From positions 248,001 to 312,000 of the forward strand of contig JASCOH010000002.1 in the NCBI GenBank assembly GCA_029959295.1: 64,000 nucleotides of DNA, in the 5' to 3' direction. The stretch comes from Flavobacteriaceae bacterium PS02334 (GTDB lineage Bacteria > Bacteroidota > Bacteroidia > Flavobacteriales > Flavobacteriaceae). The notes beneath the pieces were generated by a model, which was given only the letters and a program-made list of their open reading frames with translations, made no database searches and was not told the origin of the DNA. Both the position numbers and the translations under genes were made by a program. Below are positions 1 through 64,000 of the stretch, in pieces (position 1 is the first letter of the stretch; the number at the start of each line of letters is the position of its first letter).

Positions 1-289
1 AGCCTAATTTTTGCAATTCTCTAACTTGATAATCAATTATTACATTATTGTTTTTAGCAAGTCGCAGGGCTTTATTTTTTCCTTCAACGCTTATGTCAAA
101 AGCAGTAACTTTCCAGCCAATTTTCGCAGCGAAAACAGCATTTCGTCCTTCGCCTTCGGCTGCAAAAAGTATGCTTCCCGGATTTAGATTTTCTAATTGT
201 TCTTTTAGGAAATTATTCGGCTGTTCGCCATAGGCAAATTCTTCGTTGCTGTATCGATCATTCCATCTTTCGGTCCAAGTGTCGTTCAT
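1..289 (-). CDS. Class I SAM-dependent methyltransferase (N-terminal part; runs off the left edge)
   Basis: The reading frame starts at the ATG at 289 and stays open to base 1, giving about 96 residues. Residues 39-52 ([12 protein letters not shown]) are the glycine-rich SAM-binding motif I, followed by a strand ending AFDIS, whose Asp65 is the usual ribose-binding acidic residue. The opening residues with TERWNDRYS resemble the TehB/methyltransferase-25 type. The substrate cannot be told because the substrate-binding half lies outside the window. Family assignment is firm and specific function is unknown. Confidence 0.8.
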
Positions 290-349
290 GTTTTGATTAA
301 ATTAAATTCTTACAGCTTATAAATTTAGTAAAATTAATTTCGCTTTTGA

Positions 350-1264
350 TTAATTAAAAGACTGTCGAAATTCCAATGGAGAAATATTGATTTTGCTCTT
401 AAATAATTTGCTGAAAGACTGTGAATGCTCAAAGCCTAATTCATATGCAATTTCACTTATGGATAAATTTGTCGTCGTTAATTTCTCTTTTGCCTTCTCT
501 ATTAATTTATCGTGAATGTGCTGTTGCGTGCTTTGTCCAGTCAGTACTTTCAATAAACTGCTTAAATAATTAGGAGAAATATTCAAGGTTTCAGCAATAT
601 ATTGAACTGTAGGCAGGCCTTTTTTAGATAAAGCATCACTATTGAAATAATCATTGAGAATGTCTTCTAAACGGTCAAGAATTTTGTGATTCGTGATTTT
701 TCTGGTAAGGAATTGGCGGTGGTAAAATCGTTCGCAATAATTCAATAAAACTTCCAGTTGCGCAATGATAATATCTTGACTGAAATGATCAATATTTGAA
801 CGATATTCTTGATCTATATTTTTCGCAATTCCGGTAACGATATTTTCTTCCTTATCAGAAAGAAGCAGCGCTTCATGGACAGAATAATCGAAATATTCGT
901 ATTTTTTAATAGTTTTTGCCAAAGGCGTATTCCATAAAAAATCAGGATGGACGAGCAAAGACCATCCTGAATGTTGTAATTGTGCATTGGCATGAATCGA
1001 AAAAACCTGTCCTGGAGAAATGAAAATCATCACGCCGTCGTCAAAATCATATTCCTGCTGGCCATATTTCATCTTTGCGTTCACATTTCTTTTTAACGCA
1101 ATTGAATAAAAATCAAGCATTAAACTTTTTGGTTCGTCTTCATGCAAGCTCTTAAGATCTTCAAAATTATAGACGCTAATTAACGGATGTTCGGGCTTTG
1201 GCAAATTCCTAAATTGGTGAAATTCACTGATAGTTTTGATTCGATAAGGTTGCTGATTTGCCAT
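350..1264 (-). CDS. AraC-family transcriptional regulator
   Basis: A 304-residue protein. The last ~95 residues hold two helix-turn-helix motifs typical of AraC/XylS proteins (VQYIAETLNISPNYLSSLLK, then ISEIAYELGFEHSQSFSKLF). The N-terminal ~190 residues form a cupin-like effector or dimerisation region. It lies 12 bp downstream of an NmrA-like reductase gene on the same strand, so both are probably one transcript and the regulator probably controls it. The inverted repeat at 2192-2213 upstream of the pair is a candidate operator. The ligand is unknown. Confidence 0.88.
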   Translation of the reverse strand: MANQQPYRIKTISEFHQFRNLPKPEHPLISVYNFEDLKSLHEDEPKSLMLDFYSIALKRNVNAKMKYGQQEYDFDDGVMIFISPGQVFSIHANAQLQHSGWSLLVHPDFLWNTPLAKTIKKYEYFDYSVHEALLLSDKEENIVTGIAKNIDQEYRSNIDHFSQDIIIAQLEVLLNYCERFYHRQFLTRKITNHKILDRLEDILNDYFNSDALSKKGLPTVQYIAETLNISPNYLSSLLKVLTGQSTQQHIHDKLIEKAKEKLTTTNLSISEIAYELGFEHSQSFSKLFKSKINISPLEFRQSFN

Positions 1265-1276
1265 ATCACAAGGTAC

Positions 1277-2176
1277 TTAATTTTGGTTAAAGACAATTGC
1301 AAATTCTTTTGCAAAATCAGCAAGTTTTACTTTCCCCATGACTTCGGGTTTGTTTTTGTAATAATCTTCTGCTAATAATCCACTGTGCAAAGCGCCATAC
1401 ATTTCAACTAAGCCTGCCGCTATTTTCGGATTCATTCCCGCTGCTGTTAATCCGTTCAAAGCTTTTTCGTCTGAAATTATTTTCCATTCCAAATCAGGAA
1501 TTCCGATTGCTTCACCTAAAATTTTTGCAGTTTCGCTTCCTGAAACCTCTTCGCTTGCTACATATCGTACTTTTCTTCCGACAAAAGATTCTGTTATTTC
1601 TTCGGAAATTGTAGCAGCGATATCGATAGGAGAAACCCAAGGAATAATATCGTCTTCACCATAATTTGCAGCAATAAAACCTTGAGATTTGATCATCGGC
1701 AGATAAGTAAATAAATTGTAGAAGAAAGAAGTGGGGCGGATGTGTACAATATTTACATCTGACGGCAATTCGTTTAAGATTTTTTCTACGTTGTTGGCGC
1801 CAATTAAAATTCCGTTTCCTTTGTCTAAATTTGCTCCGATACTGCTTAGATTTACTAAATTCTTTACGCCAGATTTTTGAATTGCTTCTGCATAATTGAT
1901 TCCCAGGCTTCGATAATATTCCAATAAATCTAAGCTTTGGTCAAAATAGAAATTCGGAGGAACCATTGAATAAACAGTATCTGCGCCGGTAAAAGTTGCT
2001 GTAAGAAATGCTACATCTGTCAAAGAACCAATAGCTGCAGTTGCTCCCATAGCTTCAATTGTCTCTTGCTTTTTTGGATCGCTGCTGATAACGACAACTT
2101 CATGTCCTTTTTGCACTAAATTTGTGGTTAGTGGTTTGCTGATGTTCCCTAAAGAACCTGTAATTATAATTTTCAT
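1277..2176 (-). CDS. NmrA-like NAD(P)-binding reductase / atypical SDR
   Basis: A 299-residue Rossmann-fold protein. It opens with a beta strand and a short nucleotide-binding loop (MKIIITGSLGNISKPL), followed by a second strand and a basic SSDPKK region that would favour NADP(H). Similar NmrA/QorB-like proteins act as quinone or azo reductases or redox sensors. The Tyr-x-x-x-Lys of classical SDRs is not evident, which fits the atypical NmrA branch. It is the first gene of a two-gene unit with an AraC regulator, an arrangement common for inducible detoxifying reductases. Substrate unknown. Confidence 0.82.
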   Translation of the reverse strand: MKIIITGSLGNISKPLTTNLVQKGHEVVVISSDPKKQETIEAMGATAAIGSLTDVAFLTATFTGADTVYSMVPPNFYFDQSLDLLEYYRSLGINYAEAIQKSGVKNLVNLSSIGANLDKGNGILIGANNVEKILNELPSDVNIVHIRPTSFFYNLFTYLPMIKSQGFIAANYGEDDIIPWVSPIDIAATISEEITESFVGRKVRYVASEEVSGSETAKILGEAIGIPDLEWKIISDEKALNGLTAAGMNPKIAAGLVEMYGALHSGLLAEDYYKNKPEVMGKVKLADFAKEFAIVFNQN

Positions 2177-2191
2177 TTTTCTATTTTTTAT

Positions 2192-2252
2192 TTGCTACAA
2201 AGTTCTGTAGCAAATAAAAAACAGATGTAGCCTAATCTACTATTGTTGTAGC
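2192..2252. promoter_or_regulatory. Candidate operator cluster upstream of the NmrA-AraC pair
   Basis: TTGCTACA (2192-2199) and TGTAGCAA (2206-2213) form a perfect 8-bp inverted repeat with a 6-bp spacer. Further TGTAGC copies lie at 2226-2231 and 2247-2252, about two helical turns apart. The cluster is 16-76 bp upstream of the reductase start, where an AraC protein would bind. The repeats are visible in the sequence; binding is inferred. Confidence 0.5.
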
Positions 2253-2275
2253 CGAAAATGAAAATTAAAAAAAAT

Positions 2276-3283
2276 TTAAGATAAATTCAGCATAATAAAA
2301 AATGTTGTTCCGTTATGGCCGTCGCTTTCCATTAATATTTTGCCGTGGTGCAATTCCACAATCTTTTTTGTAAGATACATGCCGAGTCCCGTGGTAGTTT
2401 CTCCGTCAGTCCCCATCCGTTTGGCTTTTGTGAATTTATCAAAAATGTGCTCTTGCATTTTGAGCGGAATGCCAATGCCGGTGTCTTTTATTACTAATTT
2501 TAAAACTCCGTCCATCTTATGTGTACTTACTTCAATCTTCCCGCCTTTTCGAGTAAACTTAATGCTGTTTGAAAGCAGGTTGTGAATTACCCTCTTAAAT
2601 TTTGGACGGTCAATCCAGACATTTTCTCCAAATTGAAGACTTCTTGCAAGCGAAATTTGCTTCTTCCCAAATTCCTTAGCAAAAGAATCGGTGCATTCTC
2701 TTACCAAATCGTCAAAATTTTCTTCACTGCAGTAAAGAGTTTCTTCCGTAGCTTCTTCAGTTACAAGTATGTCATCAATAATTTTCTGAGCAAAATCACA
2801 GCTTTGGTTGAGGTAATCTATAAGTTGCCTATTTTCAGAAAGCTTGAGGTTTTCATGAAGCATGTCGCTGATCATTTTTATAGAGGCAATTGGGCTCTTC
2901 AAATCATGCGCTGCCGAAATCATGCTCAAGTTATGGTTGCTTACATTTGAATTTAACCGTTGCAATATGTCGTTTTGCGAAATGGTACCCACAAATTGTT
3001 CAGAATCATATACCATCAATACGGTATTTCCGCTTGATTTCATTAATTCAAGAACATCTGAAATTTTATCTCGGCTGTTTACAATAGGTTTCGAACTCAC
3101 GCAATCGATGATAATCTGATATTGCCTTTCTGCAAGGTCTGACGCGGTCAGCAGGCCGATAGGTTCATTTTCTTCTAAAACTACAATTCCGCTATCAATC
3201 CAGCCGCTGCGTCTGGCAGTTGCCGCTCCTTCCCAAGCATCGATTGTAGCATATTCACAATTGATCAGTTGTTCAATACTCAT
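2276..3283 (-). CDS. Soluble sensor histidine kinase with N-terminal CBS pair
   Basis: A 335-residue protein with no membrane segment. Residues 1-112 resemble two CBS domains (IGLLTASDL and VGTISQNDI ends), which usually bind adenine nucleotides. The kinase core follows: H-box with His126 (SAAHDLKSPIASIK), N-box (HNLLSNSIKF), G1 (DTGIGIP) and G2 (GLGMYLTKK). No response regulator is adjacent. Its start overlaps the end of the upstream 154-residue gene by 11 bases, so the two are probably translationally coupled. A cytosolic kinase gated by nucleotide level is the simplest reading. Confidence 0.88.
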   Translation of the reverse strand: MSIEQLINCEYATIDAWEGAATARRSGWIDSGIVVLEENEPIGLLTASDLAERQYQIIIDCVSSKPIVNSRDKISDVLELMKSSGNTVLMVYDSEQFVGTISQNDILQRLNSNVSNHNLSMISAAHDLKSPIASIKMISDMLHENLKLSENRQLIDYLNQSCDFAQKIIDDILVTEEATEETLYCSEENFDDLVRECTDSFAKEFGKKQISLARSLQFGENVWIDRPKFKRVIHNLLSNSIKFTRKGGKIEVSTHKMDGVLKLVIKDTGIGIPLKMQEHIFDKFTKAKRMGTDGETTTGLGMYLTKKIVELHHGKILMESDGHNGTTFFIMLNLS

Positions 3284-3737
3284 AATCAGAATCTTTGATA
3301 ACGATATTTTTTACTGTAATATTTATTTTAAAATCAACACTGATAAGCTCTCCTTCAGAGATAAAGCCAAATACATTTTTTTCAAGTATCCGGATAACTT
3401 TATCTTTTTCAATTTTGGCAAGAATGTTTTTGTTTACAAATACCGTCTCAATATTTTCATTGTCGACGTCAATTGTTTCAAATCCATTAGGTACAAGTAA
3501 TTCAAAAGATTTTGAAAGTCCAATTTTTCCTTGGACAGAATTTTTTGCCAGAACCAGTATATCCTGAAAAGGGGGCAGCTTTATCTCCTCAAAGCTGAGG
3601 TTGATCGTATAGGTTTTGTCAAATTCATTCATAAGGTTAAGTAAATGTGGTAAGTAGCAAATATAGTTCAAATTGCAATCTTTTTCGTGCAGTTTTTGTA
3701 AAAAATAACCTGCTTGATTGCAAGCATCTTTATCCAT
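3273..3737 (-). CDS. Unknown protein coupled to the CBS histidine kinase
   Basis: A 154-residue soluble protein that I do not recognise. It has no signal peptide or membrane segment. The C-terminal two thirds alternate hydrophobic strands (for example VDFKINITVKNIVIKD), suggesting a beta-rich fold. It overlaps the downstream kinase by 11 bases and has the only start in the unit, so it is likely the first gene of the operon and may modulate the kinase or be its output. The functional link is inferred from overlap only. Confidence 0.55.
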   Translation of the reverse strand: MDKDACNQAGYFLQKLHEKDCNLNYICYLPHLLNLMNEFDKTYTINLSFEEIKLPPFQDILVLAKNSVQGKIGLSKSFELLVPNGFETIDVDNENIETVFVNKNILAKIEKDKVIRILEKNVFGFISEGELISVDFKINITVKNIVIKDSDYEY

Positions 3738-3943
3738 GATACTGATGGTCAGTCAAATCATGAGGTATGTGGTTTCGCCTAGAAATCATGCGCTCATTTC
3801 AATTTAAATAAAACTTGTCTCTGTAAAAGCAGATGAGACAGAGGGAATTGTTACTAAGAAATTATTAAAATCAAATTGCATTTTACAATAAAGAGCCCCT
3901 AAAAACTTAGAGGCTTTCTTATTATTATCTGATCAGCAAGTCG

Positions 3944-4693
3944 CTATTCTTCAAATACTTTCTCTGTGTCGACAAAATTATTTTCATTATATAATTTCTG
4001 TCCAATCTTGCCTTCATCGCCCAACGCTCGGCCTTTGATCAGCCAAGCGATGCCAAATGCTAAAAGTGAAAGAGCCTCAAAAACCAAGGTAGAATAAGAA
4101 AATAATTCAAATTCTGCAGAAATAGGAACCATGACAATAAAAACCAAAATTGAATAACCACAGAAACGATAGATATTATTTTCATTAAAGATGCTCTCTG
4201 GAACATTAGTATCATTTTCTTGCCCAATCGTAAAAACATTGATAGAAAGCAAAGAAAAGATCAAGAATAGCAAGGCAGCAAAAGCATAATGAAGCGTTCC
4301 AAGCCAAGGCTTTGCATATGGAATCAAGGTATAGAATTTTGAATAACTATCGTTCGGATTCGTAGGAAAAAGCGCAACACCAATAGCCATTATTCCGGCA
4401 ATATTAGTCAGCAGATTATCATTTTTCCAAATCGATTTATTGCCGTGTCCCTTATATCGTATTAAGAACAAGCCGACGGCACAAAGCGTTCCCGTAAAAA
4501 TTTCCCTAAGATTAGTATAATAATAATGGCTTATCGAAGGCTGGATATCAGTTTTAAAAAAGTCAAACAGTGAAAAAAAGACCAGCAAAATAGGCAGGCT
4601 TATCCCAAGATAGCCAATAGAACGCCTGATTCTTCTATAAGTGAATAAGTCATAGCTCTCAACCTTTGCGCCTTCCGAAGTATAAAGTTTCAT
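3944..4693 (-). CDS. Multi-pass membrane protein, DUF998-like
   Basis: A 249-residue protein with about seven hydrophobic helices, beginning after a polar N-terminus at residue ~27 (RSIGYLGISLPILLVFFSLF). The motif SISHYYYTNLREIFTGTL followed by NIAGIMAIGVALFPTNP resembles the DUF998 group of integral membrane proteins. No catalytic residues can be named. It stands alone. A weak hairpin at about 3890-3917 lies just past its stop and may end the transcript. Function unknown. Confidence 0.6.
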   Translation of the reverse strand: MKLYTSEGAKVESYDLFTYRRIRRSIGYLGISLPILLVFFSLFDFFKTDIQPSISHYYYTNLREIFTGTLCAVGLFLIRYKGHGNKSIWKNDNLLTNIAGIMAIGVALFPTNPNDSYSKFYTLIPYAKPWLGTLHYAFAALLFLIFSLLSINVFTIGQENDTNVPESIFNENNIYRFCGYSILVFIVMVPISAEFELFSYSTLVFEALSLLAFGIAWLIKGRALGDEGKIGQKLYNENNFVDTEKVFEE

Positions 4694-4973
4694 TTTTTTT
4701 AAATATTTTAAATGTTATGAATTGATTTGCATAATACCAAAAGACCAAACAAATCTAAAAAAGAAAGAGTAAATGTATAAAAATCAAAAAATTAATTATA
4801 TAAAGGAACAAATGTTTATGCCAATTTTAACACGTAAATACACTTGATTTAATTTTAAATAAATTTACAAAACACAAAACGTTTTACAAAACAAGTAATT
4901 TTACGCTATTAACAATCAATGATTTAAAGCAAATTTGTAGTGCACTAAAAATTTTGGTTATTATTGATTCTTT

Positions 4974-4995
4974 AAAAAGCGCAGTTGCGCTTTTT
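4974..4995. terminator. Bidirectional hairpin in a 403-base gene-free stretch (4694-5096)
   Basis: AAAAAGCGCA (4974-4983) is followed at once by TGCGCTTTTT (4986-4995) and a T-tract, a compact terminator readable from both strands. It lies past the stop of the 5097-5666 gene and probably ends that transcript. The rest of 4694-5096 is AT-rich and shows no coding potential I can defend. Confidence 0.6.
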
Positions 4996-5096
4996 TTATT
5001 GCAGTTAGAATAATCATAATAAACAAAGCAAATTGAAGAAACGATCAAGAATAAAAAAATACAAACCTAAATCCTACAACAACCCAAGCAATTGTT

Positions 5097-5666
5097 TTAA
5101 GCCTCAATTAATATTTCTTGCTTTTCTTTTCTATAAAGAAGTAAAATCAATCCCAAAGCAAAAAGCACACAGCTTAACACCATATAGATTCCATCTTTCA
5201 ATATAAAAAATGAAAAACCTACTGCAGGCGCTCCAACTATAACCATTAAAGCGCTTAAAAGATTGGTTTTGATAAAGTTTGAAGCGTGTACGGCCAACCC
5301 AATAAAAAGCAAAGAAGGTCCAACAATGATAAAAGGATACAGAATAGAAGGAGTATTGCTGATATGTTCACTTAATTCCATTCTGGCAATATCATCGTCA
5401 CCAAAACTCCACATTACAAAGTCAATAGTGCAAAGGCCGATGTGGGCAATAACTCCTAAAGCCGTTAAAAAAGAAGCAAAAGAACTAAGGTTGTTTTTTG
5501 GAAACACCTTGTTAAAGGAAAGCAGCAATATCGCTCCAATTAAGTTAAACCAATGTGCAAAATCGATAGGCTTTTGAAAATAAGCCAACTTCGAACCTTG
5601 AGAAAATAGCATATAGCTCAAAACAAAGAAGAACAAACCGATTAAGCAAATAGTTTTTGGTTTCAT
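5097..5666 (-). CDS. Small multi-pass membrane protein, function unknown
   Basis: A 189-residue protein with five or six predicted membrane helices, starting at residue 6 (ICLIGLFFFVLSYMLFS) and ending with a 20-residue helix and a basic tail (LLYRKEKQEILIEA). There are no conserved catalytic motifs that I recognise. It is the first of the run of minus-strand orphan genes that fills the accessory region. Probably inner membrane. Confidence 0.55.
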   Translation of the reverse strand: MKPKTICLIGLFFFVLSYMLFSQGSKLAYFQKPIDFAHWFNLIGAILLLSFNKVFPKNNLSSFASFLTALGVIAHIGLCTIDFVMWSFGDDDIARMELSEHISNTPSILYPFIIVGPSLLFIGLAVHASNFIKTNLLSALMVIVGAPAVGFSFFILKDGIYMVLSCVLFALGLILLLYRKEKQEILIEA

Positions 5667-5764
5667 AATTTTTAATATAATTGTTTTTTATAATTGTTAC
5701 AGATATCGGCTATTTGCGTCGTTTTCATTCTGGAAGATATTTTTTATTTGCCGAAAGACACTTT

Positions 5765-6265
5765 TTATTTATTAATTATTTTTTGAGTCTTTTCAAGAAT
5801 TACAATTCTCTGATCTAAATCAAGAATTTCATTATTTAGCATTTGATCTTTTTCAACTTTAAAAGTATAAAACCAAGTTTTGCCTTTATCAAAAGAAATC
5901 AATGCTAGACCTGCATTAAATATTACTTTTCTTTTTTCATCTTCAATTTCTAAAGCGAATGGAATTGAACATTGTAATTGCTCATTATACGCTACTATTT
6001 CTGAGTTTTTTCCAAATATGATATTTGTAATTTTTGCACCGTTTGTTTCAGCATTTTTGTTTAATTCGGTTAACAAGTAAACTAAATCTTGTTTGGTTTT
6101 CAAATACTCAATCAATTTTGGAGTAGCATTATCTGCGAGTTCAGAGAAATTCTTTTTTAAGAACAATTCTCTAAATCTTAATGTAGATTCTTCGATTTTT
6201 TGTGAATAATCTTGTGCATTCATTTGTAATGAAAAAATAAACATCAACAAAATAATATGTTTCAT
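5765..6265 (-). CDS. Small exported protein, function unknown
   Basis: A 166-residue protein with a clear signal peptide (MKHIILLMFIFSLQMNAQ, cleavage after NAQ as is common in Bacteroidota). The mature part is a helical region followed by a beta-rich part ending KGKTWFYTFKV, which recalls small NTF2-like or DUF4878-like secreted domains. It follows the 6267-6938 lipoprotein gene by one base, so the two are likely co-transcribed and may work together at the cell envelope. The specific role is unknown. Confidence 0.55.
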   Translation of the reverse strand: MKHIILLMFIFSLQMNAQDYSQKIEESTLRFRELFLKKNFSELADNATPKLIEYLKTKQDLVYLLTELNKNAETNGAKITNIIFGKNSEIVAYNEQLQCSIPFALEIEDEKRKVIFNAGLALISFDKGKTWFYTFKVEKDQMLNNEILDLDQRIVILEKTQKIINK

Positions 6266-6266
6266 T

Positions 6267-6938
6267 TCAAATAGTTTTTAAATGTCTTAAATTAATCTTT
6301 CCACACTGAATTTCTTTACCATTAATTCTATAAAAAAGATTTTGCCCTTTTAGGCTAAGTACTGTTCGCAATGTACCATGTGCTCCTTCAGTCAAGCAGA
6401 GTATTACGACATAGAAGCCACTCGACTCTTTTGGATTGATGGTTCTTTTCAACGAAGATGATTTATGAATGGCATTATCTAAAAAAGATTCTAAATCCTT
6501 CAGGCCATAATTAAACAAGCCTGCCTTATCAAGTGTCATTGTGTCTGAAGGAACCAATACCTTAAAGTATTTGCCAGGTAAAGACGGAACTTCATAAGAA
6601 TCTACAGGAAACCCAATCTCAAGTTCTGCAACATTGTCTGTTTCATTGATTATTCGAGTCCAAAATACAGCATAATTATATACCTCGCTATTAGCATCAG
6701 TATATTTCATTCCGCCTCTTGGGAAACTGTTTTGGATTATTAGGCTCGCACCCTTAGGATCAGTATACTCAAATTTGGTGTAAATGTCTTTATCATTATT
6801 CAATGGTTTTTGACTCTTGACATTTTTTATCGAATCTAAATTTTTTATATCAACAGTATCTGGCGTTGATTTACTGTCTTGCCTACAGGAAAGAAACCCT
6901 GTTGTTGCTAAAATTAATAGTAGTATACTTTTTCTCAT
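6267..6938 (-). CDS. Lipoprotein, function unknown
   Basis: A 223-residue protein with a lipoprotein signal (MRKSILLLILATTGFLSC, lipobox Cys18). The mature part begins with a polar linker rich in Ser and Asp, then a beta-rich domain. No known family is evident. Its stop is one base before the start of the 166-residue exported protein, which suggests a two-gene unit. A region upstream (6981-7035) carries a fragment of the cassette-boundary repeats seen across this region. Confidence 0.6.
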   Translation of the reverse strand: MRKSILLLILATTGFLSCRQDSKSTPDTVDIKNLDSIKNVKSQKPLNNDKDIYTKFEYTDPKGASLIIQNSFPRGGMKYTDANSEVYNYAVFWTRIINETDNVAELEIGFPVDSYEVPSLPGKYFKVLVPSDTMTLDKAGLFNYGLKDLESFLDNAIHKSSSLKRTINPKESSGFYVVILCLTEGAHGTLRTVLSLKGQNLFYRINGKEIQCGKINLRHLKTI

Positions 6939-6980
6939 TTTTTAGCTTGCGCAAAATATTAAGTCGATTCATGAATTTGC

Positions 6981-7035
6981 CGATGAAAGCGAGCTGAGTT
7001 TTCTTTGCCAAGATAAAAATTTCTTCGTGAAAAAG
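6981..7035. repeat. Fragment of a cassette-boundary repeat (type II)
   Basis: The block containing GCGAGCTGAGTTTTCTTTGCC and then ATTTCTTCGTGAAAA matches the middle of the repeats near 10640 and 56590. The terminal AAC and GTTR signals are not clear here, so it looks decayed. Confidence 0.45.
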
Positions 7036-7168
7036 CATAATTAACTTACAAAAATCTCGGAAAGTTTTTGAAAATGAATTTAATAGCCTTTGCATTTTAA
7101 TGTGGTTTATCTCGATAATATCCAGAAATATGTTCTCCACTAGGCAAAACAATATCTTAACTATTCAT

Positions 7169-8290
7169 TTATTTGATTATAAATTCAATGAATGTTGTTC
7201 CGTTGAATTTGCAAATACCATTGCCGTCTGTTCCAAACCATAGTTCTCCGTTTTTGTCTTTATAAATTGTATTTACTGCGTTGCTGGTAAGTCCGTCTTT
7301 GGTTGTGTAATTAGTCAAGTTACTTCCGTCATATTTCCAAACTCCTGCGTCAACAGTTCCAACCCAGATGTTTCCGCTATTGTCTTCGTTAATTGAATAT
7401 ACGCGAGCCAAAGTTCCTAATCCTGGTTTTCCAGAGGCTCTAAAGTCAGCATTATTAAGTCCTTTTTCTTCTGTGAAATTTGTCAAAGTCTTTCCGTCAT
7501 ATTGGAATAATCCGGCACCATTATTTCCAAACCAAAGGTTGCCCTTGCTGTCTTCAAATAAGCCAAGAACGGCCGGGCCGGACAGTCCTTTTTCTTTAAA
7601 CCAAGTTAGTTTTTTACCATCATATCTGCATACTCCTTCTGCTTGTGTACCAAACCAAACATTTCCTTTCTTGTCTTTGAGGATACAATAAACGCCATAA
7701 CGACTAAGAGAAAAAGGGGCGTTCATTTGTGCGTTTGAACTTGATGGGTCAAATGGTAAATAGTCAAGTGAAAGATTGCTGTATCTCAACATGCCACCGC
7801 CAGCCAAAAACCATAAATCGTTATTTTTTGATTTCCAATCGGTTTCTGTACCATTAGTTATTTTGACTTTATTGGCAAGTGTTGTGATTTTTTTGCCATC
7901 AAATTTACTAATGCCGAATGTACCTGACCCGAACCAAATATTCCCCAAATCATCTTCTTGAATGTTTATTACTTGATTGTCTGCAAGTCCGTCTTTCACG
8001 GTAAATTGTGTCAATGTTTTTGTATCGTAACGATAAACACCTGCTCCATTTGTCCCAATCCAATAAGTACCACTTTTGTCTTGAAAAATACTACGTATGT
8101 TCTTGTCAATGGTTTTTAAAGTTGTTGAACTGTACTGGTTAACCTGCTGTGATGTTTGACCCGTTGCAGAAAGTATCTCCGCTTTATTATTTAAATTGTC
8201 TGATTTAATTTGTTCGTTGAAAGAAGACAAAAAGACAAAAAGGAAAGCAGAAATCGTGAACTGTATAATAATTATTTTCAAGTTACTCAT
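7169..8290 (-). CDS. Stand-alone Reg_prop beta-propeller protein, exported or anchored
   Basis: A 373-residue protein. It starts with an N-terminal hydrophobic segment (residues ~5-23) and then carries about seven repeats of the two-component-regulator propeller type (pattern D-x-x-G-x-x-W-x-G-T-x-x-x-G-[VI]-x-[RK]-[FY]-D-G-K). In large hybrid sensors these blades form the periplasmic ligand-binding domain, for example in polysaccharide sensing. Here the kinase and DNA-binding parts are absent and the frame ends cleanly after the last blade. It may therefore be a free-standing binding protein or a sensor fragment moved as a cassette. Confidence 0.8.
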   Translation of the reverse strand: MSNLKIIIIQFTISAFLFVFLSSFNEQIKSDNLNNKAEILSATGQTSQQVNQYSSTTLKTIDKNIRSIFQDKSGTYWIGTNGAGVYRYDTKTLTQFTVKDGLADNQVINIQEDDLGNIWFGSGTFGISKFDGKKITTLANKVKITNGTETDWKSKNNDLWFLAGGGMLRYSNLSLDYLPFDPSSSNAQMNAPFSLSRYGVYCILKDKKGNVWFGTQAEGVCRYDGKKLTWFKEKGLSGPAVLGLFEDSKGNLWFGNNGAGLFQYDGKTLTNFTEEKGLNNADFRASGKPGLGTLARVYSINEDNSGNIWVGTVDAGVWKYDGSNLTNYTTKDGLTSNAVNTIYKDKNGELWFGTDGNGICKFNGTTFIEFIIK

Positions 8291-8317
8291 TTTAGTATTC
8301 TTATTGTTGTTCGGTTG

Positions 8318-8458
8318 TCACGAGTTGCCGCTAAAGTTTCGGGCTTCGCGTTCGCGCGGAAAATCGAAGCGCAGAAGTTGATATTATTAAGACAAATTGA
8401 AAAATTAAACTTAAGCACACTTTCGCCAAGCCCTTGTTGCCCAAGCGCTTAGTCAGGC
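8318..8458. repeat. Cassette-boundary repeat (type III, attC-like)
   Basis: It lies between two orphan genes and contains GCTTCGCGTTCGCGCGGAAA and GATATTATTAAGAC, corresponding to blocks of the repeats at 15352 and 52636. Read on the minus strand it starts near CTAAGCGCTTGGGC and folds back on itself near TTTAGCGGCAA. The termini are weaker than in the best copies. Confidence 0.5.
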
Positions 8459-8478
8459 AAATGTTCCTTAGTGTGTAT

Positions 8479-8844
8479 TTATTTTGCGTCCAAAAACAAA
8501 TACAATGATTTAATCAAATCGTTTTCTGTAATGGCTACGTCCATTCCTGTCGCAACTGGCATGCCTCCTTTGGGACCAAGGCTCCACGAAATAATCTGTG
8601 TAGAATGGTTCACTTGCGAAGGCTTGTTCAATTCAAATTGAAATTCAATTGGCCATTCTGTCTGCAATTTTGATATTAGTTCGTTAATTGCTTCATATCC
8701 TACAATCGCTTCGCCCATATTACTTTCAAAAAATTGAATGTCAGCCGAATACGTTTTGGCCATTACTTCCAAACGCCTTTCTGCATTTCGGTCGTTCCAA
8801 ATCACAAGTAAACTGTCTTCTAATAATTTCGCTGTTGTCGCCAT
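8479..8844 (-). CDS. SnoaL/NTF2-like small protein
   Basis: A 121-residue protein with the alpha-plus-beta pattern of the NTF2/SnoaL cone: an N-terminal helix (LEDSLLVIWNDRNAERRLEVM), then YSADIQFFES, a short helix (GYEAINELISKL) and C-terminal strands ending ENDLIKSLYLFLDAK. Such proteins bind or isomerise small hydrophobic ligands, or serve as carriers. No catalytic residue can be fixed. It is a cassette-like single gene between boundary repeats. Confidence 0.75.
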   Translation of the reverse strand: MATTAKLLEDSLLVIWNDRNAERRLEVMAKTYSADIQFFESNMGEAIVGYEAINELISKLQTEWPIEFQFELNKPSQVNHSTQIISWSLGPKGGMPVATGMDVAITENDLIKSLYLFLDAK

Positions 8845-8958
8845 AAATTAATTTGTTTATTACATTTATTGTCAATATTTAGTTTCTGTCCGCTTAAATG
8901 TTAAGTTTGGTTTTTGGGTGTCACTGCATTACCAAAAGGCGGTTTTGCGGTCGCTTTT

Positions 8959-9663
8959 TTATTTATTCTCTTGGTCAATTTCTTTTATAATTTCTCTTGC
9001 TTGCTTAATAGCATTTTCATAAGATTCTTGAGAGGCTTTAGTAAAATTATCAAGACCTGATAAAATAATCTTTGTCTTCTTTTTTAGTACAGTTGTATTT
9101 ATATCTTCATCTTCTTTTCCATCAATTAATACATCTACATATTTTGAAGTAAGTCTTTCGTAGGACTCTTCTACATATGCTATCTCTGGAATAGTTTGCT
9201 GATAATAACTCAAAATCTTATTTCTTATATTTTGATTTTCTATGGTATTTATTTTTCCGCTAGATTTGAAGCCTTCATATCGTCCATTATTTACAACTGT
9301 ATTAATGAAATTTGTACCTGAATTAATTTGTTCATGATTAGCTTTAAGACTATCTATTTTTTGTGGTGTAAGATGCAAAACAAATGATATTTGTTGCTGC
9401 GTTTCATTTAATGTTTTTTTGGTGTCTTCCAGGTTTGAAATATCATTTTGTAAATCTTCTTTCAGCCCGATTAAAAATGTTTGTGCGTCTTTATGCTGAT
9501 GTCTTTCTTCGCTCCAAGAGTGAAGCCAAATTGAAAGTGTAACTGCAAACACAATAATTAAAATTTCAGTAAGTACTTCTTTTACTTTTTCTTTAAAGGA
9601 ATGCTCTTTATTGTTCATAGCAGATTGTATTTTTTTGGAGTGTTTTATTATTTCGTCTTGCAT
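8959..9663 (-). CDS. DUF6090-like single-pass membrane protein
   Basis: A 234-residue protein with one membrane helix at about residues 28-48 (VLTEILIIVFAVTLSIWLHSW), followed by a long helical external region (EERHQHKDAQTFLIGLKEDLQNDI). The hydrophobic helix ending in W-x-x-SW-x-E next to a charged LKEDLQ region is the hallmark of the DUF6090 group common in Flavobacteriia. Function unknown. It lies 40 bases upstream of the DUF5694-like gene, on the same strand. Confidence 0.65.
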   Translation of the reverse strand: MQDEIIKHSKKIQSAMNNKEHSFKEKVKEVLTEILIIVFAVTLSIWLHSWSEERHQHKDAQTFLIGLKEDLQNDISNLEDTKKTLNETQQQISFVLHLTPQKIDSLKANHEQINSGTNFINTVVNNGRYEGFKSSGKINTIENQNIRNKILSYYQQTIPEIAYVEESYERLTSKYVDVLIDGKEDEDINTTVLKKKTKIILSGLDNFTKASQESYENAIKQAREIIKEIDQENK

Positions 9664-9702
9664 ATTTTAGTTTTGTAATTAATTTTAGTGGTTGGTGGCA
9701 GT

Positions 9703-10521
9703 TTATTTTAGTACGCTATTTAATTCAACGACTTCAAAGTCGTCATTATTTTGCAGCAGGTGTTTTAATATAGGAATATGTCCTTGGCCAAATAGCAGTA
9801 TAACATATTTGTCTTTTGCATCTATTTGCGTAATTAAATTAGCATAAATCGCTAAATTCCTCAAATACCAATCAGAAACCGATTCCGCACCAATATAATT
9901 CTCTCCAGCACCAATTTTTGCATAATATTTTAAGTACAATGATAAATTTTTCTGCAAAAGTTCATTCTTATTTATATATTTTAGTACTTCGGTTATTGAA
10001 TTTTGTTTTACTACATTATCAAATTCAAGTTTTAAGTTATTTGCAGTAGCACCTAATTCATTTAATAAATACAACTGATTTTTTTCTTTAGCAGTTACAG
10101 AAACTAAACTGTCATGTTTCATTCCATAAAAAATATCTACACAATTTATATGTTTTAAATTTAATTTTTTAGCCAATCTAAAACCAATTTGCTCTCGTTC
10201 AGAAACTGTTAATTTATACCTGTTTTGTAAATACGCATTATACAAACTATCAATTTGCTTTTGTTGATTAAATGGTCTTTCTAGCATCACTTTAGTAGCA
10301 TTTGTTCGTTTCAAAATTCCGGTCAATTCTTCCAATTCCAGCTGTCTTTTCGGAGCTAAAAAATCGTCTGTCTTTAATTCAACTGCATCTAAATGAGGCG
10401 TTTCAAAGTGAATGGTCCCGATTAATAAGATTTTAGTTTTATGTTTAGTTTCTTGTCCAAAAGTTGTTGTGACTAATGAAAGCGTAATTAAAAATGTAGA
10501 AAATGTTTTAATCAAAGTCAT
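9703..10521 (-). CDS. DUF5694-like exported protein (TraB/ChaN-like fold)
   Basis: I chose the ATG at 10521 because it opens a signal peptide (MTLIKTFSTFLITLSLVTTTFGQ). The longer frame from 10608 runs back into a boundary repeat. The mature protein has LIGTIHFETPHLD and later VMLERPFNQQ and LFGQGHI, the conserved G-x-x-H, E-R and G-x-x-H pattern of the TraB/PrgY/ChaN (EreA-like) superfamily. These are proposed hydrolases with paired His and Glu residues. Periplasmic or secreted. Substrate unknown. Confidence 0.7.
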   Translation of the reverse strand: MTLIKTFSTFLITLSLVTTTFGQETKHKTKILLIGTIHFETPHLDAVELKTDDFLAPKRQLELEELTGILKRTNATKVMLERPFNQQKQIDSLYNAYLQNRYKLTVSEREQIGFRLAKKLNLKHINCVDIFYGMKHDSLVSVTAKEKNQLYLLNELGATANNLKLEFDNVVKQNSITEVLKYINKNELLQKNLSLYLKYYAKIGAGENYIGAESVSDWYLRNLAIYANLITQIDAKDKYVILLFGQGHIPILKHLLQNNDDFEVVELNSVLK

Positions 10522-10559
10522 TTTTTTAGTTTGTTTTTTATCGCTCTCGTTCTCCCAAA

Positions 10560-10748
10560 TTGCCACGAGATGTTGATTAGTTATTTCTGTCGCTTGAAAG
10601 TGACGCACAAGGTTTCGCCTGTAACTGTCAGTCGCGGATCAAAGCGAACTGAGCTCTCTCTGCTAATATATAATTTCTTCGTGAAAATGAAACTTCAATC
10701 TACCGAAAACTCCGCAATTGCGAAAAACCGCTGTGTTAGCCAGTAGTG
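10560..10748. repeat. Cassette-boundary repeat (type II, attC-like)
   Basis: It ends with GTTAGC at 10735-10740, close to the stop of the 10764-11339 gene. It contains AAAGCGAACTGAGCTC and ATTTCTTCGTGAAAATG, shared with 6981-7035 and 56580-56640. Inner arms around GCAATTGCG can pair imperfectly. Confidence 0.55.
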
Positions 10749-10763
10749 TTTGCTAGTTTTAAA

Positions 10764-11339
10764 CTATTTATTTTCTGCTTTCAAAGTTTCAAAGTAAGCT
10801 TTAAACGCTTCTAAATTTTTATACGTTGAATTGGTGACTGTTATATACGGTTTGCCCTTGTTAAAATAATATTTTACGACATCCTGACCCATATTCAGAG
10901 AGACATCTGAATTCCCTGACGGTTCTTTAAAATTGATAGTTGTTTCCCAAAACACGATGAAAAAGTCCAATAATCTTTCTTTGTCACCAGTTATCTTCAC
11001 AGATCTTATGGTGTAAACGTCATTCACTTTTACAACATCATACGAAATGATTAATTTCTGTGCTTTAGATTGAACTATCCTATCGGTATAGGTTATGGTC
11101 AATTTTCCACCATCAAATACCATTTTAGACGAATCCGTATTTTCAATAGTCATGAGCATTTTAGACATAAGAAAATCACTTACATTCGAACTTATGAAAT
11201 TCAAATCAAAATAAGTCATTTGGCTCGTAAATCCAGCGTCCTTTTCCCCGACATACTTTGCAGGATAATAGGGAGAAACTTCTTGTGACTGTGCGATGAA
11301 TGAAGTTAGAATAGCAATAGAAAGAATAATTTTGTGCAT
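10764..11339 (-). CDS. Small exported protein, function unknown
   Basis: A 191-residue protein with a signal peptide (MHKIILSIAILTSFIAQSQ). The mature part is rich in beta strands (KLTITYTDRIVQSKAQKLII, NDVYTIRSVKITG) and ends with a helix. A membrane-bound or periplasmic beta-fold is likely. No family could be named. It is flanked by boundary repeats on both sides, so it has the look of a one-gene cassette. Confidence 0.55.
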   Translation of the reverse strand: MHKIILSIAILTSFIAQSQEVSPYYPAKYVGEKDAGFTSQMTYFDLNFISSNVSDFLMSKMLMTIENTDSSKMVFDGGKLTITYTDRIVQSKAQKLIISYDVVKVNDVYTIRSVKITGDKERLLDFFIVFWETTINFKEPSGNSDVSLNMGQDVVKYYFNKGKPYITVTNSTYKNLEAFKAYFETLKAENK

Positions 11340-11394
11340 GTTTTTTAAGTTGGTTATAAATTTAGCTTTTTGATAGAGATTTTAGACATTACAA

Positions 11395-11532
11395 TTTTGT
11401 TCAATTAGCGTTCCGCCACTTCACACTTTCGAACTTCACAACCGATTATTTTCTGATAAAGATAAAAATTCTTACGAAACGCAAACGTGAATTGACCACA
11501 AAATTCGAAATCTCGCCAAACCGCTATTACCA
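11395..11532. repeat. Cassette-boundary repeat (type I, attC-like)
   Basis: It is nearly the same as the copy at 53818-53955: CGTTCCGCCACTTCA at the left, AACCGATTATTTTC and TTACGAAACGCAAACGTGAA inside, and CGCCAAACCGC at the right. The stop codon of the DUF1801 gene (11527-11529) lies inside its right end, as is common for cassette genes. The outer GTT/AAC are degenerate here. Confidence 0.6.
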
Positions 11533-11922
11533 GCTGGGCTTTTTTGTCCGCAAGTTTTTGTTGTATTTTTCTATCAGTTGTCGGAAAGTTTCTTTGATGT
11601 CATCAATAGGAATGTCGTCCAACAGATTTATTTGCAAAGTTATTACATTGTCTTTTATTCGTTGTTCTGTAGTAGGGAAACTCTTTTTGTCTTGAATAAA
11701 ACCTAGAAGAATTTTCTTTTTGCGAACCCATAAAAATCCAAGATTATATTCGTAATAAGAAAAAAATGGAATTTGGTATTTTCGTTTGTGAATAATGTTT
11801 TCGTCAACCGACAAAACAATAGATTTCACAGCAATCAAACACTCTCTAGTTGCTGTTTCCTGCTTATCATAATAATGTTCTAATGCGTTTACTGTCCTTG
11901 CTTCACTTATTGCTTTGTCCAC
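11527..11922 (-). CDS. DUF1801-domain protein (YdhG-like)
   Basis: A 131-residue protein that fits the DUF1801/YdhG-like fold, related in shape to frataxin: helix (ATRECLIAVKSIVLSVD), then strands (IIHKRKYQIPFFSYYEYNLGFLWVRKKKILLGF in two pieces), then a C-terminal helix (KETFRQLIEKYNKNL). Family members are small, single-domain and of unknown biochemical role. Its start overlaps the end of the tag gene by 16 bases, so it is translated from the same message. It may be a helper or a passenger of the repair gene. Confidence 0.75.
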   Translation of the reverse strand: MDKAISEARTVNALEHYYDKQETATRECLIAVKSIVLSVDENIIHKRKYQIPFFSYYEYNLGFLWVRKKKILLGFIQDKKSFPTTEQRIKDNVITLQINLLDDIPIDDIKETFRQLIEKYNKNLRTKKPSW

Positions 11923-12458
11923 ATTGGTTTTTGTTTCAAAATTAGTTCATAAATAGGGCAATTATCATCGTGAGAACCCCTTAAGTAAACAATACTCATT
12001 AAAAACTCGTTAACAATTTCGCCACCTGTAAAGCGGAATGTTTTCTTGAATAATTTAACCCATTCTTCTTTGGTTTTCGGATGATGATGTTCTAACCATT
12101 TTTCAAATGAACCGAACTCTTTTTGCAAAAGAAGAATTGTTTTTGCATTTTCTATTGTTGCATTTACTTTCAGTTTGTTGCGTATAATTCCTGCATCAGC
12201 CAAAAGCCTTTCTCTGTCATCTTCTGTGTATGCTGCAACTTCTTTGATGATGAAACTGCTATAAGCATTTCTAAATGATTGTTCTTTTTTCAAAATCGTT
12301 TCCCAACTCAATCCTGCCTGATTGATTTCTAAAATCAATCTGCCAAATAATTCGTTGTCATCGTGGATTGGGAAACCATATCTGTTATCGTGATAGTTTT
12401 TGTGCAATGCCTTTTTTTCTTCGGATTGCATATTTATTATAGCTGTGCAATAACTCAT
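11907..12458 (-). CDS. tag: DNA-3-methyladenine glycosylase I
   Basis: Excises 3-methyladenine from alkylated DNA. I chose the ATG at 12458 because it places the zinc ligand at Cys4 (MSYC), as in E. coli Tag. The other expected ligands are present: His in the YHDN motif and the His and Cys of GSHDDNC near the end. The conserved EINQAGLSWETILKK and RNKLKVNA segments are also present. The product is 183 residues, within the family range. It forms an operon with the overlapping DUF1801 gene and perhaps with the NTF2-like gene upstream. Confidence 0.93.
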   Translation of the reverse strand: MSYCTAIINMQSEEKKALHKNYHDNRYGFPIHDDNELFGRLILEINQAGLSWETILKKEQSFRNAYSSFIIKEVAAYTEDDRERLLADAGIIRNKLKVNATIENAKTILLLQKEFGSFEKWLEHHHPKTKEEWVKLFKKTFRFTGGEIVNEFLMSIVYLRGSHDDNCPIYELILKQKPMWTKQ

Positions 12459-12513
12459 AAAATCGGTTTTCGTTTTAAAGAGGGTGAATGAAAACATACG
12501 CCCTCTTTTATTG

Positions 12514-12885
12514 TTATCCAGTAACTTTTAGGTAATCGATGAGATTATTCTTCAGAGTGAAATGAAACTGCAAAACTGCCGGGCTTCCGGGAAAGGTGCC
12601 AGACACCTCCGCAGATAAGACACTTGAAGTACCATCTTCGATATATTTAAGAGGTTTCATCACAGATTGGTATTTTTCGTTTGTTTCTTCTAACACACCT
12701 TGAATGGCTACTCTTCCAGTATACGGCTTGCCTTCTTCAAGCATTATCCCGTTTTCAGAAAAGCAATTTGCAGATGCTTCGCTGTCAAAATTGTTTTGCG
12801 CGTTTATAAAATCTGTTACTACTGTCGGCAAATTACTCACTATGTGAATATTTTCTTTATTGTGTTCGTGAATCTTCGATTTCAT
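12514..12885 (-). CDS. SnoaL/NTF2-like protein
   Basis: A 123-residue protein from the ATG at 12885. An earlier in-frame ATG at 12930 would overlap the SDR gene. The fold signature is typical: helix (TVVTDFINAQNNFDSEASANC), F-x-x-NGIMLEEG-x-x-YTGR-x-AI-x-G, and C-terminal strands ending LKNNLIDYLKVTG. In this family such proteins are ligand-binding or ketosteroid-isomerase-like. It follows the SDR gene by 19 bases, so it likely belongs to the HxlR-controlled unit and may act on the same small molecule. Confidence 0.8.
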   Translation of the reverse strand: MKSKIHEHNKENIHIVSNLPTVVTDFINAQNNFDSEASANCFSENGIMLEEGKPYTGRVAIQGVLEETNEKYQSVMKPLKYIEDGTSSVLSAEVSGTFPGSPAVLQFHFTLKNNLIDYLKVTG

Positions 12886-12904
12886 TGTTTTATTTTTAAG
12901 ATTA

Positions 12905-13687
12905 TTAAATTGTTGGTACTGTACCGCCATCGATTACATATTCAGTTCCTGATAAATAACTGGCTCTCGGAGAAACAAGAAAACCAACCAATTCAGCTAC
13001 TTCTGCCGGCTCAGCTGGTCTACCGTATGGTATTCCACCCAATGCATCCATTACACCTTGCTGTGCTTCTTCTACAGTGCTATTGGCGTTTCTTGCAATC
13101 TCAGCCAGCCAGGCTTTCGATGCTCCTGTATTGATCCATCCAGGAGAAACAGTTAGCACTCGAACGCCTTTAGGCGAAACTTCATTCGATAAACTTTTAC
13201 TATAGTTTCTCAATCCTGCTTTTGAAGCTGCATAAGGCAATGTAGAATCGTATAATGGTAGTTTGCCTTGGATAGAAGCTATGTGAATAATGACACCGCT
13301 TTTTCGCTCTAACATTTGCGGTAAAAATCCCCTGTCAAGTCGAACCGGAGCAAGCAAATTAGCCTGAAGGGTTGATTCCCAATCTTCATCAGACAATGCA
13401 CTAAAGCCACCGGCAGGTGTAGTTGAAGAACCAAGATTGTTCACCAAAATGTTAAGCCTTCCATAAGCCGACAGCACTTCGCTGATTACTTTTTGTGTTC
13501 CTTCTGATTTACTCAAGTCAGACGCAATGAAATGCAGCTTGCTATTTTCTTTTTCTGGTGCGTTTCTCGCAGTGATAATAACGGTTGCTCCAGCTTGTAG
13601 CAACCTTTCCGCAATTGCTTTTCCAGCTCCTTTTGTACCTCCCGTTACTAAGGCAATTTTGCCTGATAATTCGTTTTGATAGTCCAT
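12905..13687 (-). CDS. Classical SDR oxidoreductase
   Basis: A 260-residue NAD(P)-dependent short-chain dehydrogenase. It has the cofactor motif TGGTKGAGKAIAERL, the NNLG motif, the catalytic Ser in IASIQG and the YAASK active site, and it closes with SPRASYLSGTEYVIDGG, the normal family C-terminus. It is transcribed divergently from an HxlR regulator 135 bases away. That arrangement usually means the regulator senses a reactive compound and represses the oxidoreductase. Natural substrate unknown. Confidence 0.92.
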   Translation of the reverse strand: MDYQNELSGKIALVTGGTKGAGKAIAERLLQAGATVIITARNAPEKENSKLHFIASDLSKSEGTQKVISEVLSAYGRLNILVNNLGSSTTPAGGFSALSDEDWESTLQANLLAPVRLDRGFLPQMLERKSGVIIHIASIQGKLPLYDSTLPYAASKAGLRNYSKSLSNEVSPKGVRVLTVSPGWINTGASKAWLAEIARNANSTVEEAQQGVMDALGGIPYGRPAEPAEVAELVGFLVSPRASYLSGTEYVIDGGTVPTI

Positions 13688-13787
13688 CGTATATTCGTTT
13701 TAAAATTGTTAGGTACAAATTTCTGAAGTATGTAAGTTTCTCACAAGTACGGAATTACGATTCACATAGGGATAAATTTTTCCCCTA

Positions 13788-13818
13788 TTGCAAGAATTGG
13801 TAGATAGGCTTACTTTTG
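13788..13818 (+). promoter_or_regulatory. Bacteroidota-type promoter of the HxlR gene
   Basis: TTG at 13788-13790 and TACTTTTG at 13811-13818 match the TTG / TAnnTTTG consensus with a 20-base spacer. The start codon is only four bases past the second box, so the message would be nearly leaderless. Confidence 0.5.
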
Positions 13819-13822
13819 TAGT

Positions 13823-14182
13823 ATGTATGAGAGAAAAACAATACCCAACTTAAATTGTGGACTTGATCTTATAGGTGAAGTGCTTTACGGCAAATGGAAG
13901 ATACGTTTGCTTTGGTTTATTAATGAAGGATTTCAAAGACCGAGCGAATTGCAGCGCAAAATACCAGATGCTTCACGCAGGGTTCTAAATATGCAGCTGA
14001 AGGAATTAGAAGATCATGAACTTGTTTCAAAAATTATTTACCCTGTTGTACCGCCAAAAGTGGAGTACAGCCTGACGGATTTTGGAAAAACGCTAATTCC
14101 CATAATTGCAGCCATCGGGGGGTGGGGAGAGGAGCATGAAGAGCGTTTACGAAAGCTAATATTGAAAAGGTCAGAAAATTAG
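13823..14182 (+). CDS. HxlR-family winged-helix regulator
   Basis: A 119-residue regulator with the full HxlR pattern: NCGLDLIGEVLYGKWKIRLLW, then RPSELQRKIPDASRRVLNMQ (recognition helix region) and the wing PPKVEYSLTDFGKTLIPII. The conserved N-terminal cysteine (Cys11) is the residue that senses electrophiles or oxidants in relatives such as HypR and YodB. It is divergent from the SDR/NTF2/tag unit and probably represses it. It is the only plus-strand gene in this accessory region. Confidence 0.92.
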   Translation: MYERKTIPNLNCGLDLIGEVLYGKWKIRLLWFINEGFQRPSELQRKIPDASRRVLNMQLKELEDHELVSKIIYPVVPPKVEYSLTDFGKTLIPIIAAIGGWGEEHEERLRKLILKRSEN

Positions 14183-14204
14183 AATCTTTGTCAGAAAAAG
14201 CATT

Positions 14205-14520
14205 GAAGATAATCAGAGCTACTGCAATAATTAGTAATAATAAAATTTCCATCTTATTAAATTTATCTTTTTACTACCCGTCATTGCGAGGCACGAAGCA
14301 ATCATCACATAATCAAAATCCGCAACGCTAGCGCTAGCGTCTCGCTCGTGCCAAATCAAAAATCACATTCGCAAAGTCATTGCGAGGCACGAAGCAATCA
14401 CATAATCAAATTCTATAAAGTTTTCAGGTTTTAGCTAGTTTGCTAAATTAAACCCTATTCTCCAGATTTGCCACCCGAGCGATAGCGAATAGGCGAAGCA
14501 AATTATCACAAATACAAAAC
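14205..14520. repeat. 315-bp segment duplicated at 54885-55205, with REP elements
   Basis: This stretch matches 54885-55205 almost base for base. It contains two copies of a REP-like unit (GTCATTGCGAGGCACGAAGC at about 14280 and 14380) and a palindrome ACGCTAGCGCTAGCGT. A short minus-strand start (MEILLLLII) occurs at the same place in both copies. It fills most of the gene-free stretch 14183-14578. Confidence 0.8.
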
Positions 14521-14575
14521 CAACTTTCCATTAAGCCAATTGCTCAAATCCGTTGTAGTAGCTGTTGTATGCTGT
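14425..14575. repeat. Cassette-boundary repeat (type IV, attC-like)
   Basis: It shares GCTAGTTTGCTAAATTAA, GATTTGCCACCCGAGCG and AATCCGTTGTAG with the copies at 53100, 54384 and 55090. It ends with CTGTTGTATGCTG at 14562-14574, a few bases from the stop of the 14579-15283 gene. Confidence 0.55.
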
Positions 14576-14578
14576 TTT

Positions 14579-15283
14579 TTATAATCCGTAGCCACTTTTC
14601 CATTCGTTTATTTCTTGCGGATGTTCTTTATCATTTGGATAATTTGCCTTCACAAATTCAAATTGTTCTTTAGTTAGCAAAACCATTTCCCCATCATTTC
14701 CAGAACGAATTGGATAAAATCGTTCATTACTTTTCTGTATTTTTAGCTGGTCGTTTAGCATTTCTATAAAATATATAAACGAAATTCCCCAATCAGTGTC
14801 TCCAAAATCATTGTCAAAAGCGATATATTCTTTTCCGTTAAGTTTTATTTTATGAGTCCAATGTTTTTCAGTTTGATTATTAAATTCATCTGAAATTTCA
14901 AGTTTCAAGTCTAATTTATCAAATGACTTTTTAACGGTTTCTAAATACTGAATTAAACCGCCACCTTCAAACAGAGTTTCAGTATCAATAAAATAAAATC
15001 TATTATCAGTAAATATCACGCTTTCGCCTTCCATTTTACCTTCAAAGAAATTCAGTTCGTTATAGGATTTTTCAAACTCAGCTTTTGCTTCTTTTAAATC
15101 TTTTTTTTCAGTGAGATTGAAAAAATTAAGTTTTTCTAATTCTACTATTATTTGTTTTCCAGTCAATTTATGTTTAGCTGTTTTTTGTTGTTTTTCGGGT
15201 TCTTTTTCCGCAATGTTATTTTGAGATTTTGAATTGCAACTTAAAAATAAAAAGCTAAATAAGAAGAGTAGTGTTTTATTCAT
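14579..15283 (-). CDS. Lipoprotein, function unknown
   Basis: A 234-residue product from the ATG at 15283, chosen because it begins a lipoprotein signal (MNKTLLFLFSFLFLSC). The frame upstream of it lies in a boundary repeat. A polar Gln/Lys linker is followed by a mixed alpha/beta domain with ELEKLNFFNLTEKKDLKEAK and a late segment DTDWGISFIYFIEMLND. The family is unknown to me. It is likely exposed on the outer membrane, and is the last host gene before the prophage. Confidence 0.6.
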   Translation of the reverse strand: MNKTLLFLFSFLFLSCNSKSQNNIAEKEPEKQQKTAKHKLTGKQIIVELEKLNFFNLTEKKDLKEAKAEFEKSYNELNFFEGKMEGESVIFTDNRFYFIDTETLFEGGGLIQYLETVKKSFDKLDLKLEISDEFNNQTEKHWTHKIKLNGKEYIAFDNDFGDTDWGISFIYFIEMLNDQLKIQKSNERFYPIRSGNDGEMVLLTKEQFEFVKANYPNDKEHPQEINEWKSGYGL

Positions 15284-15351
15284 TTTCGTTTTTAATAAAT
15301 GTTCTTTCTTGTCGAGTATTTTCTGTAAAATAGCATACAACATTTTAAGGC

Positions 15352-15423
15352 TTTGCGTTTAAGCGGGAAATCAAAGCACAAAAGTCGATATTATTACTAA
15401 AGTTTAATTGAAAAACTGCTGTT
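15352..15423. repeat. Left half of a cassette-boundary repeat split by the prophage
   Basis: GGCTTTGCGTTTAAGCGGG through AAAAACTGCTGTT (ending 15423) is almost identical to 52636-52701. The missing half resumes at 51533, on the other side of the prophage. Bases 15420-15423 (TGTT) are one copy of the target duplication. Confidence 0.8.
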
Positions 15424-15436
15424 TATAATCGGAAAA

Positions 15437-15471
15437 TCCAAAAATACAATTTTTCAGAGCGAAAAGTATCA
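15437..15471. promoter_or_regulatory. Candidate transposase-binding sites, left end
   Basis: TCCAAAAATACAA (15437-15449) and GCGAAAAGTATCA (15459-15471) are 22 bp apart. Related sequences occur inward from the right end. CCAAAA begins exactly 15 bases from each prophage terminus, as expected of paired end-binding sites. Confidence 0.5.
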
Positions 15472-15514
15472 AAATAAAATTTTAAATACAATTTAAAAAG
15501 CTTTTAAAAACATT

Positions 15515-15545
15515 AAAAAAAAACCTCCAAAGCGGAGGTTTTTTT
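15515..15545. terminator. Terminator at the left end of the prophage
   Basis: CCTCC (15524-15528) and GGAGG (15534-15538) lie within flanking A- and T-runs. This closes the leftward late operon after the dam-like gene, and works in both directions. Together with the left-end sites it fills the gene-free stretch 15284-15594. Confidence 0.75.
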
Positions 15546-15594
15546 ATGCAAAATATTTGGTAGAAACAATGCTTTTACCTATCTTTACATAGGT

Positions 15595-16413
15595 TTATAT
15601 CAGATAATTAGCGGTTAAAGCTTCGGTTTTTCTTGCTCCTGATCTTTGGCTAATCGATAATGCCATGTCTTTATCATTGCTATGCCAACCATATTGCTTT
15701 TTGTATTGATCCAATACATCATTTGGATAGCTTGAAAGCAAGAATTTACCCTTTATTTTACTTAACGCTTCCAGCAATGCGTTAAAATGCTCTTGTGTGT
15801 AGCCTCCGTAGTGTCCCTGATCAGCTCCAACATAAGGCGGATCAACATAAAAGAAACTATCCTCTGAATCTTGCTTTTTTATGAGTTCTAAGGCATCTTT
15901 GCACTCAATTTGAGTTAAGTCTAATCTTTTGCTTAAAACTTCCGTAAAAGCGACCTTTTTATTAAAATTCAGCTTTGCTTCCTTGTCTCTGTTTGTAGAA
16001 CTTCTCCATGATCCAATTTGATTGCTGAAACCTTGAATTGTTCCCACCCAAAAAGCCCATGCTTTATGCACCGGACTAAAAATATACGGCAATTCATATA
16101 TAACCATCGCTTTTTTATATACTTCACGGCTGTATGGCGTTGCATCAATCAAAGCTTTCAATTCATCGAAATTAAGCTTCAGCTGTTGGTAAAAATTAAT
16201 TACGTTGCCGTTTAAATCGTTGATGATCTCGACTTCTGATTGATCCTTTGACCAAAAGACAGCACCGCCACCAAAAAAAGGCTCGATATAAATTTTGTGC
16301 TGTGGAATCATTGGCAAAATGTGCTTAAGCATTGACTGTTTGCCTCCATAGTAAGAAATTGGCGTTTTTAGCCTTGCCTTTGGCTTTTCATTTGTTTTAG
16401 AAATGGTTTTCAT
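15595..16413 (-). CDS. Dam-type DNA adenine methyltransferase (left end)
   Basis: A 272-residue N6-adenine methyltransferase of the alpha (Dam) class. It has SYYGGKQSMLKHI at the N-terminus, the SAM motif IEPFFGGGAVFW (residues 43-54) and the catalytic DPPY at 191-194, followed by the variable target region. It is separate from the tail genes upstream by a 186-base gap carrying a structured element, so it may be expressed on its own. It probably protects phage DNA or changes regulation. The recognition sequence cannot be read from the protein. Confidence 0.92.
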   Translation of the reverse strand: MKTISKTNEKPKARLKTPISYYGGKQSMLKHILPMIPQHKIYIEPFFGGGAVFWSKDQSEVEIINDLNGNVINFYQQLKLNFDELKALIDATPYSREVYKKAMVIYELPYIFSPVHKAWAFWVGTIQGFSNQIGSWRSSTNRDKEAKLNFNKKVAFTEVLSKRLDLTQIECKDALELIKKQDSEDSFFYVDPPYVGADQGHYGGYTQEHFNALLEALSKIKGKFLLSSYPNDVLDQYKKQYGWHSNDKDMALSISQRSGARKTEALTANYLI

Positions 16414-16424
16414 AATTATATTAA

Positions 16425-16451
16425 TTGATTTAAAAATTTACTTTACTTTTG
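16425..16451 (+). promoter_or_regulatory. Plus-strand promoter in front of the structured element
   Basis: TTG (16425-16427) and TACTTTTG (16444-16451) match the Bacteroidota TTG / TAnnTTTG boxes with a 16-base spacer, slightly short. The predicted start of transcription falls at about 16457, the base of the long hairpin. Confidence 0.45.
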
Positions 16452-16452
16452 C

Positions 16453-16580
16453 ACTTCCTACGATAATTTATAACGCAACAAAGCCACGACAAGAAGACTT
16501 TTAGTCCTCCAACGTCGTGGCTTTGTGCTATAAATATAAATTACCGTAGGAAGTATTTATTTTGTTGGAGGACTTTTTTA
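16453..16580 (+). ncRNA. Candidate structured small RNA in the prophage
   Basis: Arms 16453-16490 and 16514-16554 are complementary over almost their whole length (ACTTCCTACG with CGTAGGAAGT outside, AAAGCCACGAC with GTCGTGGCTTT inside), enclosing a 23-base loop. The last 11 loop bases (AGTCCTCCAAC, 16503-16513) are perfectly complementary to GTTGGAGGACT at 16564-16574, which is followed by a run of Ts. With a promoter directly upstream this reads as a self-contained RNA gene transcribed against the late operon. On the minus strand the same sequence could act as an attenuator between the tail genes and the methyltransferase. Function unknown. Confidence 0.5.
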
Positions 16581-16599
16581 ATTCCTTACCTCCATAGAA

Positions 16600-16971
16600 T
16601 TATATCATTTCATCAATGCTTTTAAAGCAATGATCTTTGTCGATTGCGTCCAAAATCCACGCAATTAATTTACCGCACCAGGATAATGTACCGTGAAGCT
16701 GATTTTTACCCAAAACGCTTGAAATTGTTTCCTTTCGATTTCCAAAAAGGTAGCCCTTTTTATTAATGAGCGCCCAATTAAATAAATCTTTACAAACCAC
16801 ATTTCCTGAAGAATCAATACTTGTGGCAATGCTTAAAAATTGATCATCGAGCCTTTTAAATGAAAACTTCCATCTGCGTTTATAAAGATTTAAAATAAAA
16901 GTGATCAACAAACCAAGTGGAAATAATATCGAAGCCAAAATTGAGGCTACTAAAGCTAATAGAGTTCCCAT
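16600..16971 (-). CDS. Phage membrane protein of unknown function
   Basis: A 123-residue protein with one strong N-terminal membrane segment (residues 3-29, ALVASILASILFPLGLLITF), followed by a basic, soluble tail with two cysteines and a C-terminal hydrophobic patch. It is the last gene of the tail-fibre end of the late operon and shares one base with the gene upstream. It could be a holin or a superinfection-exclusion protein. Neither can be shown from sequence alone. Confidence 0.5.
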   Translation of the reverse strand: MGTLLALVASILASILFPLGLLITFILNLYKRRWKFSFKRLDDQFLSIATSIDSSGNVVCKDLFNWALINKKGYLFGNRKETISSVLGKNQLHGTLSWCGKLIAWILDAIDKDHCFKSIDEMI

Positions 16972-17426
16972 TATTCCTCTTCAAATAATTCATCGCCTTC
17001 TACAAACTCATAATCTTCCTTGACAAGAATTGACAAAACATTATTTTCGTCAACCTTTCTAAAAATTTCATCATTGACAGTCTGTAAAAAAAGTGCTTGG
17101 ATTAATACTTCCTTGAAATTCGTGCAAAACACATCGCTAGGCAAAATTGAAATTTCAAGCAATGAAAACAACTGATTGATCGTCGGCTCGTCGAAAGTAA
17201 AAATCAATTCTCCGTAATTCCCGTTTACTGTCGGTATTGGCTCATAATCATATTTTGGCTGGCCAACGCTTGGATTTGGTCGAGGTATTTGATTGAGATA
17301 TTTTACGTAAATCTGAATGATTCCATCCAAATAAGTGAACTTATTAAATTTTACGGCTGCAATACCTACTTTGCCGTTTCTGCCGTCAATAATGACGTTG
17401 CTAGTTGTTCTAAAAAATTTATTCAT
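16971..17426 (-). CDS. Phage tail-region protein, function unknown
   Basis: A 151-residue acidic soluble protein whose C-terminus ends EGDELFEEE. It begins with NKFFRTTSNVIIDGRNGKVG, then alternates strands and helices. I recognise no domain. Its position after the fibre genes suggests a fibre assembly factor, a tip protein or a chaperone. It lies 10 bases after the repeat-rich fibre-tip gene and shares one base with the next gene. Confidence 0.5.
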   Translation of the reverse strand: MNKFFRTTSNVIIDGRNGKVGIAAVKFNKFTYLDGIIQIYVKYLNQIPRPNPSVGQPKYDYEPIPTVNGNYGELIFTFDEPTINQLFSLLEISILPSDVFCTNFKEVLIQALFLQTVNDEIFRKVDENNVLSILVKEDYEFVEGDELFEEE

Positions 17427-17436
17427 TGTATATAAA

Positions 17437-18153
17437 TTATGGGATAAAATTTACTGTTGCACCACGGGAATTAATAACATATAAAAGATTAACATCGATG
17501 CCACCGTTATCAGACGTTGCACAACCGATACCAACATTGTAAACACAGCTATTAACTTTTCCTGAAGCGAATAAGTGTTGTCCGGCTCTATTGGAAGAAT
17601 TTCCAATCATTTGAATTTTTGGTATATTGACCAATTCTAAAGCAGGGTTTTGCGCCAATGTATATGAATTATTCGGCCAAGTTGTTGCGACAGGAGCATC
17701 GAATTTTTTTAAAAGACTGTTATTCGTAATAGAGCCATTGCCACTTATGGAAATCAGTTCTGGAAAATACAATTGAGTCAATTTAGTATTTGAAATTTTT
17801 GTCAAACCACCACCGCTAAATGATTTTAATCCATACAGTTCCAAAACGCTTAAATTTTGGCAATTGACAAACGAACCGTTTTGTAAAATGTCTACGTTTC
17901 TATCTTTATCAATAAAGTGTTTAAGGTTTGCATTATCAATGAAACAATTTGACGGAATTCCATACGTTCCAATAATTGTCGCTTCAACATCTAAATTGAC
18001 AATCCTAAACATTTTTATTCTGCTAACGGAAATAGCAAGCTTTTGCGCTAAAAGGTCTTTTGAATTTATAGAACCAGCAACCCCGCCAATAAATGTATTT
18101 GGTTTGGTTCTTACCGATGTGCTATAAATATCTTTTTTACTTACGTCGTTCAT
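17437..18153 (-). CDS. Leucine-rich-repeat-like tail tip / adhesin
   Basis: A 238-residue protein with about seven loosely spaced repeats of the type NCQNLSVLELYGLKSFSGG, TKISNTKLTQLYFPELISIS and NNSLLKKFDAPVAT. This is the pattern of BspA-type surface leucine-rich repeats. In the fibre module of a phage it would be a receptor-binding tip. Its place between the fibre shaft and the end of the operon supports this. Host receptor unknown. A less likely alternative is a right-handed beta-helix. Confidence 0.6.
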   Translation of the reverse strand: MNDVSKKDIYSTSVRTKPNTFIGGVAGSINSKDLLAQKLAISVSRIKMFRIVNLDVEATIIGTYGIPSNCFIDNANLKHFIDKDRNVDILQNGSFVNCQNLSVLELYGLKSFSGGGLTKISNTKLTQLYFPELISISGNGSITNNSLLKKFDAPVATTWPNNSYTLAQNPALELVNIPKIQMIGNSSNRAGQHLFASGKVNSCVYNVGIGCATSDNGGIDVNLLYVINSRGATVNFIP

Positions 18154-18157
18154 TTTT

Positions 18158-18835
18158 TTATGAATATTCGCCTCTAACGATGAATTTATTTTGACCCATT
18201 AATTGCTCAATTATTCCATGCCTGTTATGCTCTAATATTATTGCTCCATCGTTGGTTACAAGCGTTTGACCACTTCCAGCCAAAACAGGCAAAACATTTC
18301 CGCTACCAATATTGTAAAGCAAGCAAATAAAATCAGCTCTCAAACCATTAGGAATCGACACGTTTATTGTTCCCGAAGCTTCACAAAAAATAGTCGCTTT
18401 GTGCATTGTATTGTCAAGCGTAAAATTTGTCGTTTTAGAAATCTGCTTATTTTTTTCTAATTCAGTTAACCCAGTTGCTACGATTTCAATATTCGTAACA
18501 TTGTTACCTATTGCAGTATCAATTAACTGTAACCTATTTACCAAGCCATTAATATCGCTTTGCGTATGCTCATGCGTTGAATTTGCTTTTTTACCCAATC
18601 TATCTTCAAGATTGTGAGCTTCCAAATCGTTATTGTGCAATTCTAATTGGGCGCGTTCGGCTTTGCCCGCTAAAACGGTTGTAAGATTCTGAACCGCACT
18701 TTGAGGTATTGGATCATCTTTATGCCAAAACGATTGCCATGTTGCCCAAAATTGGGCTTGCGTTGGTTTTTTCCCAGTTTTAAACCAGTCTAAAATGATA
18801 TTTATATTTGTTGCCATATTAACCGATGTATTCAA
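18158..18835 (-). CDS. Tail fibre shaft protein
   Basis: A 225-residue protein. The N-terminal part contains WFKTGKKPTQAQFWATWQSFW, a segment I associate with Bacteroidota phage fibres. A coiled-coil stretch with HEHTQSDINGLVNRL follows, then a beta-rich C-terminal domain ending NKFIVRGEYS. It overlaps the collar gene upstream by 17 bases. Likely a trimeric fibre shaft joining the collar to the tip. Confidence 0.65.
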   Translation of the reverse strand: MNTSVNMATNINIILDWFKTGKKPTQAQFWATWQSFWHKDDPIPQSAVQNLTTVLAGKAERAQLELHNNDLEAHNLEDRLGKKANSTHEHTQSDINGLVNRLQLIDTAIGNNVTNIEIVATGLTELEKNKQISKTTNFTLDNTMHKATIFCEASGTINVSIPNGLRADFICLLYNIGSGNVLPVLAGSGQTLVTNDGAIILEHNRHGIIEQLMGQNKFIVRGEYS

Positions 18836-19676
18836 TAAACATTACTACTCGATAAGGATTCAATACTGAAAAAGGCTGACCGCCACCGACGGGCAATTCT
18901 TTTGCCGCACCGCCAGCATTGTAATTCGTAAAAAGGTTTCCAATTGCGATTTGGCTGTTGTCTCCAGCATCAGTATTCTCCCCAGCTGAACTGTTATTGC
19001 CATACGCACCAGCACCAGCAACGAACGAATCAAAAACAGAACCTGGCTTGTGATGGCTGTGTGAAGGAATTTCACTAACTGCTAAAGTTTTGCTTTTTGC
19101 ACCGCCAGTTTTTCCAATCGGCTTGAATTCGTCTTGCGCTTCATCAAGTCCCACGGGAATACGACCACGCCAGTCAACAACTTCTTGCCAGCCTTGCGGA
19201 ATCTGATTAGCTGGTTTATTCCATAAAACCATACCGCCGCCTGATTGAAAAACGGCCGTCTTTTTTTCCAAATTTTCAAGACGTGCAACTAGATCGGAAG
19301 GTATATTTTTGGTCTGAAAAGGTCTTTTAAAGTCAGCCCAAGGAAATGATGTTTCAGCAGTTCCAAAAGTTGCGTACCTTTTTTTATAAACAGCTTTAAT
19401 TTGACCGTTTTCAAATTCTTTTTCCGTTGATTCTTCGATTATAATTACTGTGGAATTTGCTTCCAAATATCCTTGCTTAAAGTCAATCGCTTCGCCATTT
19501 ATATAAATTACGCCGTTTGATATTGTATCGCCAATAGGCTCACACCCTGAAATAATCGTAAGGTCGCCTGCTAAATTTCCAAATGCGTTAAAGATGTTAT
19601 AGGCTTCTTGAATTTCCTGCAACCTTTCCGCTTTCAATGGATAACCGCCAGTCTGTACAAAAAGTAATTGATTCAT
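18819..19676 (-). CDS. Phage tail collar-domain fibre protein
   Basis: A 285-residue protein. The C-terminal 130 residues carry the tail-collar signature: WNKPANQIPQGWQEVVDWRGR, VGLDEAQDEF, LAVSEIPSHSHH, and the final VLNPYRVVMFIEYIG. Collar domains occur in T4 gp12-like and microcystin-dependent-protein-like fibres and bind metal through the HSHH motif. The N-terminal half would attach to the baseplate. It directly follows the tail protein I-like gene, as in Mu. Confidence 0.85.
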   Translation of the reverse strand: MNQLLFVQTGGYPLKAERLQEIQEAYNIFNAFGNLAGDLTIISGCEPIGDTISNGVIYINGEAIDFKQGYLEANSTVIIIEESTEKEFENGQIKAVYKKRYATFGTAETSFPWADFKRPFQTKNIPSDLVARLENLEKKTAVFQSGGGMVLWNKPANQIPQGWQEVVDWRGRIPVGLDEAQDEFKPIGKTGGAKSKTLAVSEIPSHSHHKPGSVFDSFVAGAGAYGNNSSAGENTDAGDNSQIAIGNLFTNYNAGGAAKELPVGGGQPFSVLNPYRVVMFIEYIG

Positions 19677-20159
19677 TTAAATGTTGTATATATTATAGCG
19701 TTTACCGCCAAGTTTGTAAAATTTGATTAAGCTATTTAATCCATGAATTTGTGAGCTTGCAATTGCTGTCGGCACATAAACAATAAAATCCAAACCCGTA
19801 TCTGCTGTCTCTGATTCCGTACGCAAATAAATTACGGGGTCTTCTTCTTCAGCGTGAACAAACCTATCTTGCGCTTCCGCTTCGGTGTAGATATAAAAAG
19901 TATCAAACAGCTGGCCATCGCCAATATAAATTCGCCTTTCTACTGGGTCAAACTTATCGTTGAGTGCTTTTCTTAAATAGCATACCTGACCGTTATGATC
20001 AAGTTTGTAAATATTGTCGATCCGAAATTGCGACCAAGTGAAATGCAAAGTTTTAATTGGAGAAATTGAAGCAATCAGATAAGCCTTGAAAGTCGGTTTT
20101 AAAATTTCCTTCCAGAAATATTCCCGAATCAGTATGCCAAAATTTAGATCATACCACAT
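19677..20159 (-). CDS. Tail protein (position of Mu gp48 / P2 I)
   Basis: A 160-residue protein directly after the baseplate J gene (11-base overlap) and before the collar protein. This is the position of P2 gpI / Mu gp48, which links the baseplate to fibres. The sequence itself (TWSQFRIDNIYKLDHNGQVC, VERRIYIGDGQLFD) does not match gpI well, so the call rests mainly on gene order. It could be a Bacteroidota-specific replacement. Confidence 0.5.
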   Translation of the reverse strand: MWYDLNFGILIREYFWKEILKPTFKAYLIASISPIKTLHFTWSQFRIDNIYKLDHNGQVCYLRKALNDKFDPVERRIYIGDGQLFDTFYIYTEAEAQDRFVHAEEEDPVIYLRTESETADTGLDFIVYVPTAIASSQIHGLNSLIKFYKLGGKRYNIYNI

Positions 20160-21018
20160 AGGTTATGTTGTTAAAATCTATAACTTCATAATACCCTGAA
20201 ACTGGAATAGCTGAAATATAGATCGGTTGATAATCTCCATAGCCGTTAGTTTCGGGATTTATCCAAGCACTCTGAATTGAAAGAATACTTGCATCTTTAA
20301 CTCCTGAAACTGAACGCAATTTTTGGATGAGGTTATTATTCCTGAATTCGCCATCAAATGGCAGTTCCTTCATAAATTGCTGTATTGCTTCAATAACTGG
20401 ATAATTGCCGTTTAAAATCGACTGGCCGTTTTCGCTTAGAACCAAGGCATCGCGCTGAATTTGCAATCGAAGAAAAAGACGGTCGGGCAAATAATTAATT
20501 ACTGTAAATGCAACTCCAGCAAAACGAATTTCTTCGATATATTCTTGAAAGCTTTCTTTTTGCTCATCCGTCAAAGGTGCAAGCGTGTTGCCAGATTCTC
20601 CAGCAATCTTGATAATAACACGGCTGGATTGTTCCGATTCATTTACGGCTGCATACTTGATTATTTTGGACGCTTCAATTTCTGCTACTGTCGCATTTGA
20701 ATTATCAAAATAATCATGATCCGGCACAAGATCGAAACCATATTGAAAACGCAAAGCCATTGTTCTATACCAAGGCAATGTCCCCGCTTTTTCATTTGCC
20801 AGCCTTGTGTCGATTTCTTTTTTATGAGTATCAAACATAAGCTCCAATAAGAAAACAGCATAGGCAATAAATTCGAAAAGCAGTTTCTCAATCGAAACTT
20901 CCGAAAAATAACTGTCGAATTGCGTTCCTTCTTCAAAACCATATTTTAATATTACCGCCTCATTTGTCATAAATGAAGTGGTAATTTCCTGTTTTATTTC
21001 GTTTTTGCTTCTTGCCAT
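20149..21018 (-). CDS. Baseplate assembly protein J
   Basis: A 289-residue protein of the P2 J / Mu gp47 group. It has an N-terminal helical region, a central stretch around GNTLAPLTDEQKESFQEYIE and the C-terminal part ending in an LRSVSGVKDASILSIQ segment typical of baseplate wedge proteins. It forms the wedge around the central spike with the gp25-like protein. Gene order gp25, membrane protein, LysM-like, J, I is close to that of other contractile-tail phages. Confidence 0.75.
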   Translation of the reverse strand: MARSKNEIKQEITTSFMTNEAVILKYGFEEGTQFDSYFSEVSIEKLLFEFIAYAVFLLELMFDTHKKEIDTRLANEKAGTLPWYRTMALRFQYGFDLVPDHDYFDNSNATVAEIEASKIIKYAAVNESEQSSRVIIKIAGESGNTLAPLTDEQKESFQEYIEEIRFAGVAFTVINYLPDRLFLRLQIQRDALVLSENGQSILNGNYPVIEAIQQFMKELPFDGEFRNNNLIQKLRSVSGVKDASILSIQSAWINPETNGYGDYQPIYISAIPVSGYYEVIDFNNITYVV

Positions 21019-21019
21019 T

Positions 21020-21328
21020 TTACCTAACTATAAATGTTGATCCGATTGCCATCGAACCGATTCCGAAAGATTCTTCTTCGTCGATATTTTCTGCTTGATA
21101 TTTAGTCAAGCCCGTGGCAATTGATTTTTTACTTCTTTTGAAATAGCTGGCTATTTCGGTTGATATAAATTCGCTTTTTGGGACTTTCAACAATCGACCA
21201 GGTTCTAATATTTCAGTTACCGAAATACTATTTTCAACCGCCCAATCAAAAGCCGTTTCAATACTGCCAGTTTCTTGGTTTGCCAAATCCAAAAGCGATT
21301 GATGAGAAATAACTCTTATGTTGCTCAT
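21020..21328 (-). CDS. LysM-like tail protein (gpX-like)
   Basis: A 102-residue protein whose first half fits a LysM-like module: ISHQSLLDLANQETGSIETA, then FDWAVENSISVTEILEPGRLLKVP. Short LysM proteins such as P2 gpX sit in the tail hub or baseplate. It overlaps the membrane-anchored gene upstream by 4 bases. The C-terminal half is not recognisable. Confidence 0.65.
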   Translation of the reverse strand: MSNIRVISHQSLLDLANQETGSIETAFDWAVENSISVTEILEPGRLLKVPKSEFISTEIASYFKRSKKSIATGLTKYQAENIDEEESFGIGSMAIGSTFIVR

Positions 21329-21672
21329 GGATGATCCTTTTTGTAATTATCGAAATCACGCTTAAGGTTGAAATATTTTTTTTTCCAATCGTTTAGAGAT
21401 TTTTTTAATTCTTCGACTTCGCTTGCAAAATCATTCATCTTACCATCAAAGCTTTTTTTCAGGTCTTCAAAACGAATCTCATAGCTGGCTTTCAAATCCT
21501 GATATTTTTCTTCATATCGAGCTTTCAAATCAGTTAAAGAATCTTGATATAAGTCTACGATTCCTTTCTTCACATCGACATCGTTTCTTTTTCGGTTTGG
21601 AAACCAAGCGATCAATCCTGCAATGACAAGCGTAACCGTTTCTCCAACGTATGGTTTAAGTATTTCAAACAT
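21325..21672 (-). CDS. Membrane-anchored coiled-coil protein (holin-like candidate)
   Basis: A 115-residue protein with one N-terminal membrane helix (residues ~8-24, VGETVTLVIAGLIAWF), a basic RKRND stop-transfer stretch and a long charged coiled coil (repeats of DLKARYEEKYQ type). It shares one base with the gp25-like gene upstream. The layout, one membrane span plus a charged tail, is compatible with a pinholin or a tail-associated membrane anchor. No lysis role can be demonstrated. Confidence 0.5.
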   Translation of the reverse strand: MFEILKPYVGETVTLVIAGLIAWFPNRKRNDVDVKKGIVDLYQDSLTDLKARYEEKYQDLKASYEIRFEDLKKSFDGKMNDFASEVEELKKSLNDWKKKYFNLKRDFDNYKKDHP

Positions 21673-21947
21673 TATCTTAAATTCGTTTTTAAAGATTCTT
21701 TAATTGCTCCGTAATCCTTTCCGTCACGTGCCAAATGGATGCGCAAACGTTTCTCAATATCAAATTTTGAAACATTTGATTTTTTCAGCTGGATCAAGTC
21801 GGGGCCCAAAATCGGATCGTGCTTTAATTCGCCTTGGCTCATTTGGATAATTAGAGCCGTTTCCTGCATTTCGCTGTCGCCAATGACCAAACTGCCATTC
21901 AAGACCATCAAGTCGTTGTCATCATCCAGCAATATTCCTTTTCCCAT
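21672..21947 (-). CDS. gp25/W-like baseplate wedge protein
   Basis: A 91-residue protein that fits the gp25/GPW family: DNDLMVLNGSLVIGDSEMQE, then the hallmark I-x-x-x-x-GELK-x-x-P-x-x-G region (MSQGELKHDPILGPDL) and a C-terminal helix-rich section (FDIEKRLRIHLARDGKDYG). In contractile tails this wedge component triggers sheath assembly. It is in the expected place after the spike gene. Confidence 0.8.
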   Translation of the reverse strand: MGKGILLDDDNDLMVLNGSLVIGDSEMQETALIIQMSQGELKHDPILGPDLIQLKKSNVSKFDIEKRLRIHLARDGKDYGAIKESLKTNLR

Positions 21948-21952
21948 AATAA

Positions 21953-22162
21953 TTATTGTTGTATTACTCCAGTTCCCGTTACCGCCCCACCGCTTACCGA
22001 TGTCCCTGTAACGACAGTCTTACGGCCAATCACAAATTGGCTGACTGCCTGTGCTATTTTCATCGCTTGCTGTTGTCTTGCCGTTGCTGGATCAACCTCA
22101 ACATCCGAATACATATCGAATGCCTCTTGGATCAATTGTGCTAGCTCTTGTACATCAATCAT
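21953..22162 (-). CDS. Small baseplate-region protein, function unknown
   Basis: A 69-residue protein: an N-terminal helix (VQELAQLIQEAFDMYSDVEV), the segment PATARQQQAMKIAQAVSQFV, and a Gly/Thr/Val-rich tail ending GTGVIQQ. It occupies the slot often taken by the small PAAR-like spike-tip protein in contractile tails, but it has no PAAR motif. It follows the spike gene by one base. Confidence 0.5.
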   Translation of the reverse strand: MIDVQELAQLIQEAFDMYSDVEVDPATARQQQAMKIAQAVSQFVIGRKTVVTGTSVSGGAVTGTGVIQQ

Positions 22163-22163
22163 A

Positions 22164-22634
22164 TTATTCTATTAAAATGGTGTTTAATCGCTCTTTAATT
22201 GCTACCATTGCGGCAACATTTATCGAAGTTCCATTGATCACGATTATCTTGTTAATTTCGTCGATCATGTCATTAAATACCTTTTTCAAGCTTTGATCTT
22301 GATGCTTAATAATAAAACCGTCTTTTTTAACTGTCAATTCGCTTTCGCCGGACTTAAAAATAATTTCTTCCAATTCGTCGGCTTCAACTAAAAAAGCGTT
22401 TGGAGAATTGCCGATAACAGCAATAAGGCATTTCGTGCCAACTTTAGGCTTTCGAGCTTCCGAGCCTAAGCCCAAAAGGACATCATAATTATCAAGTTCA
22501 TCAATCAATCCCGTTGCCGTCATTGTTTTATTATCCCAGTCGACTTCTTTGACAGTCGCCCAAAAAGTTTGGATCGGAATTAATTCCCTGATCCTTTGAC
22601 CAAGCAACCTGTTGAATTCGTTTAAACCTTCCAT
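22164..22634 (-). CDS. Baseplate spike protein V-like
   Basis: A 156-residue protein with an OB-fold-like first half (FWATVKEVDWDNKTMTATGL, YDVLLGLGSEARKPKVGTKC), followed by a C-terminal helix. This is the arrangement of P2 V / Mu gp45 spike proteins that puncture the outer membrane, though the beta-helical tip is short. Its start abuts the hub protein's stop by one base. Confidence 0.75.
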   Translation of the reverse strand: MEGLNEFNRLLGQRIRELIPIQTFWATVKEVDWDNKTMTATGLIDELDNYDVLLGLGSEARKPKVGTKCLIAVIGNSPNAFLVEADELEEIIFKSGESELTVKKDGFIIKHQDQSLKKVFNDMIDEINKIIVINGTSINVAAMVAIKERLNTILIE

Positions 22635-23605
22635 TATGATACTTTATCTCCCAATGTTATTTCTTGGCGAATACCGCCGTCGCTAAATGTTTTTGCAACT
22701 TTTTCAACATAATAAACGCCCGTTCGATCTGCATACAAAGTGCTTTTCAAATCGACTTTCATTCCATGCCTTACCGAAGGAATGCCGAAAGCGGTAAAAG
22801 AACCTTCAAAGCGGTCTTGCTTATATTTTTCATAGTCCAGCTTTCCGAGCCTTTCGAGTTCTTTTTTACTTTCGATGTTGTAATACGTCAATTGCCTTTC
22901 GTTTCCATTAGCATCGCCAATATTGTCGACTTCTACTTTTGTACCGTTTTTTAAAGTTGAAACAACCTTAATTTTTAAGCTGACATCTTCCTTTTTTTGG
23001 TAGGTCAAACCCGTGGCCACACAATTTCGCTCAAGGTCAAATTTTACTTTATTCAATGCTGAATCGTCAGCATAGTACTTACCGCAAACAACAGTTTTTC
23101 CACGCATATAGGTATATAGACCCCAATCGCTTTGCAGTTTTTCCAATACTGGGCCGACCTTTGTTTTTGCCAGCTTTACCGCTCCAAGCTGAACGCCCTC
23201 GAGCGAATCGATTTCGTAACCAGGAATGATCGTCTTAAGCAAATTTTCAAGGCTGATATTTTTATGTGAAAAATTGACATTGATATTTTTGACATTAAAC
23301 ATTTCATCTTCGAAACTTATCACGATTGGTATATCAGCAGAAACGTGCGAAACATAGCCCGTGAATTCTTCGATAACCGTATCGTCATAGCCGAACGAAA
23401 CGCTAATTTTATCGCCACGACGAAATATTTCGCCAACTTTATGCTTGTTAAAGTAGCTAACATTTCGAGGCATCGTGAGCGTACCTCGAGATGTGTTTTC
23501 TTTCCATGTACTTTCAAATTCACATCCCGTTATTTGATATAAAACAATTTCACGACGACGTTCATTTTTCTCAAAAACGATTTTGCATTGCATTGTTAAA
23601 ATCAT
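22634..23605 (-). CDS. Tail hub protein, late-control D-like (Mu gp44)
   Basis: A 323-residue protein of the gpD/gp44 tail hub group. The N-terminal part has the FEKNERRREIVLYQITGCEFE strand pattern, and the middle segment VGEIFRRGDKISVSFGYDD and EFTGYVSHVSADIPI matches the hub fold. It forms the base on which the spike sits. It overlaps the upstream gene by 4 bases, and the spike gene follows immediately. Confidence 0.75.
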   Translation of the reverse strand: MILTMQCKIVFEKNERRREIVLYQITGCEFESTWKENTSRGTLTMPRNVSYFNKHKVGEIFRRGDKISVSFGYDDTVIEEFTGYVSHVSADIPIVISFEDEMFNVKNINVNFSHKNISLENLLKTIIPGYEIDSLEGVQLGAVKLAKTKVGPVLEKLQSDWGLYTYMRGKTVVCGKYYADDSALNKVKFDLERNCVATGLTYQKKEDVSLKIKVVSTLKNGTKVEVDNIGDANGNERQLTYYNIESKKELERLGKLDYEKYKQDRFEGSFTAFGIPSVRHGMKVDLKSTLYADRTGVYYVEKVAKTFSDGGIRQEITLGDKVS

Positions 23606-24225
23606 GGCATAATCAATTCTAATGGCACATCACTTGACAATGAAAAAGAGAATGCCACTACACCTGGCTTTGCCTGCGTAATATTATCAGACCAGTCAGA
23701 TAAAGCAACACGATCAATTTTTCGTTGTTCAAATAATTTTCCACTAACGTTAATTCCATCACAAAGCTCCTCCCATTGCAAAAGTGTACTGATTTGTTCG
23801 GCGGCAGTTCTTTTCGGTTCATCCAATGCCAATCCTCTTACGTCGATAATCCAGTCATCAAATCCGTAAATTTCTTTAACCGTTCCGCTAGCTCCCAAAA
23901 CATTAGTTTTTACTATGTTTTTTGCACGTCTAAATGAAAACATTGTAGCTGGAGGCAATTCAAATTTTGCCATATCAATCATTTCTGTTTGACCATTTAG
24001 CTTATACTTTCGATAACTCCCGCCTTGAAAAGTCGCTGCAAAAATGATCGGCGTTCCCATCCAGCTTAAACTTTCGGAATCATGATTGTTTGGCATGACT
24101 TCCAATCCCTTAAATGAGATTGTTGCTGGTGGATCTTTTTTTAAAGGTTCAGTAACAAATACAGGACTATTAACACCGAAAGCGCCTTTCAATAATTGCG
24201 AAACTTTATATCTATGATCTGCCAT
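23602..24225 (-). CDS. Phage tail protein, DUF6046-like
   Basis: A 207-residue protein between the tape measure gene and the hub gene, where Mu has the DNA circularisation protein gp43 (N). It has ADHRYKVSQLLKGAFGVNSP, then strands and the conserved-looking segment KEIYGFDDWIIDVRGLALDE. It resembles Bacteroidota phage proteins catalogued as DUF6046. Most likely a structural link between tape measure and hub. It shares one base with the tape measure gene. Confidence 0.6.
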   Translation of the reverse strand: MADHRYKVSQLLKGAFGVNSPVFVTEPLKKDPPATISFKGLEVMPNNHDSESLSWMGTPIIFAATFQGGSYRKYKLNGQTEMIDMAKFELPPATMFSFRRAKNIVKTNVLGASGTVKEIYGFDDWIIDVRGLALDEPKRTAAEQISTLLQWEELCDGINVSGKLFEQRKIDRVALSDWSDNITQAKPGVVAFSFSLSSDVPLELIMP

Positions 24226-26237
24226 TATCCTCCTAAATTTATTACTGAATCTCTTAATCTGTCGTTTATATGCCCAGTGATCTGGTCTGCAATATTTCGA
24301 ATATCTGTGCCTTTGCTGACGCTGAAATTATTTGCAATATTCAAAGTCATGGTAATCGATTTTATGCCACCCGAACCGCTACCGACATTTAATCCGTCGC
24401 CTTCTTTTCCGCCTTTTTTCTTTTTACCATCTGGAGCAATCTTTCCAAGAACGTCAGGCGATCCAGTAGCATATTCATTTACACTCGGTGCGCCTTCTTC
24501 TTCTTTTTCATCACTAGGCTTCATTTTAATAGAACCTACCGCCGCCGCCATTTCAGCAGTTGCTTTGATGCCGTAGTCAATAGTTTCTTGAATTCCTGCC
24601 CTTATTTCTTCCTTTCTTGCTTCAGTATCGGCTTGAATTTCAGCGAGCATCTTTTGATTTTCGTCAGAATCTCCAATCCCAACCGCATCTTTGAACTCGT
24701 ACCAGCCCTCTTTAATTTTATTAATGCCGATCATGATGCCGTTTACGACGGTATTAAAAGCCGTCTTGACACCCGAAACGAAGCCATCAAAAATAAATCC
24801 AGCAGCATTCATGACATGATCCCACGCTTCGCCCCATCCAGTCGTAGAGTTTGCGACCCAAGCTATTGCGGCAATAAGTGCAATAATTGCCAATATGATA
24901 ATTGCGACAGGGTTGGCGGACATTATCGCATTAAATACGACTTGAATTCCTGCCCATGCTTTTGTTGCAGCCGTTTGAATCCAAGTCACTTTTGAAAGCA
25001 TTGCAATCGTTGCCACTAATCCTACAACTGTCTGAATTATTGGCGAAATTTCCGCAGCGAAAACTCCAAGATTCCCGAATGACTGGCCGATCTGTGTTGA
25101 AATATCAGCAAAAAAGCCTTTGATCCCAGCTCCAGCTTGCTCAACGCTTGGCAATTTTGTCAAGTCAAAATCTGCATTTCCTAATTCGTCAGCCCAAGCA
25201 AGTCCGGCATCTTCTCCAGCACCTTTAAAAATGTCTGCCAATACAAGCTGTCTCGCTTGGCTGGTAGCACCTTTCATTTTCTTGCTGATCATTTGGATTG
25301 CCTCGATTGTCGTCTTGCCAACTAAATCATCAGGTTTCATTCCGATGCCAGCCAAAGCGTCGACTTGTGATTTGCCCATTTCTCGAAGCGCCATATTTGC
25401 CTCCTTTAGCGAATCAATTGCCTTGTCGTCGTAAATCCCCTCTTTGCCCGACTTTGCAATCATGGCGATAGCTTGCGACTGCGTAAGCCCTAATTGCTTG
25501 ATAAATGGCTGGTATTCCAAAAGCTGGTCTATAAAATCGCCATTGGCATTGGCACCACGCTTGAAACCTTCTTCGATCAGCTTAAAATTTTCTTCGTAGC
25601 TTCCGCCGTTCTGTTTTGTCATTGCGTTGGTCGCCCTTGCAATTTCTTCTGCTTCCTGGTCATAAACCGCTGCAATATTTCGTGTCTTTTTCACAAATTC
25701 GTCGAGAGCCTTTCCCGTTAGGTCGGTCATTCTCTGTACTTCATTCGTAAGATTTGCGATATCGACAGTAAATTCTAAACCGTCGGTTGCTTTTTGGATC
25801 AGCTCAATTCCTTGATTTATTCCTGTGGCAACGTCAGTCCATTGCTGGCTTCTTTCATTAAATTCTTGAACTGCATCCGTAAGCTCATTAACGTCTCCTT
25901 CAGCGCCATGCAATGCGGTTCTTAATCTTTCAACACGTTGAGTAGCTCTGTCAAAAGCTCGTGTAGCTTCCATCGCTTCCGCCCAATCGCCATTTTCTTT
26001 GACTCTTTCAAGTTCTTTTAACTCTTTTTCAACGTCTTTAATTTGTCCTTCAAGTTCCTTATAATGAGCTTTTGCTTTTGTCAGCGCTTCACGGGTTTCT
26101 CTTTCATTAAGTCGTACCGTTTCGGTCATATCTTCAACCGCCTCAGTCATTCCCGAAACCGAATTAACAATAGCTTTTATCGGCTTTGTGACTTTATCAA
26201 CAAGCTCAAGAATCCAAGATGTAGTTTGATCAGCCAT
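24225..26237 (-). CDS. Tail tape measure protein
   Basis: A 670-residue product from the ATG at 26237 (MADQTTSW). The longer frame to 26294 reads back into the chaperone gene and is less likely. It has an N-terminal coiled-coil region (residues ~30-140), a central helix-rich domain, a hydrophobic stretch (PVAIIILAIIALIAAIAWVA) and a Gly/Ser-rich tail. It sets tail length and is ejected with DNA. It overlaps the chaperone gene by 8 bases. Confidence 0.85.
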   Translation of the reverse strand: MADQTTSWILELVDKVTKPIKAIVNSVSGMTEAVEDMTETVRLNERETREALTKAKAHYKELEGQIKDVEKELKELERVKENGDWAEAMEATRAFDRATQRVERLRTALHGAEGDVNELTDAVQEFNERSQQWTDVATGINQGIELIQKATDGLEFTVDIANLTNEVQRMTDLTGKALDEFVKKTRNIAAVYDQEAEEIARATNAMTKQNGGSYEENFKLIEEGFKRGANANGDFIDQLLEYQPFIKQLGLTQSQAIAMIAKSGKEGIYDDKAIDSLKEANMALREMGKSQVDALAGIGMKPDDLVGKTTIEAIQMISKKMKGATSQARQLVLADIFKGAGEDAGLAWADELGNADFDLTKLPSVEQAGAGIKGFFADISTQIGQSFGNLGVFAAEISPIIQTVVGLVATIAMLSKVTWIQTAATKAWAGIQVVFNAIMSANPVAIIILAIIALIAAIAWVANSTTGWGEAWDHVMNAAGFIFDGFVSGVKTAFNTVVNGIMIGINKIKEGWYEFKDAVGIGDSDENQKMLAEIQADTEARKEEIRAGIQETIDYGIKATAEMAAAVGSIKMKPSDEKEEEGAPSVNEYATGSPDVLGKIAPDGKKKKGGKEGDGLNVGSGSGGIKSITMTLNIANNFSVSKGTDIRNIADQITGHINDRLRDSVINLGG

Positions 26238-26550
26238 TTTTGCCCTTTCCTTTAGTTTTGCCCATTCGTTTGAAAATCTCGGTTGCGACTTCAAAAAGAA
26301 CTTTTTTCAACATAGCCGCCTGAGTTATCTGCTGGAGTCGGTTTACGTAGTTCCATTCTTGGAAACGCTTCGCCCAATCTTCATCCGATAAGTCTTCGGG
26401 ATTTTCCTTAAAAGTTACCCGAAGAATGGCATCAATTTTTCGATGCCATTTTTCGGGGTCTTCTTTATCCTCGGGGTTTAGCCAAAACCCGTCTATCAGT
26501 TTTTTAACGTACTGCTTGCTGTAGTTGCCAGCTTGCCAATTTCCTTGCAA
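26230..26550 (-). CDS. Tape-measure chaperone, frameshift extension (gpGT-like)
   Basis: This frame overlaps the end of the upstream gene by 55 bases, has only a weak TTG start, and lies in the -1 frame relative to it. The slippery heptamer A-AAA-AAC at 26505-26499 lies immediately before the stop of the upstream frame. The product is therefore probably made as a C-terminal extension of the upstream protein, as with lambda G/GT and the P2 E/E' pair. The extension begins KKLIDGFWLNPEDKE and ends GKTKGKGKNG. Confidence 0.75.
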   Translation of the reverse strand: MQGNWQAGNYSKQYVKKLIDGFWLNPEDKEDPEKWHRKIDAILRVTFKENPEDLSDEDWAKRFQEWNYVNRLQQITQAAMLKKVLFEVATEIFKRMGKTKGKGKNG

Positions 26551-26912
26551 AGAGCAACATATATTGATCCGTCATTTTCGAAGGCTTGTATATCGCCTTC
26601 CAAAACGCATCCCATCATAATTTTTTGAATTTCATTGATGGTATTAGGATCGTTTTTTTTGTCGCCTTTTTCCTTTTCATAGGCAATTGCCTGAAGGACG
26701 TTTTTACTTGGCTTTTTAACCAAGTACCAAAACTCATAGTTATCATCCGTATAAATAGGAATCTCACGCAAGTTTCTAAGACCGCCACATTTCCCAGCGT
26801 GCGACTCGACAGTTTCGTCGGTGTAAGTTTTTACAACCGTTCTTGGAATTACCGTTTTGGCTTCCTTAACTTCGATATTATCGATATTATCTTCAATTTT
26901 ATATGTACTCAT
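26496..26912 (-). CDS. Tape-measure chaperone (gpG-like)
   Basis: A 138-residue protein from the ATG at 26912, which overlaps the stop of the tail tube gene as TAATG; this coupling decided the start. It lies just before the tape measure gene, like other tape-measure chaperones. Recognisable segments include TVESHAGKCGGLRNLREIPI and YVALCKEIGKLATTASSTLKN at the end. Its last codons carry the frameshift site that joins it to the next frame. Confidence 0.75.
   Translation of the reverse strand: MSTYKIEDNIDNIEVKEAKTVIPRTVVKTYTDETVESHAGKCGGLRNLREIPIYTDDNYEFWYLVKKPSKNVLQAIAYEKEKGDKKNDPNTINEIQKIMMGCVLEGDIQAFENDGSIYVALCKEIGKLATTASSTLKN
26499..26505 (-). promoter_or_regulatory. Programmed -1 frameshift site A-AAA-AAC
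   Basis: On the coding strand the zero-frame reads TTA AAA AAC TGA. The heptamer A-AAA-AAC is the most efficient type of -1 slippery sequence in bacteria. It lies directly before the stop and shifts ribosomes into the downstream frame, reading AAA AAA CTG. Confidence 0.8.
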
Positions 26913-27349
26913 TATGCTGCGTTCCAAGTGATGTGAGAAATAATAAGTGGGTACTCTGTGGCGATTGATCCGTCGCCTTGTGAAACATCTACGCCATCGG
27001 TTGTAAATTCCGCATTGTGGATGATGTCTTTTACGATTGCGCCATCTTTGCTTTTGTAAACAACGATGATGTCGAAAGGCCCGATATCTTGAATTCGCTG
27101 ACCTTTTGGAAGTGCCATTTTAAGCGCATCGACTTCTTCTTTGAAAAGAGTAATCGAGCATTCCGCTTCATAATCTCCTGAAGATCGACCGATCGGGTAC
27201 ATTCCAGCACCTTTTACGTTTTCCTTCGTTACCGTGTCGTTGTATGACAAAGCGGAAATTCCTTCAAGATCACGGGAAAGCAAGTTTACCGTGATCGAGT
27301 TCCAGCCCTTCATCGTGCCGAACTTGTTTATAATTGTTGTTTCTGCCAT
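26912..27349 (-). CDS. Tail tube protein (Mu gpM-like)
   Basis: A 145-residue protein with the beta-rich pattern of contractile-phage tubes (GWNSITVNLLSRDLEGISAL, CSITLFKEEVDALKMALPKG, PLIISHITWNAA). It sits right after the sheath gene with a 2-base gap and shares its stop with the next start codon as TAATG. It polymerises inside the sheath to form the DNA-delivery tube. Confidence 0.8.
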   Translation of the reverse strand: MAETTIINKFGTMKGWNSITVNLLSRDLEGISALSYNDTVTKENVKGAGMYPIGRSSGDYEAECSITLFKEEVDALKMALPKGQRIQDIGPFDIIVVYKSKDGAIVKDIIHNAEFTTDGVDVSQGDGSIATEYPLIISHITWNAA

Positions 27350-27351
27350 TT

Positions 27352-28533
27352 TTAAATTGAATTGGTCAATCCTAAAGCCACTTCAAAAGCATGGACGATG
27401 CCGTCAGCGATGACGGACGCTTTTACCTTGACAGGGTTTGTTGAATTGACAATTTGTTGAGAATTTATATAGACCTCATAACCGCTGATTTCGTCGTCAG
27501 CGACCATTCTTTCTAATCTTTTGTTCAATAGCTGTGTCCAGTCGCTTACGGTCGTGTAGGCGATAAAACCAGTAGCGGGATCTTTTTTAACGACACCTTT
27601 AACTTTAGGCAAAAGCGTTGCACGAATAATACGTGCGGCTTTGTTCCAAGTCCTGTTATTTTCGATAAAAGCAAAATCAGAACCTTGATCGATGCACGTA
27701 TAGGAATTTTCAAAGAAAATGCCCGGATATCCTTCGTAAGAAGCGGCAACGACAAAACCTTTTGCAATTATGTCTGTCAAAGCTTGATCTGCAAGCGAAT
27801 CAACAGAAGCTCCTGAACTTAAGTAAGCTTGCGTCCACTTATTCAAAGTAGCATCCGTCAAAGGATAATCAACCGTCCCACGCTTTGATATCGGTTTGCT
27901 TTGAATGTCAGTCGAACCAACATTTTCGTTAATTCTGCGAACTGCAAGCATGCCCAAATAAGCGCCTGTCGCTGTGATTCCAGAATTATCCGAACAGCCA
28001 ACCAGAAAAGTTACGTTTGGAGCTGTCAGCGCAAAAAGATTCTGCGTGAAAACATCGAGGCTGTCAATTCCGACAACACAAAAATCGATAAGACGGTTGC
28101 TTGCTGAAAACTCATTGATTATTGCCTGATGCTCGTTTGCCGTTGTAACAATATTTGGAGTGTCAGTAAGATACTTGACGTTGACAGCATATCCCTTGAT
28201 TTCCTTGTTTTGGTTGATAAAAGCTTTCAAATCTGCTTTTACCAAGCTGTTAAACAAGTACAAAGTTGCTTCAGGTGCAAGCCTGAAAAATTCATCGATT
28301 TGCTCGTGAAGCTTCAGGTTGTTGTTTGCGTCAAAACTTACTGTAATTCCCAATTGTTCTGCTGCATAAAGTGAGGTAAGGACAACGCCTTTTCCCGCAT
28401 TATTGACAGCCGTTGCCACCGCACCGACTGGCAGACCTCCGACGATCAATGCAACGTGATTGTCGGTACCGACTGCAAGACGGCCAAGACCGCCTTGCAG
28501 TTTTTCTACATTAACACCTTCTAATTCTGCCAT
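27352..28533 (-). CDS. Tail sheath protein (DUF2586-like)
   Basis: A 393-residue protein. The first half holds GVNVEKLQGGLGRLAVGTDN and a Rossmann-like domain. The second has SKPISKRGTVDYPLTDATLN and a C-terminal sheath-type interaction segment. DUF2586 proteins are the sheath subunits of many Bacteroidota contractile phages. Its place, followed by the tube gene and the tape-measure genes, is the standard order. Confidence 0.8.
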   Translation of the reverse strand: MAELEGVNVEKLQGGLGRLAVGTDNHVALIVGGLPVGAVATAVNNAGKGVVLTSLYAAEQLGITVSFDANNNLKLHEQIDEFFRLAPEATLYLFNSLVKADLKAFINQNKEIKGYAVNVKYLTDTPNIVTTANEHQAIINEFSASNRLIDFCVVGIDSLDVFTQNLFALTAPNVTFLVGCSDNSGITATGAYLGMLAVRRINENVGSTDIQSKPISKRGTVDYPLTDATLNKWTQAYLSSGASVDSLADQALTDIIAKGFVVAASYEGYPGIFFENSYTCIDQGSDFAFIENNRTWNKAARIIRATLLPKVKGVVKKDPATGFIAYTTVSDWTQLLNKRLERMVADDEISGYEVYINSQQIVNSTNPVKVKASVIADGIVHAFEVALGLTNSI

Positions 28534-28535
28534 TT

Positions 28536-28892
28536 TTATTCAGCTGGTGTTAATTCTGCTGTTTTAGCTTCCAAAGCTTTTACAACGGTGGCTCTTGTGT
28601 CAGATTTGAATTTCTCCAATTCTTCCAAAGTCGTTGCTTCGCCTATAGCCTTGATTTGATCTTCCGCTTTTGCTGGTTTTGCTGGCGCATCCGCTTTTCC
28701 AGTTTCTTCCGTCTCGATTGGACGGTCAAAAGGCACGACAGTTCCTTTTGCTCCAGCGTGAAGCCTTGCACGGTTTTCTTCCAAAAAGACATTGCCGTCA
28801 GTCGTGGCGTATGCTTTCTTTGCGTTTGGAAATTCGGCAAACGTTCCGTTAGCGATTTCCTTTAGTTCTTTTTCTGAATAAACTTTTGACAT
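28536..28892 (-). CDS. Small phage protein before the sheath gene
   Basis: A 118-residue protein. The first 55 residues look folded (LKEIANGTFAEFPNAKKAYA, NRARLHAGAKGTVVPFDRP), followed by a Pro/Ala/Lys linker and a helical C-terminus. It lies 2 bases after the spanin gene and 2 bases before the sheath gene. Possibly a head-tail joining or scaffolding protein like Mu gp38. Function unknown. Confidence 0.5.
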   Translation of the reverse strand: MSKVYSEKELKEIANGTFAEFPNAKKAYATTDGNVFLEENRARLHAGAKGTVVPFDRPIETEETGKADAPAKPAKAEDQIKAIGEATTLEELEKFKSDTRATVVKALEAKTAELTPAE

Positions 28893-28894
28893 AT

Positions 28895-29497
28895 TTATTT
28901 GATGAATTTGAAGACTGATTTCCAGCCGTTATTTTTTACTTTTTTGTAGATGAACCATGCAATAATTGCAATGACTGCAAGCCACCAAAATGAAAAGATT
29001 GAAACTGGTTCGGATTTCGTTCTTTTATTGTCAGCTTCCGATTTGGCTTTAAAATTGCCTTTACTTGATGATCCCGATTTTTGAACGACATCATTTTCTT
29101 TGGAAGCTTCCTGTGTTTTGATTTCTTTGGTTTTTTCTTCGGTTTCCGTGGTTTTTTGAGAATCTTCTGATTCAACTACCGCATTGGAAATCGATGTTTC
29201 CTTGCCGTCAGAATCTTTAATTATGATCGGTTTGGAACTGTCGACCGGAGTAAGTTTGAAAGCTGTTTTTTTGACTTCTTCTTTAGTCTTTTTATCGCTT
29301 TCGGTCTGCTGATCCGATTTGCTTTGCTCTTTTGATTTATCGGCAAGCTCATTGCTTTGCGTTGCCTCTTGGCTGGATTCCACTTGCTGGCTGGTTGACG
29401 ATTTTTGCATATCTCTTGACTTGCAAGAAGAAGCGAAAAGCAATATCAACAAACCGACGAGCCACAAGCTCCAGCAACATTTTTCGATTTTTGTCAT
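28895..29497 (-). CDS. Unimolecular spanin candidate
   Basis: A 200-residue protein with both membrane signals required of a u-spanin: an N-terminal lipoprotein signal with lipobox (WLVGLLILLFASSC, Cys25) and a C-terminal membrane helix (FWWLAVIAIIAWFIYKKVK). Between them lies a 120-residue very hydrophilic region rich in Lys, Glu, Ser and Thr. It would bridge the outer and inner membranes at lysis. It overlaps the DUF5675 gene by 4 bases, so the two may be the lysis module. Confidence 0.7.
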   Translation of the reverse strand: MTKIEKCCWSLWLVGLLILLFASSCKSRDMQKSSTSQQVESSQEATQSNELADKSKEQSKSDQQTESDKKTKEEVKKTAFKLTPVDSSKPIIIKDSDGKETSISNAVVESEDSQKTTETEEKTKEIKTQEASKENDVVQKSGSSSKGNFKAKSEADNKRTKSEPVSIFSFWWLAVIAIIAWFIYKKVKNNGWKSVFKFIK

Positions 29498-29898
29498 TTT
29501 ATTTGCAATTGGAAGCCGTCAGGGGCTAGCTTTAAAAGTTTCTGCAAAGTGGTTTTGCTCGACGTGATATCGGCAACACCGTCGCCATTGATATCGGTGT
29601 GCGCTTGGCCGACCAAAATGCAACCTAGAATGTCAGTATTATAATTTCCTTGATGGATAAGGATAAATGACCTTTTCGGTACATCCTGTATATGATAATG
29701 AAGGCCATACTTCGGGGATGTTCTTGCCTTTACCTCATAATTTCCCGTTGGAATGCAACTGACTTGTGTTTGATTGTTCAGCCAAGGCAATTCGAGCGTC
29801 TTGCATTCGAAAATTGATTTGCCTTTTGTGTCAAAAAGTTCTAATTTGCCTAATGTCTGTTTTGGCTGTGGAAGTAGTCTCGTGATTATGACCTTCAT
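29494..29898 (-). CDS. DUF5675-family phage protein, possible cell-wall enzyme
   Basis: A 134-residue soluble protein. It matches the DUF5675 pattern: LELPWLNNQTQVSCIPTGNY, then SFILIHQGNYNTDILGCILVGQ. The IH-x-GN ... GCI arrangement recalls the His and Cys of L,D-transpeptidases, so a peptidoglycan function is plausible and fits the adjacent spanin candidate. No classical lysozyme or amidase gene was seen in the prophage, which makes this the best endolysin candidate, though it lacks a signal peptide. Confidence 0.65.
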   Translation of the reverse strand: MKVIITRLLPQPKQTLGKLELFDTKGKSIFECKTLELPWLNNQTQVSCIPTGNYEVKARTSPKYGLHYHIQDVPKRSFILIHQGNYNTDILGCILVGQAHTDINGDGVADITSSKTTLQKLLKLAPDGFQLQIK

Positions 29899-29911
29899 AA
29901 ATTTTAGTTTT

Positions 29912-29948
29912 AAAAAAAGCTGGAAAACATGTCTCCAGCTTTTTTTTT
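29912..29948 (-). terminator. Terminator after the capsid gene
   Basis: AAAAAAAGCTGG (29912-29923) and CCAGCTTTTTTTT (29935-29947) form a strong hairpin followed by a run of Ts or As on either strand. It separates capsid from lysis and tail genes and could let capsid message exceed the rest. Confidence 0.8.
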
Positions 29949-29964
29949 GTTTCTATTTTTTCAG

Positions 29965-30975
29965 TTAGGCTACCTTTCCAGAAATAATTGCCGCCGATCC
30001 TTCGATGCCATAAGCAACGATGATGTGGTACAATTTAAAGCCGATTGTATTTTCTCTTAATTCAGGGTTGTTTTCCGCAAGAATTGCAAAACGCTTTACT
30101 GAACCTACAGCTTTTGCAGTCGAACCTGAATGGAAAACTACTGAAGACGTACGGCCAACTGTTGCACTTCCAAATGGCAATTTTACCAAGGTTGTATCAT
30201 TGTATTGCGGAGTAGTTGAATCTTCGTAAAGAACGAATCCGTAATAGTTTTTAGCCAATGCACCTTCCGTATGGTTATGGTACTGGGTTTCGAATTTTTT
30301 ATCCTCAGCTAGCAAGTCGGAAACGTGGTCATCGCAAAGGATCAAGATTCGACCTTTTTTATTGATGCCTTTTTTATTCATTTTTGCCTGTAGCTTTCGC
30401 AAATCTCCAGTCGTAAGCTTTTTTCTTCCAGTTCCGTCATTTTCGCCTGTTGTTTCCAACACAAAAAGATTGTTCGCTTCGTCATTTGCTTGAGGCGCCA
30501 AACCGTAAAGACCATATTCCAAAGTGGAATCTTCTAAAGTTTCACGGTGCTGTTGCTGTACGTCGCTTAATTTATCATAAGGCAATGCGTTCAATTCGTC
30601 ATCCGTTACGATTGTATTTTCAGTATCGAACTTGTGAAGTGAAACTACTACGTGAGAATCGTCACGCTCACTTTTTGCGATCGGATATTGCGTATTGTCA
30701 ATCAATACCTTTGGCGCGGCACCTCGCTTCGGAATCTTGATCGTGTCTTGGTTTACCCAGCCTTGTTTTGACTTGATTTCCGAAACCCACGAATGTTCGT
30801 GGCGCAACTGCTTGATCATTTCGCTTTCAGCAATCGAGTTTTTAATCGGTAAAGCGACAACTGTCAAGCCAGCCATCTGGACGTGATCATCGGAAGCAAT
30901 TCCAAAGTGTTTGGCAACAGCCGTTCCGCATACCATCAATAATGACAGTAAGAATAATTTTAAAAAGTTTTTCAT
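29965..30975 (-). CDS. Major capsid protein (Mu gpT-like) with signal-like N-terminus
   Basis: A 336-residue protein directly after the protease/scaffold gene, ending in a strong terminator. It contains long helical and beta regions consistent with an HK97-fold capsid subunit (KGRILILCDDHVSDLLAED, GFKLYHIIVAYGIEG). It starts with a hydrophobic segment (MKNFLKLFLLSLLMVCGTAVA) that looks like a cleavable signal peptide, unusual for a capsid protein. The identity rests on position, size and fold pattern. The stretch upstream of its start contains phased GTTTTAAA repeats. Confidence 0.7.
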   Translation of the reverse strand: MKNFLKLFLLSLLMVCGTAVAKHFGIASDDHVQMAGLTVVALPIKNSIAESEMIKQLRHEHSWVSEIKSKQGWVNQDTIKIPKRGAAPKVLIDNTQYPIAKSERDDSHVVVSLHKFDTENTIVTDDELNALPYDKLSDVQQQHRETLEDSTLEYGLYGLAPQANDEANNLFVLETTGENDGTGRKKLTTGDLRKLQAKMNKKGINKKGRILILCDDHVSDLLAEDKKFETQYHNHTEGALAKNYYGFVLYEDSTTPQYNDTTLVKLPFGSATVGRTSSVVFHSGSTAKAVGSVKRFAILAENNPELRENTIGFKLYHIIVAYGIEGSAAIISGKVA

Positions 30976-30979
30976 AAAG

Positions 30980-31034
30980 GTTTTAAAAATGTGTTTTTAA
31001 TTAATGTTTAAAAAGGTTTTAAGAGTGGTTTAAA
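30980..31034. repeat. Phased GTTT(T)AAA motifs in the capsid leader
   Basis: Five copies of GTTTTAAA-like motif start at 30980, 30993, 31006, 31016 and 31028, spaced 10-13 bp. A similar array lies at 48008-48053. They read as TTTAAAAC on the coding strand, just upstream of the start codon. Possible binding sites or a leader structure. Confidence 0.4.
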
Positions 31035-31050
31035 TGGGGCTTAATAATTT

Positions 31051-32217
31051 TTAAAGTGAAATTCCGTAGTGAGCCTCGTTAAGTTTTCCGAATTTTTCAG
31101 GTTCTTTTGAAGCCATCACTTCCAATGCTTTCGGGTCTTTTTCAAGATAATCCGTTAGCGTCCAGCTTGCACGAATTGCAACATCTTGAGTTGATTCGCC
31201 AGCTGTTGGAGTTGGTTTTTCAAGTCCAGCCAAAGAGGTTACGAAAGCTTTCATTTTGTCCGGATTTGCCAACCCCATCGTGATGAGGTTTTCTCTTTGA
31301 TCGGCAGTCACTTTTTTAGCAACAATTGCAGTATCGACAAATTCTTCAATTTGTTTCTTTTTGTCAATGTCCGCTTGCGCTTTTACCGTTTCAACTTCGC
31401 CAGCTTTGGAAGTTGCATCTTTTACCGCCGCTTCAATTTGCGCATCGGTAGCATCTGCTGGAAGTTTCAGCATTGCGATAATCTGATTTCTGTTTGTCAT
31501 ATCTGTGTTTAAATTTTTAGGGATTTCTTTGTCCACTTCGGGAACGTTAGGCGAACCGACAGCCACAAAAAGCGCTTTGGTTTCGGGAGTTATTGCCGTT
31601 TTTTTGATCACGCCAGTAATAAACTTTTGATCGCGCGCTTCTTTAGCAGATAGCCACACGTCGCCTTTTGCCCAAGCCGTTTCGATTTCTTCTTCGGACT
31701 TTCCTGTTTTTGCGGAATACTTGGTCTTATATTGATCTGTGAGGGTCTGCAAAAGTTTCAATGACGATTCAATTTTATCAACGCTTCCGCTTACATGAGC
31801 TGACGGTTTGTGGTACATAAATTGTCCGTTTTCAGCCATTTCAAAAGAATCAAGTTCGATGGCGATCATAGTTGCGGCACTGGCAACGATTGCACCGCCA
31901 ATACCTTTTTTGCTTCCTGTGAAGCGCATCAGCTGATTGATGATTTCGGCGGCAACGAAAACATCGCCACCCGGACTATTAATATACACTGCGACATCTT
32001 TTATGCCATCAGCAATAAACCCGTCGACTTTTCGGGTAAATTCTTCCGCTGAATTGCTCCATTCATAAAGAGCACCCGTAATTCTGATTTCTGCAACTTG
32101 GTTCTTTTTTTCAGCTGTAATAGTCATTGGATATTGTGCGGCCATTGCCTGAATATCCATACCGCTGAAAGCTATAAAAAGCGCCGCAAGTGTAATTTTA
32201 ATTAGTCTGTTTTTCAC
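31051..32217 (-). CDS. Head maturation protease (ClpP-type) with scaffold-like C-terminus
   Basis: A 388-residue product from the GTG at 32217. The reason is that the first residues from there (KNRLIKITLAALFIAFSG) match the start style of the capsid gene. Residues ~60-210 form the ClpP-like serine protease: NSPGGDVFVAAEI, GGAIVASAATMIA with the likely Ser nucleophile, and GQFMYHKP with the His. The rest is coiled and acidic (MLKLPADATDAQIEAAVKDA), as in Mu gpI/Z. A less likely start is the ATG at 32307. Confidence 0.78.
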   Translation of the reverse strand: MKNRLIKITLAALFIAFSGMDIQAMAAQYPMTITAEKKNQVAEIRITGALYEWSNSAEEFTRKVDGFIADGIKDVAVYINSPGGDVFVAAEIINQLMRFTGSKKGIGGAIVASAATMIAIELDSFEMAENGQFMYHKPSAHVSGSVDKIESSLKLLQTLTDQYKTKYSAKTGKSEEEIETAWAKGDVWLSAKEARDQKFITGVIKKTAITPETKALFVAVGSPNVPEVDKEIPKNLNTDMTNRNQIIAMLKLPADATDAQIEAAVKDATSKAGEVETVKAQADIDKKKQIEEFVDTAIVAKKVTADQRENLITMGLANPDKMKAFVTSLAGLEKPTPTAGESTQDVAIRASWTLTDYLEKDPKALEVMASKEPEKFGKLNEAHYGISL

Positions 32218-32402
32218 TCTAAAAAAGTTTGATTTCACATCGTTGTTGAGTGCAAAGATTTGGCGAAAAAAAGGGGTGTGAAAATTAACCGCCCGAAATG
32301 GTAACACCCTGAAACTAAATTAGTATTGATTTCAAACTGAATTAAATCGCTATTTTTTTTTAGGCTTTATAAGTAGCCAATTTTGCCAATAAATCAGAAA
32401 TA

Positions 32403-32891
32403 ATGGCAAAGGAAAAAGAGCGTGATGTCGCCCGTAAATTATTCGTAGAACTTAATCGAAACCAAAAAGAGATTGCGCTTGATTTGGGCGTAACTGAAAA
32501 GACTGTCGGCAATTGGGCAAAAGATGGCAACTGGAAAGCAGAACGTACGGCGCTGGTAAACAACGCACAAAACCGTGCTGAGAAATTCAAGGCTGTTTTA
32601 GAAGACTTTGCCGATGAGCAAATAATGATTTCATCAAGAATTAGGGATGCAGAATCGGACGGAAATTTTAACGAAGCTGCAATACTTCGAAAAACAGCAT
32701 CGACTATCGCCAGCCAAGTCGGAATGTATCAAAAAGCATTGGAAAAGCTAGACAAAGATTCCAAAGTATTGCTTTCGACAAAGCTTGAAGTTACAGAACA
32801 TTTATTCCAAGCTATGCAGGAATTTGATAAAGACCTATTCTTGAAAACACTCGATTTCCAACGCTACTACATTCAATTAATCGCAAAATAA
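32403..32891 (+). CDS. Small terminase subunit (Mu gp27-like)
   Basis: A 162-residue protein with an N-terminal helix-turn-helix (LNRNQKEIALDLGVTEKTVG, then NWAKDGNWKAERTAL), followed by a coiled-coil oligomerisation region. This is the usual build of small terminase subunits that recognise packaging sites. It starts the rightward head operon, divergent from the protease gene across a 185-base gap that must contain both promoters. Confidence 0.75.
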   Translation: MAKEKERDVARKLFVELNRNQKEIALDLGVTEKTVGNWAKDGNWKAERTALVNNAQNRAEKFKAVLEDFADEQIMISSRIRDAESDGNFNEAAILRKTASTIASQVGMYQKALEKLDKDSKVLLSTKLEVTEHLFQAMQEFDKDLFLKTLDFQRYYIQLIAK

Positions 32892-32893
32892 AT

Positions 32894-33172
32894 ATGGCAA
32901 AAACAAAAATTGGCACAAAGGAAAAAAAACGCTTTGTGTTGCTTAAAAGACTTATCAGCTTAATGGCTCAAAAAGCACCGTTAAGACAATACTATTTGGA
33001 AATCGGTGCTTACTACCTTAAAAAGGGATGTGGCTATGAAGTGGGGCAAATCATCAAAGCTAAAAAATTGCATACCCGTGGACATCGTGCAACCGTGATT
33101 TCGAGCCTTTATTTTAATCTCCATACAAACGAAATCACGCATACCGCTGGAAAAACAATCATAAGGTCATAA
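32894..33172 (+). CDS. Small phage protein between the terminase genes
   Basis: A 92-residue very basic protein (TKEKKRFVLLKRLISLMAQK, YLKKGCGYEVGQIIKAKKLH). The family is unknown to me. It lies 2 bases after the small terminase gene and shares its last base with the start of the large terminase gene. Possibly a packaging accessory or DNA-binding factor. Confidence 0.5.
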   Translation: MAKTKIGTKEKKRFVLLKRLISLMAQKAPLRQYYLEIGAYYLKKGCGYEVGQIIKAKKLHTRGHRATVISSLYFNLHTNEITHTAGKTIIRS

Positions 33173-34689
33173 TGAAAACCGAAGACAAAAAACATGTTGA
33201 GCGGTATCTGAAGCATTTAGATTTAATTGAATCTTCAAGTTCGATCAATCCTTTTGAAACTCCATTAGAAAAGAAGCAGGCAATTGATGCTGCAAAAAAA
33301 AGCTTCAAAAAGTGCGTCGAAAGATACTTTCCACATTATGCCACTTCTGAAGTACCTGACTTTCATATTGAATTTGCCGACAAGGCAAAGAAAAATGAAG
33401 CTTTAAAGGCGTTTTTGGAATGGGGACGTGCGCAAGCCAAATCCGTTTTTGCAGATGTATTATTGCCTTTTTGGCTTTGGATTAATGGAGAGCCTGTTTA
33501 CTTCGTAATTGTCGGCAACAATGCCGAACGTGGAAAACAGCTACTTGAAGACAGCCGTGCCGAATTTGAAGCAAATCCTCAAATAATTGGCGATTTTGGA
33601 ATCCAGCATAATCCGGGCAATTGGGAAGATGGATTCTTTATCACAAAAGGTGGGTTTATCGGGCAATCTTTAGGTATGGGGCAATCGGTTAGGGGTTTAC
33701 GTGTGAAAAGCAAGCGTCCAACACTAATTGTAATGGATGACTGCGAAACTAAAGATTTGGTTCAAAATCCATCACGTCAAGAGAAAATGGCAAAATGGGT
33801 TGAACGTGATCTCATCCCGACAATGGACGGTAAATACAGAAGGTTTATCCAAGCAAACAACCGTTTTGCTCCAAAAATGATCCAGACTATTTTACAGGAA
33901 CGCCACCCTGATTGGTTTGTACATCGTGTGAACGCCTACGATCCCGTGACTTATGAGCCACGCTGGAAAAGCAAATACAAAGCTGATTATTTCCGAGCAA
34001 TCGAAAAGGAGATCGGAGCTTTAGCGGCAAGAAGCGAGTTTAACAATTCGCCACACGTTGAAGGGACAATATTTACCGAAAAGGAAATACAGTGGGCGCC
34101 GATTCCAAAGTTAAACCAATTCAAAATTATTTTCGGGTATTGGGACGTTGCTTATGCAGGAACTTCAACTTCTGATTACAATGCAATCGTGGTTCAGGGC
34201 TTAAAAGACAAAGAATTTTGGGTTATTGATGGATTTTGCAAGCAGTCAAAAATGAGCGTTGCGATAGGCTGGATGTGTCAATATCAATTGTCATTGCCTG
34301 AAACGGTTGTAGTGCATTGGGTGTTTGAATCCCAATTTTGGAATGACGCTGTAGAAAGCGCAATAAAGGATGCTGAAAGGCTCTTTAATTGCCGATTAAA
34401 CATCATTAAAAGAGACCGTCCAAGAATTAACAAGATGGATCGTATTCTCCAATTACAACCTTATTATCAAAATGGCCGCATTTGGTACAGCGAAAAGCTA
34501 AAACACTCTAACGATATGCAGGTCGGACTTGCACAATTGTACGGAATTGAACCAGGTTATAAATCGCATGATGATTATCCCGATGCTCATCAGGGCGGTA
34601 TCTCTGAACTCGAAAAATATGTTTCGTACGGATCAGACGCAAGTGGAAATTTCCAAAGCGGAAAATACAAATCAAAATACAATTGGTAG
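33172..34689 (+). CDS. Large terminase subunit (Mu gp28-like)
   Basis: A 505-residue ATPase-nuclease that packages DNA. The variant Walker A is WGRAQAKSVFAD (residues ~84-95), Walker B is LIVMDDCE (185-192) with its catalytic acidic residue, and the C-terminal nuclease domain starts at YWDVAYAG with its metal-binding Asp. Length and order match large terminases. It is followed directly by the DUF1320 gene. Confidence 0.9.
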   Translation: MKTEDKKHVERYLKHLDLIESSSSINPFETPLEKKQAIDAAKKSFKKCVERYFPHYATSEVPDFHIEFADKAKKNEALKAFLEWGRAQAKSVFADVLLPFWLWINGEPVYFVIVGNNAERGKQLLEDSRAEFEANPQIIGDFGIQHNPGNWEDGFFITKGGFIGQSLGMGQSVRGLRVKSKRPTLIVMDDCETKDLVQNPSRQEKMAKWVERDLIPTMDGKYRRFIQANNRFAPKMIQTILQERHPDWFVHRVNAYDPVTYEPRWKSKYKADYFRAIEKEIGALAARSEFNNSPHVEGTIFTEKEIQWAPIPKLNQFKIIFGYWDVAYAGTSTSDYNAIVVQGLKDKEFWVIDGFCKQSKMSVAIGWMCQYQLSLPETVVVHWVFESQFWNDAVESAIKDAERLFNCRLNIIKRDRPRINKMDRILQLQPYYQNGRIWYSEKLKHSNDMQVGLAQLYGIEPGYKSHDDYPDAHQGGISELEKYVSYGSDASGNFQSGKYKSKYNW

Positions 34690-35115
34690 ATGACTTATTT
34701 AGAAACAGAAGATTTATTAGAATACATGCAGGAACGTTTCATTGACGAAAATTCCCAAGGCGACCCAAAAATAATTGATGATTTGGAACAAACGCAAATT
34801 TCAATTGTCAAGACTTATATCGGAACCCGATACAATGTCAATTTAATTTTTAATGAAATCAACCCAATTGCCAACGAGGTTTTAAAATCAATAATTGCAA
34901 GATTTCTTATTTACCGATTAGTAAAAAGAAATTCAGCCAGAAAAGTTCCGACCGATGTTAAAGAAGATTATGATGAAGCTCTTGCCGACCTTAAAGACAT
35001 TTCAATCGGAAAGACAAAATTAGACGGCCTGCCACTTCCAAGCGATGAAAACGGAAACACCATTGAAAGCACATCTCTTTGGGGCAACAATACCAATAAA
35101 AACTTTTATATCTGA
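34690..35115 (+). CDS. DUF1320-like head protein (Mu gp36-like)
   Basis: A 141-residue protein with the helical pattern of DUF1320/gp36-like head-tail connectors: ETEDLLEYMQERFIDENSQG, then IARFLIYRLVKRNSARKVP and EDYDEALADLKDISIGK. In Mu the homologue lies near the capsid. Here it lies between terminase and portal, and shares one base with the portal gene's start. Confidence 0.75.
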   Translation: MTYLETEDLLEYMQERFIDENSQGDPKIIDDLEQTQISIVKTYIGTRYNVNLIFNEINPIANEVLKSIIARFLIYRLVKRNSARKVPTDVKEDYDEALADLKDISIGKTKLDGLPLPSDENGNTIESTSLWGNNTNKNFYI

Positions 35116-36392
35116 TGAAGAATCCATTTAGAATATTATACCAAAAAGCGGAAAAACACTTTTTAGTCAATGCAGATTTGCAATCGTTAAAAGTGGTAGC
35201 TGTAGCAAAAGGCGATACAGCTCCAAGCCGTATGCTTAATTATGAAGCCCAAACTTTACAGGCGCAAGGCTTGGAAGAATGGAAAATGGCTATAATGATG
35301 GCAACCGATCCTGAACAACCTGATTTTGTTCAGCTTTACAAATTGTATAAAAATTTAATGCTCGACAACCATCTTTCTTCTGTTATTGACAGTCGATCAT
35401 TATTCTGCCAGCGTTCAGCTTTTAAAATGGTAGATGAAAAAGGCAATGAAGACGAAGAAGCGACTTGGCTGTTACAAAGAATTTGGTTTGACGATTTTAT
35501 TAAATATTGCATTCTTCATCGGTTCCAAGGTAGAAAGCTTATTGAACTTTTCGACATTGATCCCGAAACAAAGGAACTGGCATCTATTGAAGAAATTCCT
35601 ATGCCTTTTTTCAATCCCACAAAAGGACTGATTACAAAAGAATCAGGAGGCAGTACGGGATGGGACTATAAAGAAGGTGCTTATCAGCCTTATTATATCC
35701 AGCTTGGGAAAAATACCGATCTTGGAATGCTTGCCGATATGGCACCGATCATTCTTGCCAAAAAGTTAGGTATCGGATCAATGCTTGACTATGTCGAAAA
35801 ATACGGAGTTCCAGCTTTATTTATTACAACGGATCGAGAAGACAATGCACGCTTGAAAGAACTTTATGAAGCGGCTTCTAATTTCAAAAGCAACGGCTTT
35901 ATGGTCGGGCGTGGTCAAGAAAAATTTGAGATTGGCAAAGATTCAGGAGGGAATACTGAAAACTTTATAAAAGTTGCAGAATTTGCAAATGATGAAGTTT
36001 CTAAACGAATTTTAGGAGGTTCAGGACTTACCGACGAAAAAAGCTTTGTCGGAAGTTCTGAAATTCAATTTCGTTTGGCTAATGACAGATTTGAAAGTGA
36101 CAAGCTTTATGTGAAAAATGTAGTTGATAAAGACTTAGTTCCACGATTGATAAAAATCAGTCCCGTATATTCAAGATTGAAAAACCGTTATTTTGAGTGG
36201 GAAAACGCACAAGCGCAAACGCCAAAAGAAACTGCTGAAATGATCCAAATTCTAGCAACTCTTTTCGAGCTTGATCCTGAAGAAATAAGCCAAAAAACAG
36301 GCTATAAAATTTTATCACAAAAAGCCAATTCATTTGCTCCTACAGCACCAGCAACCGAAGAAGTAAAAAAAAAAAGCATGACGGAGAAGTAA
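35115..36392 (+). CDS. Portal protein (DUF935, Mu gp29-like)
   Basis: A 425-residue protein of the DUF935 portal family: QLYKLYKNLMLDNHLSSVID, SRSLFCQRSAF, YCILHRFQGRKLIELFDI, and AKKLGIGSMLDYVEKYGVPA. It forms the dodecameric DNA gate. Its last codons contain eleven adenines (36365-36375), after which the zero frame stops at 36390-36392 while the -1 frame continues open into the F gene. The true C-terminus may thus vary. Confidence 0.88.
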   Translation: MKNPFRILYQKAEKHFLVNADLQSLKVVAVAKGDTAPSRMLNYEAQTLQAQGLEEWKMAIMMATDPEQPDFVQLYKLYKNLMLDNHLSSVIDSRSLFCQRSAFKMVDEKGNEDEEATWLLQRIWFDDFIKYCILHRFQGRKLIELFDIDPETKELASIEEIPMPFFNPTKGLITKESGGSTGWDYKEGAYQPYYIQLGKNTDLGMLADMAPIILAKKLGIGSMLDYVEKYGVPALFITTDREDNARLKELYEAASNFKSNGFMVGRGQEKFEIGKDSGGNTENFIKVAEFANDEVSKRILGGSGLTDEKSFVGSSEIQFRLANDRFESDKLYVKNVVDKDLVPRLIKISPVYSRLKNRYFEWENAQAQTPKETAEMIQILATLFELDPEEISQKTGYKILSQKANSFAPTAPATEEVKKKSMTEK

Positions 36393-36553
36393 CAGCGCTT
36401 TTTATCGAGGCAAAAGCCCATTATCATAGTGAAGACTGCGGTTGCGAAAGTTGCCGTAGTAGTGAATTTAATGCGGTTGATTTAAGCAATTATAATACGC
36501 TTATCGACAATCTTGCAAAACAGCTCTATGACGGCAAATTAAAGCCGTCAGAA

Positions 36554-37669
36554 TTGAATCAGGAGCTTATTTCCAAAACCTATGGCGATTTGTCAAAAGG
36601 AGCAAAAAGCGGATATGGCAAAGAATGGGCGAAATTTCCAGCAGACGGCAAAGGATCAACGCCTTTGGAACTGAAAAAAAATATTTACGCCTTTTCGGGC
36701 GCAAAAACTTTTGCCCAATTGGAAGAAATGAACCGATTATTAGTCGATGCTGACGGAAAGCTTCGACCGTTTAATGAATTTTCGGTTTTTGCTCGAAAAA
36801 TTAACCGCCAATATAATTTGAACTATCTGCAAGCCGAATGGCAGACAGCTAGAACCGCGGCGCAAATGGCTGAAAAATGGGAGCGTATTTTAGAAACGGA
36901 AGATTTATTCCCGAATTTGAAATATAGAAGTGTTGGCGATAGCCGTGTGCGTCCTGAACATCAAAAGCTCGATGGAATCATAAAGCCAATAAACGATCCT
37001 TTTTGGTCAAGATATTACCCGCCTTTAGATTGGCGTTGCCGTTGCGATGTCGTCCAGACTGCTGAAGATTCAAACGAATATGAAGAAGAAGATTTGCCAG
37101 CCGTGAAATTCAAAGGCAATGTCGGAAAGGACAAAGAAATTTTCACAAAGAAAGGCACATTTTTCAAGCTTGCAAAAACAGATGAAAACGCACAAAGAAA
37201 CATTGAACTTTCAAAGCTAAATGCACCGACCGAAGTTGCATATCAGACAAAATCGGGCAAAAAATTAGAAGTGAACATTTTTGCAGATCAAAAAGACTTG
37301 GCAGAAAATTTAAGAGCCGGAAAGATTATCGTTGAAGAATTGAAACTAAACGTAATTATCCGACCGCATCTTGACGGACGTTTGATCGTAGGAAAGAAGA
37401 ACCCCGAATATTTGATCAACAATAAAATCGGAGAAAGAAAAGCGCCTGAATCTACTAACTATAAAAAGTCGCTCAAAAAAGCGAATGACCAGGAATGCGA
37501 AATTGTCGTGATTGATTTGTCAATAAATAAAGATACGGTTGAAAATGCCTACCGAAATATTGAAAACGTGCTTAGGCTTAATGTTCATTCATTTATCCGA
37601 GAAGTTTATATTATTTCGGCTGACGGCAAAGAAGTGAAGGTATATAAAAGAAAAAAGCAACCTAAATAA
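36554..37669 (+). CDS. Head morphogenesis protein F with C-terminal CdiA-like nuclease domain
   Basis: The coordinates use the only plausible stand-alone start, a TTG at 36554. The frame is open upstream to the eleven adenines near 36370 and would encode a Cys/His-rich stretch there (HSEDCGCESCRSS). The phage F core is clear (SVGDSRVRPEHQKLDG, FWSRYYPPLDWRCRCDV). The last ~100 residues (HLDGRLIVGKKNPEYLINNK, then ANDQECEIVVIDLS) resemble the tRNA-nuclease fold of CdiA-CT/PBECR toxins. In phages such domains ride on head proteins and enter with DNA. Target unknown. Confidence 0.75.
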   Translation: MNQELISKTYGDLSKGAKSGYGKEWAKFPADGKGSTPLELKKNIYAFSGAKTFAQLEEMNRLLVDADGKLRPFNEFSVFARKINRQYNLNYLQAEWQTARTAAQMAEKWERILETEDLFPNLKYRSVGDSRVRPEHQKLDGIIKPINDPFWSRYYPPLDWRCRCDVVQTAEDSNEYEEEDLPAVKFKGNVGKDKEIFTKKGTFFKLAKTDENAQRNIELSKLNAPTEVAYQTKSGKKLEVNIFADQKDLAENLRAGKIIVEELKLNVIIRPHLDGRLIVGKKNPEYLINNKIGERKAPESTNYKKSLKKANDQECEIVVIDLSINKDTVENAYRNIENVLRLNVHSFIREVYIISADGKEVKVYKRKKQPK

Positions 37670-37678
37670 ATAGGTTGC
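37657..37678 (+). terminator. Hairpin after the F gene
   Basis: GCAACCTA (37657-37664) and TAGGTTGC (37671-37678) pair perfectly and enclose the F stop codon. Only CTTTCTG follows, so termination may be partial. Confidence 0.5.
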
Positions 37679-37744
37679 CTTTCTGTAATGGACGCACTTG
37701 AAATTACTCGCGTGCTTAATTACATTGCAAATATATAAAAAATT

Positions 37745-38236
37745 ATGAACAAACCGCAAATACCTGATTTTTTAGCTATTGCCGAAAAATTAAAGATCGA
37801 TGTAAGACGTTTTGCAAAAGTTTACTGCTTGCAATGGTTTGATGACAGCTTCCAGAATCAGGGATTTACCGATGCCAGTTTTAAGGCGTGGGATAAAAGA
37901 AAAGAGCCTGACAAAAGAAACGGCGGTGCAATATTGATCGACACCACTTTTTTACGAAGAAGCTTAGCCGTTTTAGATGAAAATGAAAAGCATATCGCTT
38001 TTGGAACTCATGTGCCTTATGCTGGCTTACATAACAATGGCGAACGAATGCGGGTCAATCAGAACGTGAGGGCGCACCATAGAACCCGAAACGGAAAACG
38101 TGAGCAAGTCAAGGCGCACAATAGAAAAATGGATATCAAGTTTCCAAAGCGCCAATTTATAGGCGAAAGCAAAAAGATGATGGAAGGCTTGGACGCTTGG
38201 TTTTTAAAAGAGGTTGAAAAACGATTTAAACAGTAA
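37745..38236 (+). CDS. Virion morphogenesis protein G (Mu gpG / P2 S-like)
   Basis: A 163-residue protein of the tail-completion family: DTTFLRRSLAVLDENEKHIA, FGTHVPYAGLHNNGER and the final PKRQFIGESKKMMEGLD. These segments are the standard Mu G signature. It follows the F gene after 75 bases carrying a hairpin, and lies 5 bases before the next gene. Confidence 0.85.
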   Translation: MNKPQIPDFLAIAEKLKIDVRRFAKVYCLQWFDDSFQNQGFTDASFKAWDKRKEPDKRNGGAILIDTTFLRRSLAVLDENEKHIAFGTHVPYAGLHNNGERMRVNQNVRAHHRTRNGKREQVKAHNRKMDIKFPKRQFIGESKKMMEGLDAWFLKEVEKRFKQ

Positions 38237-38241
38237 TTAAA

Positions 38242-38760
38242 ATGCAGAATTGGAAATCATTATATAAAGAATTGGCTGAGAATATTGCCGAAAATGTAGA
38301 TACGATCCAATGGATTGACCTTTGGAACTCGCAAGTTTATAATTTGGAAAATGAACATCCTTTTCCAGCTCCAGCCGTGTTTTTGGCGTTCAGGTCAAAC
38401 GCAATGGAAGATGTAGGTGTCAAGGTTCAAAAGGTCGAGCTTCAGGTTGATGTATTTTTGTTTTTTGAAACATTTTTGGACACGTTTCTAGGTGCATACA
38501 ATCAAACCGAAGCGCTCAATTTTTTAGACAGCATCGATAAGATAAATTCATTGTTGCATGGATCAAGTGGCGTAAATTACAGCTCGATGCGTCGGGTTTC
38601 ATTTTCGCCTGTCGATACTGGAGGTGCTGGAAATCTTTATACCGTTACTTACACATGTACTTTGATGGATTATTCTGCAACTCCTGAATACGAAAGCGGA
38701 AGTTTTGCGGAAATGGAAATTGAGCCCGCTGTTGAAAACCAATTTGTTATAATTCAGTAA
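38242..38760 (+). CDS. Tail terminator-like protein (Mu gp37 position)
   Basis: A 172-residue protein: NWKSLYKELAENIAENVDTI, EHPFPAPAVFLAFR, KVELQVDVFLFFETFLD, GNLYTVTYTCTLMDYSATPE. The mix of helix then strands fits a tail terminator or head-tail joining protein such as Mu gp37. Its end overlaps by 14 bases the end of a leftward gene, so the operons converge here without a clear terminator. Confidence 0.6.
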   Translation: MQNWKSLYKELAENIAENVDTIQWIDLWNSQVYNLENEHPFPAPAVFLAFRSNAMEDVGVKVQKVELQVDVFLFFETFLDTFLGAYNQTEALNFLDSIDKINSLLHGSSGVNYSSMRRVSFSPVDTGGAGNLYTVTYTCTLMDYSATPEYESGSFAEMEIEPAVENQFVIIQ

Positions 38761-38971
38761 ATAAACTGGGCTGGTTTATAACAGCTGGTTTTGTGCGGTT
38801 AAAAACAATGTTTTCGATTGTTTTTGCCGACTTATAGTATTTGTTGCCCAAGTAATTCAAAACGTAGTCCGTTGAGAATTTAGACACTCCGAATTCTTTG
38901 ATATTGGACATTTTATCAAAGTCTTTTTTGATATCGGTGTGCAATCTGATGGTGGAGGGTTTCATTGACAT
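38747..38971 (-). CDS. Small early protein with a C-terminal clamp-binding-like motif
   Basis: A 74-residue protein at the end of the leftward early block. It ends NQPSLFTEL, where QPSLF matches the pattern of bacterial sliding-clamp-binding peptides (Q-x-x-L-F). The first part (MKPSTIRLHTDIKKDFDKMS) resembles ribbon-helix-helix proteins, which suggests a small DNA-binding regulator. The ATG at 38965 is equally plausible as start. Confidence 0.5.
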   Translation of the reverse strand: MSMKPSTIRLHTDIKKDFDKMSNIKEFGVSKFSTDYVLNYLGNKYYKSAKTIENIVFNRTKPAVINQPSLFTEL

Positions 38972-39000
38972 AGAGATACAAAAGTAGAACTTTTTACGAC

Positions 39001-39033
39001 AAAAAAAAACCGCTAGATTCTAGCGGTTTTTTT
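39001..39033. terminator. Strong bidirectional terminator
   Basis: ACCGCTAGA (39009-39017) pairs with TCTAGCGGT (39019-39027), flanked by runs of A and T. The stop codon of the TPR gene (39020-39022) lies in the hairpin. It ends the cargo pair. Confidence 0.85.
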
Positions 39034-39514
39034 CTTTTTTATTAGCCTCATTTAAGAGTTCTGAAACATCTTTGATGTCATAAGCATAATCACTATTGCC
39101 CGATATGTTTTTCGCCTTTTCGTAGGCTTCTTTTGCTTTTAAATAATGATTGATCGCAGATTTATTATCGCTAAAATCCTGTTGTAAAATCACTGCGTAA
39201 TTCTGATTTGCCAAACCTAGTGATTTATAAACCTTTTCCGATTGATCGCCAGCCGAAAGTAAAAATTCCAAATCAGCTATTGCGGTTTTATAATCATCGG
39301 CTTTTGATGCTGATGTCATTGATGCCTTGATTCGAATCCAACGTGTCTCTTGGTTGTTTGGTTCAAGTTCAATGGCTTTAGTGGCATTTCTTTTCGCATT
39401 GGAATACATGCGTGATTCTAAATCTGATTTTGCAAGCTTAGAAAATTCAGAAGCGGTTTGAGCTTGTGTAAAATTTGCAATGAATAACAGGGCAATAAAG
39501 GCAATTTTTTTCAT
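39020..39514 (-). CDS. Exported TPR-like protein (prophage cargo)
   Basis: A 164-residue protein with a signal peptide (MKKIAFIALLFIANFTQAQ) and two or three tetratricopeptide-like helix pairs (SRMYSNAKRNATKAIELEPN, AINHYLKAKEAYEKAKNIS). It is therefore periplasmic and protein-binding. This is atypical of Mu-like cores and points to a moron gene acting on the host envelope, for example in superinfection exclusion. Its start overlaps the stop of the preceding 57-residue gene (ATGA), so the two are coupled. Confidence 0.65.
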   Translation of the reverse strand: MKKIAFIALLFIANFTQAQTASEFSKLAKSDLESRMYSNAKRNATKAIELEPNNQETRWIRIKASMTSASKADDYKTAIADLEFLLSAGDQSEKVYKSLGLANQNYAVILQQDFSDNKSAINHYLKAKEAYEKAKNISGNSDYAYDIKDVSELLNEANKKEKNR

Positions 39515-39684
39515 TTGTGTCTTATATTATAAAGTTCAATAAAACTTAAAACTAATTCGTAAACCAAAGGTAAGAAAATAGATAAAGAAACAATCCAAAA
39601 TATAGTCATTTGCTTTTTGTGCTTTTTAGCAATAGCTTTCATTGTTTTTTTATGATCATCCCAAATGTCTTGATAACTTTCCAT
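39511..39684 (-). CDS. 57-residue single-span membrane protein coupled to the TPR gene
   Basis: A small frame from ATG 39684 to TGA 39511-39513. It begins MESYQDIWDDHKKTMKAIAK, is strongly basic, then has one membrane helix (IFWIVSLSIFLPLVYELVL). Its stop overlaps the TPR start as ATGA, a strong sign that it is real. Together they make an inner-membrane plus periplasmic pair, suggestive of an exclusion or envelope function. No family is known to me. Confidence 0.6.
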   Translation of the reverse strand: MESYQDIWDDHKKTMKAIAKKHKKQMTIFWIVSLSIFLPLVYELVLSFIELYNIRHK

Positions 39685-39742
39685 AAATTTTTTTTTTCAA
39701 AATTAAAGTTGGTTTTTTTTACTTCCTTACGGTTTTCCGCAA

Positions 39743-40603
39743 TTAGGATAAAATTAGCATTCCCTGTTTTCCGCTTTGAGTTTTAGTCAGTGGATAATTA
39801 ATCCAAATACATTCTTGAATTTGCTTACTTCTTATGTGATTTTTTTTCATTGGAAATGCGATTTTAATCCAGCCTTTGCTTTCAAAAAGCTGATTCATTA
39901 AAGGATGGTCATATCCTGAAATCATTGCATAACCTTTTATATTATAAAGAAGTGTGGCCATGGTAATATATTCCTCTTCTGAAAATTCAAATTTGTAATC
40001 ATTCTTACTGCCACGGGTTTCTAATAAATAAGGTGGATCTAGATAAAAGAAAGTTTTTTTTGAATCGAGGCGATCAATACAACGAAAGGCATCATCATTA
40101 ATGATTTGAAAATTTGATCTTATTACACGAGCAACTTCCAATAATTTTGGAATTGCGTTATTCCATTTTGAAACAGTTTCGCCAACTTGTGCATTCAACT
40201 TGGTTTTTGCCATGTGCCAAGATTTATTCTCACGTTGTGCGCCTAAACCGTAATAACTTTGCCTAGCTCTTATATAAAAACGTCTCGCACGTTCAATTTT
40301 ATTTCCTTCAATCGGCCAAGCATCATTATAATTTGCTTCCGAACATGGCGACAGCTCTAATTTTAAAATAAGTTCTGGAGTATGATCTCGAAGTACCTCA
40401 AAAAAATTTGTGATATCACCATTTATTTCATTAGCTGTTTTTAGACATTTCCCGTTGTAATTTAGAGCGACTGCCATCGATCCCGAAAAAACGTCAACCA
40501 AATGAATAAAGTCTTTTGGAAAGTAGGAGTATAAATATTCAAGCCATGAAAATTTACCACCGAAATAATTAAATGCTATTAGCTTATCTGTGTTTCCTGA
40601 CAT
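39743..40603 (-). CDS. Dam-type DNA adenine methyltransferase (early region)
   Basis: A 286-residue enzyme. It has FNYFGGKFSWLEYL at the N-terminus, the SAM motif VDVFSGSMAVALN (36-48), and DPPY at 189-192. It is only distantly similar to the left-end enzyme (15595-16413). Phage Dam-like enzymes usually protect genomes from restriction. It lies 5 bases after a small unknown gene and belongs to the early operon. Confidence 0.9.
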   Translation of the reverse strand: MSGNTDKLIAFNYFGGKFSWLEYLYSYFPKDFIHLVDVFSGSMAVALNYNGKCLKTANEINGDITNFFEVLRDHTPELILKLELSPCSEANYNDAWPIEGNKIERARRFYIRARQSYYGLGAQRENKSWHMAKTKLNAQVGETVSKWNNAIPKLLEVARVIRSNFQIINDDAFRCIDRLDSKKTFFYLDPPYLLETRGSKNDYKFEFSEEEYITMATLLYNIKGYAMISGYDHPLMNQLFESKGWIKIAFPMKKNHIRSKQIQECIWINYPLTKTQSGKQGMLILS

Positions 40604-40608
40604 TATAC

Positions 40609-40809
40609 TTAATTTAAAGTGATTTCTTCAACTATCTTTTGCCACTTGACAGGAATTGCCGTTTGGCTTTTCCAAGCTTCCAAACCAATGTTTTTGGCTT
40701 GAATAACCGCATCTTCTATTTGTATGCGGTTAGCTCTTTTTTCAACCATTTGCCTTGCGTATGGTTCCATCGCCTTAAAGGCTTTTGTATTTTGTATTTT
40801 GTCGATCAT
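40609..40809 (-). CDS. Small phage protein between methyltransferase genes
   Basis: A 66-residue helical, basic protein (MEPYARQMVEKRANRIQIED). It overlaps the C5-methyltransferase gene's end by 4 bases and lies 5 bases before the adenine methyltransferase. Perhaps an accessory of modification, but nothing in the sequence proves it. Confidence 0.5.
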   Translation of the reverse strand: MIDKIQNTKAFKAMEPYARQMVEKRANRIQIEDAVIQAKNIGLEAWKSQTAIPVKWQKIVEEITLN

Positions 40810-42245
40810 GCTGATTTTAATTTTTGTTTATATTCAACAACAGTTTCAATATTATGTGCTAAAATCTTGTAAAACCATTCAGGAGGTACTGCATTGCCAA
40901 TTAATTTTATAGCATCTTTATGAGAAAGCTTTAAACCTTCCTGATTAAAAAATTTCCTTGGAAAGGTGCTGATTTCTCCAAGTTCATCACTATTCAGAAA
41001 TCGTGCTTTAATATCAAAATCGTAGGTAAGTGTTATCAATTGAGCTTTATTTACACCCATAATCGTATTTAATGGCTTTTGAATGCTTTGCACATTGTTT
41101 TCAGGCTTTCCTGAACTGCTATAATGATGAGCAATAAATTGGTATTTCTCAAAGGTTACAAGCTGATGGCGATCTTTACAGGGAATCGTGTGCAATGGTC
41201 TGTCAATGCTTTGCTGTTGATCCGTTCCATAATATTGTGTAACAAATTGCTCAACTGTAACGAGCTGTTTTGTTTGCCTAGTTAATTGAGATCGTAAAGG
41301 CTCATCTGTCTTTTGCCAAAAATCCACTTGACAATGATCTGCAATAAATTGGAATTTTTCGGAGGCAACCAGGTTAACGGGATATTCCTTTTTTTCGCCA
41401 TTTAAAAATGATGAAATCAAATCTTTAAATTCAGGAACATATTTTTTACAGCCACCTGCAATTCTTCTGATACTGTTTGGAGAATATGCTTTTCTAAATT
41501 GCTTCGGGATTGCTGGATTTGATTTCCTTCCAAAAATGCTATGACCAGTATTTTCTAAATCAATATAATTTTTGCAGGGAATCCAAGGCAATTTCCCATC
41601 GGTTCCAAACTCGTTATGCGTGTATTCGGGAAAAGAGCAATCTAATCCGTCACGATAAAAAATTGCAAAGTATCGGGTTCGGCTTGTGGCGATTCCATCA
41701 TCGGCGGCACAACGGATGCTTTCCTGATAATTATAGCCTAAATCCATAAGTGCTTTTTTCCAATTTTGAAATTCTTCTCCAGCACGTTCTTTTATTGGTT
41801 TTCCATCATTGCCAAGAGGTGCCCAATTTTTGACACCCGGCACATTTTCAACAGTTAAAACTAATGGCTGTAAAAATTTAATATATCGGTATAATTCCCA
41901 ACCCATCATATAACTTTGCTTATCGATTGGGCGTGATCCAATTGCTTGTGTATGGTAGTCGCACTCAAAAGAAGCTTGTATAATGTCGACAGATTCAAGC
42001 TCATGCTCATCTTGCATATAAATATCTGACCAATAAACTTTTGTGTTAGGTAAATGAAAATTAGCGGTTTTAATTGCTACTTTGTCATGATTTAATACCC
42101 AGCGGACATCAACTTTAGGATGTTTTTTAGCAGCGGACGCACAGCCCAAACCGCCCGCAAAGAATTCTCCATAAGTTAGCTTATCATTAGCTAATAAATT
42201 TTCATTGGCAAAATTCAGGTTAAATTGATTCGTATTGTATCTCAT
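40806..42245 (-). CDS. C5-cytosine DNA methyltransferase
   Basis: A 479-residue enzyme. The SAM motif I is YGEFFAGGLGCASAAK (25-40). The catalytic Cys is Cys95 in ASFECDYHTQA, where the usual Pro-Cys is Glu-Cys, as in the SPEC-type phage branch. The ENV motif is at 133-135 and the C-terminal conserved GNAVPPEW is present. The target-recognition region is long. It overlaps the upstream gene by 4 bases. Probably modifies phage DNA against host restriction. Confidence 0.88.
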   Translation of the reverse strand: MRYNTNQFNLNFANENLLANDKLTYGEFFAGGLGCASAAKKHPKVDVRWVLNHDKVAIKTANFHLPNTKVYWSDIYMQDEHELESVDIIQASFECDYHTQAIGSRPIDKQSYMMGWELYRYIKFLQPLVLTVENVPGVKNWAPLGNDGKPIKERAGEEFQNWKKALMDLGYNYQESIRCAADDGIATSRTRYFAIFYRDGLDCSFPEYTHNEFGTDGKLPWIPCKNYIDLENTGHSIFGRKSNPAIPKQFRKAYSPNSIRRIAGGCKKYVPEFKDLISSFLNGEKKEYPVNLVASEKFQFIADHCQVDFWQKTDEPLRSQLTRQTKQLVTVEQFVTQYYGTDQQQSIDRPLHTIPCKDRHQLVTFEKYQFIAHHYSSSGKPENNVQSIQKPLNTIMGVNKAQLITLTYDFDIKARFLNSDELGEISTFPRKFFNQEGLKLSHKDAIKLIGNAVPPEWFYKILAHNIETVVEYKQKLKSA

Positions 42246-42757
42246 TTGTTTGTCTTTTGTTTTGCCAAATCGGCAAGCACTGGGTTGTAATTCTTTTTGC
42301 CGACGATTTCAGGATATTCGTTTTCGTAATATCTTCCATTGATATACCTAGACATGTGAGCTTTTCCAATTCCGCTTTTTTTGAGATAAGCGAAATAATA
42401 TGGAAGCGAAATAAAAAAGAGTATCTTTTCAGCTTCTGACATTTTTTTAAATGCTTTTTGAGCGTCCTGTTTTGCGAATTTAAGATCATATTGAATCCAA
42501 GCAGCTTCAAATGATAAATCAGCAGGTGATTTATTGATTTCAAAAACGTTTTGAAACTTCTCTTTTTTCAGCCACTCATTTACTAATGTGATTTCATGCG
42601 CTGGAAAGTTTGGTGAAAACAGCCAAGCTATTTGATCGGGATTTAATTCGCATTCCGATACTTCAAACACTTTTAAATTACCGTATAAATCGTATTTAAA
42701 AAGCAATACAAGGCCTATCTTTTTACCTTTGGCTCTATAAGTGGTTAGTTGTTCCAT
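42242..42757 (-). CDS. Phage protein of unknown function
   Basis: A 171-residue soluble protein. It starts with a short beta region (KKIGLVLLFKYDLYGNLKVF) and continues with long helices (FAKQDAQKAFKKMSEAEKIL). It overlaps its neighbours by one and four bases, as in a compact early operon. No family was recognised. Confidence 0.5.
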   Translation of the reverse strand: MEQLTTYRAKGKKIGLVLLFKYDLYGNLKVFEVSECELNPDQIAWLFSPNFPAHEITLVNEWLKKEKFQNVFEINKSPADLSFEAAWIQYDLKFAKQDAQKAFKKMSEAEKILFFISLPYYFAYLKKSGIGKAHMSRYINGRYYENEYPEIVGKKNYNPVLADLAKQKTNK

Positions 42758-43092
42758 TATGCTAATTTTTGGTTTAACATATCAATGACCTTTTGAATTT
42801 GCTGTCTGATATAAACATCGTCAGCATATTTGATCTGATCAATAAGCAATAATTCCAGCATATCAGCCTCATGGAATTTCAACGATATTTTTACTGGCTT
42901 TTCCTTATCGAATAACTCCATTGGGTTTTTCTTGAAATTACCATATTTCTTCTCCAGCATCGCCACAACGTCCAAGCCAATAGAAAGTGTTGATTTAGTG
43001 CGTCGGGTGTGAGCTTTAGTGTTATAAATAGGCTGGATTGTTGCAGTAATAATCGTTATTGTTGTGGCCGGAAGTTTTAAATCTATTTTCAT
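42757..43092 (-). CDS. Phage protein of unknown function
   Basis: A 111-residue protein. The C-terminal part (KPVKISLKFHEADMLELLLI, DQIKYADDVYIRQQIQKVID) is mostly helical, and the N-terminus is strand-rich. It shares one base with the next gene and overlaps the previous one by 4. Function unknown. Confidence 0.48.
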   Translation of the reverse strand: MKIDLKLPATTITIITATIQPIYNTKAHTRRTKSTLSIGLDVVAMLEKKYGNFKKNPMELFDKEKPVKISLKFHEADMLELLLIDQIKYADDVYIRQQIQKVIDMLNQKLA

Positions 43093-43457
43093 GCTGTTAA
43101 TTTTTCTCCTAGGTTTTTTAAATAATCAAGCTTTTTGCAACAATCTTGAAAAGTATCTAAATCATAACCGCCTTTTTTGACTTTGAAAAAGAATTGTTGC
43201 CTTTTATGATCATAAAAAATATTTACTCCGTTATGTTCTCCTACAGGCTTTCGAATTTGGAATTCACTCTCAAACCATGCTTTCATTGCATGTGCTGGCT
43301 CTAAAATTCTTTCCTGTATAAGTTTATTACTTAAAACGTTACCAACTTTTGTCCTGTGAAAATCAGACAGGTAAAATTTATTATTGAAGAAAAGAAGATT
43401 ATTCTTTTTCAATTTTTTTAAAAGTGCTTCTTTACTAGTTATTGTTTTCATCAACAT
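43089..43457 (-). CDS. Phage protein of unknown function
   Basis: A 122-residue protein: basic N-terminal helix (SKEALLKKLKKNNLLFFNNK), then HGVNIFYDHKRQQFFFKVKK-like strands. It looks like a small nucleic-acid-binding protein but has no known domain. It overlaps a 42-residue upstream frame by 7 bases. Confidence 0.48.
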   Translation of the reverse strand: MLMKTITSKEALLKKLKKNNLLFFNNKFYLSDFHRTKVGNVLSNKLIQERILEPAHAMKAWFESEFQIRKPVGEHNGVNIFYDHKRQQFFFKVKKGGYDLDTFQDCCKKLDYLKNLGEKLTA

Positions 43458-43579
43458 TCGGTTTTAGGTTCTTCTAATTCTTTTCCGCAATCAAGGCAAG
43501 TGGTTACAGTCTTCTCACAAGTGCCAAAAACTTCAATTGTCTTTGTCTGTAAATTTGCGTGTTGACAATCAGAAATCAT
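43451..43579 (-). CDS. 42-residue Cys-rich mini-protein, possible zinc ribbon
   Basis: A frame from ATG 43579 to TGA 43451-43453. It contains CQH near the start and CEKTVTTCLDCGKEL in the middle, and ends EC. Paired Cys/His groups suggest a zinc knuckle. Its start overlaps the end of the membrane-anchored gene upstream, and its end overlaps the next start. This compact fit supports its reality. Confidence 0.5.
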   Translation of the reverse strand: MISDCQHANLQTKTIEVFGTCEKTVTTCLDCGKELEEPKTEC

Positions 43580-43808
43580 CTGGCGGATTATTTTTAAATC
43601 GTTCTTTTGCCATACACCAAGTATTGCATTGGTTTACATCACAACCTCTTTTGCATTCAGGATAAGGAAGTTTTGATTTTTCAATTTTTCGTTTGGCTTT
43701 CTTAATTCTAAAATTCATGTAGGATATAATTATCAAATGAATAATGATGCAAGCCGTTAGACCAATCAGGATTCCAATTATCATATATTTTGTATCATCC
43801 ATTCCCAT
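43569..43808 (-). CDS. Single-span membrane protein with Cys cluster
   Basis: A 79-residue protein with one membrane helix (residues ~9-31, MIIGILIGLTACIIIHLIII), a basic stretch, and a C-terminal ECKRGCDVNQCNTWC cluster that could bind metal. Early-operon position. Possibly a membrane-linked exclusion or inhibitor protein. Unknown family. Confidence 0.5.
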   Translation of the reverse strand: MGMDDTKYMIIGILIGLTACIIIHLIIISYMNFRIKKAKRKIEKSKLPYPECKRGCDVNQCNTWCMAKERFKNNPPDDF

Positions 43809-43811
43809 CTA

Positions 43812-44144
43812 TTAGAATTTTTTATTCTGCATGCTTTCCAGCGCTGCAATTATTTTTGAAACTTCTTTTGGCTCCATCTTTATCAATGGTTTTTTAACTG
43901 GCGACTTATCGCTTTTTAAAAAGTCGCTTAACCGTCCTAAATCGGCAACTTCGCCGTGTCTGTCATGCGGAACCGTCCAATGTATTTGGCGAAGTAATGA
44001 AAGAACTGTTTTGTGTTGCTGATTGTTTTTGTCGAATAAGCCCCAATTTTCTTCTTTAATCGGGGCTTTAACAGGTTTTGCAGAATTGTAATTGTCGATT
44101 GCGCTTCCAGAACCTTCATAAACGAATGGCTTATTTACTTTCAT
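43812..44144 (-). CDS. Small phage protein, GemA/gp16-like candidate
   Basis: A 110-residue protein. The segment KTVLSLLRQIHWTVPHDRHG, followed by VADLGRLSDFLKSDKSPVKK and PKEVSKIIAALESMQ, resembles small early regulatory proteins of Mu-like phages (gp16-type), which bind host factors. Similarity is modest. It overlaps the next upstream gene by 4 bases. Confidence 0.5.
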   Translation of the reverse strand: MKVNKPFVYEGSGSAIDNYNSAKPVKAPIKEENWGLFDKNNQQHKTVLSLLRQIHWTVPHDRHGEVADLGRLSDFLKSDKSPVKKPLIKMEPKEVSKIIAALESMQNKKF

Positions 44145-44422
44145 AATTTACAGTATACAGTAAACATTAAATAATTAAAATCACCGTTAGCCTTCATTTT
44201 CCAAACTTCCAAACTGTATTGATTTCTTGGAGTTGCTTTGTAACCGTACTCAGCTGAAAAACAATTTTTTCTCGGTATCTCTTTTAACTTGTCTTTAAAT
44301 GTTGAAATCCAACTTTCTGAATTGGATGCCCAAGTTTCCATCATTTCCTGAACTAAAATTGAAACCTGCAATTCTTGCTGACCAGTACCAACTTTGTGCT
44401 TTTTAAATGTCCATTTTCCCAT
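44141..44422 (-). CDS. Phage protein of unknown function
   Basis: A 93-residue protein: basic N-terminus (MGKWTFKKHKVGTGQQELQV), a helical middle (ETWASNSESWISTFKDKLKE) and a strand-rich end (SLEVWKMKANGDFNYLMFTV). No family was recognised. It overlaps the next gene by 4 bases. Confidence 0.45.
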   Translation of the reverse strand: MGKWTFKKHKVGTGQQELQVSILVQEMMETWASNSESWISTFKDKLKEIPRKNCFSAEYGYKATPRNQYSLEVWKMKANGDFNYLMFTVYCKL

Positions 44423-44426
44423 TTTA

Positions 44427-44627
44427 CTAAGGATTATAAGTTGCTTTAGTATGCTTCTTGAAATTTTTGTTTTCGATAACCGCCTTTCTATAATTGTAAA
44501 AGGCGGTTTTTTCGTTTGTGGTCAGTTCCTGGCGGAAAACAAAGTTTCCGTTGGTGTCTTTATAAATCTCTTTTCCGTTGACCTCGTAACTTTCGTGATC
44601 AATGATTGGCTTAATTGTTACTGACAT
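44427..44627 (-). CDS. Small phage protein of unknown function
   Basis: A 66-residue protein from the ATG at 44627; an earlier ATG at 44648 would overlap the DUF3164 gene by 38 bases. It has VTIKPIIDHESYEVNGKEIY, a short beta-rich fold, and a basic helix at the end. Function unknown. Confidence 0.45.
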   Translation of the reverse strand: MSVTIKPIIDHESYEVNGKEIYKDTNGNFVFRQELTTNEKTAFYNYRKAVIENKNFKKHTKATYNP

Positions 44628-45300
44628 TGCTGAAAGCTTTAAATTCATAACCGGCTACAAAATCAACAGAACTGATATTCAAAGGAATTGATACTTTTTC
44701 GCCTTTCTCGTTGATGATTGAGGCATCGACAAACCAAGAGCTTCGAACTGGCTTATATGCTTTTGATATGATTTCCACGCCGTCGGTAAATTCTTCGTTG
44801 TTGAATTCTTTGGTTAGTTTCTGAAGTTCAAGAACTCGGTTGCTTTTCAAATTTCCTTTGGCATCTTTTTTCAAAAGGCTGAAAACAACGCTGACCAGGT
44901 TAGCGGAATTTTCATCTTTTGCCAGCGACTGGATAAACTTTTCAACTTTAGCAATACCTGCATTAACAGTGTCGTCCCATCCGTCATTAATTCTAAAACC
45001 GATAGTAATTTCTCCAGTCGGACAGCTGAACGTGTGCGTTTGCTGTTTTTCTTTGATTCCGAAAGCTTTTTCTTTTAGTTCCATCACATCCTCAAAGAAC
45101 TTGTAAGCTTCTGTTTTGGCGTTTGTGAGCATTTCGGAAGCCGTGCATAGCCTAAATATTGCTTTTGGGACTGTTTCCTCAACAAGAAGCTTGTAAGCCT
45201 CACGATCGTTATTTTTTGCGTTTTCTTTTTCTGCGATCGCTTTTTTCAATTCTTCAAGCGATACGTTTTTTAAATCGATTTTTTGTGTTTCTGTACTCAT
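44611..45300 (-). CDS. DUF3164-family phage protein
   Basis: A 229-residue protein of the DUF3164 group, found in Mu-like phages among early genes. Characteristic parts are the coiled N-terminus (SLEELKKAIAEKENAKNNDR), the segment TFSCPTGEITIGFRINDGWD and the C-terminal AYKPVRSSWFVDAS. Role unknown, though its placement after the transposition genes is conserved in Mu relatives. Confidence 0.78.
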   Translation of the reverse strand: MSTETQKIDLKNVSLEELKKAIAEKENAKNNDREAYKLLVEETVPKAIFRLCTASEMLTNAKTEAYKFFEDVMELKEKAFGIKEKQQTHTFSCPTGEITIGFRINDGWDDTVNAGIAKVEKFIQSLAKDENSANLVSVVFSLLKKDAKGNLKSNRVLELQKLTKEFNNEEFTDGVEIISKAYKPVRSSWFVDASIINEKGEKVSIPLNISSVDFVAGYEFKAFSNVSNN

Positions 45301-45304
45301 AATT

Positions 45305-45580
45305 TTAAGGTTCTAAATGCTCACTGCTATGTTGTGCGTAAGCTTGTGTTAAATTGTGATCTTTGATTTTTTTGATTATAAATTTGATTTTTTCTTCTAC
45401 GATTTCAGATTGCTGGTAATATTCATCTGACAGACCGTTTGTCATTCTTGCCATTATAAATGCACGTTCTTGGTTTATGCAGATTCGCTGGCCGACAGTC
45501 AAGTGCTTTTCTCCAATCGAATTGAAAGTATCTGTGTCAAATGCGAGTACTGCAAATAGCCGGATAAGCCGTTTATACAT
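45305..45580 (-). CDS. Small phage protein of unknown function
   Basis: A 91-residue protein: hydrophobic, basic N-terminus (MYKRLIRLFAVLAF), then TVGQRICINQERAFIMARMT and a charged helix (EIVEEKIKFIIKKIKDHNLT). It overlaps the 47-residue frame upstream by 8 bases, and lies 4 bases before the DUF3164 gene. Function unknown. Confidence 0.48.
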   Translation of the reverse strand: MYKRLIRLFAVLAFDTDTFNSIGEKHLTVGQRICINQERAFIMARMTNGLSDEYYQQSEIVEEKIKFIIKKIKDHNLTQAYAQHSSEHLEP

Positions 45581-45716
45581 AATCTCGATTGGCTAGTTTA
45601 ATTCTGTAATTTCGCAAGTCGGCCTCAATGGTAGGTCTTGCTTCGTGCTCGCTTGAATTATCTCTCAGCCATTGTTCAAGATCTTCAATTTTTCGGGTTA
45701 ATTGTCTTTTTGTCAT
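45573..45716 (-). CDS. 47-residue coiled-coil mini-protein
   Basis: A frame from ATG 45716 to TAA 45573-45575: MTKRQLTRKIEDLEQWLRDN, then ADLRNYRIKLANRDYV. It is a short charged amphipathic helix pair. It overlaps the next start and begins just after the previous stop, as expected of an expressed early gene. Confidence 0.5.
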   Translation of the reverse strand: MTKRQLTRKIEDLEQWLRDNSSEHEARPTIEADLRNYRIKLANRDYV

Positions 45717-45717
45717 T

Positions 45718-46101
45718 CTAGTTTAAGTTTAGGATTGAGAATTCTATTTTTACGCCTTGTATTTTTGTGGTTTCGGGTTTTGCTTCCCTTTTTTTTGCTT
45801 CCGCAAGCAATGCCTTTGGAAAGTGTGAAAAGAGCTTTGAAATACATCTAGCAAAAAGCCTTTTTTCATCGTCGGAAGAAACTTTTTCATATCTTGAAAT
45901 AAGCATTACGTATTCGGCTTCGTGTTTTGCGATTTCATATAAAAACCACTTGCTTATTTTTGGGCTTGAAAGTACTTTTTGAAACTCTCTGTCGGTAGTT
46001 GTTACCGATTCGCACCACATCATAAATAATTCGATTGTAAAGTCTTCGATTGTAAATCCAAGGTCTAACAGTTGTTCTAAATTTTCAGTTGTTGTTTTCA
46101 T
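45718..46101 (-). CDS. Phage protein of unknown function
   Basis: A 127-residue mostly helical protein (ENLEQLLDLGFTIEDFTIEL, FARCISKLFSHFPKALLAEA). It lies 4 bases after the AAA ATPase gene and just before the 47-residue frame. Perhaps an ATPase partner. Unknown family. Confidence 0.48.
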   Translation of the reverse strand: MKTTTENLEQLLDLGFTIEDFTIELFMMWCESVTTTDREFQKVLSSPKISKWFLYEIAKHEAEYVMLISRYEKVSSDDEKRLFARCISKLFSHFPKALLAEAKKREAKPETTKIQGVKIEFSILNLN

Positions 46102-46105
46102 GATC

Positions 46106-46738
46106 TTAAATTATTTCGTTCCAATATTTTGCGGCTTTTTCCGCCCATACGGTATATGGCTCACCGCCACCGTTTAACCTTCCATCTGGGAATAACTTAA
46201 ATCCCTCAACCCAAAGCTTTAAATCAACATCATAAAGAATATCGTCTGCGAGCGCTCCTTTAGGCAATTTTCCTTTTGCCTGACTGATCCAAATGACTCC
46301 TTTTCGTTTTGACAGCATCAATTCTTTAAATTGATAATATTGCTGTTTGGTAATTCTCAAATACTGCGTTGAATCGATAAAAGCAAAATCAGCTGATTTT
46401 GGTTTAGAATAGCGCTTGATCAGTTCTTCAAATGGCATTCTGTCTAAAAGGCGAAAGCTGTGTGTCGTATTTTCCATGTGGTTGCGAATTAAAGTCGCTT
46501 TCATGGTTGCCGATACGCCTTGCTCTAATGAATCATAATCAACCTTTCCAAAATTTGTCAAGTATTTTGCAAACCTTATCGCCGCTTCGGTTTTTCCATT
46601 AGAGGAATTACCGTATAGGATTGCTGAAAAAGCTTTATCAGGTTTACCAAGCGTTCTTTCCCATTCGCCTTCAAATGGAAGTTCATCAAATTTTTTAGTA
46701 ACTACATTGGAAACCGAATAGGCTCTACTTTTTGACAT
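46106..46738 (-). CDS. RecA-like / AAA ATPase of the early operon
   Basis: A 210-residue ATPase. Walker A is LYGNSSNGKTEAA (residues ~37-49) and Walker B ends in the FIDSTQYL segment. The length and the glycine-rich P-loop suggest a compact RecA-like fold, as in phage recombination or replication-loading ATPases. It overlaps the HTH protein upstream by 14 bases and follows the MuB-like gene closely. Could be an accessory to transposition or an ATPase for DNA ends. Confidence 0.7.
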   Translation of the reverse strand: MSKSRAYSVSNVVTKKFDELPFEGEWERTLGKPDKAFSAILYGNSSNGKTEAAIRFAKYLTNFGKVDYDSLEQGVSATMKATLIRNHMENTTHSFRLLDRMPFEELIKRYSKPKSADFAFIDSTQYLRITKQQYYQFKELMLSKRKGVIWISQAKGKLPKGALADDILYDVDLKLWVEGFKLFPDGRLNGGGEPYTVWAEKAAKYWNEII

Positions 46739-47162
46739 ATTTATCTCTCATGTTTCTAATTGTTGTTTCATTTATGCCGTATTCTCGAGCAATAGGCCTT
46801 ATTTTTTCTCCTTTGGCGACACGTAACAAAATCGCATCTTTGTCTTCGGGCGATAATTTTTGCTTCCATCGCTCAATTCCTGTATTTGGGGATTCTTTCC
46901 ATTCCAAATTTGTGTAATGGTTATTTTTGAGATTGTCAATTTTTGAAGGATGCTGTGCTATGTTTTCACGTAATCCGTGCCAAGCCTCCAATACTAATTT
47001 TGCAACTGAATAGTCATTTCCTCCAAAACTTACCCGATATGTTGGCGTTTTTCGTTTTGGATCATTAATTCTAGGCAAAAGCTTATTTCCTTCATAAATA
47101 ATCTCGGTTCCATCTACATTAATCTGTAGATTTTCGATAATAGGGTGGTATCTGAATTCCAT
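46725..47162 (-). CDS. NUMOD/HNH-derived DNA-binding protein with C-terminal HTH
   Basis: A 145-residue protein. The middle (DYSVAKLVLEAWHGL, then IDNLKNNHYTNLEW) resembles the substrate-binding part of phage HNH homing endonucleases, but the catalytic His and Asn cluster is missing. The C-terminus (LSPEDKDAILLRVAKGEKIR, then IAREYGINETTIRNM) is a clear helix-turn-helix. Likely a domesticated regulator. It shares one base with the MuB-like gene. Confidence 0.6.
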   Translation of the reverse strand: MEFRYHPIIENLQINVDGTEIIYEGNKLLPRINDPKRKTPTYRVSFGGNDYSVAKLVLEAWHGLRENIAQHPSKIDNLKNNHYTNLEWKESPNTGIERWKQKLSPEDKDAILLRVAKGEKIRPIAREYGINETTIRNMRDKYVKK

Positions 47163-48007
47163 TAGCTTGCTCTTTTATTAGAAAAAATTAATCTTCTTAC
47201 ACGTCTGACATCGCCTTCGCAATCTTTTGATATGGCTCTAACCGTTTCGCTGTCTGTAATTCCATTTGCTTCGCAAACATTTTTCACATCGCTGAAACTT
47301 GTTGTTTCCAATTCAATAAAACGAAGGCCTACACGGCTATAAATTTCACGGTAGCCTTTCTTTTCCATAGCAACGCCACGTTTGATACGTTTTTCTAAAA
47401 AATGCGTAGCCATAAGAACAATACCACAATGATTTTCAAGTTCGTTATATAGAGTGATGAAGAATAAAAGCACATTGTCAGCAAGCTTGTCAGATTCATC
47501 AAGTATAATTATTGGGCTTTCAAGTGATTTCAAAATCTGAACCGCTTTGTGCATCATTTCTGGCATTGTCAATCCCGCATGATCCTTGCCCATTTTGGCA
47601 AGCAGTTCACGCAAAAACCAACGTTTATCCCAATACTCGTTACATGATAAAACAAAGGCATTTTTATTTTCGCTTTCGTATTTTTTAGCGCTTTCAGTTT
47701 TACCGCTTCCTGCTTTTCCAGTAATTGCTAATACCAAAGCAAATTGTTGGCTATCGTTGAAGAATTTCAAAAGATCGTCTGAGTTGCGAGTTTTAGCGAA
47801 GTTCCAACCTGTAGCAGTTACTCCCACATAAGCGGCAACTTTACGCCACATATCGCCTGCAATAAGTTCCCACTTGTGGTTTCTCATTTGTGAAATGGTT
47901 GCAGAACTAACACCTGGCATTCCATTAGCGACTTGGTTAGCACTTCCTTTTTGAGCAATGAAGCGTTCTAAAGCTTCTACGGTTTTTATTTTGTCTTGAT
48001 GTGTCAT
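47162..48007 (-). CDS. MuB-like AAA+ transposition activator
   Basis: A 281-residue ATPase. It begins with a small HTH-like region (GSANQVANGMPGVSSATISQ), then Walker A GKAGSGKT (97-104), Walker B with IIILDESDKL, and an arginine-rich C-terminal domain (RVRRLIFSNKR). This is the domain order of Mu B, which brings target DNA to the transposase and stimulates it. It lies 42 bases after the transposase gene in the same operon. Confidence 0.9.
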   Translation of the reverse strand: MTHQDKIKTVEALERFIAQKGSANQVANGMPGVSSATISQMRNHKWELIAGDMWRKVAAYVGVTATGWNFAKTRNSDDLLKFFNDSQQFALVLAITGKAGSGKTESAKKYESENKNAFVLSCNEYWDKRWFLRELLAKMGKDHAGLTMPEMMHKAVQILKSLESPIIILDESDKLADNVLLFFITLYNELENHCGIVLMATHFLEKRIKRGVAMEKKGYREIYSRVGLRFIELETTSFSDVKNVCEANGITDSETVRAISKDCEGDVRRVRRLIFSNKRAS

Positions 48008-48053
48008 AGTTTTAGGTTTAATAAGGGTTTAAACAGTTTTTAAATAGTTTTAA
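48008..48053. repeat. Phased GTTTTAAA motifs between transposase and activator genes
   Basis: GTTTTAG/GTTTAAA/GTTTTTAAA-like motifs start at 48008, 48015, 48026, 48035 and 48046, spaced 7-11 bp. They resemble the array at 30980-31034 and could bind a phage regulator or shape translation of the activator gene. Confidence 0.4.
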
Positions 48054-50020
48054 AATCTTGAATAGAATGAGTTTTTATCGGTTTCCATTTGCAAATCTTT
48101 AGGTAAATGGCCTTGAAATTTTACCATTAGTTCTTGTTCCTCGATTAAGCTTTCTCGTGATATTCCAGTTCGGTTGATCAATTTTTCGTAAGCTTCCTGA
48201 TCACGTTTTAATTCTGATTCACGTACAGCAACATCTTCCAGCATTTGGTTTTTAGAATTTTCCTTCATTAGAAATGGTATGCTTTCGTGGCCTCGTTTTT
48301 TCTGTGCATAATTCACAAATCTTTTTTCGCCTGAAGGCAAAAGCTCATAAAGAGCGACATAGTCTTCGAGATAGTCAGGTTCATAGCGTACGATCAATTT
48401 TTCTTGAACCCATTTGCGACGAAACTCCATATCTACTTTGCCATTGCTGTCATAAACCTCGTACAGGTAATCTTTGCCTTCAACTGTTAGTGGCAAACCG
48501 TGAGCATAATATTTTTTAGGTGTCGTTTCATCGATCCAAAACATTGATACCTGATCCATGATGTCAATTTCTTCACGATGTTCTGTCGGCTTTTCAAACA
48601 TTTCATTTCGGCTGATTGTCCAGTCTTCTTGTTTTCCAGCATTCCAGACATTAACCAGCGCTTGGAAAATCTTGTTAAACTCGTCAACTGTTGGAAGTGC
48701 TGACTTATATTCGACAATAAAATCGGTGTTCGGGCGATTGGTTGCCTTGCGCACTTTAATCCCTTGTTTATCTGAAAACCACATTTTTGAAATTACTTGC
48801 TGTTGGAGACGGTTATAGATTTGCTCAGCTGGCGAAGATTTGCGACCTACCTTGTGCGAATAGTGCGTTCCTCCTGTAATTCCTTTCTCCTTGTTTCCTC
48901 GTGCTGGCAATCGGTCATATAAATTTTGCATCTTTGTGCTGGTATGGCCAGACTGTTTGTCATAGGTAAAAAGAAACGGCCTGCAACCGACCTCGTTAAC
49001 GGCTCTTTTGATCGCTCTGAAGTGAGAAGCGTGGTTTTCGCTGTATGCAATATCCCAACCGATGATTTTTTCGCTGTAAACGTCGAAAACAACGTTTATT
49101 TTTAATTCGGCGGCCATCTTTTGCTTATTGTTAGCGAAATGAACTAAATCCAGTTTAGTTCCATCGATAGCCCACCAAGCATTCGGGAACCATTCTGAAC
49201 GATTTCGTGTAACTGTGTGGCCGAAAGCTTTCATGTATTCATCACGTCCATCACGAGCCAGCATCCAAATTCTTTTTTGTTCCGTTTTGTCAAGCCATTC
49301 GCCCATTGCTCGCTCAGTTAAAGATTTCCAACCTTTTTGCTCACGAATGCTTTCGTAAAGTTTTGCCACTTCAGAAATTGTGTACTTGATAGGTAGACAA
49401 TATTGGGCAAGAATCCAGTCAGCAACATCATCCACGATTTTAGAAGAATTTGTATTTAGCCATTTTCCGCTAACAATTGATCCGTAGCCATCTTCTTCGT
49501 ATTTTTTGAAAGCTCTTTTAAAAGACACAACATTTTTGTAACGTGTATGTTGCCATGTTTCAGGCAAGCTTGAAATTGCTGTTAGCATTCGATCCCACAT
49601 TTCTTTTTTACCGCCAAAGCGTTTTTGAATTACAACATTCGTGGCGATATGCTGCACCGTGTTGAACATTACCGCTTGGTGGGTATATTCCTTCTGTTTT
49701 TCTTCAGGAAGCTGAGAACCGTCTGCAAGTAGATAAGCCTTAAAGAAATCTTCAGCTTCGTGATCCCACTTCATGTAATCTGCGAAAATGATTTTCTTTG
49801 CAGTTGCGTAAGGATCACCCACTTTATCACGTATTACTTTTTTAAATCTATCTGGGATTGATTCATAAGCGACAAGTGCTTTTCGTCCGTTACCACCGAT
49901 GCACAGTTTTTTCATTTTACCTTCAGAGCATAATTTTTTATAATTACCATCTGACATAATTTCTGCATTCCAAAGCCAGCTACTTACTACGCACAATGTA
50001 TTTTGATAATATTCGAACAT
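48050..50020 (-). CDS. Mu-type DDE transposase
   Basis: A 656-residue transposase close to MuA (663). The catalytic triad is Asp286 (WWAIDGTKL), Asp354 (LFTYDKQSG) and Glu399 (SSPAEQIYN), spaced like MuA's D269, D336 and E392. The N-terminal ~200 residues would bind ends and the enhancer. The C-terminal 100 residues would bind the activator protein. It is the second gene of the early operon, after the small DNA-binding protein. Confidence 0.95.
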   Translation of the reverse strand: MFEYYQNTLCVVSSWLWNAEIMSDGNYKKLCSEGKMKKLCIGGNGRKALVAYESIPDRFKKVIRDKVGDPYATAKKIIFADYMKWDHEAEDFFKAYLLADGSQLPEEKQKEYTHQAVMFNTVQHIATNVVIQKRFGGKKEMWDRMLTAISSLPETWQHTRYKNVVSFKRAFKKYEEDGYGSIVSGKWLNTNSSKIVDDVADWILAQYCLPIKYTISEVAKLYESIREQKGWKSLTERAMGEWLDKTEQKRIWMLARDGRDEYMKAFGHTVTRNRSEWFPNAWWAIDGTKLDLVHFANNKQKMAAELKINVVFDVYSEKIIGWDIAYSENHASHFRAIKRAVNEVGCRPFLFTYDKQSGHTSTKMQNLYDRLPARGNKEKGITGGTHYSHKVGRKSSPAEQIYNRLQQQVISKMWFSDKQGIKVRKATNRPNTDFIVEYKSALPTVDEFNKIFQALVNVWNAGKQEDWTISRNEMFEKPTEHREEIDIMDQVSMFWIDETTPKKYYAHGLPLTVEGKDYLYEVYDSNGKVDMEFRRKWVQEKLIVRYEPDYLEDYVALYELLPSGEKRFVNYAQKKRGHESIPFLMKENSKNQMLEDVAVRESELKRDQEAYEKLINRTGISRESLIEEQELMVKFQGHLPKDLQMETDKNSFYSRF

Positions 50021-50028
50021 AGTTTCTG

Positions 50029-50250
50029 TTAATTAGATTTATCCTTCGTGAATTTTTCGATTAGGTTTTCACGATTCTCAATTATTTTTTTCATTGCTTC
50101 ATTGGCCTCTGAATCACCTCTATTAAATCTCATTCGCGCACTGTCACTACTTGAGCATCCAATAAGTTTAGCAAGTGTTATAAAATCACCATATTGGATT
50201 TTATCCTTAAAATCTTGTTCGTTTTCTCGAACTGAATTATTATTTGCCAT
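50029..50250 (-). CDS. Small DNA-binding early regulator (Ner position)
   Basis: A 73-residue product from the ATG at 50250, chosen because the longer frame runs through the operator region. It contains QYGDFITLAKLIGCSSSDSA and RMRFNRGDSEANEAMKKII, a helix-turn-helix-like pattern that is not a clear Ner homologue. It occupies the Ner position between repressor and transposase. Probably a negative regulator of the early promoter. Confidence 0.6.
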   Translation of the reverse strand: MANNNSVRENEQDFKDKIQYGDFITLAKLIGCSSSDSARMRFNRGDSEANEAMKKIIENRENLIEKFTKDKSN

Positions 50251-50355
50251 ATATTTGTACTGTTCTTTTGTTCGGACAAATATCGAAAGAAGTTTCGAAT
50301 AAAAAAAATTAAATTCGAACAAAATTACGGAAACCCGTAAAATCATTTCATTTAA
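50251..50355. promoter_or_regulatory. Divergent early/repressor control region with TTCGAA operators
   Basis: The 105 bases between the two start codons contain repeated TTCGAA-type half-sites (GTTCGGAC at 50270, ATATCGAA, GTTTCGAAT, ATTCGAAC). CAAAATTA at 50320-50327 is the complement of a TAnnTTTG box for leftward transcription into the early operon. Repressor binding here would set lysogeny. Confidence 0.55.
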
Positions 50356-51033
50356 ATGGATATTAACGAGATTATAAATAACATTGCAGAGACAAAATAC
50401 AAAGGCAATAACAGTATGTTTGCCAATGATATGGATACTTCCGAGGCTAATATTAGGAACTATAGAAACTCTAGAACTCCTAAATTAGATTTTATAATAA
50501 AATTGTTTAAAAAATTCGAAATAAGTTTCGATAATACATTTCTTAACGAAGCTGTTAATTATGTGACCGAGCCAATTATTAGTTATCGACGTACATCTGA
50601 CAGAAACTATGAAAGTCAAAGAATTCCACTTTTTGATGTTGAAGCGACCTTAGGACTTGTACCGATGTCAAATAATGATAGCTTGGATTCGGAAAGAATT
50701 TTAGATTATATATCGATACCGAACTTACCTAAATGTGATGGTGCAACTTATGCTGGTGGCGATTCAATGTATCCGCTAATTAAATCAGGGGACATTGTAG
50801 CGTTTAAAAAAATAGATATTGATAGTATATTTTATGGAGAAATGTACATATTATCAATTTACATGGATTCAGACACAACTTACAAAACTGTAAAATTCGT
50901 TCAAAGGAGTGATCTTGGTAGTGATTATATAAAGTTGGTTTCCCACAATCAGCACCATGAGCCAAAAGATATTCTTATATCTAAAATAGCCGCAATAGGC
51001 TTAATTAGGGCAAGTATTAGGCTACATAACTAA
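50356..51033 (+). CDS. LexA/CI-type phage repressor with S24 peptidase-like domain
   Basis: A 225-residue protein. The N-terminal ~65 residues are an HTH domain (ANDMDTSEANIRNYRNSRTP). The C-terminal half has the S24 signature with Ser137 (GGDSMYPLIKSGDIVA) and a Lys in the TYKTVKFV segment, so the catalytic dyad is probably intact. The usual Ala-Gly cleavage site is replaced by EATLG, hence self-cleavage is uncertain. It is divergent from the early operon and is the lysogeny repressor. Confidence 0.85.
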   Translation: MDINEIINNIAETKYKGNNSMFANDMDTSEANIRNYRNSRTPKLDFIIKLFKKFEISFDNTFLNEAVNYVTEPIISYRRTSDRNYESQRIPLFDVEATLGLVPMSNNDSLDSERILDYISIPNLPKCDGATYAGGDSMYPLIKSGDIVAFKKIDIDSIFYGEMYILSIYMDSDTTYKTVKFVQRSDLGSDYIKLVSHNQHHEPKDILISKIAAIGLIRASIRLHN

Positions 51034-51532
51034 AATTCAATTACTTATATTTAATTTTTATTTATAAATTTTGGTATTATCCCCAATACTTTAATTATTA
51101 TTATAGTACTTATTTGTAGAAACAAAGTATTAACTATAACTGTAATATAGATGTTATTTTAATTTTTGTAACCGCAACCGTAACCGCAACCGTAACCGCA
51201 ATATTCAAATTATTCTATTTTCTGTAAAATTGAAAATTTCATTATTCTGCATAAAAACACACCGTTTAAACATATTTTAAAATGTGTTTAAACGGTGTGT
51301 AATGCTTTTGTTTATTGGGGTAATTAACCTTTTGGCTATGTTGATTAGAGATAATTGTAGTAATGGTATTTAAAGCGTTTAAAATAGCTTTAAAAATGGT
51401 AGTAAAATAGTAGTGAATGTACTTTTCGTGAAGTTATAAAAAAACACTTTTTTTTTGTAGAAGCCTTATTTTATTGGCTTTTTCGACCTTTTTTATAAGT
51501 GTGTATTAATACTTTTGGTTATTCCCCCCTTA
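51034..51532. other. Non-coding right end of the prophage
   Basis: A 499-base gene-free stretch. It holds a short tandem repeat of CGTAAC/CGCAAC (about 51168-51205), a 16-bp perfect inverted repeat, phased GTTTAAA motifs near 51366-51390, a small AAGCC/GGCTT hairpin at about 51461-51481, and two candidate transposase sites (TGTACTTTTCGTG at 51418-51430 and ACTTTTGGTT at 51511-51520). It probably combines the end-binding sites and an enhancer. Confidence 0.55.
51257..51300. terminator. 16-bp perfect inverted repeat past the repressor gene
   Basis: ACACACCGTTTAAACA (51257-51272) and TGTTTAAACGGTGTGT (51285-51300) are perfectly complementary around a 12-base loop. No T-run follows, so it may be a protein-binding site or an RNA structure rather than an ordinary terminator. 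Confidence 0.5.
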
Positions 51533-51536
51533 TGTT

Positions 51537-51588
51537 GAATTTTGCACTTCGGCCCGCCTGACGCAAAACCCGTGTTGGCGGTAGTTTT
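51537..51588. repeat. Right half of the cassette-boundary repeat split by the prophage
   Basis: GAATTTTGCACTTCGGCCCG through CGTGTTGGCGGTAG matches 52702-52762 with few changes and continues the half left at 15352-15423. GTTG at 51574 lies about 12 bases from the stop of the 51589-52578 gene. Confidence 0.8.
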
Positions 51589-52578
51589 TTATCTTCTGTC
51601 TTTAGGTGCAATATCTGGTACGTTTTCATTACTATATACACTTGTATTTAGTGTTATTTCATTTGTTGATTCCAAAATTTGAAATGAATGATTAAAGAAA
51701 AATTCAAAATATTTTATTGTATTTTTTAGTTTGTTTAATTTTTCAATTTCTATATAATTCACTGGTGGAATATGCTCTTCCTGCTTGTATTTGATTCCAT
51801 TCTTAGACTTTGGTTCTATTTCACTTGCAACATAATCTGTATGGAAATGAATTTTTTCTCCGTTGTCGTTGTCATAAGTGCCAGTTAAATTACGACTTAC
51901 TTTTTTAGCATCTACAAAAGTAATTATGTAATGTATATCATCAATGAAATCAATTTTATAGTTTGATACATCTTTTTTTAAAATTACTTCAATAATATTT
52001 TTATCAGAATAACCTTGTGATTTTGTATAATTTAAATCAAAATACCAAGTTGTGTTTTGAAGTGGATAAATTGGTTTTAATCGGAAAATATACTTTTTAT
52101 TAAATGACGATTTTTCATAAATCAATGATGATTTAATCAAATAATAAGATTGATTTATTGTAGATGAATCTTTTAAGATTTCTATTTTCGCAACTGACGT
52201 TTTATATTTCTGTTCGTATAAGTTGGGGCTAATTTTGGTAAAATTCATTTTTTTGTCTTGAAGCCTCGTTCTAAATTTTTCCAAATTTTTCCCAAGAGTA
52301 AAATAACTTATAGTTAAATGATGAAAATTATTTCTTTTCTCTGACGATAATTTTATTTTTTCTTTTGTGTCAAAGTTTTCAGCGAGAGAGTCAGTTACCA
52401 ATTCAAATCCCTTTTTTGAAAGATATAGTTTGTTCAGTTTTGCCAATTGATTATCCTTAAGATTTTCGTCTGTTATTATTTCAGAAAGATTTGTAACATA
52501 AAATTCTTGTGAAAAAGATTTTTGAGATATAGTTACAAGTAAAAGAAGAAAAAGTTTTATGAATATTGATTTTGTCAT
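51589..52578 (-). CDS. Exported protein, function unknown
   Basis: A 329-residue product from the ATG at 52578, chosen because it opens a signal peptide (MTKSIFIKLFLLLLVTISQK, cut near FSQ). The longer frame lies in a boundary repeat. The mature protein is long and mostly beta, with many Lys and Asn residues. No domain was recognised. It is the first gene to the right of the prophage and ends close to the split boundary repeat. Confidence 0.55.
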   Translation of the reverse strand: MTKSIFIKLFLLLLVTISQKSFSQEFYVTNLSEIITDENLKDNQLAKLNKLYLSKKGFELVTDSLAENFDTKEKIKLSSEKRNNFHHLTISYFTLGKNLEKFRTRLQDKKMNFTKISPNLYEQKYKTSVAKIEILKDSSTINQSYYLIKSSLIYEKSSFNKKYIFRLKPIYPLQNTTWYFDLNYTKSQGYSDKNIIEVILKKDVSNYKIDFIDDIHYIITFVDAKKVSRNLTGTYDNDNGEKIHFHTDYVASEIEPKSKNGIKYKQEEHIPPVNYIEIEKLNKLKNTIKYFEFFFNHSFQILESTNEITLNTSVYSNENVPDIAPKDRR

Positions 52579-52611
52579 TAAGCATATTTTATTGTTAGGT
52601 TTGTCATTCGT

Positions 52612-52768
52612 GGTTAGTTCGGCAAAATTACCACGTTTCGGGGCTTTGCGTTCAAGCGGGAAATCAAAGCACAAAAGCTGATATTATTACTAAAGTTTAA
52701 TTGAAAAACTGCTGTTGAATTTTGCACTTCAGCCCGCCTGACGCAAACCACTGTTAGTGGCAGTTGCA
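52612..52768. repeat. Cassette-boundary repeat (type III, intact)
   Basis: The intact relative of the repeat that the prophage split. It runs from about GGTTAGTTCGGC to CACTGTTAGTGGCAG, with CAAGCGGGAAATC and CAGCCCGCCTGACGC as imperfectly pairing arms. GTTAG at 52753-52757 is about 50 bases from the next gene's stop. Confidence 0.7.
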
Positions 52769-52806
52769 ATTTATTTTTCTTAATAATTTTTCTTCCGCTA
52801 GTCAAT

Positions 52807-53091
52807 TTAAATATTACTATTCTTCCTCTTAATAAAAGTACCTAAAATAAAAAATGTCAACAAAAACATTATGGTTTGAATAATAAATACAGGATATAGA
52901 AAGTCAGCTTCTGCATAACGATAACCAAAACTAATTATAGAAACAGGAAAAGTAATTACTAGCCCAAATAAAGACCATTCTCCGTAAAACGGGTCATCGG
53001 GATAAACCGAACACACTGATAAAGTTCCAAATCCAACATATAGTAATGCGATGTAGAATGCCAGTTTACGGTTTCGAATATAAGTCATCAT
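52807..53091 (-). CDS. Small membrane protein, function unknown
   Basis: A 94-residue protein with three membrane helices (LAFYIALLYVGFGTLSVC, WSLFGLVITFPVSIISFG, YPVFIIQTIMFLLTFFILGT) and a basic C-terminus (IKRKNSNI). It is a one-gene cassette between two boundary repeats. No family was recognised. Confidence 0.55.
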   Translation of the reverse strand: MMTYIRNRKLAFYIALLYVGFGTLSVCSVYPDDPFYGEWSLFGLVITFPVSIISFGYRYAEADFLYPVFIIQTIMFLLTFFILGTFIKRKNSNI

Positions 53092-53099
53092 ATTTTAGG

Positions 53100-53262
53100 T
53101 ATCATTGTTTTGCCAATTACCGCTAAGGTTCCCGCGCTACAAGCAGTTTGCGACTAAATTAAGCCCATTATTCGGATTTGCCAAATCATCCCAAATACAA
53201 AACCAACTTTCCATTAAGCCAATTGACCAAATCCGTTGTAGTGGCTGTTGTGTGCTGGTTTT
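53100..53262. repeat. Cassette-boundary repeat (type IV, attC-like)
   Basis: It includes TGCCAATTACCGCTAAGG, GCGACTAAATTAAGCC, GGATTTGCCAAATC and AATCCGTTGTAGTGGC, and ends CTGTTGTGTGCTGG (GTTG at 53247) next to the stop of the 53264-53764 gene. It is related to the copy at 14425. Confidence 0.6.
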
Positions 53263-53263
53263 T

Positions 53264-53764
53264 TTACTTCCACAACTTCTCAGCATCTTTTTTTGTTAAT
53301 GCATTTATTAGATTTTTTGAGAATTCAACTCTTACGAGTGGAAATTGAATTTGATTTTCACCCGTCAAAATCAATTGTCTATTTAAAATCCGACTAATTT
53401 CATTCATAAAACTCAAAACCTTTTTATAATCCTCGACAGAGTTTATTTCTTTAGGTTCAATATCGAATTCAATTTCATCAACTGTAAAAAAATGAGTATT
53501 TATAATTATGTCGTCAATAATTATTGCCACAGTTTTTAATTCCAATTTTCCTGTAACGTCCGTCAATAATTGAATTAAATAATCTTTATCAATCTTATTT
53601 ATAATTTGATTATCATCTGACGGTCCATATTTTACAATATGATTTGCATTTAAATAATCTATTAGAATTTTCCAATCTTCAATATCTACGTTTTCTACAT
53701 AAATATCTCTTAGTGTCCCATCAGGTTCAAAAATCCATTTTATTTCTTCCCAATTATTAGTCAT
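53264..53764 (-). CDS. Cytosolic protein, function unknown
   Basis: A 166-residue product from the ATG at 53764 (MTNNWEEIKWIFEPDGTLRD); the frame upstream of it lies at the edge of a boundary repeat. It has a strand-helix start and a second half with QLILTGENQIQFPLVRVEFS. The N-terminal arrangement resembles small immunity or SMI1/KNR4-like proteins but the match is weak. It is a one-gene cassette. Confidence 0.5.
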   Translation of the reverse strand: MTNNWEEIKWIFEPDGTLRDIYVENVDIEDWKILIDYLNANHIVKYGPSDDNQIINKIDKDYLIQLLTDVTGKLELKTVAIIIDDIIINTHFFTVDEIEFDIEPKEINSVEDYKKVLSFMNEISRILNRQLILTGENQIQFPLVRVEFSKNLINALTKKDAEKLWK

Positions 53765-53817
53765 TCTTGATTTAGATTTTTTGAGTTCTTTTAACCGTAA
53801 ATTTTCTGGTAAACTAG

Positions 53818-53955
53818 CACATAACATTCCGCCACTTCACGCAGTTGCGAACTTCACAACCGATTATTTTCCACTAAAGATAAAATTTCTTGCGAAACGC
53901 AAACATGAACTTACCACAAAATTCGCAATTGCCAGAAACGGCTGTTAGCCGACGT
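53818..53955. repeat. Cassette-boundary repeat (type I, attC-like, best copy)
   Basis: AAC at 53823-53825 and GTTAGCC at 53944-53950 mark the ends. Inside are ATTCCGCCACTTCAC at one side and TTGCCAGAAACGGCT at the other, and inner arms CGCAGTTGCGAA and TTCGCAATTGCC that pair at 10 of 12 positions. About 125 bases between AAC and GTT, like Vibrio repeats. Near-copy at 11395. Confidence 0.65.
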
Positions 53956-53959
53956 TTTT

Positions 53960-54354
53960 TTATTTTCTTTTGAATATCCATTTTATTTTTGAGTCTGCTT
54001 TCGGATAACTTTCTGTACAAGAGTTTCCTTCACAAAACCCAATTGACCATCCTGAAGGAAGCTTATAAAAATATCCCCAACCTCTTTCTTTAATTAATCC
54101 TTGCTTTATTTCTATCGGTAACTCTGAAAACTTTCTGCCAACACTAATTCCTTCTTTAGTTACAAACTTACTTTCGGTGTTTGCAAATAAACGGTGTCTG
54201 TATTTTTCAAAACCAAATCAAAATTTGCGGCATTTATTTTAATTGCTTTGGATTTTGATAACTGACTACTTGAGGTTAAAATCGACTTTTCGGCTTTAGC
54301 ATTTTGTCCAAAGACATTTATACTTAAAAATAGTAAGATTATATTCAGTTTCAT
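53960..54354 (-). pseudogene. Frameshifted exported-protein gene
   Basis: The ATG at 54354 opens a signal peptide (MKLNIILLFLSINVFGQ) and the frame runs to a stop at 54160. At the TDTVYLQTPK segment another frame, one base off, takes over (FANTESKFVTKEGISVGRKF). It continues in good coding style through GWGYFYKLPSGWSIGFCEGN to a stop at 53960-53962. The two pieces together would make a ~130-residue secreted protein. A single indel near 54170-54190 probably split it. Sequencing error cannot be excluded. Confidence 0.6.
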
Positions 54355-54383
54355 TTTTCTTTCTGTTGAATCGTTAAGTTCTG

Positions 54384-54500
54384 AAAACGTTGGCAAATGT
54401 CCCGCTACTATAATGAGTTTGGGACTAAATTAAACTCTATTTCCAGATTTGCCACCCGAGCGATAGCGAACAACCGAAGCAAACCCAAATATATTCAAAA
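54384..54500. repeat. Cassette-boundary repeat (type IV, partial)
   Basis: AACGTTGGCAAATGTCCCGC at the left, then GGGACTAAATTAAACTC and GATTTGCCACCCGAGCGATA, shared with 14425 and 55090. The right end is less clear because REP sequence and the HNH remnant follow. Confidence 0.5.
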
Positions 54501-54618
54501 TACAATCAACTAAATAGCGAATTTAAAATCCCAATAGAAATAAAATCAAGTAGCCCGAATAACCCGCGTCATTGCGAGGCACGAAGCAATCACATAATCA
54601 AATTCTATAAACTGTTCA

Positions 54619-54866
54619 TTATTTATTATGTATGGAGTTATGACAAGGTTCGCAAATGGATACAAGCCATTCAATAGGTTCTTTTCCAATATTTCTCTTG
54701 GCATATTTTTTATGATGAACTTGTGTAGCACGTTTGCCACAATATACACACACTGCCAATTATCTCTTCTAAGAACTACATAGCGTTTACGCTGCAACGC
54801 GTCAGGTTTAAGATAATCGTTTCTGTAATAGTCACGACGCTTTTTCCGATTCGCTTCGAAAATCAA
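54619..54866 (-). pseudogene. HNH endonuclease gene broken by a GT-repeat slip
   Basis: The first frame (start TTG at 54866; ANRKKRRDYYRNDYLKPDAL, RRDNWQC) ends its HNH homology at a TGTGTG run. Skipping two bases restores CVYCGKRATQVHHKKYAKRN and SICEPCHNSIHNK, the full Cys-x-x-Cys, HH and C-x-x-C-H pattern of an HNH nuclease, ending at the TAA at 54619-54621. A two-base expansion of the GT run explains the shift. Without the shift, translation continues in a wrong frame into REP sequence to 54546. Confidence 0.75.
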
Positions 54867-54884
54867 ATTTTTGAATATAATCGT

Positions 54885-55205
54885 GCTACTACTATAATTA
54901 GTAAGAGTAAAATTTCCATCTTATTAAACTTATCTTTTTACTACCCGTCATTGCGAGACACGAAGCAATCACATAATCAAAATCCGCAACGCTAGCGCGA
55001 GCGTCTCGCTCGTGCCAAATCAAAAATCACATTCGCAAAGTCATTGCGAGGCACGAAGCAATCACATAATCAAATTTCTATAAAGTATTCAGGATTAAGC
55101 TAGTTTGCTACTAAATTAAACCCTATTCTCCAGATTTGCCACCCGAGCGATAGCGAACAGGCGAAGCAAATCATCCCAAATACAAAACCATATTTAAATT
55201 AAGCC
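54885..55205. repeat. Second copy of the 315-bp REP-bearing segment
   Basis: Near-identical to 14205-14520, with the same two REP units (about 54944 and 55036) and the same CGCTAGCG palindrome, slightly changed. A further REP copy lies alone at about 54568, inside the HNH remnant's tail. In all, five REP copies are visible in the window. Confidence 0.8.
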
Positions 55206-55242
55206 TAAAACCCCAATCTCGCCAAACAGTTGTTATGTGCCG
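55090..55242. repeat. Cassette-boundary repeat (type IV, attC-like)
   Basis: It starts at GCTAGTTTGCTACTAAATT within the duplicated segment and ends CGCCAAACAGTTGTTATGTGC (GTTA at 55232-55235), a few bases from the stop of the HEPN gene. Confidence 0.6.
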
Positions 55243-55247
55243 TATTT

Positions 55248-55694
55248 TTATAAACTTGTTACTCTGGTTATCAAAGCTTGCATTTCTGAAATCAATTGAT
55301 TCACTTCACTATCATTTTTCGGGTAACTATCAGCATTGTGTAGATGTGTATTTCTAATATCAGCAATTTCCCTTTGATATTTTGCTTTTTCTGATGGTGA
55401 TAATTTCCCTAGAGTTGGAAGGGTATGGATGGAAAATTGAGTTATATATTGTCCAATAGAGTATTTTCCATTTCTTACTAGATGATGGTCAAGAATTGCT
55501 TTTAATGTGCTGTCTAATGCTCTTGTTGAATGAAGTATTTTTAAAATATGTTTTCTTTTTGGTGGAGTTATTGCGTCAACGAGAAGAACCTGTCTGAATT
55601 CGGTTTTAAGTTTATTAGTATTAGCATTATTTAAGCAAGGATTACTATTAATAATCGCTATTATTGTATTTATTCTATCTTGCTGTGTCGGCAT
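55248..55694 (-). CDS. HEPN-like protein of a two-gene cassette
   Basis: A 148-residue helical protein. Near the C-terminus it has EIADIRNTHLHNADSYPKND. RNTHLH fits the R-x4-H motif of HEPN ribonucleases, which act in toxin-antitoxin and antiviral systems. The rest is a helical bundle without extra domains. It follows the 275-residue gene with a two-base gap, so the pair is one operon and one cassette. The nuclease activity is an inference from the motif. Confidence 0.6.
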   Translation of the reverse strand: MPTQQDRINTIIAIINSNPCLNNANTNKLKTEFRQVLLVDAITPPKRKHILKILHSTRALDSTLKAILDHHLVRNGKYSIGQYITQFSIHTLPTLGKLSPSEKAKYQREIADIRNTHLHNADSYPKNDSEVNQLISEMQALITRVTSL

Positions 55695-55696
55695 AG

Positions 55697-56524
55697 CTAT
55701 TTTTTATATTTAGATATACGATTTTCAATTTGTTGGAAATTGTTTGAATTCACTAAATACCAACCAAAAAGGCTTGCAATTCGAGTAGGCTTCAAAGGGT
55801 CAAACTTTATTTTTGGAATATCGTTCAAATTCAGAACCTTTCTAGTAATGTCTTTATGATATGGGACACCGTTATCTACTGAAAATTCAGAGTTAATAGC
55901 AAATTCATAAAATGGTTGAAGTTCAACTAAATCGGAAACACTATTTGATAATCGTTTTAAACCAAAAAATTGATTTTCATATTCATAAATATTTGCTCTT
56001 GAGGAAACATATTTTTGATTAATTCTGTCAAAATACTTAGCCTTATTTTTTAAATTTGGAATGTCTCTTATTATTTCCTTTTTAAAGTCTGTTCGTTTTA
56101 TGTAATCAAGATTATCCCTTTGAACTTGAGACTGAATTGTAAATATTTTTTTCTGAATGTTCTTTATATCATTTATTTTTTTTTCGTCTTTTTTGTCCCT
56201 AATAATTGATTTTGCTTTTCTTATATCTTTTACTTCTATAAAGTCACTGAAATAATATTTACCAAATTGGCTAACTGCATTTGGCATATCATTCTTATGG
56301 TCATATAATAAAAGCATTTTTGTGTACGGGGGATATGCGATTAGAGCATTAGTTAAACGAGTAAATAGCTTATTCGGATTTTTCTGCTCATTGTCTCTAA
56401 TTGTAAAAATTGCTAAAAGTCCTTTTTGATCGGATAATAAAGTGTCCGGTCCATCATAAGCGAACGGATGATCTGGATTGTCCACTTTTATTATTCCTTT
56501 AGGTATGTTATTTAATTCTGTCAT
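55697..56524 (-). CDS. Partner of the HEPN-like gene, possible nuclease-fold protein
   Basis: A 275-residue protein. The N-terminal 100 residues (HPFAYDGPDTLLSDQKGLLA, IFTIRDNEQKN, KMLLLYDHKND) look like an alpha/beta fold that could be a decayed PD-(D/E)XK nuclease or a related sensor. Then comes a charged helical section and a C-terminal region ending NNFQQIENRISKYKK. It is the first gene of the pair with the HEPN-like gene. A toxin-antitoxin or defence role is a hypothesis. No known family was recognised. Confidence 0.5.
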   Translation of the reverse strand: MTELNNIPKGIIKVDNPDHPFAYDGPDTLLSDQKGLLAIFTIRDNEQKNPNKLFTRLTNALIAYPPYTKMLLLYDHKNDMPNAVSQFGKYYFSDFIEVKDIRKAKSIIRDKKDEKKINDIKNIQKKIFTIQSQVQRDNLDYIKRTDFKKEIIRDIPNLKNKAKYFDRINQKYVSSRANIYEYENQFFGLKRLSNSVSDLVELQPFYEFAINSEFSVDNGVPYHKDITRKVLNLNDIPKIKFDPLKPTRIASLFGWYLVNSNNFQQIENRISKYKK

Positions 56525-56549
56525 TTAAAATGTTCGGTGTTAAATATGT

Positions 56550-56690
56550 CACATAACGTTATGGTACTAGCCATCGTTCCGGAAAAGTGAACTGAGTTGT
56601 GTCTGCCGAAGATAAACTTTATTCATGAAACAACAATTTCTAGCAATCAAAAACCAGCAATGGAGGCTAGTGGCGCTTATAGGGAGTTAT
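56550..56690. repeat. Cassette-boundary repeat (type II, attC-like)
   Basis: AAC at 56555-56557, then ACTAGCCATCGTTCCGG, AAAGTGAACTGAGTTG, ACTTTATTCATGAAAC, and the right arm CCAGCAATGGAGGCTAGTGG. ACTAGCC and GGCTAGT pair near the ends. It follows the HEPN pair's upstream start and precedes the DUF2971 stop. Confidence 0.6.
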
Positions 56691-57715
56691 TATGTTTCTA
56701 ATGCCCAATCATTAATTTTAATTTTCATTTCTCCATTTTCAGTATGTGATGTTGCCCAAGCTATATCTAAATCTATTTCCTTCAAATTATAAAAGATGTA
56801 GATTCTCTTAGCTGTGTGAAAGATTTGATTATTGATAATATTTGCAATCCATTCAATTTCTTTCTCAGAAATAGCATATTCCAATTCAATTGTCATTCTT
56901 CCTTTGGAGTTCAACTTATAGAAAATATTTTCAGTAATTTTAAAATTTACTTTTTTTGCGCCAGTTACTGACGCTGGAATAGCTGATAGATATTTAACCT
57001 CAGGAATAAAAGGATTTTTAATCTTAACTGCTTTGAATTTATAAGTTTTATCTAAAAGTTCAATTTGGTAAAAATCAACTTCTCTATCGCATAGTTTTTT
57101 CATCATTTCCATCTTTTGAGATTCTTCCATTCTTAAACCAAAATAAATTGCTTTTAACGATTGATAGTCATAAGATTGTTTTCCCGAATTATCTGTTATA
57201 ATTCGAAACTCTTGTTCATATTCCCAACGCTTTGATTTGAAAGAACTCATTTTGGAAATTAAGCCGTCATTTTTAATCTGCATATCTGCAATTGTTATTT
57301 CTGGTGGTTTATTTTCATAAGAAACTGAAAAGGAATATGCTCGCTCAGTTTTGAAGCTTCTAAGAAGTAAATTCGAATTATATTCTAAACAAAATCCTTT
57401 GTGAGAATTTGCGTAGTGAGCCCATAATAATTTGTCTAAATAAGATTTTGACAATGAATATATTCCAATTCGTTTGTTGGCAGATAATAGATTTTCGAAA
57501 GCGCCGTGTAAATTTTTAAGTGCATCTTTTCTTTTGAAGCTTAGTAAAAATCCTAGTGATTTAGTTTGGGTCAAAAATTTGTCCGAAACTACAATGTTCT
57601 CGCACGGATCATTTAATGTCTCAAAATTTGAAGCCCAAAAATAATTATTCTCAACTCCGTCTAAATCGCGTTGAAAAACTTCTTCATTTCCTCCTCTATA
57701 TTTGTAAACTAACAT
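56690..57715 (-). CDS. DUF2971-domain protein
   Basis: A 341-residue soluble protein. It opens with YKYRGGNEEVFQRDLDGVEN, FWASNFETLNDPCE and LDKLLWAHYANSHKGFCLEYN, the conserved DUF2971 blocks, followed by YEQEFRIITD. DUF2971 genes are common in accessory and defence regions, but their biochemistry is not established. The last ~100 residues are a separate C-terminal domain. It is a one-gene cassette. Confidence 0.8.
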   Translation of the reverse strand: MLVYKYRGGNEEVFQRDLDGVENNYFWASNFETLNDPCENIVVSDKFLTQTKSLGFLLSFKRKDALKNLHGAFENLLSANKRIGIYSLSKSYLDKLLWAHYANSHKGFCLEYNSNLLLRSFKTERAYSFSVSYENKPPEITIADMQIKNDGLISKMSSFKSKRWEYEQEFRIITDNSGKQSYDYQSLKAIYFGLRMEESQKMEMMKKLCDREVDFYQIELLDKTYKFKAVKIKNPFIPEVKYLSAIPASVTGAKKVNFKITENIFYKLNSKGRMTIELEYAISEKEIEWIANIINNQIFHTAKRIYIFYNLKEIDLDIAWATSHTENGEMKIKINDWALET

Positions 57716-57744
57716 CGTTTATTATTTGATAAGTTTTTAGTAAT

Positions 57745-57885
57745 TGACTATAACGTTCTGCCAATTAGCCAAGTAGCAACTTTTGGAAAGTTTAATTCTA
57801 AATGTAAGCAAAATTTCAACTTAGTAATTTCCATATAAGTAAAAACTAAACTAGCTCTTTTGCCAAACTGCTGTTAGCTGTAGTA
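57745..57885. repeat. Cassette-boundary repeat (attC-like)
   Basis: AAC at 57752-57754 and GTTAGC at 57873-57878 mark the ends. TAACGTTCTGCCAATTAGC and GAGCTC-free GCCAAACTGCTGTTAGC can pair imperfectly. GTTA lies 15 bases from the stop of the 57890 gene. Confidence 0.6.
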
Positions 57886-57889
57886 ATTA

Positions 57890-58114
57890 TTACGAAACAT
57901 TAATTTTGAAATCAAATTTCTCATTATCTTCATCAATTTTTCCTAAGCTTTCGAACATGAAATCATTTTCGAGAATGTTTGAATATGGGAAATTCATTCC
58001 AATCAACGCTTGACCTTTATAGTCTGTAGCAAATAAATTGTTTTCTTCATCAACGAAATTTAATGTTGCTGTTTTTGTTTTGTGATTTGCTATTACGATT
58101 GCTTTCTTTGACAT
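57890..58114 (-). CDS. Small acidic protein, function unknown
   Basis: A 74-residue acidic protein: KKAIVIANHKTKTATLNFVD, FATDYKGQALIGMNFPYSNI and KIDEDNEKFDFKINVS. Two short strands alternate with loops. It follows the 81-residue gene by 8 bases and the two seem to be one two-gene cassette. An antitoxin-like or inhibitor role is possible but cannot be shown. Confidence 0.5.
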   Translation of the reverse strand: MSKKAIVIANHKTKTATLNFVDEENNLFATDYKGQALIGMNFPYSNILENDFMFESLGKIDEDNEKFDFKINVS

Positions 58115-58122
58115 AAATTATT

Positions 58123-58368
58123 TTATAGAGTTATATTTTTTTGAATAGAGTATTCTTTTATAGCTTCACAAGTTTCGTAATCTTCTTTTTCAATTGCTAT
58201 TTTGTTGATTCTTTTTAAAACATCTAAAGTTGGTTGATTTTCCATATTTTTTAAAAATTCAACAATCTTATTTTTGTTATTTATATTTCGGATTATTACA
58301 GAAATCCCTTCGGCCAATTTATCTTGTATGCCGTTGTATAGTTTCTCAAATTCTTCTTGATAATTCAT
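58123..58368 (-). CDS. Small helical protein, function unknown
   Basis: An 81-residue helical, charged protein (EFEKLYNGIQDKLAEGISVI, LKRINKIAIEKEDYETCEAI). It is first in the minus-strand pair with the 74-residue gene. The second half resembles helical hairpins found in UvrB/UvrC-type motifs (KEDYETCEAIKEY). This is also the last gene of the cassette-like array. Confidence 0.5.
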   Translation of the reverse strand: MNYQEEFEKLYNGIQDKLAEGISVIIRNINNKNKIVEFLKNMENQPTLDVLKRINKIAIEKEDYETCEAIKEYSIQKNITL

Positions 58369-58743
58369 TTTTATTCAAAAGTTTTAAATTATTACTGCAA
58401 ACTCATATATATATCCGCTACCTTATAGCCAATATTATACCCGCTAAAACAAAGCATATTTTTTTTCTAAAAACAGTAAAAATTAGATTACAAATCATCA
58501 AATGAACTTCTAACTGCCAAATACTTTGAGTACTTACTTAAATATAAATTTCAGTGGTTTTTCTGCTGAATACTTAGTCATAGTAAGCGTACACGCTGAG
58601 CACAGTAAAGAAACTAATAAATATTCCCACCCTTACACGTAATTATACCTATTAATCAAACAACAAACACGCATTTAATCGTATATATCTGTATTTCAAC
58701 GATTATTTTCCAAAAATTAAAAAATAAATTAAAAATTCAACCC

Positions 58744-58771
58744 TTGCCATTTCAAAAATAAAATAGATTTG
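58744..58771 (+). promoter_or_regulatory. Promoter in the gene-free stretch 58369-58802
   Basis: TTG (58744-58746) and TAGATTTG (58764-58771) match the Bacteroidota consensus exactly, with a 17-base spacer. The start codon at 58803 is 32 bases beyond. The rest of this 434-base AT-rich gap shows only a small AGCG/CGCT hairpin near 58586. Confidence 0.65.
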
Positions 58772-58802
58772 AAGCCTAATAACTTTTAAAACCCACAAAA
58801 AA

Positions 58803-59540
58803 ATGGCATCAAATTCCGAAACAGGGCATGCAAAGAATATCGCAAACTTCGAAACATTAATTACCCGTTGCGCAGGCTATGGCACTGATTACAACCCCTC
58901 AAACCCCCTGCTCGACATTGACGCCCTGAGGGCGCTCCACATCGAAAGCAAGGCAGACCTAAATCAGGTCAGCGTCGCAAAATCGCCCTATGACTTCATA
59001 GAAGGCAAAAGAAAAACCATGTTCCAGCCTTACGGCTCTTTAGCCACGCAAATCATGGCATCCCTGCAAAGCTCTGGCGCTTCCGAAACCGTCATCAGTG
59101 ATGCCAAGACGATTTATAGAAAGATGCACGGCAGAAGAGCGCCCGGCACCCTGCCAGAAACAAAAGAAGGCGAAACGCCAAAAGACAGAATCTCGGTCTC
59201 ACAGCAAAGCTATGACATGAAAATAGAGCACCTTGACAAAATGATCGAACACCTTAACATCGAAACAGCATACAGGCCAAACGAAGAAAAGCTCAAGATA
59301 GAAAGCCTCAAAAATTATAAACAAGAGCTGGAAGTAATCAACAGCAAAGTGAAAAACGCATACGTTCCTTACAGCCAAGCATTAAACGCAAGAAACAGAA
59401 AACTATACGCCCCAGAAACCGGACTCGTGGCCAGAGCACAGCTCGTAAAAAAATATGTGAAGTCCATATACAAGACCCAGTCGCCAGAATATAAAATGAT
59501 CAGCAAGCTCCCGTTCAAGTTCCTCGTCGAGATCAAATAG
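58803..59540 (+). CDS. Unknown Bacteroidota protein, start of the plus-strand unit
   Basis: A 245-residue protein with helical stretches (ETLITRCAGYGTDYNPSNPL, KIEHLDKMIEHLNIETAYRP). The C-terminus (YVKSIYKTQSPEYKMISKLP) resembles a conserved tail of Bacteroidota hypothetical proteins. It is likely cytosolic. The codon style changes here: many C-ending codons, like the carboxylase genes. A tandem repeat that encodes a coiled coil in a shifted frame follows its stop. Confidence 0.6.
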   Translation: MASNSETGHAKNIANFETLITRCAGYGTDYNPSNPLLDIDALRALHIESKADLNQVSVAKSPYDFIEGKRKTMFQPYGSLATQIMASLQSSGASETVISDAKTIYRKMHGRRAPGTLPETKEGETPKDRISVSQQSYDMKIEHLDKMIEHLNIETAYRPNEEKLKIESLKNYKQELEVINSKVKNAYVPYSQALNARNRKLYAPETGLVARAQLVKKYVKSIYKTQSPEYKMISKLPFKFLVEIK

Positions 59541-59568
59541 CATCCCAAAAAATAGAAAATGCGAACCT

Positions 59569-59715
59569 GCAAAAGTAAAAGAGCAGGCTGCAAAACGGCA
59601 AGAGCAGGCTGCAAAACTACAAGAGCAGGCTGCAAAAGTAAAAGAGCAGGCTGCAAAACCGCAAGAGCAGATTGCAAAAGTAAAAGAGCAGGCTGCAAAA
59701 ATAAAACAGTAAGCT
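59569..59715 (+). repeat. Seven tandem 21-bp units encoding heptads in the +1 frame
   Basis: Each unit starts GCAAAA and ends GAGCAGGCT or a variant. Read in the +1 frame relative to the gene upstream, the units give AKVKEQA, AKRQEQA, AKLQEQA and so on, perfect 7-residue periods typical of a coiled coil, ending at a TAA in the seventh unit. That frame is open from 59500, so a +1 shift could append this tail to the protein upstream. Confidence 0.75.
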
Positions 59716-59790
59716 GCAAAGCGGCAAGAGGCAGGTGCAAAAATAAATCACTCGCCCGCAAGAGTACAATAGCTGTCGCCAAAATAAAAA

Positions 59791-59814
59791 GTGCCTCCCC
59801 GTGAGGCATTTTTT
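59791..59814 (+). terminator. Terminator before the carboxylase operon
   Basis: TGCCTC (59792-59797) and GAGGCA (59803-59808) form a short stem, followed by six Ts. It ends the 58803 transcript. The stretch 59541-59948 otherwise holds the tandem repeat and the next promoter. Confidence 0.8.
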
Positions 59815-59899
59815 AGTCCCGCAATATACAGGCACCCAGCGCCAATTCCAGCAGCGCCAAATGGTAAAAAGCAAGCCCCTAAACCCGACCGCCTAAACC

Positions 59900-59929
59900 T
59901 TGAACCTATAAAAAAAATTCTTACTTTTA
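59900..59929 (+). promoter_or_regulatory. Promoter of the acyl-CoA carboxylase operon
   Basis: TTG (59900-59902) and TACTTTTA (59922-59929) match the Bacteroidota boxes with a 19-base spacer and one mismatch. Transcription would start near 59936, 13 bases before the first start codon. Confidence 0.65.
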
Positions 59930-59948
59930 CTTCAAGCAAACAAACAAA

Positions 59949-60434
59949 ATGGATAAAAACTATAAGCTCACCGTAAACAGCGCAAACGTTTTCAACAGCA
60001 ACGCATCCGAAATAGAAAATTTTGATGCCGTCGAAACCAAAACTTCACAGTTCCACATCTTAAAAGACAGCCAGCGCTACACCGCTGAAATAGTCCGCAA
60101 AGATTTTCTGGCAAAAACCTACACCGTCAAGGTAAACGGAAACACCTACACCGTCAACATCGCCAATCCGCTAGACCGCCTCATAAAAGACATGGGCTTC
60201 ACAGTAGGAGCATCAAAGCAAGTCAACGCCATCAAGGCCCCGATGCCCGGATTGATCTTGGAAATGAGCGTAACCGTAGGCCAAGAAGTAAAAGAAAACG
60301 ACTGCCTCCTCATATTAGAAGCCATGAAGATGGAAAACAGCTTCCTCTCCCCAAGAGCAGGAATCATCAAGTCGATTTCGGCAAGCAAGGGCGACGCAGT
60401 AGAAAAAGGACAGTTGTTAATTGAATTTGAATAA
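59949..60434 (+). CDS. Biotin carboxyl carrier subunit of acyl-CoA carboxylase
   Basis: A 161-residue carrier. The biotinylation site is Lys127 in EAMKMEN, preceded by APMPGLILEM. The N-terminal ~75 residues form a helper domain that likely docks to the partner subunits. It carries the carboxybiotin arm between the carboxylase and the transferase. It lies 3 bases before the biotin carboxylase gene. Confidence 0.93.
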   Translation: MDKNYKLTVNSANVFNSNASEIENFDAVETKTSQFHILKDSQRYTAEIVRKDFLAKTYTVKVNGNTYTVNIANPLDRLIKDMGFTVGASKQVNAIKAPMPGLILEMSVTVGQEVKENDCLLILEAMKMENSFLSPRAGIIKSISASKGDAVEKGQLLIEFE

Positions 60435-60437
60435 AAT

Positions 60438-61880
60438 ATGAAGAAGATATTAGTCGCCAACAGAGGCGAAATCGCAATAAGGGTAATGAAAACCGCCCAA
60501 AAAATGGGCATCAAGACCGTCGCAGTATATTCCACCGTCGACAGAAATGCACCCCACGTAAAATTCGCAGACGAAGCCGTCTGGATAGGAGAGTCCCCGT
60601 CCAATCAATCCTACCTATTAGGAAGCAAAATCATTGAAGTCGCAAAGCAGTTAGGCGTAGATGCCATCCACCCAGGTTACGGATTCCTCAGTGAAAACGC
60701 CGCCTTCGCGGAAGAAGCCATCGCCAACGGCATAACCTTCATCGGCCCCGAATCAAAAGCCATCCACATGATGGGTAGCAAGCTCGCTGCCAAAGAAGCC
60801 GTAAAAGCCTACGACATTCCAATGGTTCCCGGCATAGACGAAGCCATTACCGACGTAGAAAAAGCAAAGAAGATCTCAAAAGAAATAGGCTTCCCGATAT
60901 TAATCAAAGCCTCAGCCGGAGGAGGAGGAAAGGGAATGCGCGTAGTCGAAAAAGAAGAAGACTTAGAGTCGCAGATGACACGCGCAATCAGCGAAGCAAC
61001 CTCCGCATTCGGGGACGGTTCGGTATTTATCGAGAAATACGTAGCATCGCCAAGGCACATAGAAATACAAGTCATGGCAGACTCCCACGGAAACATACTC
61101 TATTTATTCGAAAGAGAATGTAGCATCCAGAGAAGGCACCAAAAAGTAGTGGAAGAAGCACCCTCATCAGTGCTGACACCCGAGTTAAGAAAGCAAATGG
61201 GCGAAGCCGCTGTCAAAGTAGCCAAAGCCTGCGACTACTTAGGCGCGGGAACGGTAGAATTCCTTTTAGACGAAAACTTAAACTTCTATTTCTTAGAGAT
61301 GAACACCCGTTTGCAGGTAGAACACCCGGTAACCGAAATGATTACAGGCCTAGATTTGGTAGAAATGCAAATCAGGGTTGCAAGAGGCGAAGCCTTGACG
61401 GTAAAACAAGAAGACCTCCACATAAAAGGACACGCCATGGAACTGAGAGTCTATGCCGAAGACCCGCTGAATGATTTCCTCCCAAGCGTAGGACATCTAG
61501 ATGTTTATACGTTGCCAGAAGGCGAAGGAATAAGAGTAGACAACGGTTTCGAGCAAGGCATGGATGTCCCGATTTATTACGACCCGATGCTCGCCAAACT
61601 GATAACCTACGGCAAAACAAGAGAAGAATCCATACAATTAATGATCAAGGCCATAGAAAGCTACCAAGTAGAAGGCGTAAGCACGACCTTGCCTTTCGGA
61701 AAGTTCGTCATGGAGCACGAAGCCTTCCGTTCCGGAAATTTTGATACGCATTTCGTAAAGAAATATTATGACAGCGAGCATCTGAAAGCACAGCAAGAAA
61801 AAGAAGCTGAAGTGGCTGCGCTGATTGCCCTGAAACAATACTTAAAAGACCAAAACACACTGCGTTTGCCAATACAATAA
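60438..61880 (+). CDS. Biotin carboxylase subunit of acyl-CoA carboxylase
   Basis: A 480-residue ATP-grasp enzyme that carboxylates biotin with bicarbonate and ATP. It starts with KILVANRGEIAIRVMKTAQK, has HPGYGFLSENA, the glycine-rich loop SAGGGGKGMR, EMNTRLQVEHPVTE, and a C-terminal domain. All are hallmark motifs. It lies between the carrier and transferase genes. AccC-like by sequence, but the operon suggests propionyl-CoA or a related acyl-CoA as substrate. Confidence 0.95.
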   Translation: MKKILVANRGEIAIRVMKTAQKMGIKTVAVYSTVDRNAPHVKFADEAVWIGESPSNQSYLLGSKIIEVAKQLGVDAIHPGYGFLSENAAFAEEAIANGITFIGPESKAIHMMGSKLAAKEAVKAYDIPMVPGIDEAITDVEKAKKISKEIGFPILIKASAGGGGKGMRVVEKEEDLESQMTRAISEATSAFGDGSVFIEKYVASPRHIEIQVMADSHGNILYLFERECSIQRRHQKVVEEAPSSVLTPELRKQMGEAAVKVAKACDYLGAGTVEFLLDENLNFYFLEMNTRLQVEHPVTEMITGLDLVEMQIRVARGEALTVKQEDLHIKGHAMELRVYAEDPLNDFLPSVGHLDVYTLPEGEGIRVDNGFEQGMDVPIYYDPMLAKLITYGKTREESIQLMIKAIESYQVEGVSTTLPFGKFVMEHEAFRSGNFDTHFVKKYYDSEHLKAQQEKEAEVAALIALKQYLKDQNTLRLPIQ

Positions 61881-61883
61881 ACA

Positions 61884-63425
61884 ATGAAGGACAAAATAAA
61901 AGCATTAGAAGATAAGATTGCCTTGGCGCATTTGGGCGGAGGTCAAAACAGAATAGCAAAACAGTACGAGAAAAAGAAGCTCACTGCCCGCGAAAGAGTA
62001 GAATACCTTTTGGATGAAGGCTCTTTCGAAGAAATCGGAATGCTGGTAACCCACAGAACGACCGACTTCGGCATGGAAAAAGAACTCTATTACGGCGATG
62101 GAGTCATCACCGGCTATGGAACGATTAACAACCGAATGGTTTACGTCTTTGCCCAAGATTTCACAGTCTTCGGAGGTGCGTTATCTGAAACCCACGCCGA
62201 AAAAATCTGCAAGGTAATGGACATGGCGCTCAAAACCGGAACGCCAATGATAGGCTTGAACGATTCAGGAGGAGCAAGAATCCAAGAAGGTGTCCGTTCG
62301 TTGGGAGGTTATGCAGACATCTTCTTCAGAAACGTGCAAGCATCGGGAGTTATCCCGCAAATCTCAGCAATAATGGGACCTTGCGCCGGCGGAGCTGTCT
62401 ATTCTCCAGCCATGACCGACTTCACGATGATGGTAGAAAACACAAGCTACATGTTTGTAACCGGACCAAACGTAGTAAAAACGGTAACCAATGAAACAGT
62501 AACTTCCGAAGAATTGGGAGGCGCAAGCACGCATTCCACAAAGTCAGGAGTAGCGCATATCACGTCCGCCAACGATGTAGAATGTCTGGAAGATATCAAA
62601 AAACTGCTAAGCTATTTACCGCAAAGCAATACAGAAACAACGCCAAAAGTGCCTTATGAATTAGGCGACGAAGTGCGGGAACAGCTTTCGAATATAATTC
62701 CAGAAAACGCCAACAAGCCTTATGACATGCACGAAGTCATCAAAGGAATCATCGATGAAGATTCATTTTATGAAGTACACAAAAACTTCGCAGAGAATAT
62801 TTTAGTTGGTTTTGCAAGAATAGGAGGAAGAAGCATCGGAATCGTTGCCAACCAGCCCATGTTTTTGGCAGGAGTTTTAGATGTAAACAGTTCCATCAAA
62901 GCCGCACGTTTCACAAGGTTCTGCGACTGTTTCAATATTCCGCTATTGGTATTAGTCGACGTCCCAGGCTTCCTCCCAGGCACCGACCAAGAATGGAACG
63001 GCATCATCACCCACGGAGCAAAATTGTTATACGCGCTAAGCGAAGCCACAGTGCCAAGGGTAACCGTAATCACAAGAAAAGCATACGGCGGAGCCTATGA
63101 CGTAATGAACTCAAAACACATCGGAGCCGACATGAATTTTGCGTGGCCGACAGCAGAAATCGCAGTAATGGGAGCCAAGGGAGCCAGCGAAATCATCTTC
63201 AAAAAAGAAATTTCTGAAGCACAAGACCCAACAGCAAAGCTTCTAGAAAAAGAAGCAGAATACGCAGAGAAATTCGCAACGCCTTACCGCGCCGCGCAAA
63301 GAGGTTTTATCGATGAGGTAATCCTTCCAGAAGACACAAGAAGAAAATTAATAAAAGCCTTCAGCATGCTGGAAAATAAAGTAAGCGTCCTCCCAAAAAG
63401 AAAACATGGGAATATCCCTTTATAA
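61884..63425 (+). CDS. Carboxyltransferase subunit of acyl-CoA carboxylase (PccB-like)
   Basis: A 513-residue enzyme of the propionyl/methylmalonyl-CoA carboxyltransferase family. It includes [14 protein letters not shown] and [13 protein letters not shown] (oxyanion and CoA-binding loops), then [15 protein letters not shown] and [15 protein letters not shown]. It transfers CO2 from carboxybiotin to acyl-CoA. With the two subunits upstream it forms a complete enzyme, likely making methylmalonyl-CoA from propionyl-CoA. Confidence 0.95.
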
Positions 63426-63431
63426 ATTTTC

Positions 63432-63498
63432 ACCGCAGATTCGCAGATTAAAAAGGATTCAATTAAATAGATCTTTTAAAAATCTGCGAATCTGCGGT
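63432..63498. repeat. 18-bp inverted repeat (REP-like)
   Basis: ACCGCAGATTCGCAGATT (63432-63449) and its perfect complement (63481-63498). It lies between convergent genes and is a form of intergenic element often seen in Flavobacteria. It would form a strong RNA hairpin. Confidence 0.7.
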
Positions 63499-63520
63499 TA
63501 CTTTTCCAAGCACAACAAAA

Positions 63521-63550
63521 AAAATCCTCTAAGCGAACCTAGAGGATTTT
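63521..63550. terminator. Bidirectional terminator between carboxylase and rimO
   Basis: AAAATCCTCTA (63521-63531) and TAGAGGATTTT (63540-63550) pair perfectly, with T-runs on both sides. It serves both convergent transcripts. Confidence 0.85.
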
Positions 63551-63572
63551 TATATATTTTGTAATAAAGCTT

Positions 63573-64000
63573 TTAAACTTCGTCTAAAACCGCTTCACCA
63601 TACAAATCAAATTCAGCAGCATCAGTAATGCGAACATTTACAAACTCGCCAGTCTTCAAATAAGCCTTGGTAGCGTCAATCAAAACTTCATTATCCACAT
63701 CTGGACTGTCAAATTCAGTTCTTCCGACAAAGTGAGCGCCTTCTTTTCTGTCAATTATGCAACGGAAAACTTGTCCGATCTTCTCTTGGTTCAAATCCCA
63801 AGAAATTTGAGATTGAATTTCCATGATTTCATTCGCACGCTGCTGCTTCACTTCCGCAGGAACATCGTCTTCCAATAAATAAGCATGCGTATTTTCTTCA
63901 TGAGAGTAAGCAAAACAGCCTAATCTTTCAAAACGCATTTCTTCAACCCAGTTCTTCAAAATCTGAAAGTCTTCTTCAGTCTCACCAGGATAACCCACAA
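63573..64000 (-). CDS. rimO: Ribosomal protein S12 methylthiotransferase (C-terminal part; runs off the right edge)
   Basis: About 142 residues, continuing beyond the window. VGYPGETEEDFQILKNWVEE and LGCFAYSHEENTHAYLLEDD are conserved parts of the radical-SAM core. The last ~65 residues form the TRAM domain (IIDRKEGAHFVGRTEFDSPD, then VNVRITDAAEFDLYGEAV). The enzyme adds a methylthio group to Asp88 of S12. The Cys motif for the iron-sulfur cluster would lie upstream, out of view. Confidence 0.92.
   Translation of the reverse strand, partial: VGYPGETEEDFQILKNWVEEMRFERLGCFAYSHEENTHAYLLEDDVPAEVKQQRANEIMEIQSQISWDLNQEKIGQVFRCIIDRKEGAHFVGRTEFDSPDVDNEVLIDATKAYLKTGEFVNVRITDAAEFDLYGEAVLDEV

Follow-up and report, generated by a model that had tools for sequence, protein, structure and literature searches.

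Architecture of the locus

The window, i.e. the whole stretch of 64,000 nucleotides that was analysed, holds two blocks in which orphan genes lie in a row on a single strand, with imperfect inverted repeats 3′ of the stop codons. This arrangement, put forward in a sequence-only reading of the DNA, is confirmed in both blocks. Pfam returned no match for 13 of 20 proteins encoded in or beside the blocks; the remaining seven gave four DUF matches (DUF1801 under the cut-off), a regulator propeller, a 3-methyladenine glycosylase and a D12 methylase. Judged by their sequence, the orphan genes appear to be gene cassettes, each with a terminal attC-like hairpin site. The array had been drawn from 5700 to 58370, a span that also takes in a prophage as well as genes below ~8300 that have no clear sites. 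The block 11907–14182 is unlike single-gene cassettes in appearance.

All features of the array lie on the minus strand. At its head is a broken 3′ scrap of an integrase gene (58488–58567), in which one in-frame stop is followed by a frame change and then by the usual end TTTGATGATTTGTAA at 58502–58488. Next to it lies a worn attI-like site (58400–58487), whose core ATATGAGTT ends at 58400 and whose geometry is that found in relatives. By tblastn, the scrap aligns as SSKTTEIYTHVSTKSIQQIK versus SRKTTEIYI*VSTQSIWQLE (E ~0.001), and a blastn search with the relatives' gene ends plus attI matched 58567–58383 (E 5e-16 to 5e-18 depending on search size) as a single place in the window, with zero matches in five shuffles. 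The earlier statement that no integrase is present therefore has to be divided: it is right for an intact gene, as no integrase of the array type was found intact in this genome, but it missed the broken 3′ remnant and attI at 58567–58400.

The first cassette comprises two orphan genes (58123–58368 and 57890–58114, together 57890–58368) and is followed by the best-preserved attC-like site of the window (57751–57876; 7/9 L-stem pairs). Then come a DUF2971 cassette gene (56690–57715), a worn site with 6/9 pairs (56554–56689), one cassette with two orphan genes (55248–56524) and a site enlarged by inserted repeat DNA (54395–55235), which starts with CATAACAACTGTTTGGCG, has a 3′ end set by our own reading and aligns in its 3′ part with the relative G516. 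A family A site (53822–53947; 7/9) precedes the gene of a cassette that is re-sited in the genomes G040 and G499 (53264–53827), after which follow a family E site (53124–53250; 7/9), an orphan gene (52807–53091), a family F site (52632–52756; 3′ end again our reading) and a further orphan gene (51589–52674) whose ORF start is uncertain. The prophage sits within one attC-like site, which it splits into a 5′ half (51533–51577) and a 3′ half (15338–15423). Beyond it are an orphan gene (14579–15343), a family E site interrupted by an inserted repeat (14203–14570), a DUF1801-like gene (11527–11922; under the cut-off), a family A site (11406–11529), an orphan gene (10764–11339), a worn site of which both ends are our reading (10608–10738) and a site with approximate ends (8320–8450) located 3′ of gene 8479–8844. 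Besides the attC-like sites, further inserted repeats occur in the window.

Recurrence and wear of the sites

The repeats described as attC-like are indeed present, but they are worn: under the strict rule of our site finder (at least 8/9 L-stem pairs), the window yields none, with one at 7/9 (57751–57876). Near-copies had been reported at 11395 and 53818, and 53829–53945 is 83% identical to 11413–11529. A second near-copy relation, between 15352/51537 and 52636, also holds, with 15352 and 51537 now recognized as the halves of the one prophage-split site, whose joined row aligns with the site at 52622. Since the 53829 site has matches in 11/39 other genomes searched and a family E site in at least 134/299 genomes of the genus (this genome counted), the repeats cannot be ascribed to chance. 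Rfam gave no useful match at either gathering or permissive thresholds, and a MAFFT alignment over ten window sites mixed the families and was set aside.

As for the surroundings, the right flank of the array was found in 21/39 and the left flank in 4/39 other genomes. In five compared flank-bearing genomes with an integrase match (G007, G009, G011, G019 and G022), the integrase is located elsewhere, and there is therefore no direct before-and-after view of the window locus.

A partner integrase in relatives

In relatives, arrays lie directly downstream of a tyrosine recombinase gene (~350 aa) and on the same strand. The structure-aware finder had been shaped on Flavobacterium arrays, using their families A and E, by the time it was run on 80 such loci; side and strand serve as controls that are independent of this choice. 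It detected 102 strict sites downstream on the same strand, zero on the opposite strand and four (2 + 2) in twice as much upstream DNA. Per locus, a strict downstream site was present in 36/47 loci with at least 1.5 kb of downstream sequence, the other 11 having zero, and an upstream one in 2/75 loci with the same length of upstream sequence. The relatives' attI-like core, TATANNAGTT, lies about 100 nt past the integrase stop; it was found 3′ of the integrase gene in 66/80 loci versus 88/2443 control windows and was, as searched, absent in 14/80. Because the attI pattern was drawn up after the sequences had been viewed, weight is given here to its position, the control and the unselected columns. 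Arrays of 34, 31, 34 and 14 sites were detected, with 31–34 in single-contig genomes. One array is plasmid-borne; the C. oryzae plasmid platform has zero strict sites.

The recombinases of these arrays differ consistently from IntI. Their KDR to HxxRH interval measures 58–59 residues in 85/85 proteins versus 100 in 17/17 IntI (17 of 20 loci were used, three being without a readable frame). A tyrosine integrase with the IntI patch, which the sequence-only reading had suggested looking for, was not found among them: all 85 array integrases are devoid of the patch, four full-length proteins tested fall below the TIGR02249 cut-off and so do all 14 matches to this model in the genome under study. 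The best of these, C44, adjoins a relaxase; it was at first read as an ICE integrase, and the tree (30 of the 85 array integrases, 17 IntI, 2 Xer and 6 others) puts it on a long branch beside the array clade. In the 20 aligned rows, the catalytic motifs of the array integrases are conserved, and an additional N-terminal stretch of ~60 residues is conserved as well.

Their closest PDB matches are XerA/XerC-like chains (4a8e, 5hxy), with 4a8e ranking first (9e-41). NF040815, the best NCBIfam model, gives two array integrases 219.9 and 222.3 bits at a cut-off of 220 and is also passed by this genome's XerD (227.9 bits). This likeness, together with the presence of sites in a genome that has no intact array-type integrase, might suggest that housekeeping XerC/XerD or some other recombinase moves the arrays, the adjoining integrase merely marking an old mobile element. 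We regard this as very improbable: the order integrase–attI–array is conserved over many Bacteroidota genera, and the 12–13 kb that surround the XerD gene and the XerC gene of this genome (two loci) contain zero strict sites. What distinguishes the array integrases from XerA/XerC-like recombinases is their linkage to attI and cassettes, together with the N-terminal stretch.

Across the genus (299 genomes), and among the sites listed, 66 genomes have both integrase and site, 46 the integrase only, 68 the site only and 119 neither, a co-occurrence that is only moderate. The count is based on 121 integrase matches of at least 398 bits and 148 listed sites, two candidates having been scored in each genome, to the exclusion of lower-scoring matches and of this genome's two sites.

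Sites of this kind, represented in the count by one site family, are hence common without an array integrase, and the genome studied here has none intact. A CALIN is defined as at least two attC sites without an integrase, and a plain CALIN, in which a foreign classical IntI deposited the cassettes at a locus that was never an integron, would account for both observations. Yet the array is headed by an integrase scrap and attI, and the presence of this remnant disfavours such an origin. Classical IntI above the cut-off was found in 0/395 genomes of the order and, in a phylum sample, in one genome of the same class among the matches listed, while the sites themselves depart from the classical consensus (see below). 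Overall, we consider a plain CALIN very improbable.

Structure of the sites

Stem covariation exceeded all 1000 permutations in both families examined. Family A (27/38 sites) showed 7.52/9 paired positions with a permuted maximum of 7.15, and family E (48/57 sites) 7.54 of 9 with a permuted maximum of 7.42; sites without usable arms (11/38 and 9/57, respectively) were left out. R″/R′ covariation was not above all permutations. Classical attC R boxes read RYYYAAC and GTTRRRY, and 3/102 and 7/102 of the strict sites fit them. The core AAC and GTT are retained in the 102 sites, as the finder itself demands. A classical attC, folded as its bottom strand, has extrahelical bases and an unpaired central spacer. 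In top-strand folds of the 102 sites, single bulges occur on either arm (49 on one, 58 on the other), and the spacers are unequal, at 2–4 and 6–8 nt, which equals the range searched.

Probable exchange of cassettes

The search for the same cassette between different flanks was positive, with junctions at the GTT core. For the 53264–53827 cassette, homology with two other genomes is confined to the gene and its site, the flanks being different: in the window it stands behind a family A site, in G040 and G499 behind family E sites, and the break falls at GTT. The homology of a second cassette pair (94% identity) stops precisely at GTT, where one member adjoins attI and the other attC, two sequences that are not alike. 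Judged from these junction comparisons, crossover appears to take place at the GTT of R′ and attI. A wide breakpoint test gave a weak result, 5/34 starts and 11/34 ends falling within 12 nt.

The same junctions bear on a reading of the repeats as scattered palindromes of a REP or MITE-like type, between which ordinary homologous recombination would have reshuffled the genes. Several near-copy repeats within one genome and the other inserted repeats in the window would agree with it. However, one cassette standing behind family A or family E sites with a break at GTT, the 94% pair parting at GTT between unlike attI and attC and the strict single-strand order behind the integrase all speak against it, making this the least probable of the explanations considered, with very little chance of being correct.

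Interpretation and relation to known systems

Taken together, we favour, with a probability of roughly 0.88, the view that the array is what decay has left of a chromosomal integron belonging to a class widespread in Bacteroidota, a group for which integrons had been described as rare. The original description as an integron-like cassette array, either a CALIN or some other system for moving cassettes, was right in kind. On sequence grounds the array appears to be both: an integron remnant in a genome without a working integrase of its own and, taken as a whole, a cassette system of another type, since its partner integrase has no IntI patch and falls below the curated IntI cut-off. The recombinase would excise and insert cassettes at GTT, in attC × attI and attC × attC reactions, and might, as with IntI, act via folded attC strands. 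Loss of the integrase would then have frozen the array in this genome, unless a recombinase acts in trans.

Sedentary chromosomal integrons (TIGR02249; PDB 2a3v, IntI4) share with these arrays the integrase, the adjacent attI, a one-strand cassette array, hairpin attC sites, mostly orphan cassettes, the size (31–34 detected sites) and, as far as sequence comparison can tell, exchange at a GTT core. They are unlike them in that the array integrase is patch-free and has the extra ~60-residue N-terminal stretch, the R boxes are off consensus and the integrase gene is here upstream and in cassette direction. The reverse-orientation integrons of Treponema resemble the arrays in this last respect, their integrase having the same direction as the cassettes, but they carry a classical IntI.

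In the part of the literature consulted, the IntI patch was a selection criterion for IntI in a 2008 survey (PMC2426708), and Bacteroidetes were previously credited only with integrases without cassettes, to which IntegronFinder 2.0 added one complete integron, in Salinibacter (PMC9024848). None of the open-access papers searched describes the integron variant proposed here. If our reading is right, many Bacteroidota have long integrons, chromosomal and in one case on a plasmid, that IntI-patch rules have missed, and an integrase working without this patch would turn the recognition of folded attC into a testable question. A further-reaching idea, which we hold only tentatively and think somewhat doubtful, is that a deep split divides integrons into two forms, with much of Bacteroidota having its own lineage characterized by a Xer-like recombinase, a new N-terminal domain, no patch and a different hairpin geometry. 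Were this true, a parallel cassette economy reaching plasmids and resistance genes would have been overlooked by tools based on patch or consensus.

A possible link to resistance comes from Riemerella anatipestifer, where homology-independent uptake of aph(3′)-IVb has been described, with lnu(H) and blaRATA cited as parallels: the gene plus a short 5′ and a 140-nt 3′ sequence integrates without homology, and an attC-like fold was noted (PMC13148043). The passages of this account drawn on here, unlike the arrays described above, name neither an integrase nor attI, and the array integrase is a candidate for the recombinase behind this unexplained uptake (PMC13148043). In Empedobacter, plasmid lnu(H) genes adjoin a site that resembles the window sites.

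Cassette row in the window

A row of short minus-strand genes, mostly without known relatives, runs through two blocks of the window (about 58400 down to 51530, then about 15425 down to 8300; source genome 4.59 Mb in 69 contigs), and an imperfect inverted repeat of 100–160 nt lies 3′ of most of them. On the coding strand, these attC-like repeats start with (C/T)AACA and finish with GAACGTTR or a worn version thereof. Three site families recur in sequence, all on the minus strand: A at 53829 and 11399, E at 53116 and 14430, and F at 52622, as a split copy and as a weaker copy near 8320. The array is worn: the structure-aware finder returned no strict site in the window (a strict site has at least eight of the nine L-stem pairs).

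One of its sites is cut by a prophage (15424–51532), the two halves having about 4 nt (AACA) in common at the break. One prophage protein carries an rve domain, below the Pfam cut-off, and another an AAA domain, a pair that we take to resemble MuA and MuB; a terminase-like protein, DUF2586 and an S24-type repressor are also encoded. A block at 11907–14182 breaks the cassette pattern; it includes a 3-methyladenine glycosylase and, presumably, a SnoaL-like protein, an SDR-like oxidoreductase and a divergent HxlR-like regulator. In addition, a repeat with the unit GATTATGTGATTGCTTCGTGCCTCGCAATGACG occurs in two 92%-identical copies (339 nt; 14203–14537 and 54871–55205), each inserted in an attC-like site. 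A second minus-strand array of PS02334 (G000:C22:45001-60000) contains several sites of families E and A; a scrap combining attI and the integrase end was not found in this stretch.

Arrays headed by a recombinase

Searches of relatives' arrays by tblastn with tyrosine recombinases of PS02334 and of its order located a recombinase upstream of the array and on the same strand in three compared genomes (G040, G499 and G496), as well as a recombinase scrap ahead of the G021 array, at a contig end. In an integrase scan using one genome per species, the best 80 of at least 574 relatives were taken as loci with flanks of up to 10 kb; they come from Flavobacterium, Frigoriflavimonas, Kaistella, Pedobacter, Hufsiella, Algoriphagus, Cyclobacterium and many Bacteroidota MAGs. 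The R′ motif alone was denser downstream on the same strand: it was found there 184 times versus 38 times on the opposite strand (343 kb), and 135 and 115 times upstream (680 kb). Adding the L-stem rule left 102 sites downstream on the same strand, none downstream on the opposite strand and 2 + 2 upstream, with Markov-shuffled downstream DNA giving two. A strict site was present in 36 of the 47 loci having at least 1.5 kb downstream, whereas 2 of the 75 having at least 1.5 kb upstream had an upstream one on that strand. Of the 80 loci, 35 have a contig end less than 2 kb downstream of the integrase and 6 have one less than 2 kb upstream, a bias to be expected if arrays cause assemblies to break.

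In stretches of four single-contig genomes, the integrase strand holds 34 (G437), 31 (G552), 34 (G357) and 14 (G496) strict sites and the other strand 1, 0, 0 and 0, respectively; median spacing is about 0.8–0.9 kb, and ORF bases are 6 to 18 times more abundant on the array strand. The second platform of G499 has two strict sites.

The array-type integrase

The enzyme combines Phage_int_SAM_4 and Phage_integrase domains; in a 20-row alignment its catalytic motifs are conserved, and about 60 residues form an N-terminal stretch. Its alignment to the IntI model and to IntI4 (2a3v) falls in two stretches. The KDR-to-HxxRH interval measures 58–59 residues in 85/85 array integrases, 66 in XerD of PS02334 and 100 in 17/17 classical IntI from the phylum. 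In the tree, the array integrases group in a single clade (99/95) and IntI in another (100/99), long branches obscuring the order between clades. Classical IntI exceeded the cut-off in 105/395 genomes of the phylum sample, one of which (G707) is listed as the same class, and in 0/395 genomes of the order sample.

An intact array-type integrase was not found in the PS02334 genome, where the best hit (281.7 bits) lies on contig C44. There, a 385-aa open frame (G000:C44:253732-254757; L009 8607–9761) encodes a relative of the array-clade recombinases, adjoined by what we take to be a relaxase-like gene. Strict sites lie 2.5 and 9 kb upstream on the opposite strand (L009 6191, L046 8502), an arrangement that would correspond to the classical divergent geometry.

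The attI-like site and an integrase remnant

A stretch about 100 nt past the integrase stop is conserved and has palindromic arms as well as the core TATANNAGTT; beyond it, the sequence varies from locus to locus. This core was present in 66/80 loci versus 88/2443 control windows (270 nt, upstream). Between the related plasmid platforms of Chryseobacterium sp. SNU WT5 and C. oryzae, identity stops exactly at ACAAGTT; past the integrase, the former has five strict sites and the latter none. Two attI-like cores, L041 near 14570 and L048 near 8860 (G013), head arrays behind 731 nt of 92% identity; the integrase gene is absent there, and a small helix-turn-helix-like protein is encoded in its place.

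The sequence-only reading had seen an integron-like array with no integrase in view. When 3′ ends of the integrase genes and attI sequences from the 80 loci were compared with the array head, window 58567–58383 matched (E 5e-18 for the head region); in a wider scan, it was the sole matching place in the window (E 5e-16; 40 hits at 1e-6), and five shuffles gave nothing. It reads as a C-terminal piece with an in-frame stop and a frame change, the usual gene end and an attI-like core ending at 58400. Such a scrap at the array head makes it very probable that a complete integron formerly occupied the window and that the body of its integrase gene has since been lost.

Reassortment of cassettes at the GTT core

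The gene at 53264–53827 is also present, with its own site, in G040 (92%) and G499 (89%). Homology opens within about 5 bases of the GTT of the upstream site and closes at the CTTA/GTTA of its own site or up to 9 bases beyond. The upstream site belongs to family A in the window and to family E in G040 and G499, and each of the three genomes has different genes downstream. In pairs with the window, identity is 0.81–0.89 inside the cassette and 0.47–0.62 immediately outside, random stretches giving a mean of 0.52 and a maximum of 0.78. A second cassette, whose genes are presumably ArsR- and MerT-like, is shared at 94% identity by Flavobacterium denitrificans, where it is located at attI, and a Bacteroidia MAG, where an attC-like site precedes it; homology opens exactly at GTT and ends three bases beyond the next GTT. 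A wider but weaker all-against-all test, whose 34 matches include several integrase genes or other repeats, placed 5/34 starts and 11/34 ends within 12 nt of a core (shifted ends, 200 trials: mean 1.8, maximum 8). Judged from these sequence comparisons, cassettes reassort at the core.

Proposed mechanism and earlier descriptions

IntI binds attC as folded strands and attI in double-stranded form, exchanging strands at the GTT core. By analogy, the array-type integrase would bind the same two substrates; strand exchange would likewise take place at the GTT core, and new cassettes would therefore enter at attI. Array anatomy, stem covariation and junctions are observed directly, and R″/R′ pairing (5.44 of 7) did not exceed all permutations (mean 5.19, maximum 5.49); strand choice, in-cell folding and enzyme activity are presumed. 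With that activity, the array system would work like an integron, yet it has neither the patch nor the R-box consensus, two features that define the classical IntI family.

A search of open-access papers found no description of this integron class. For Bacteroidetes, the IntegronFinder 2.0 paper (PMC9024848) mentions cassette-less integrases detected earlier and a single integron, in Salinibacter; Bacteroidetes are not among the taxa named for the 11 taxon-specific attC models of PMC8352920.

Sites in other genomes and on plasmids

The sites of the window are real and common to other genomes. The 53829 site has matches in 12/40 genomes, PS02334 plus 11 more, which all belong to a single genus. 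Among 299 genomes of the genus, 134, with PS02334 among them, match a family E site (1e-10) and 112 have an array-type integrase (at least 398 bits): the two occur together in 66 genomes, the integrase alone in 46, the site alone in 68, and 119 have neither (Fisher p 1.9e-4, kinship ignored). A single site family is thus a poor proxy, and sites without an integrase are common. Position is the stronger evidence: among the 148 sites listed, 24 have an integrase within 60 kb on the same contig, 23 lying downstream on the same strand, one upstream on the same strand (25.8 kb away) and none on the other strand.

Window 52600–53960 matches 11 plasmid records from Myroides, Empedobacter, Riemerella, Chryseobacterium and Haliscomenobacter, each over about one site's length. 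PMC13148043 describes an attC-like fold following a resistance gene that became inserted in the R. anatipestifer chromosome independently of homology, by a mechanism that its authors consider yet to be elucidated. The gene annotated at the plasmid match encodes a RidA protein in the Chryseobacterium record and is lnu(H) in both Empedobacter records (E. brevis plasmids NZ_CP043636.1 and NZ_CP043637.1), where the site is 53829-like; such sites therefore mark plasmid resistance genes, too.
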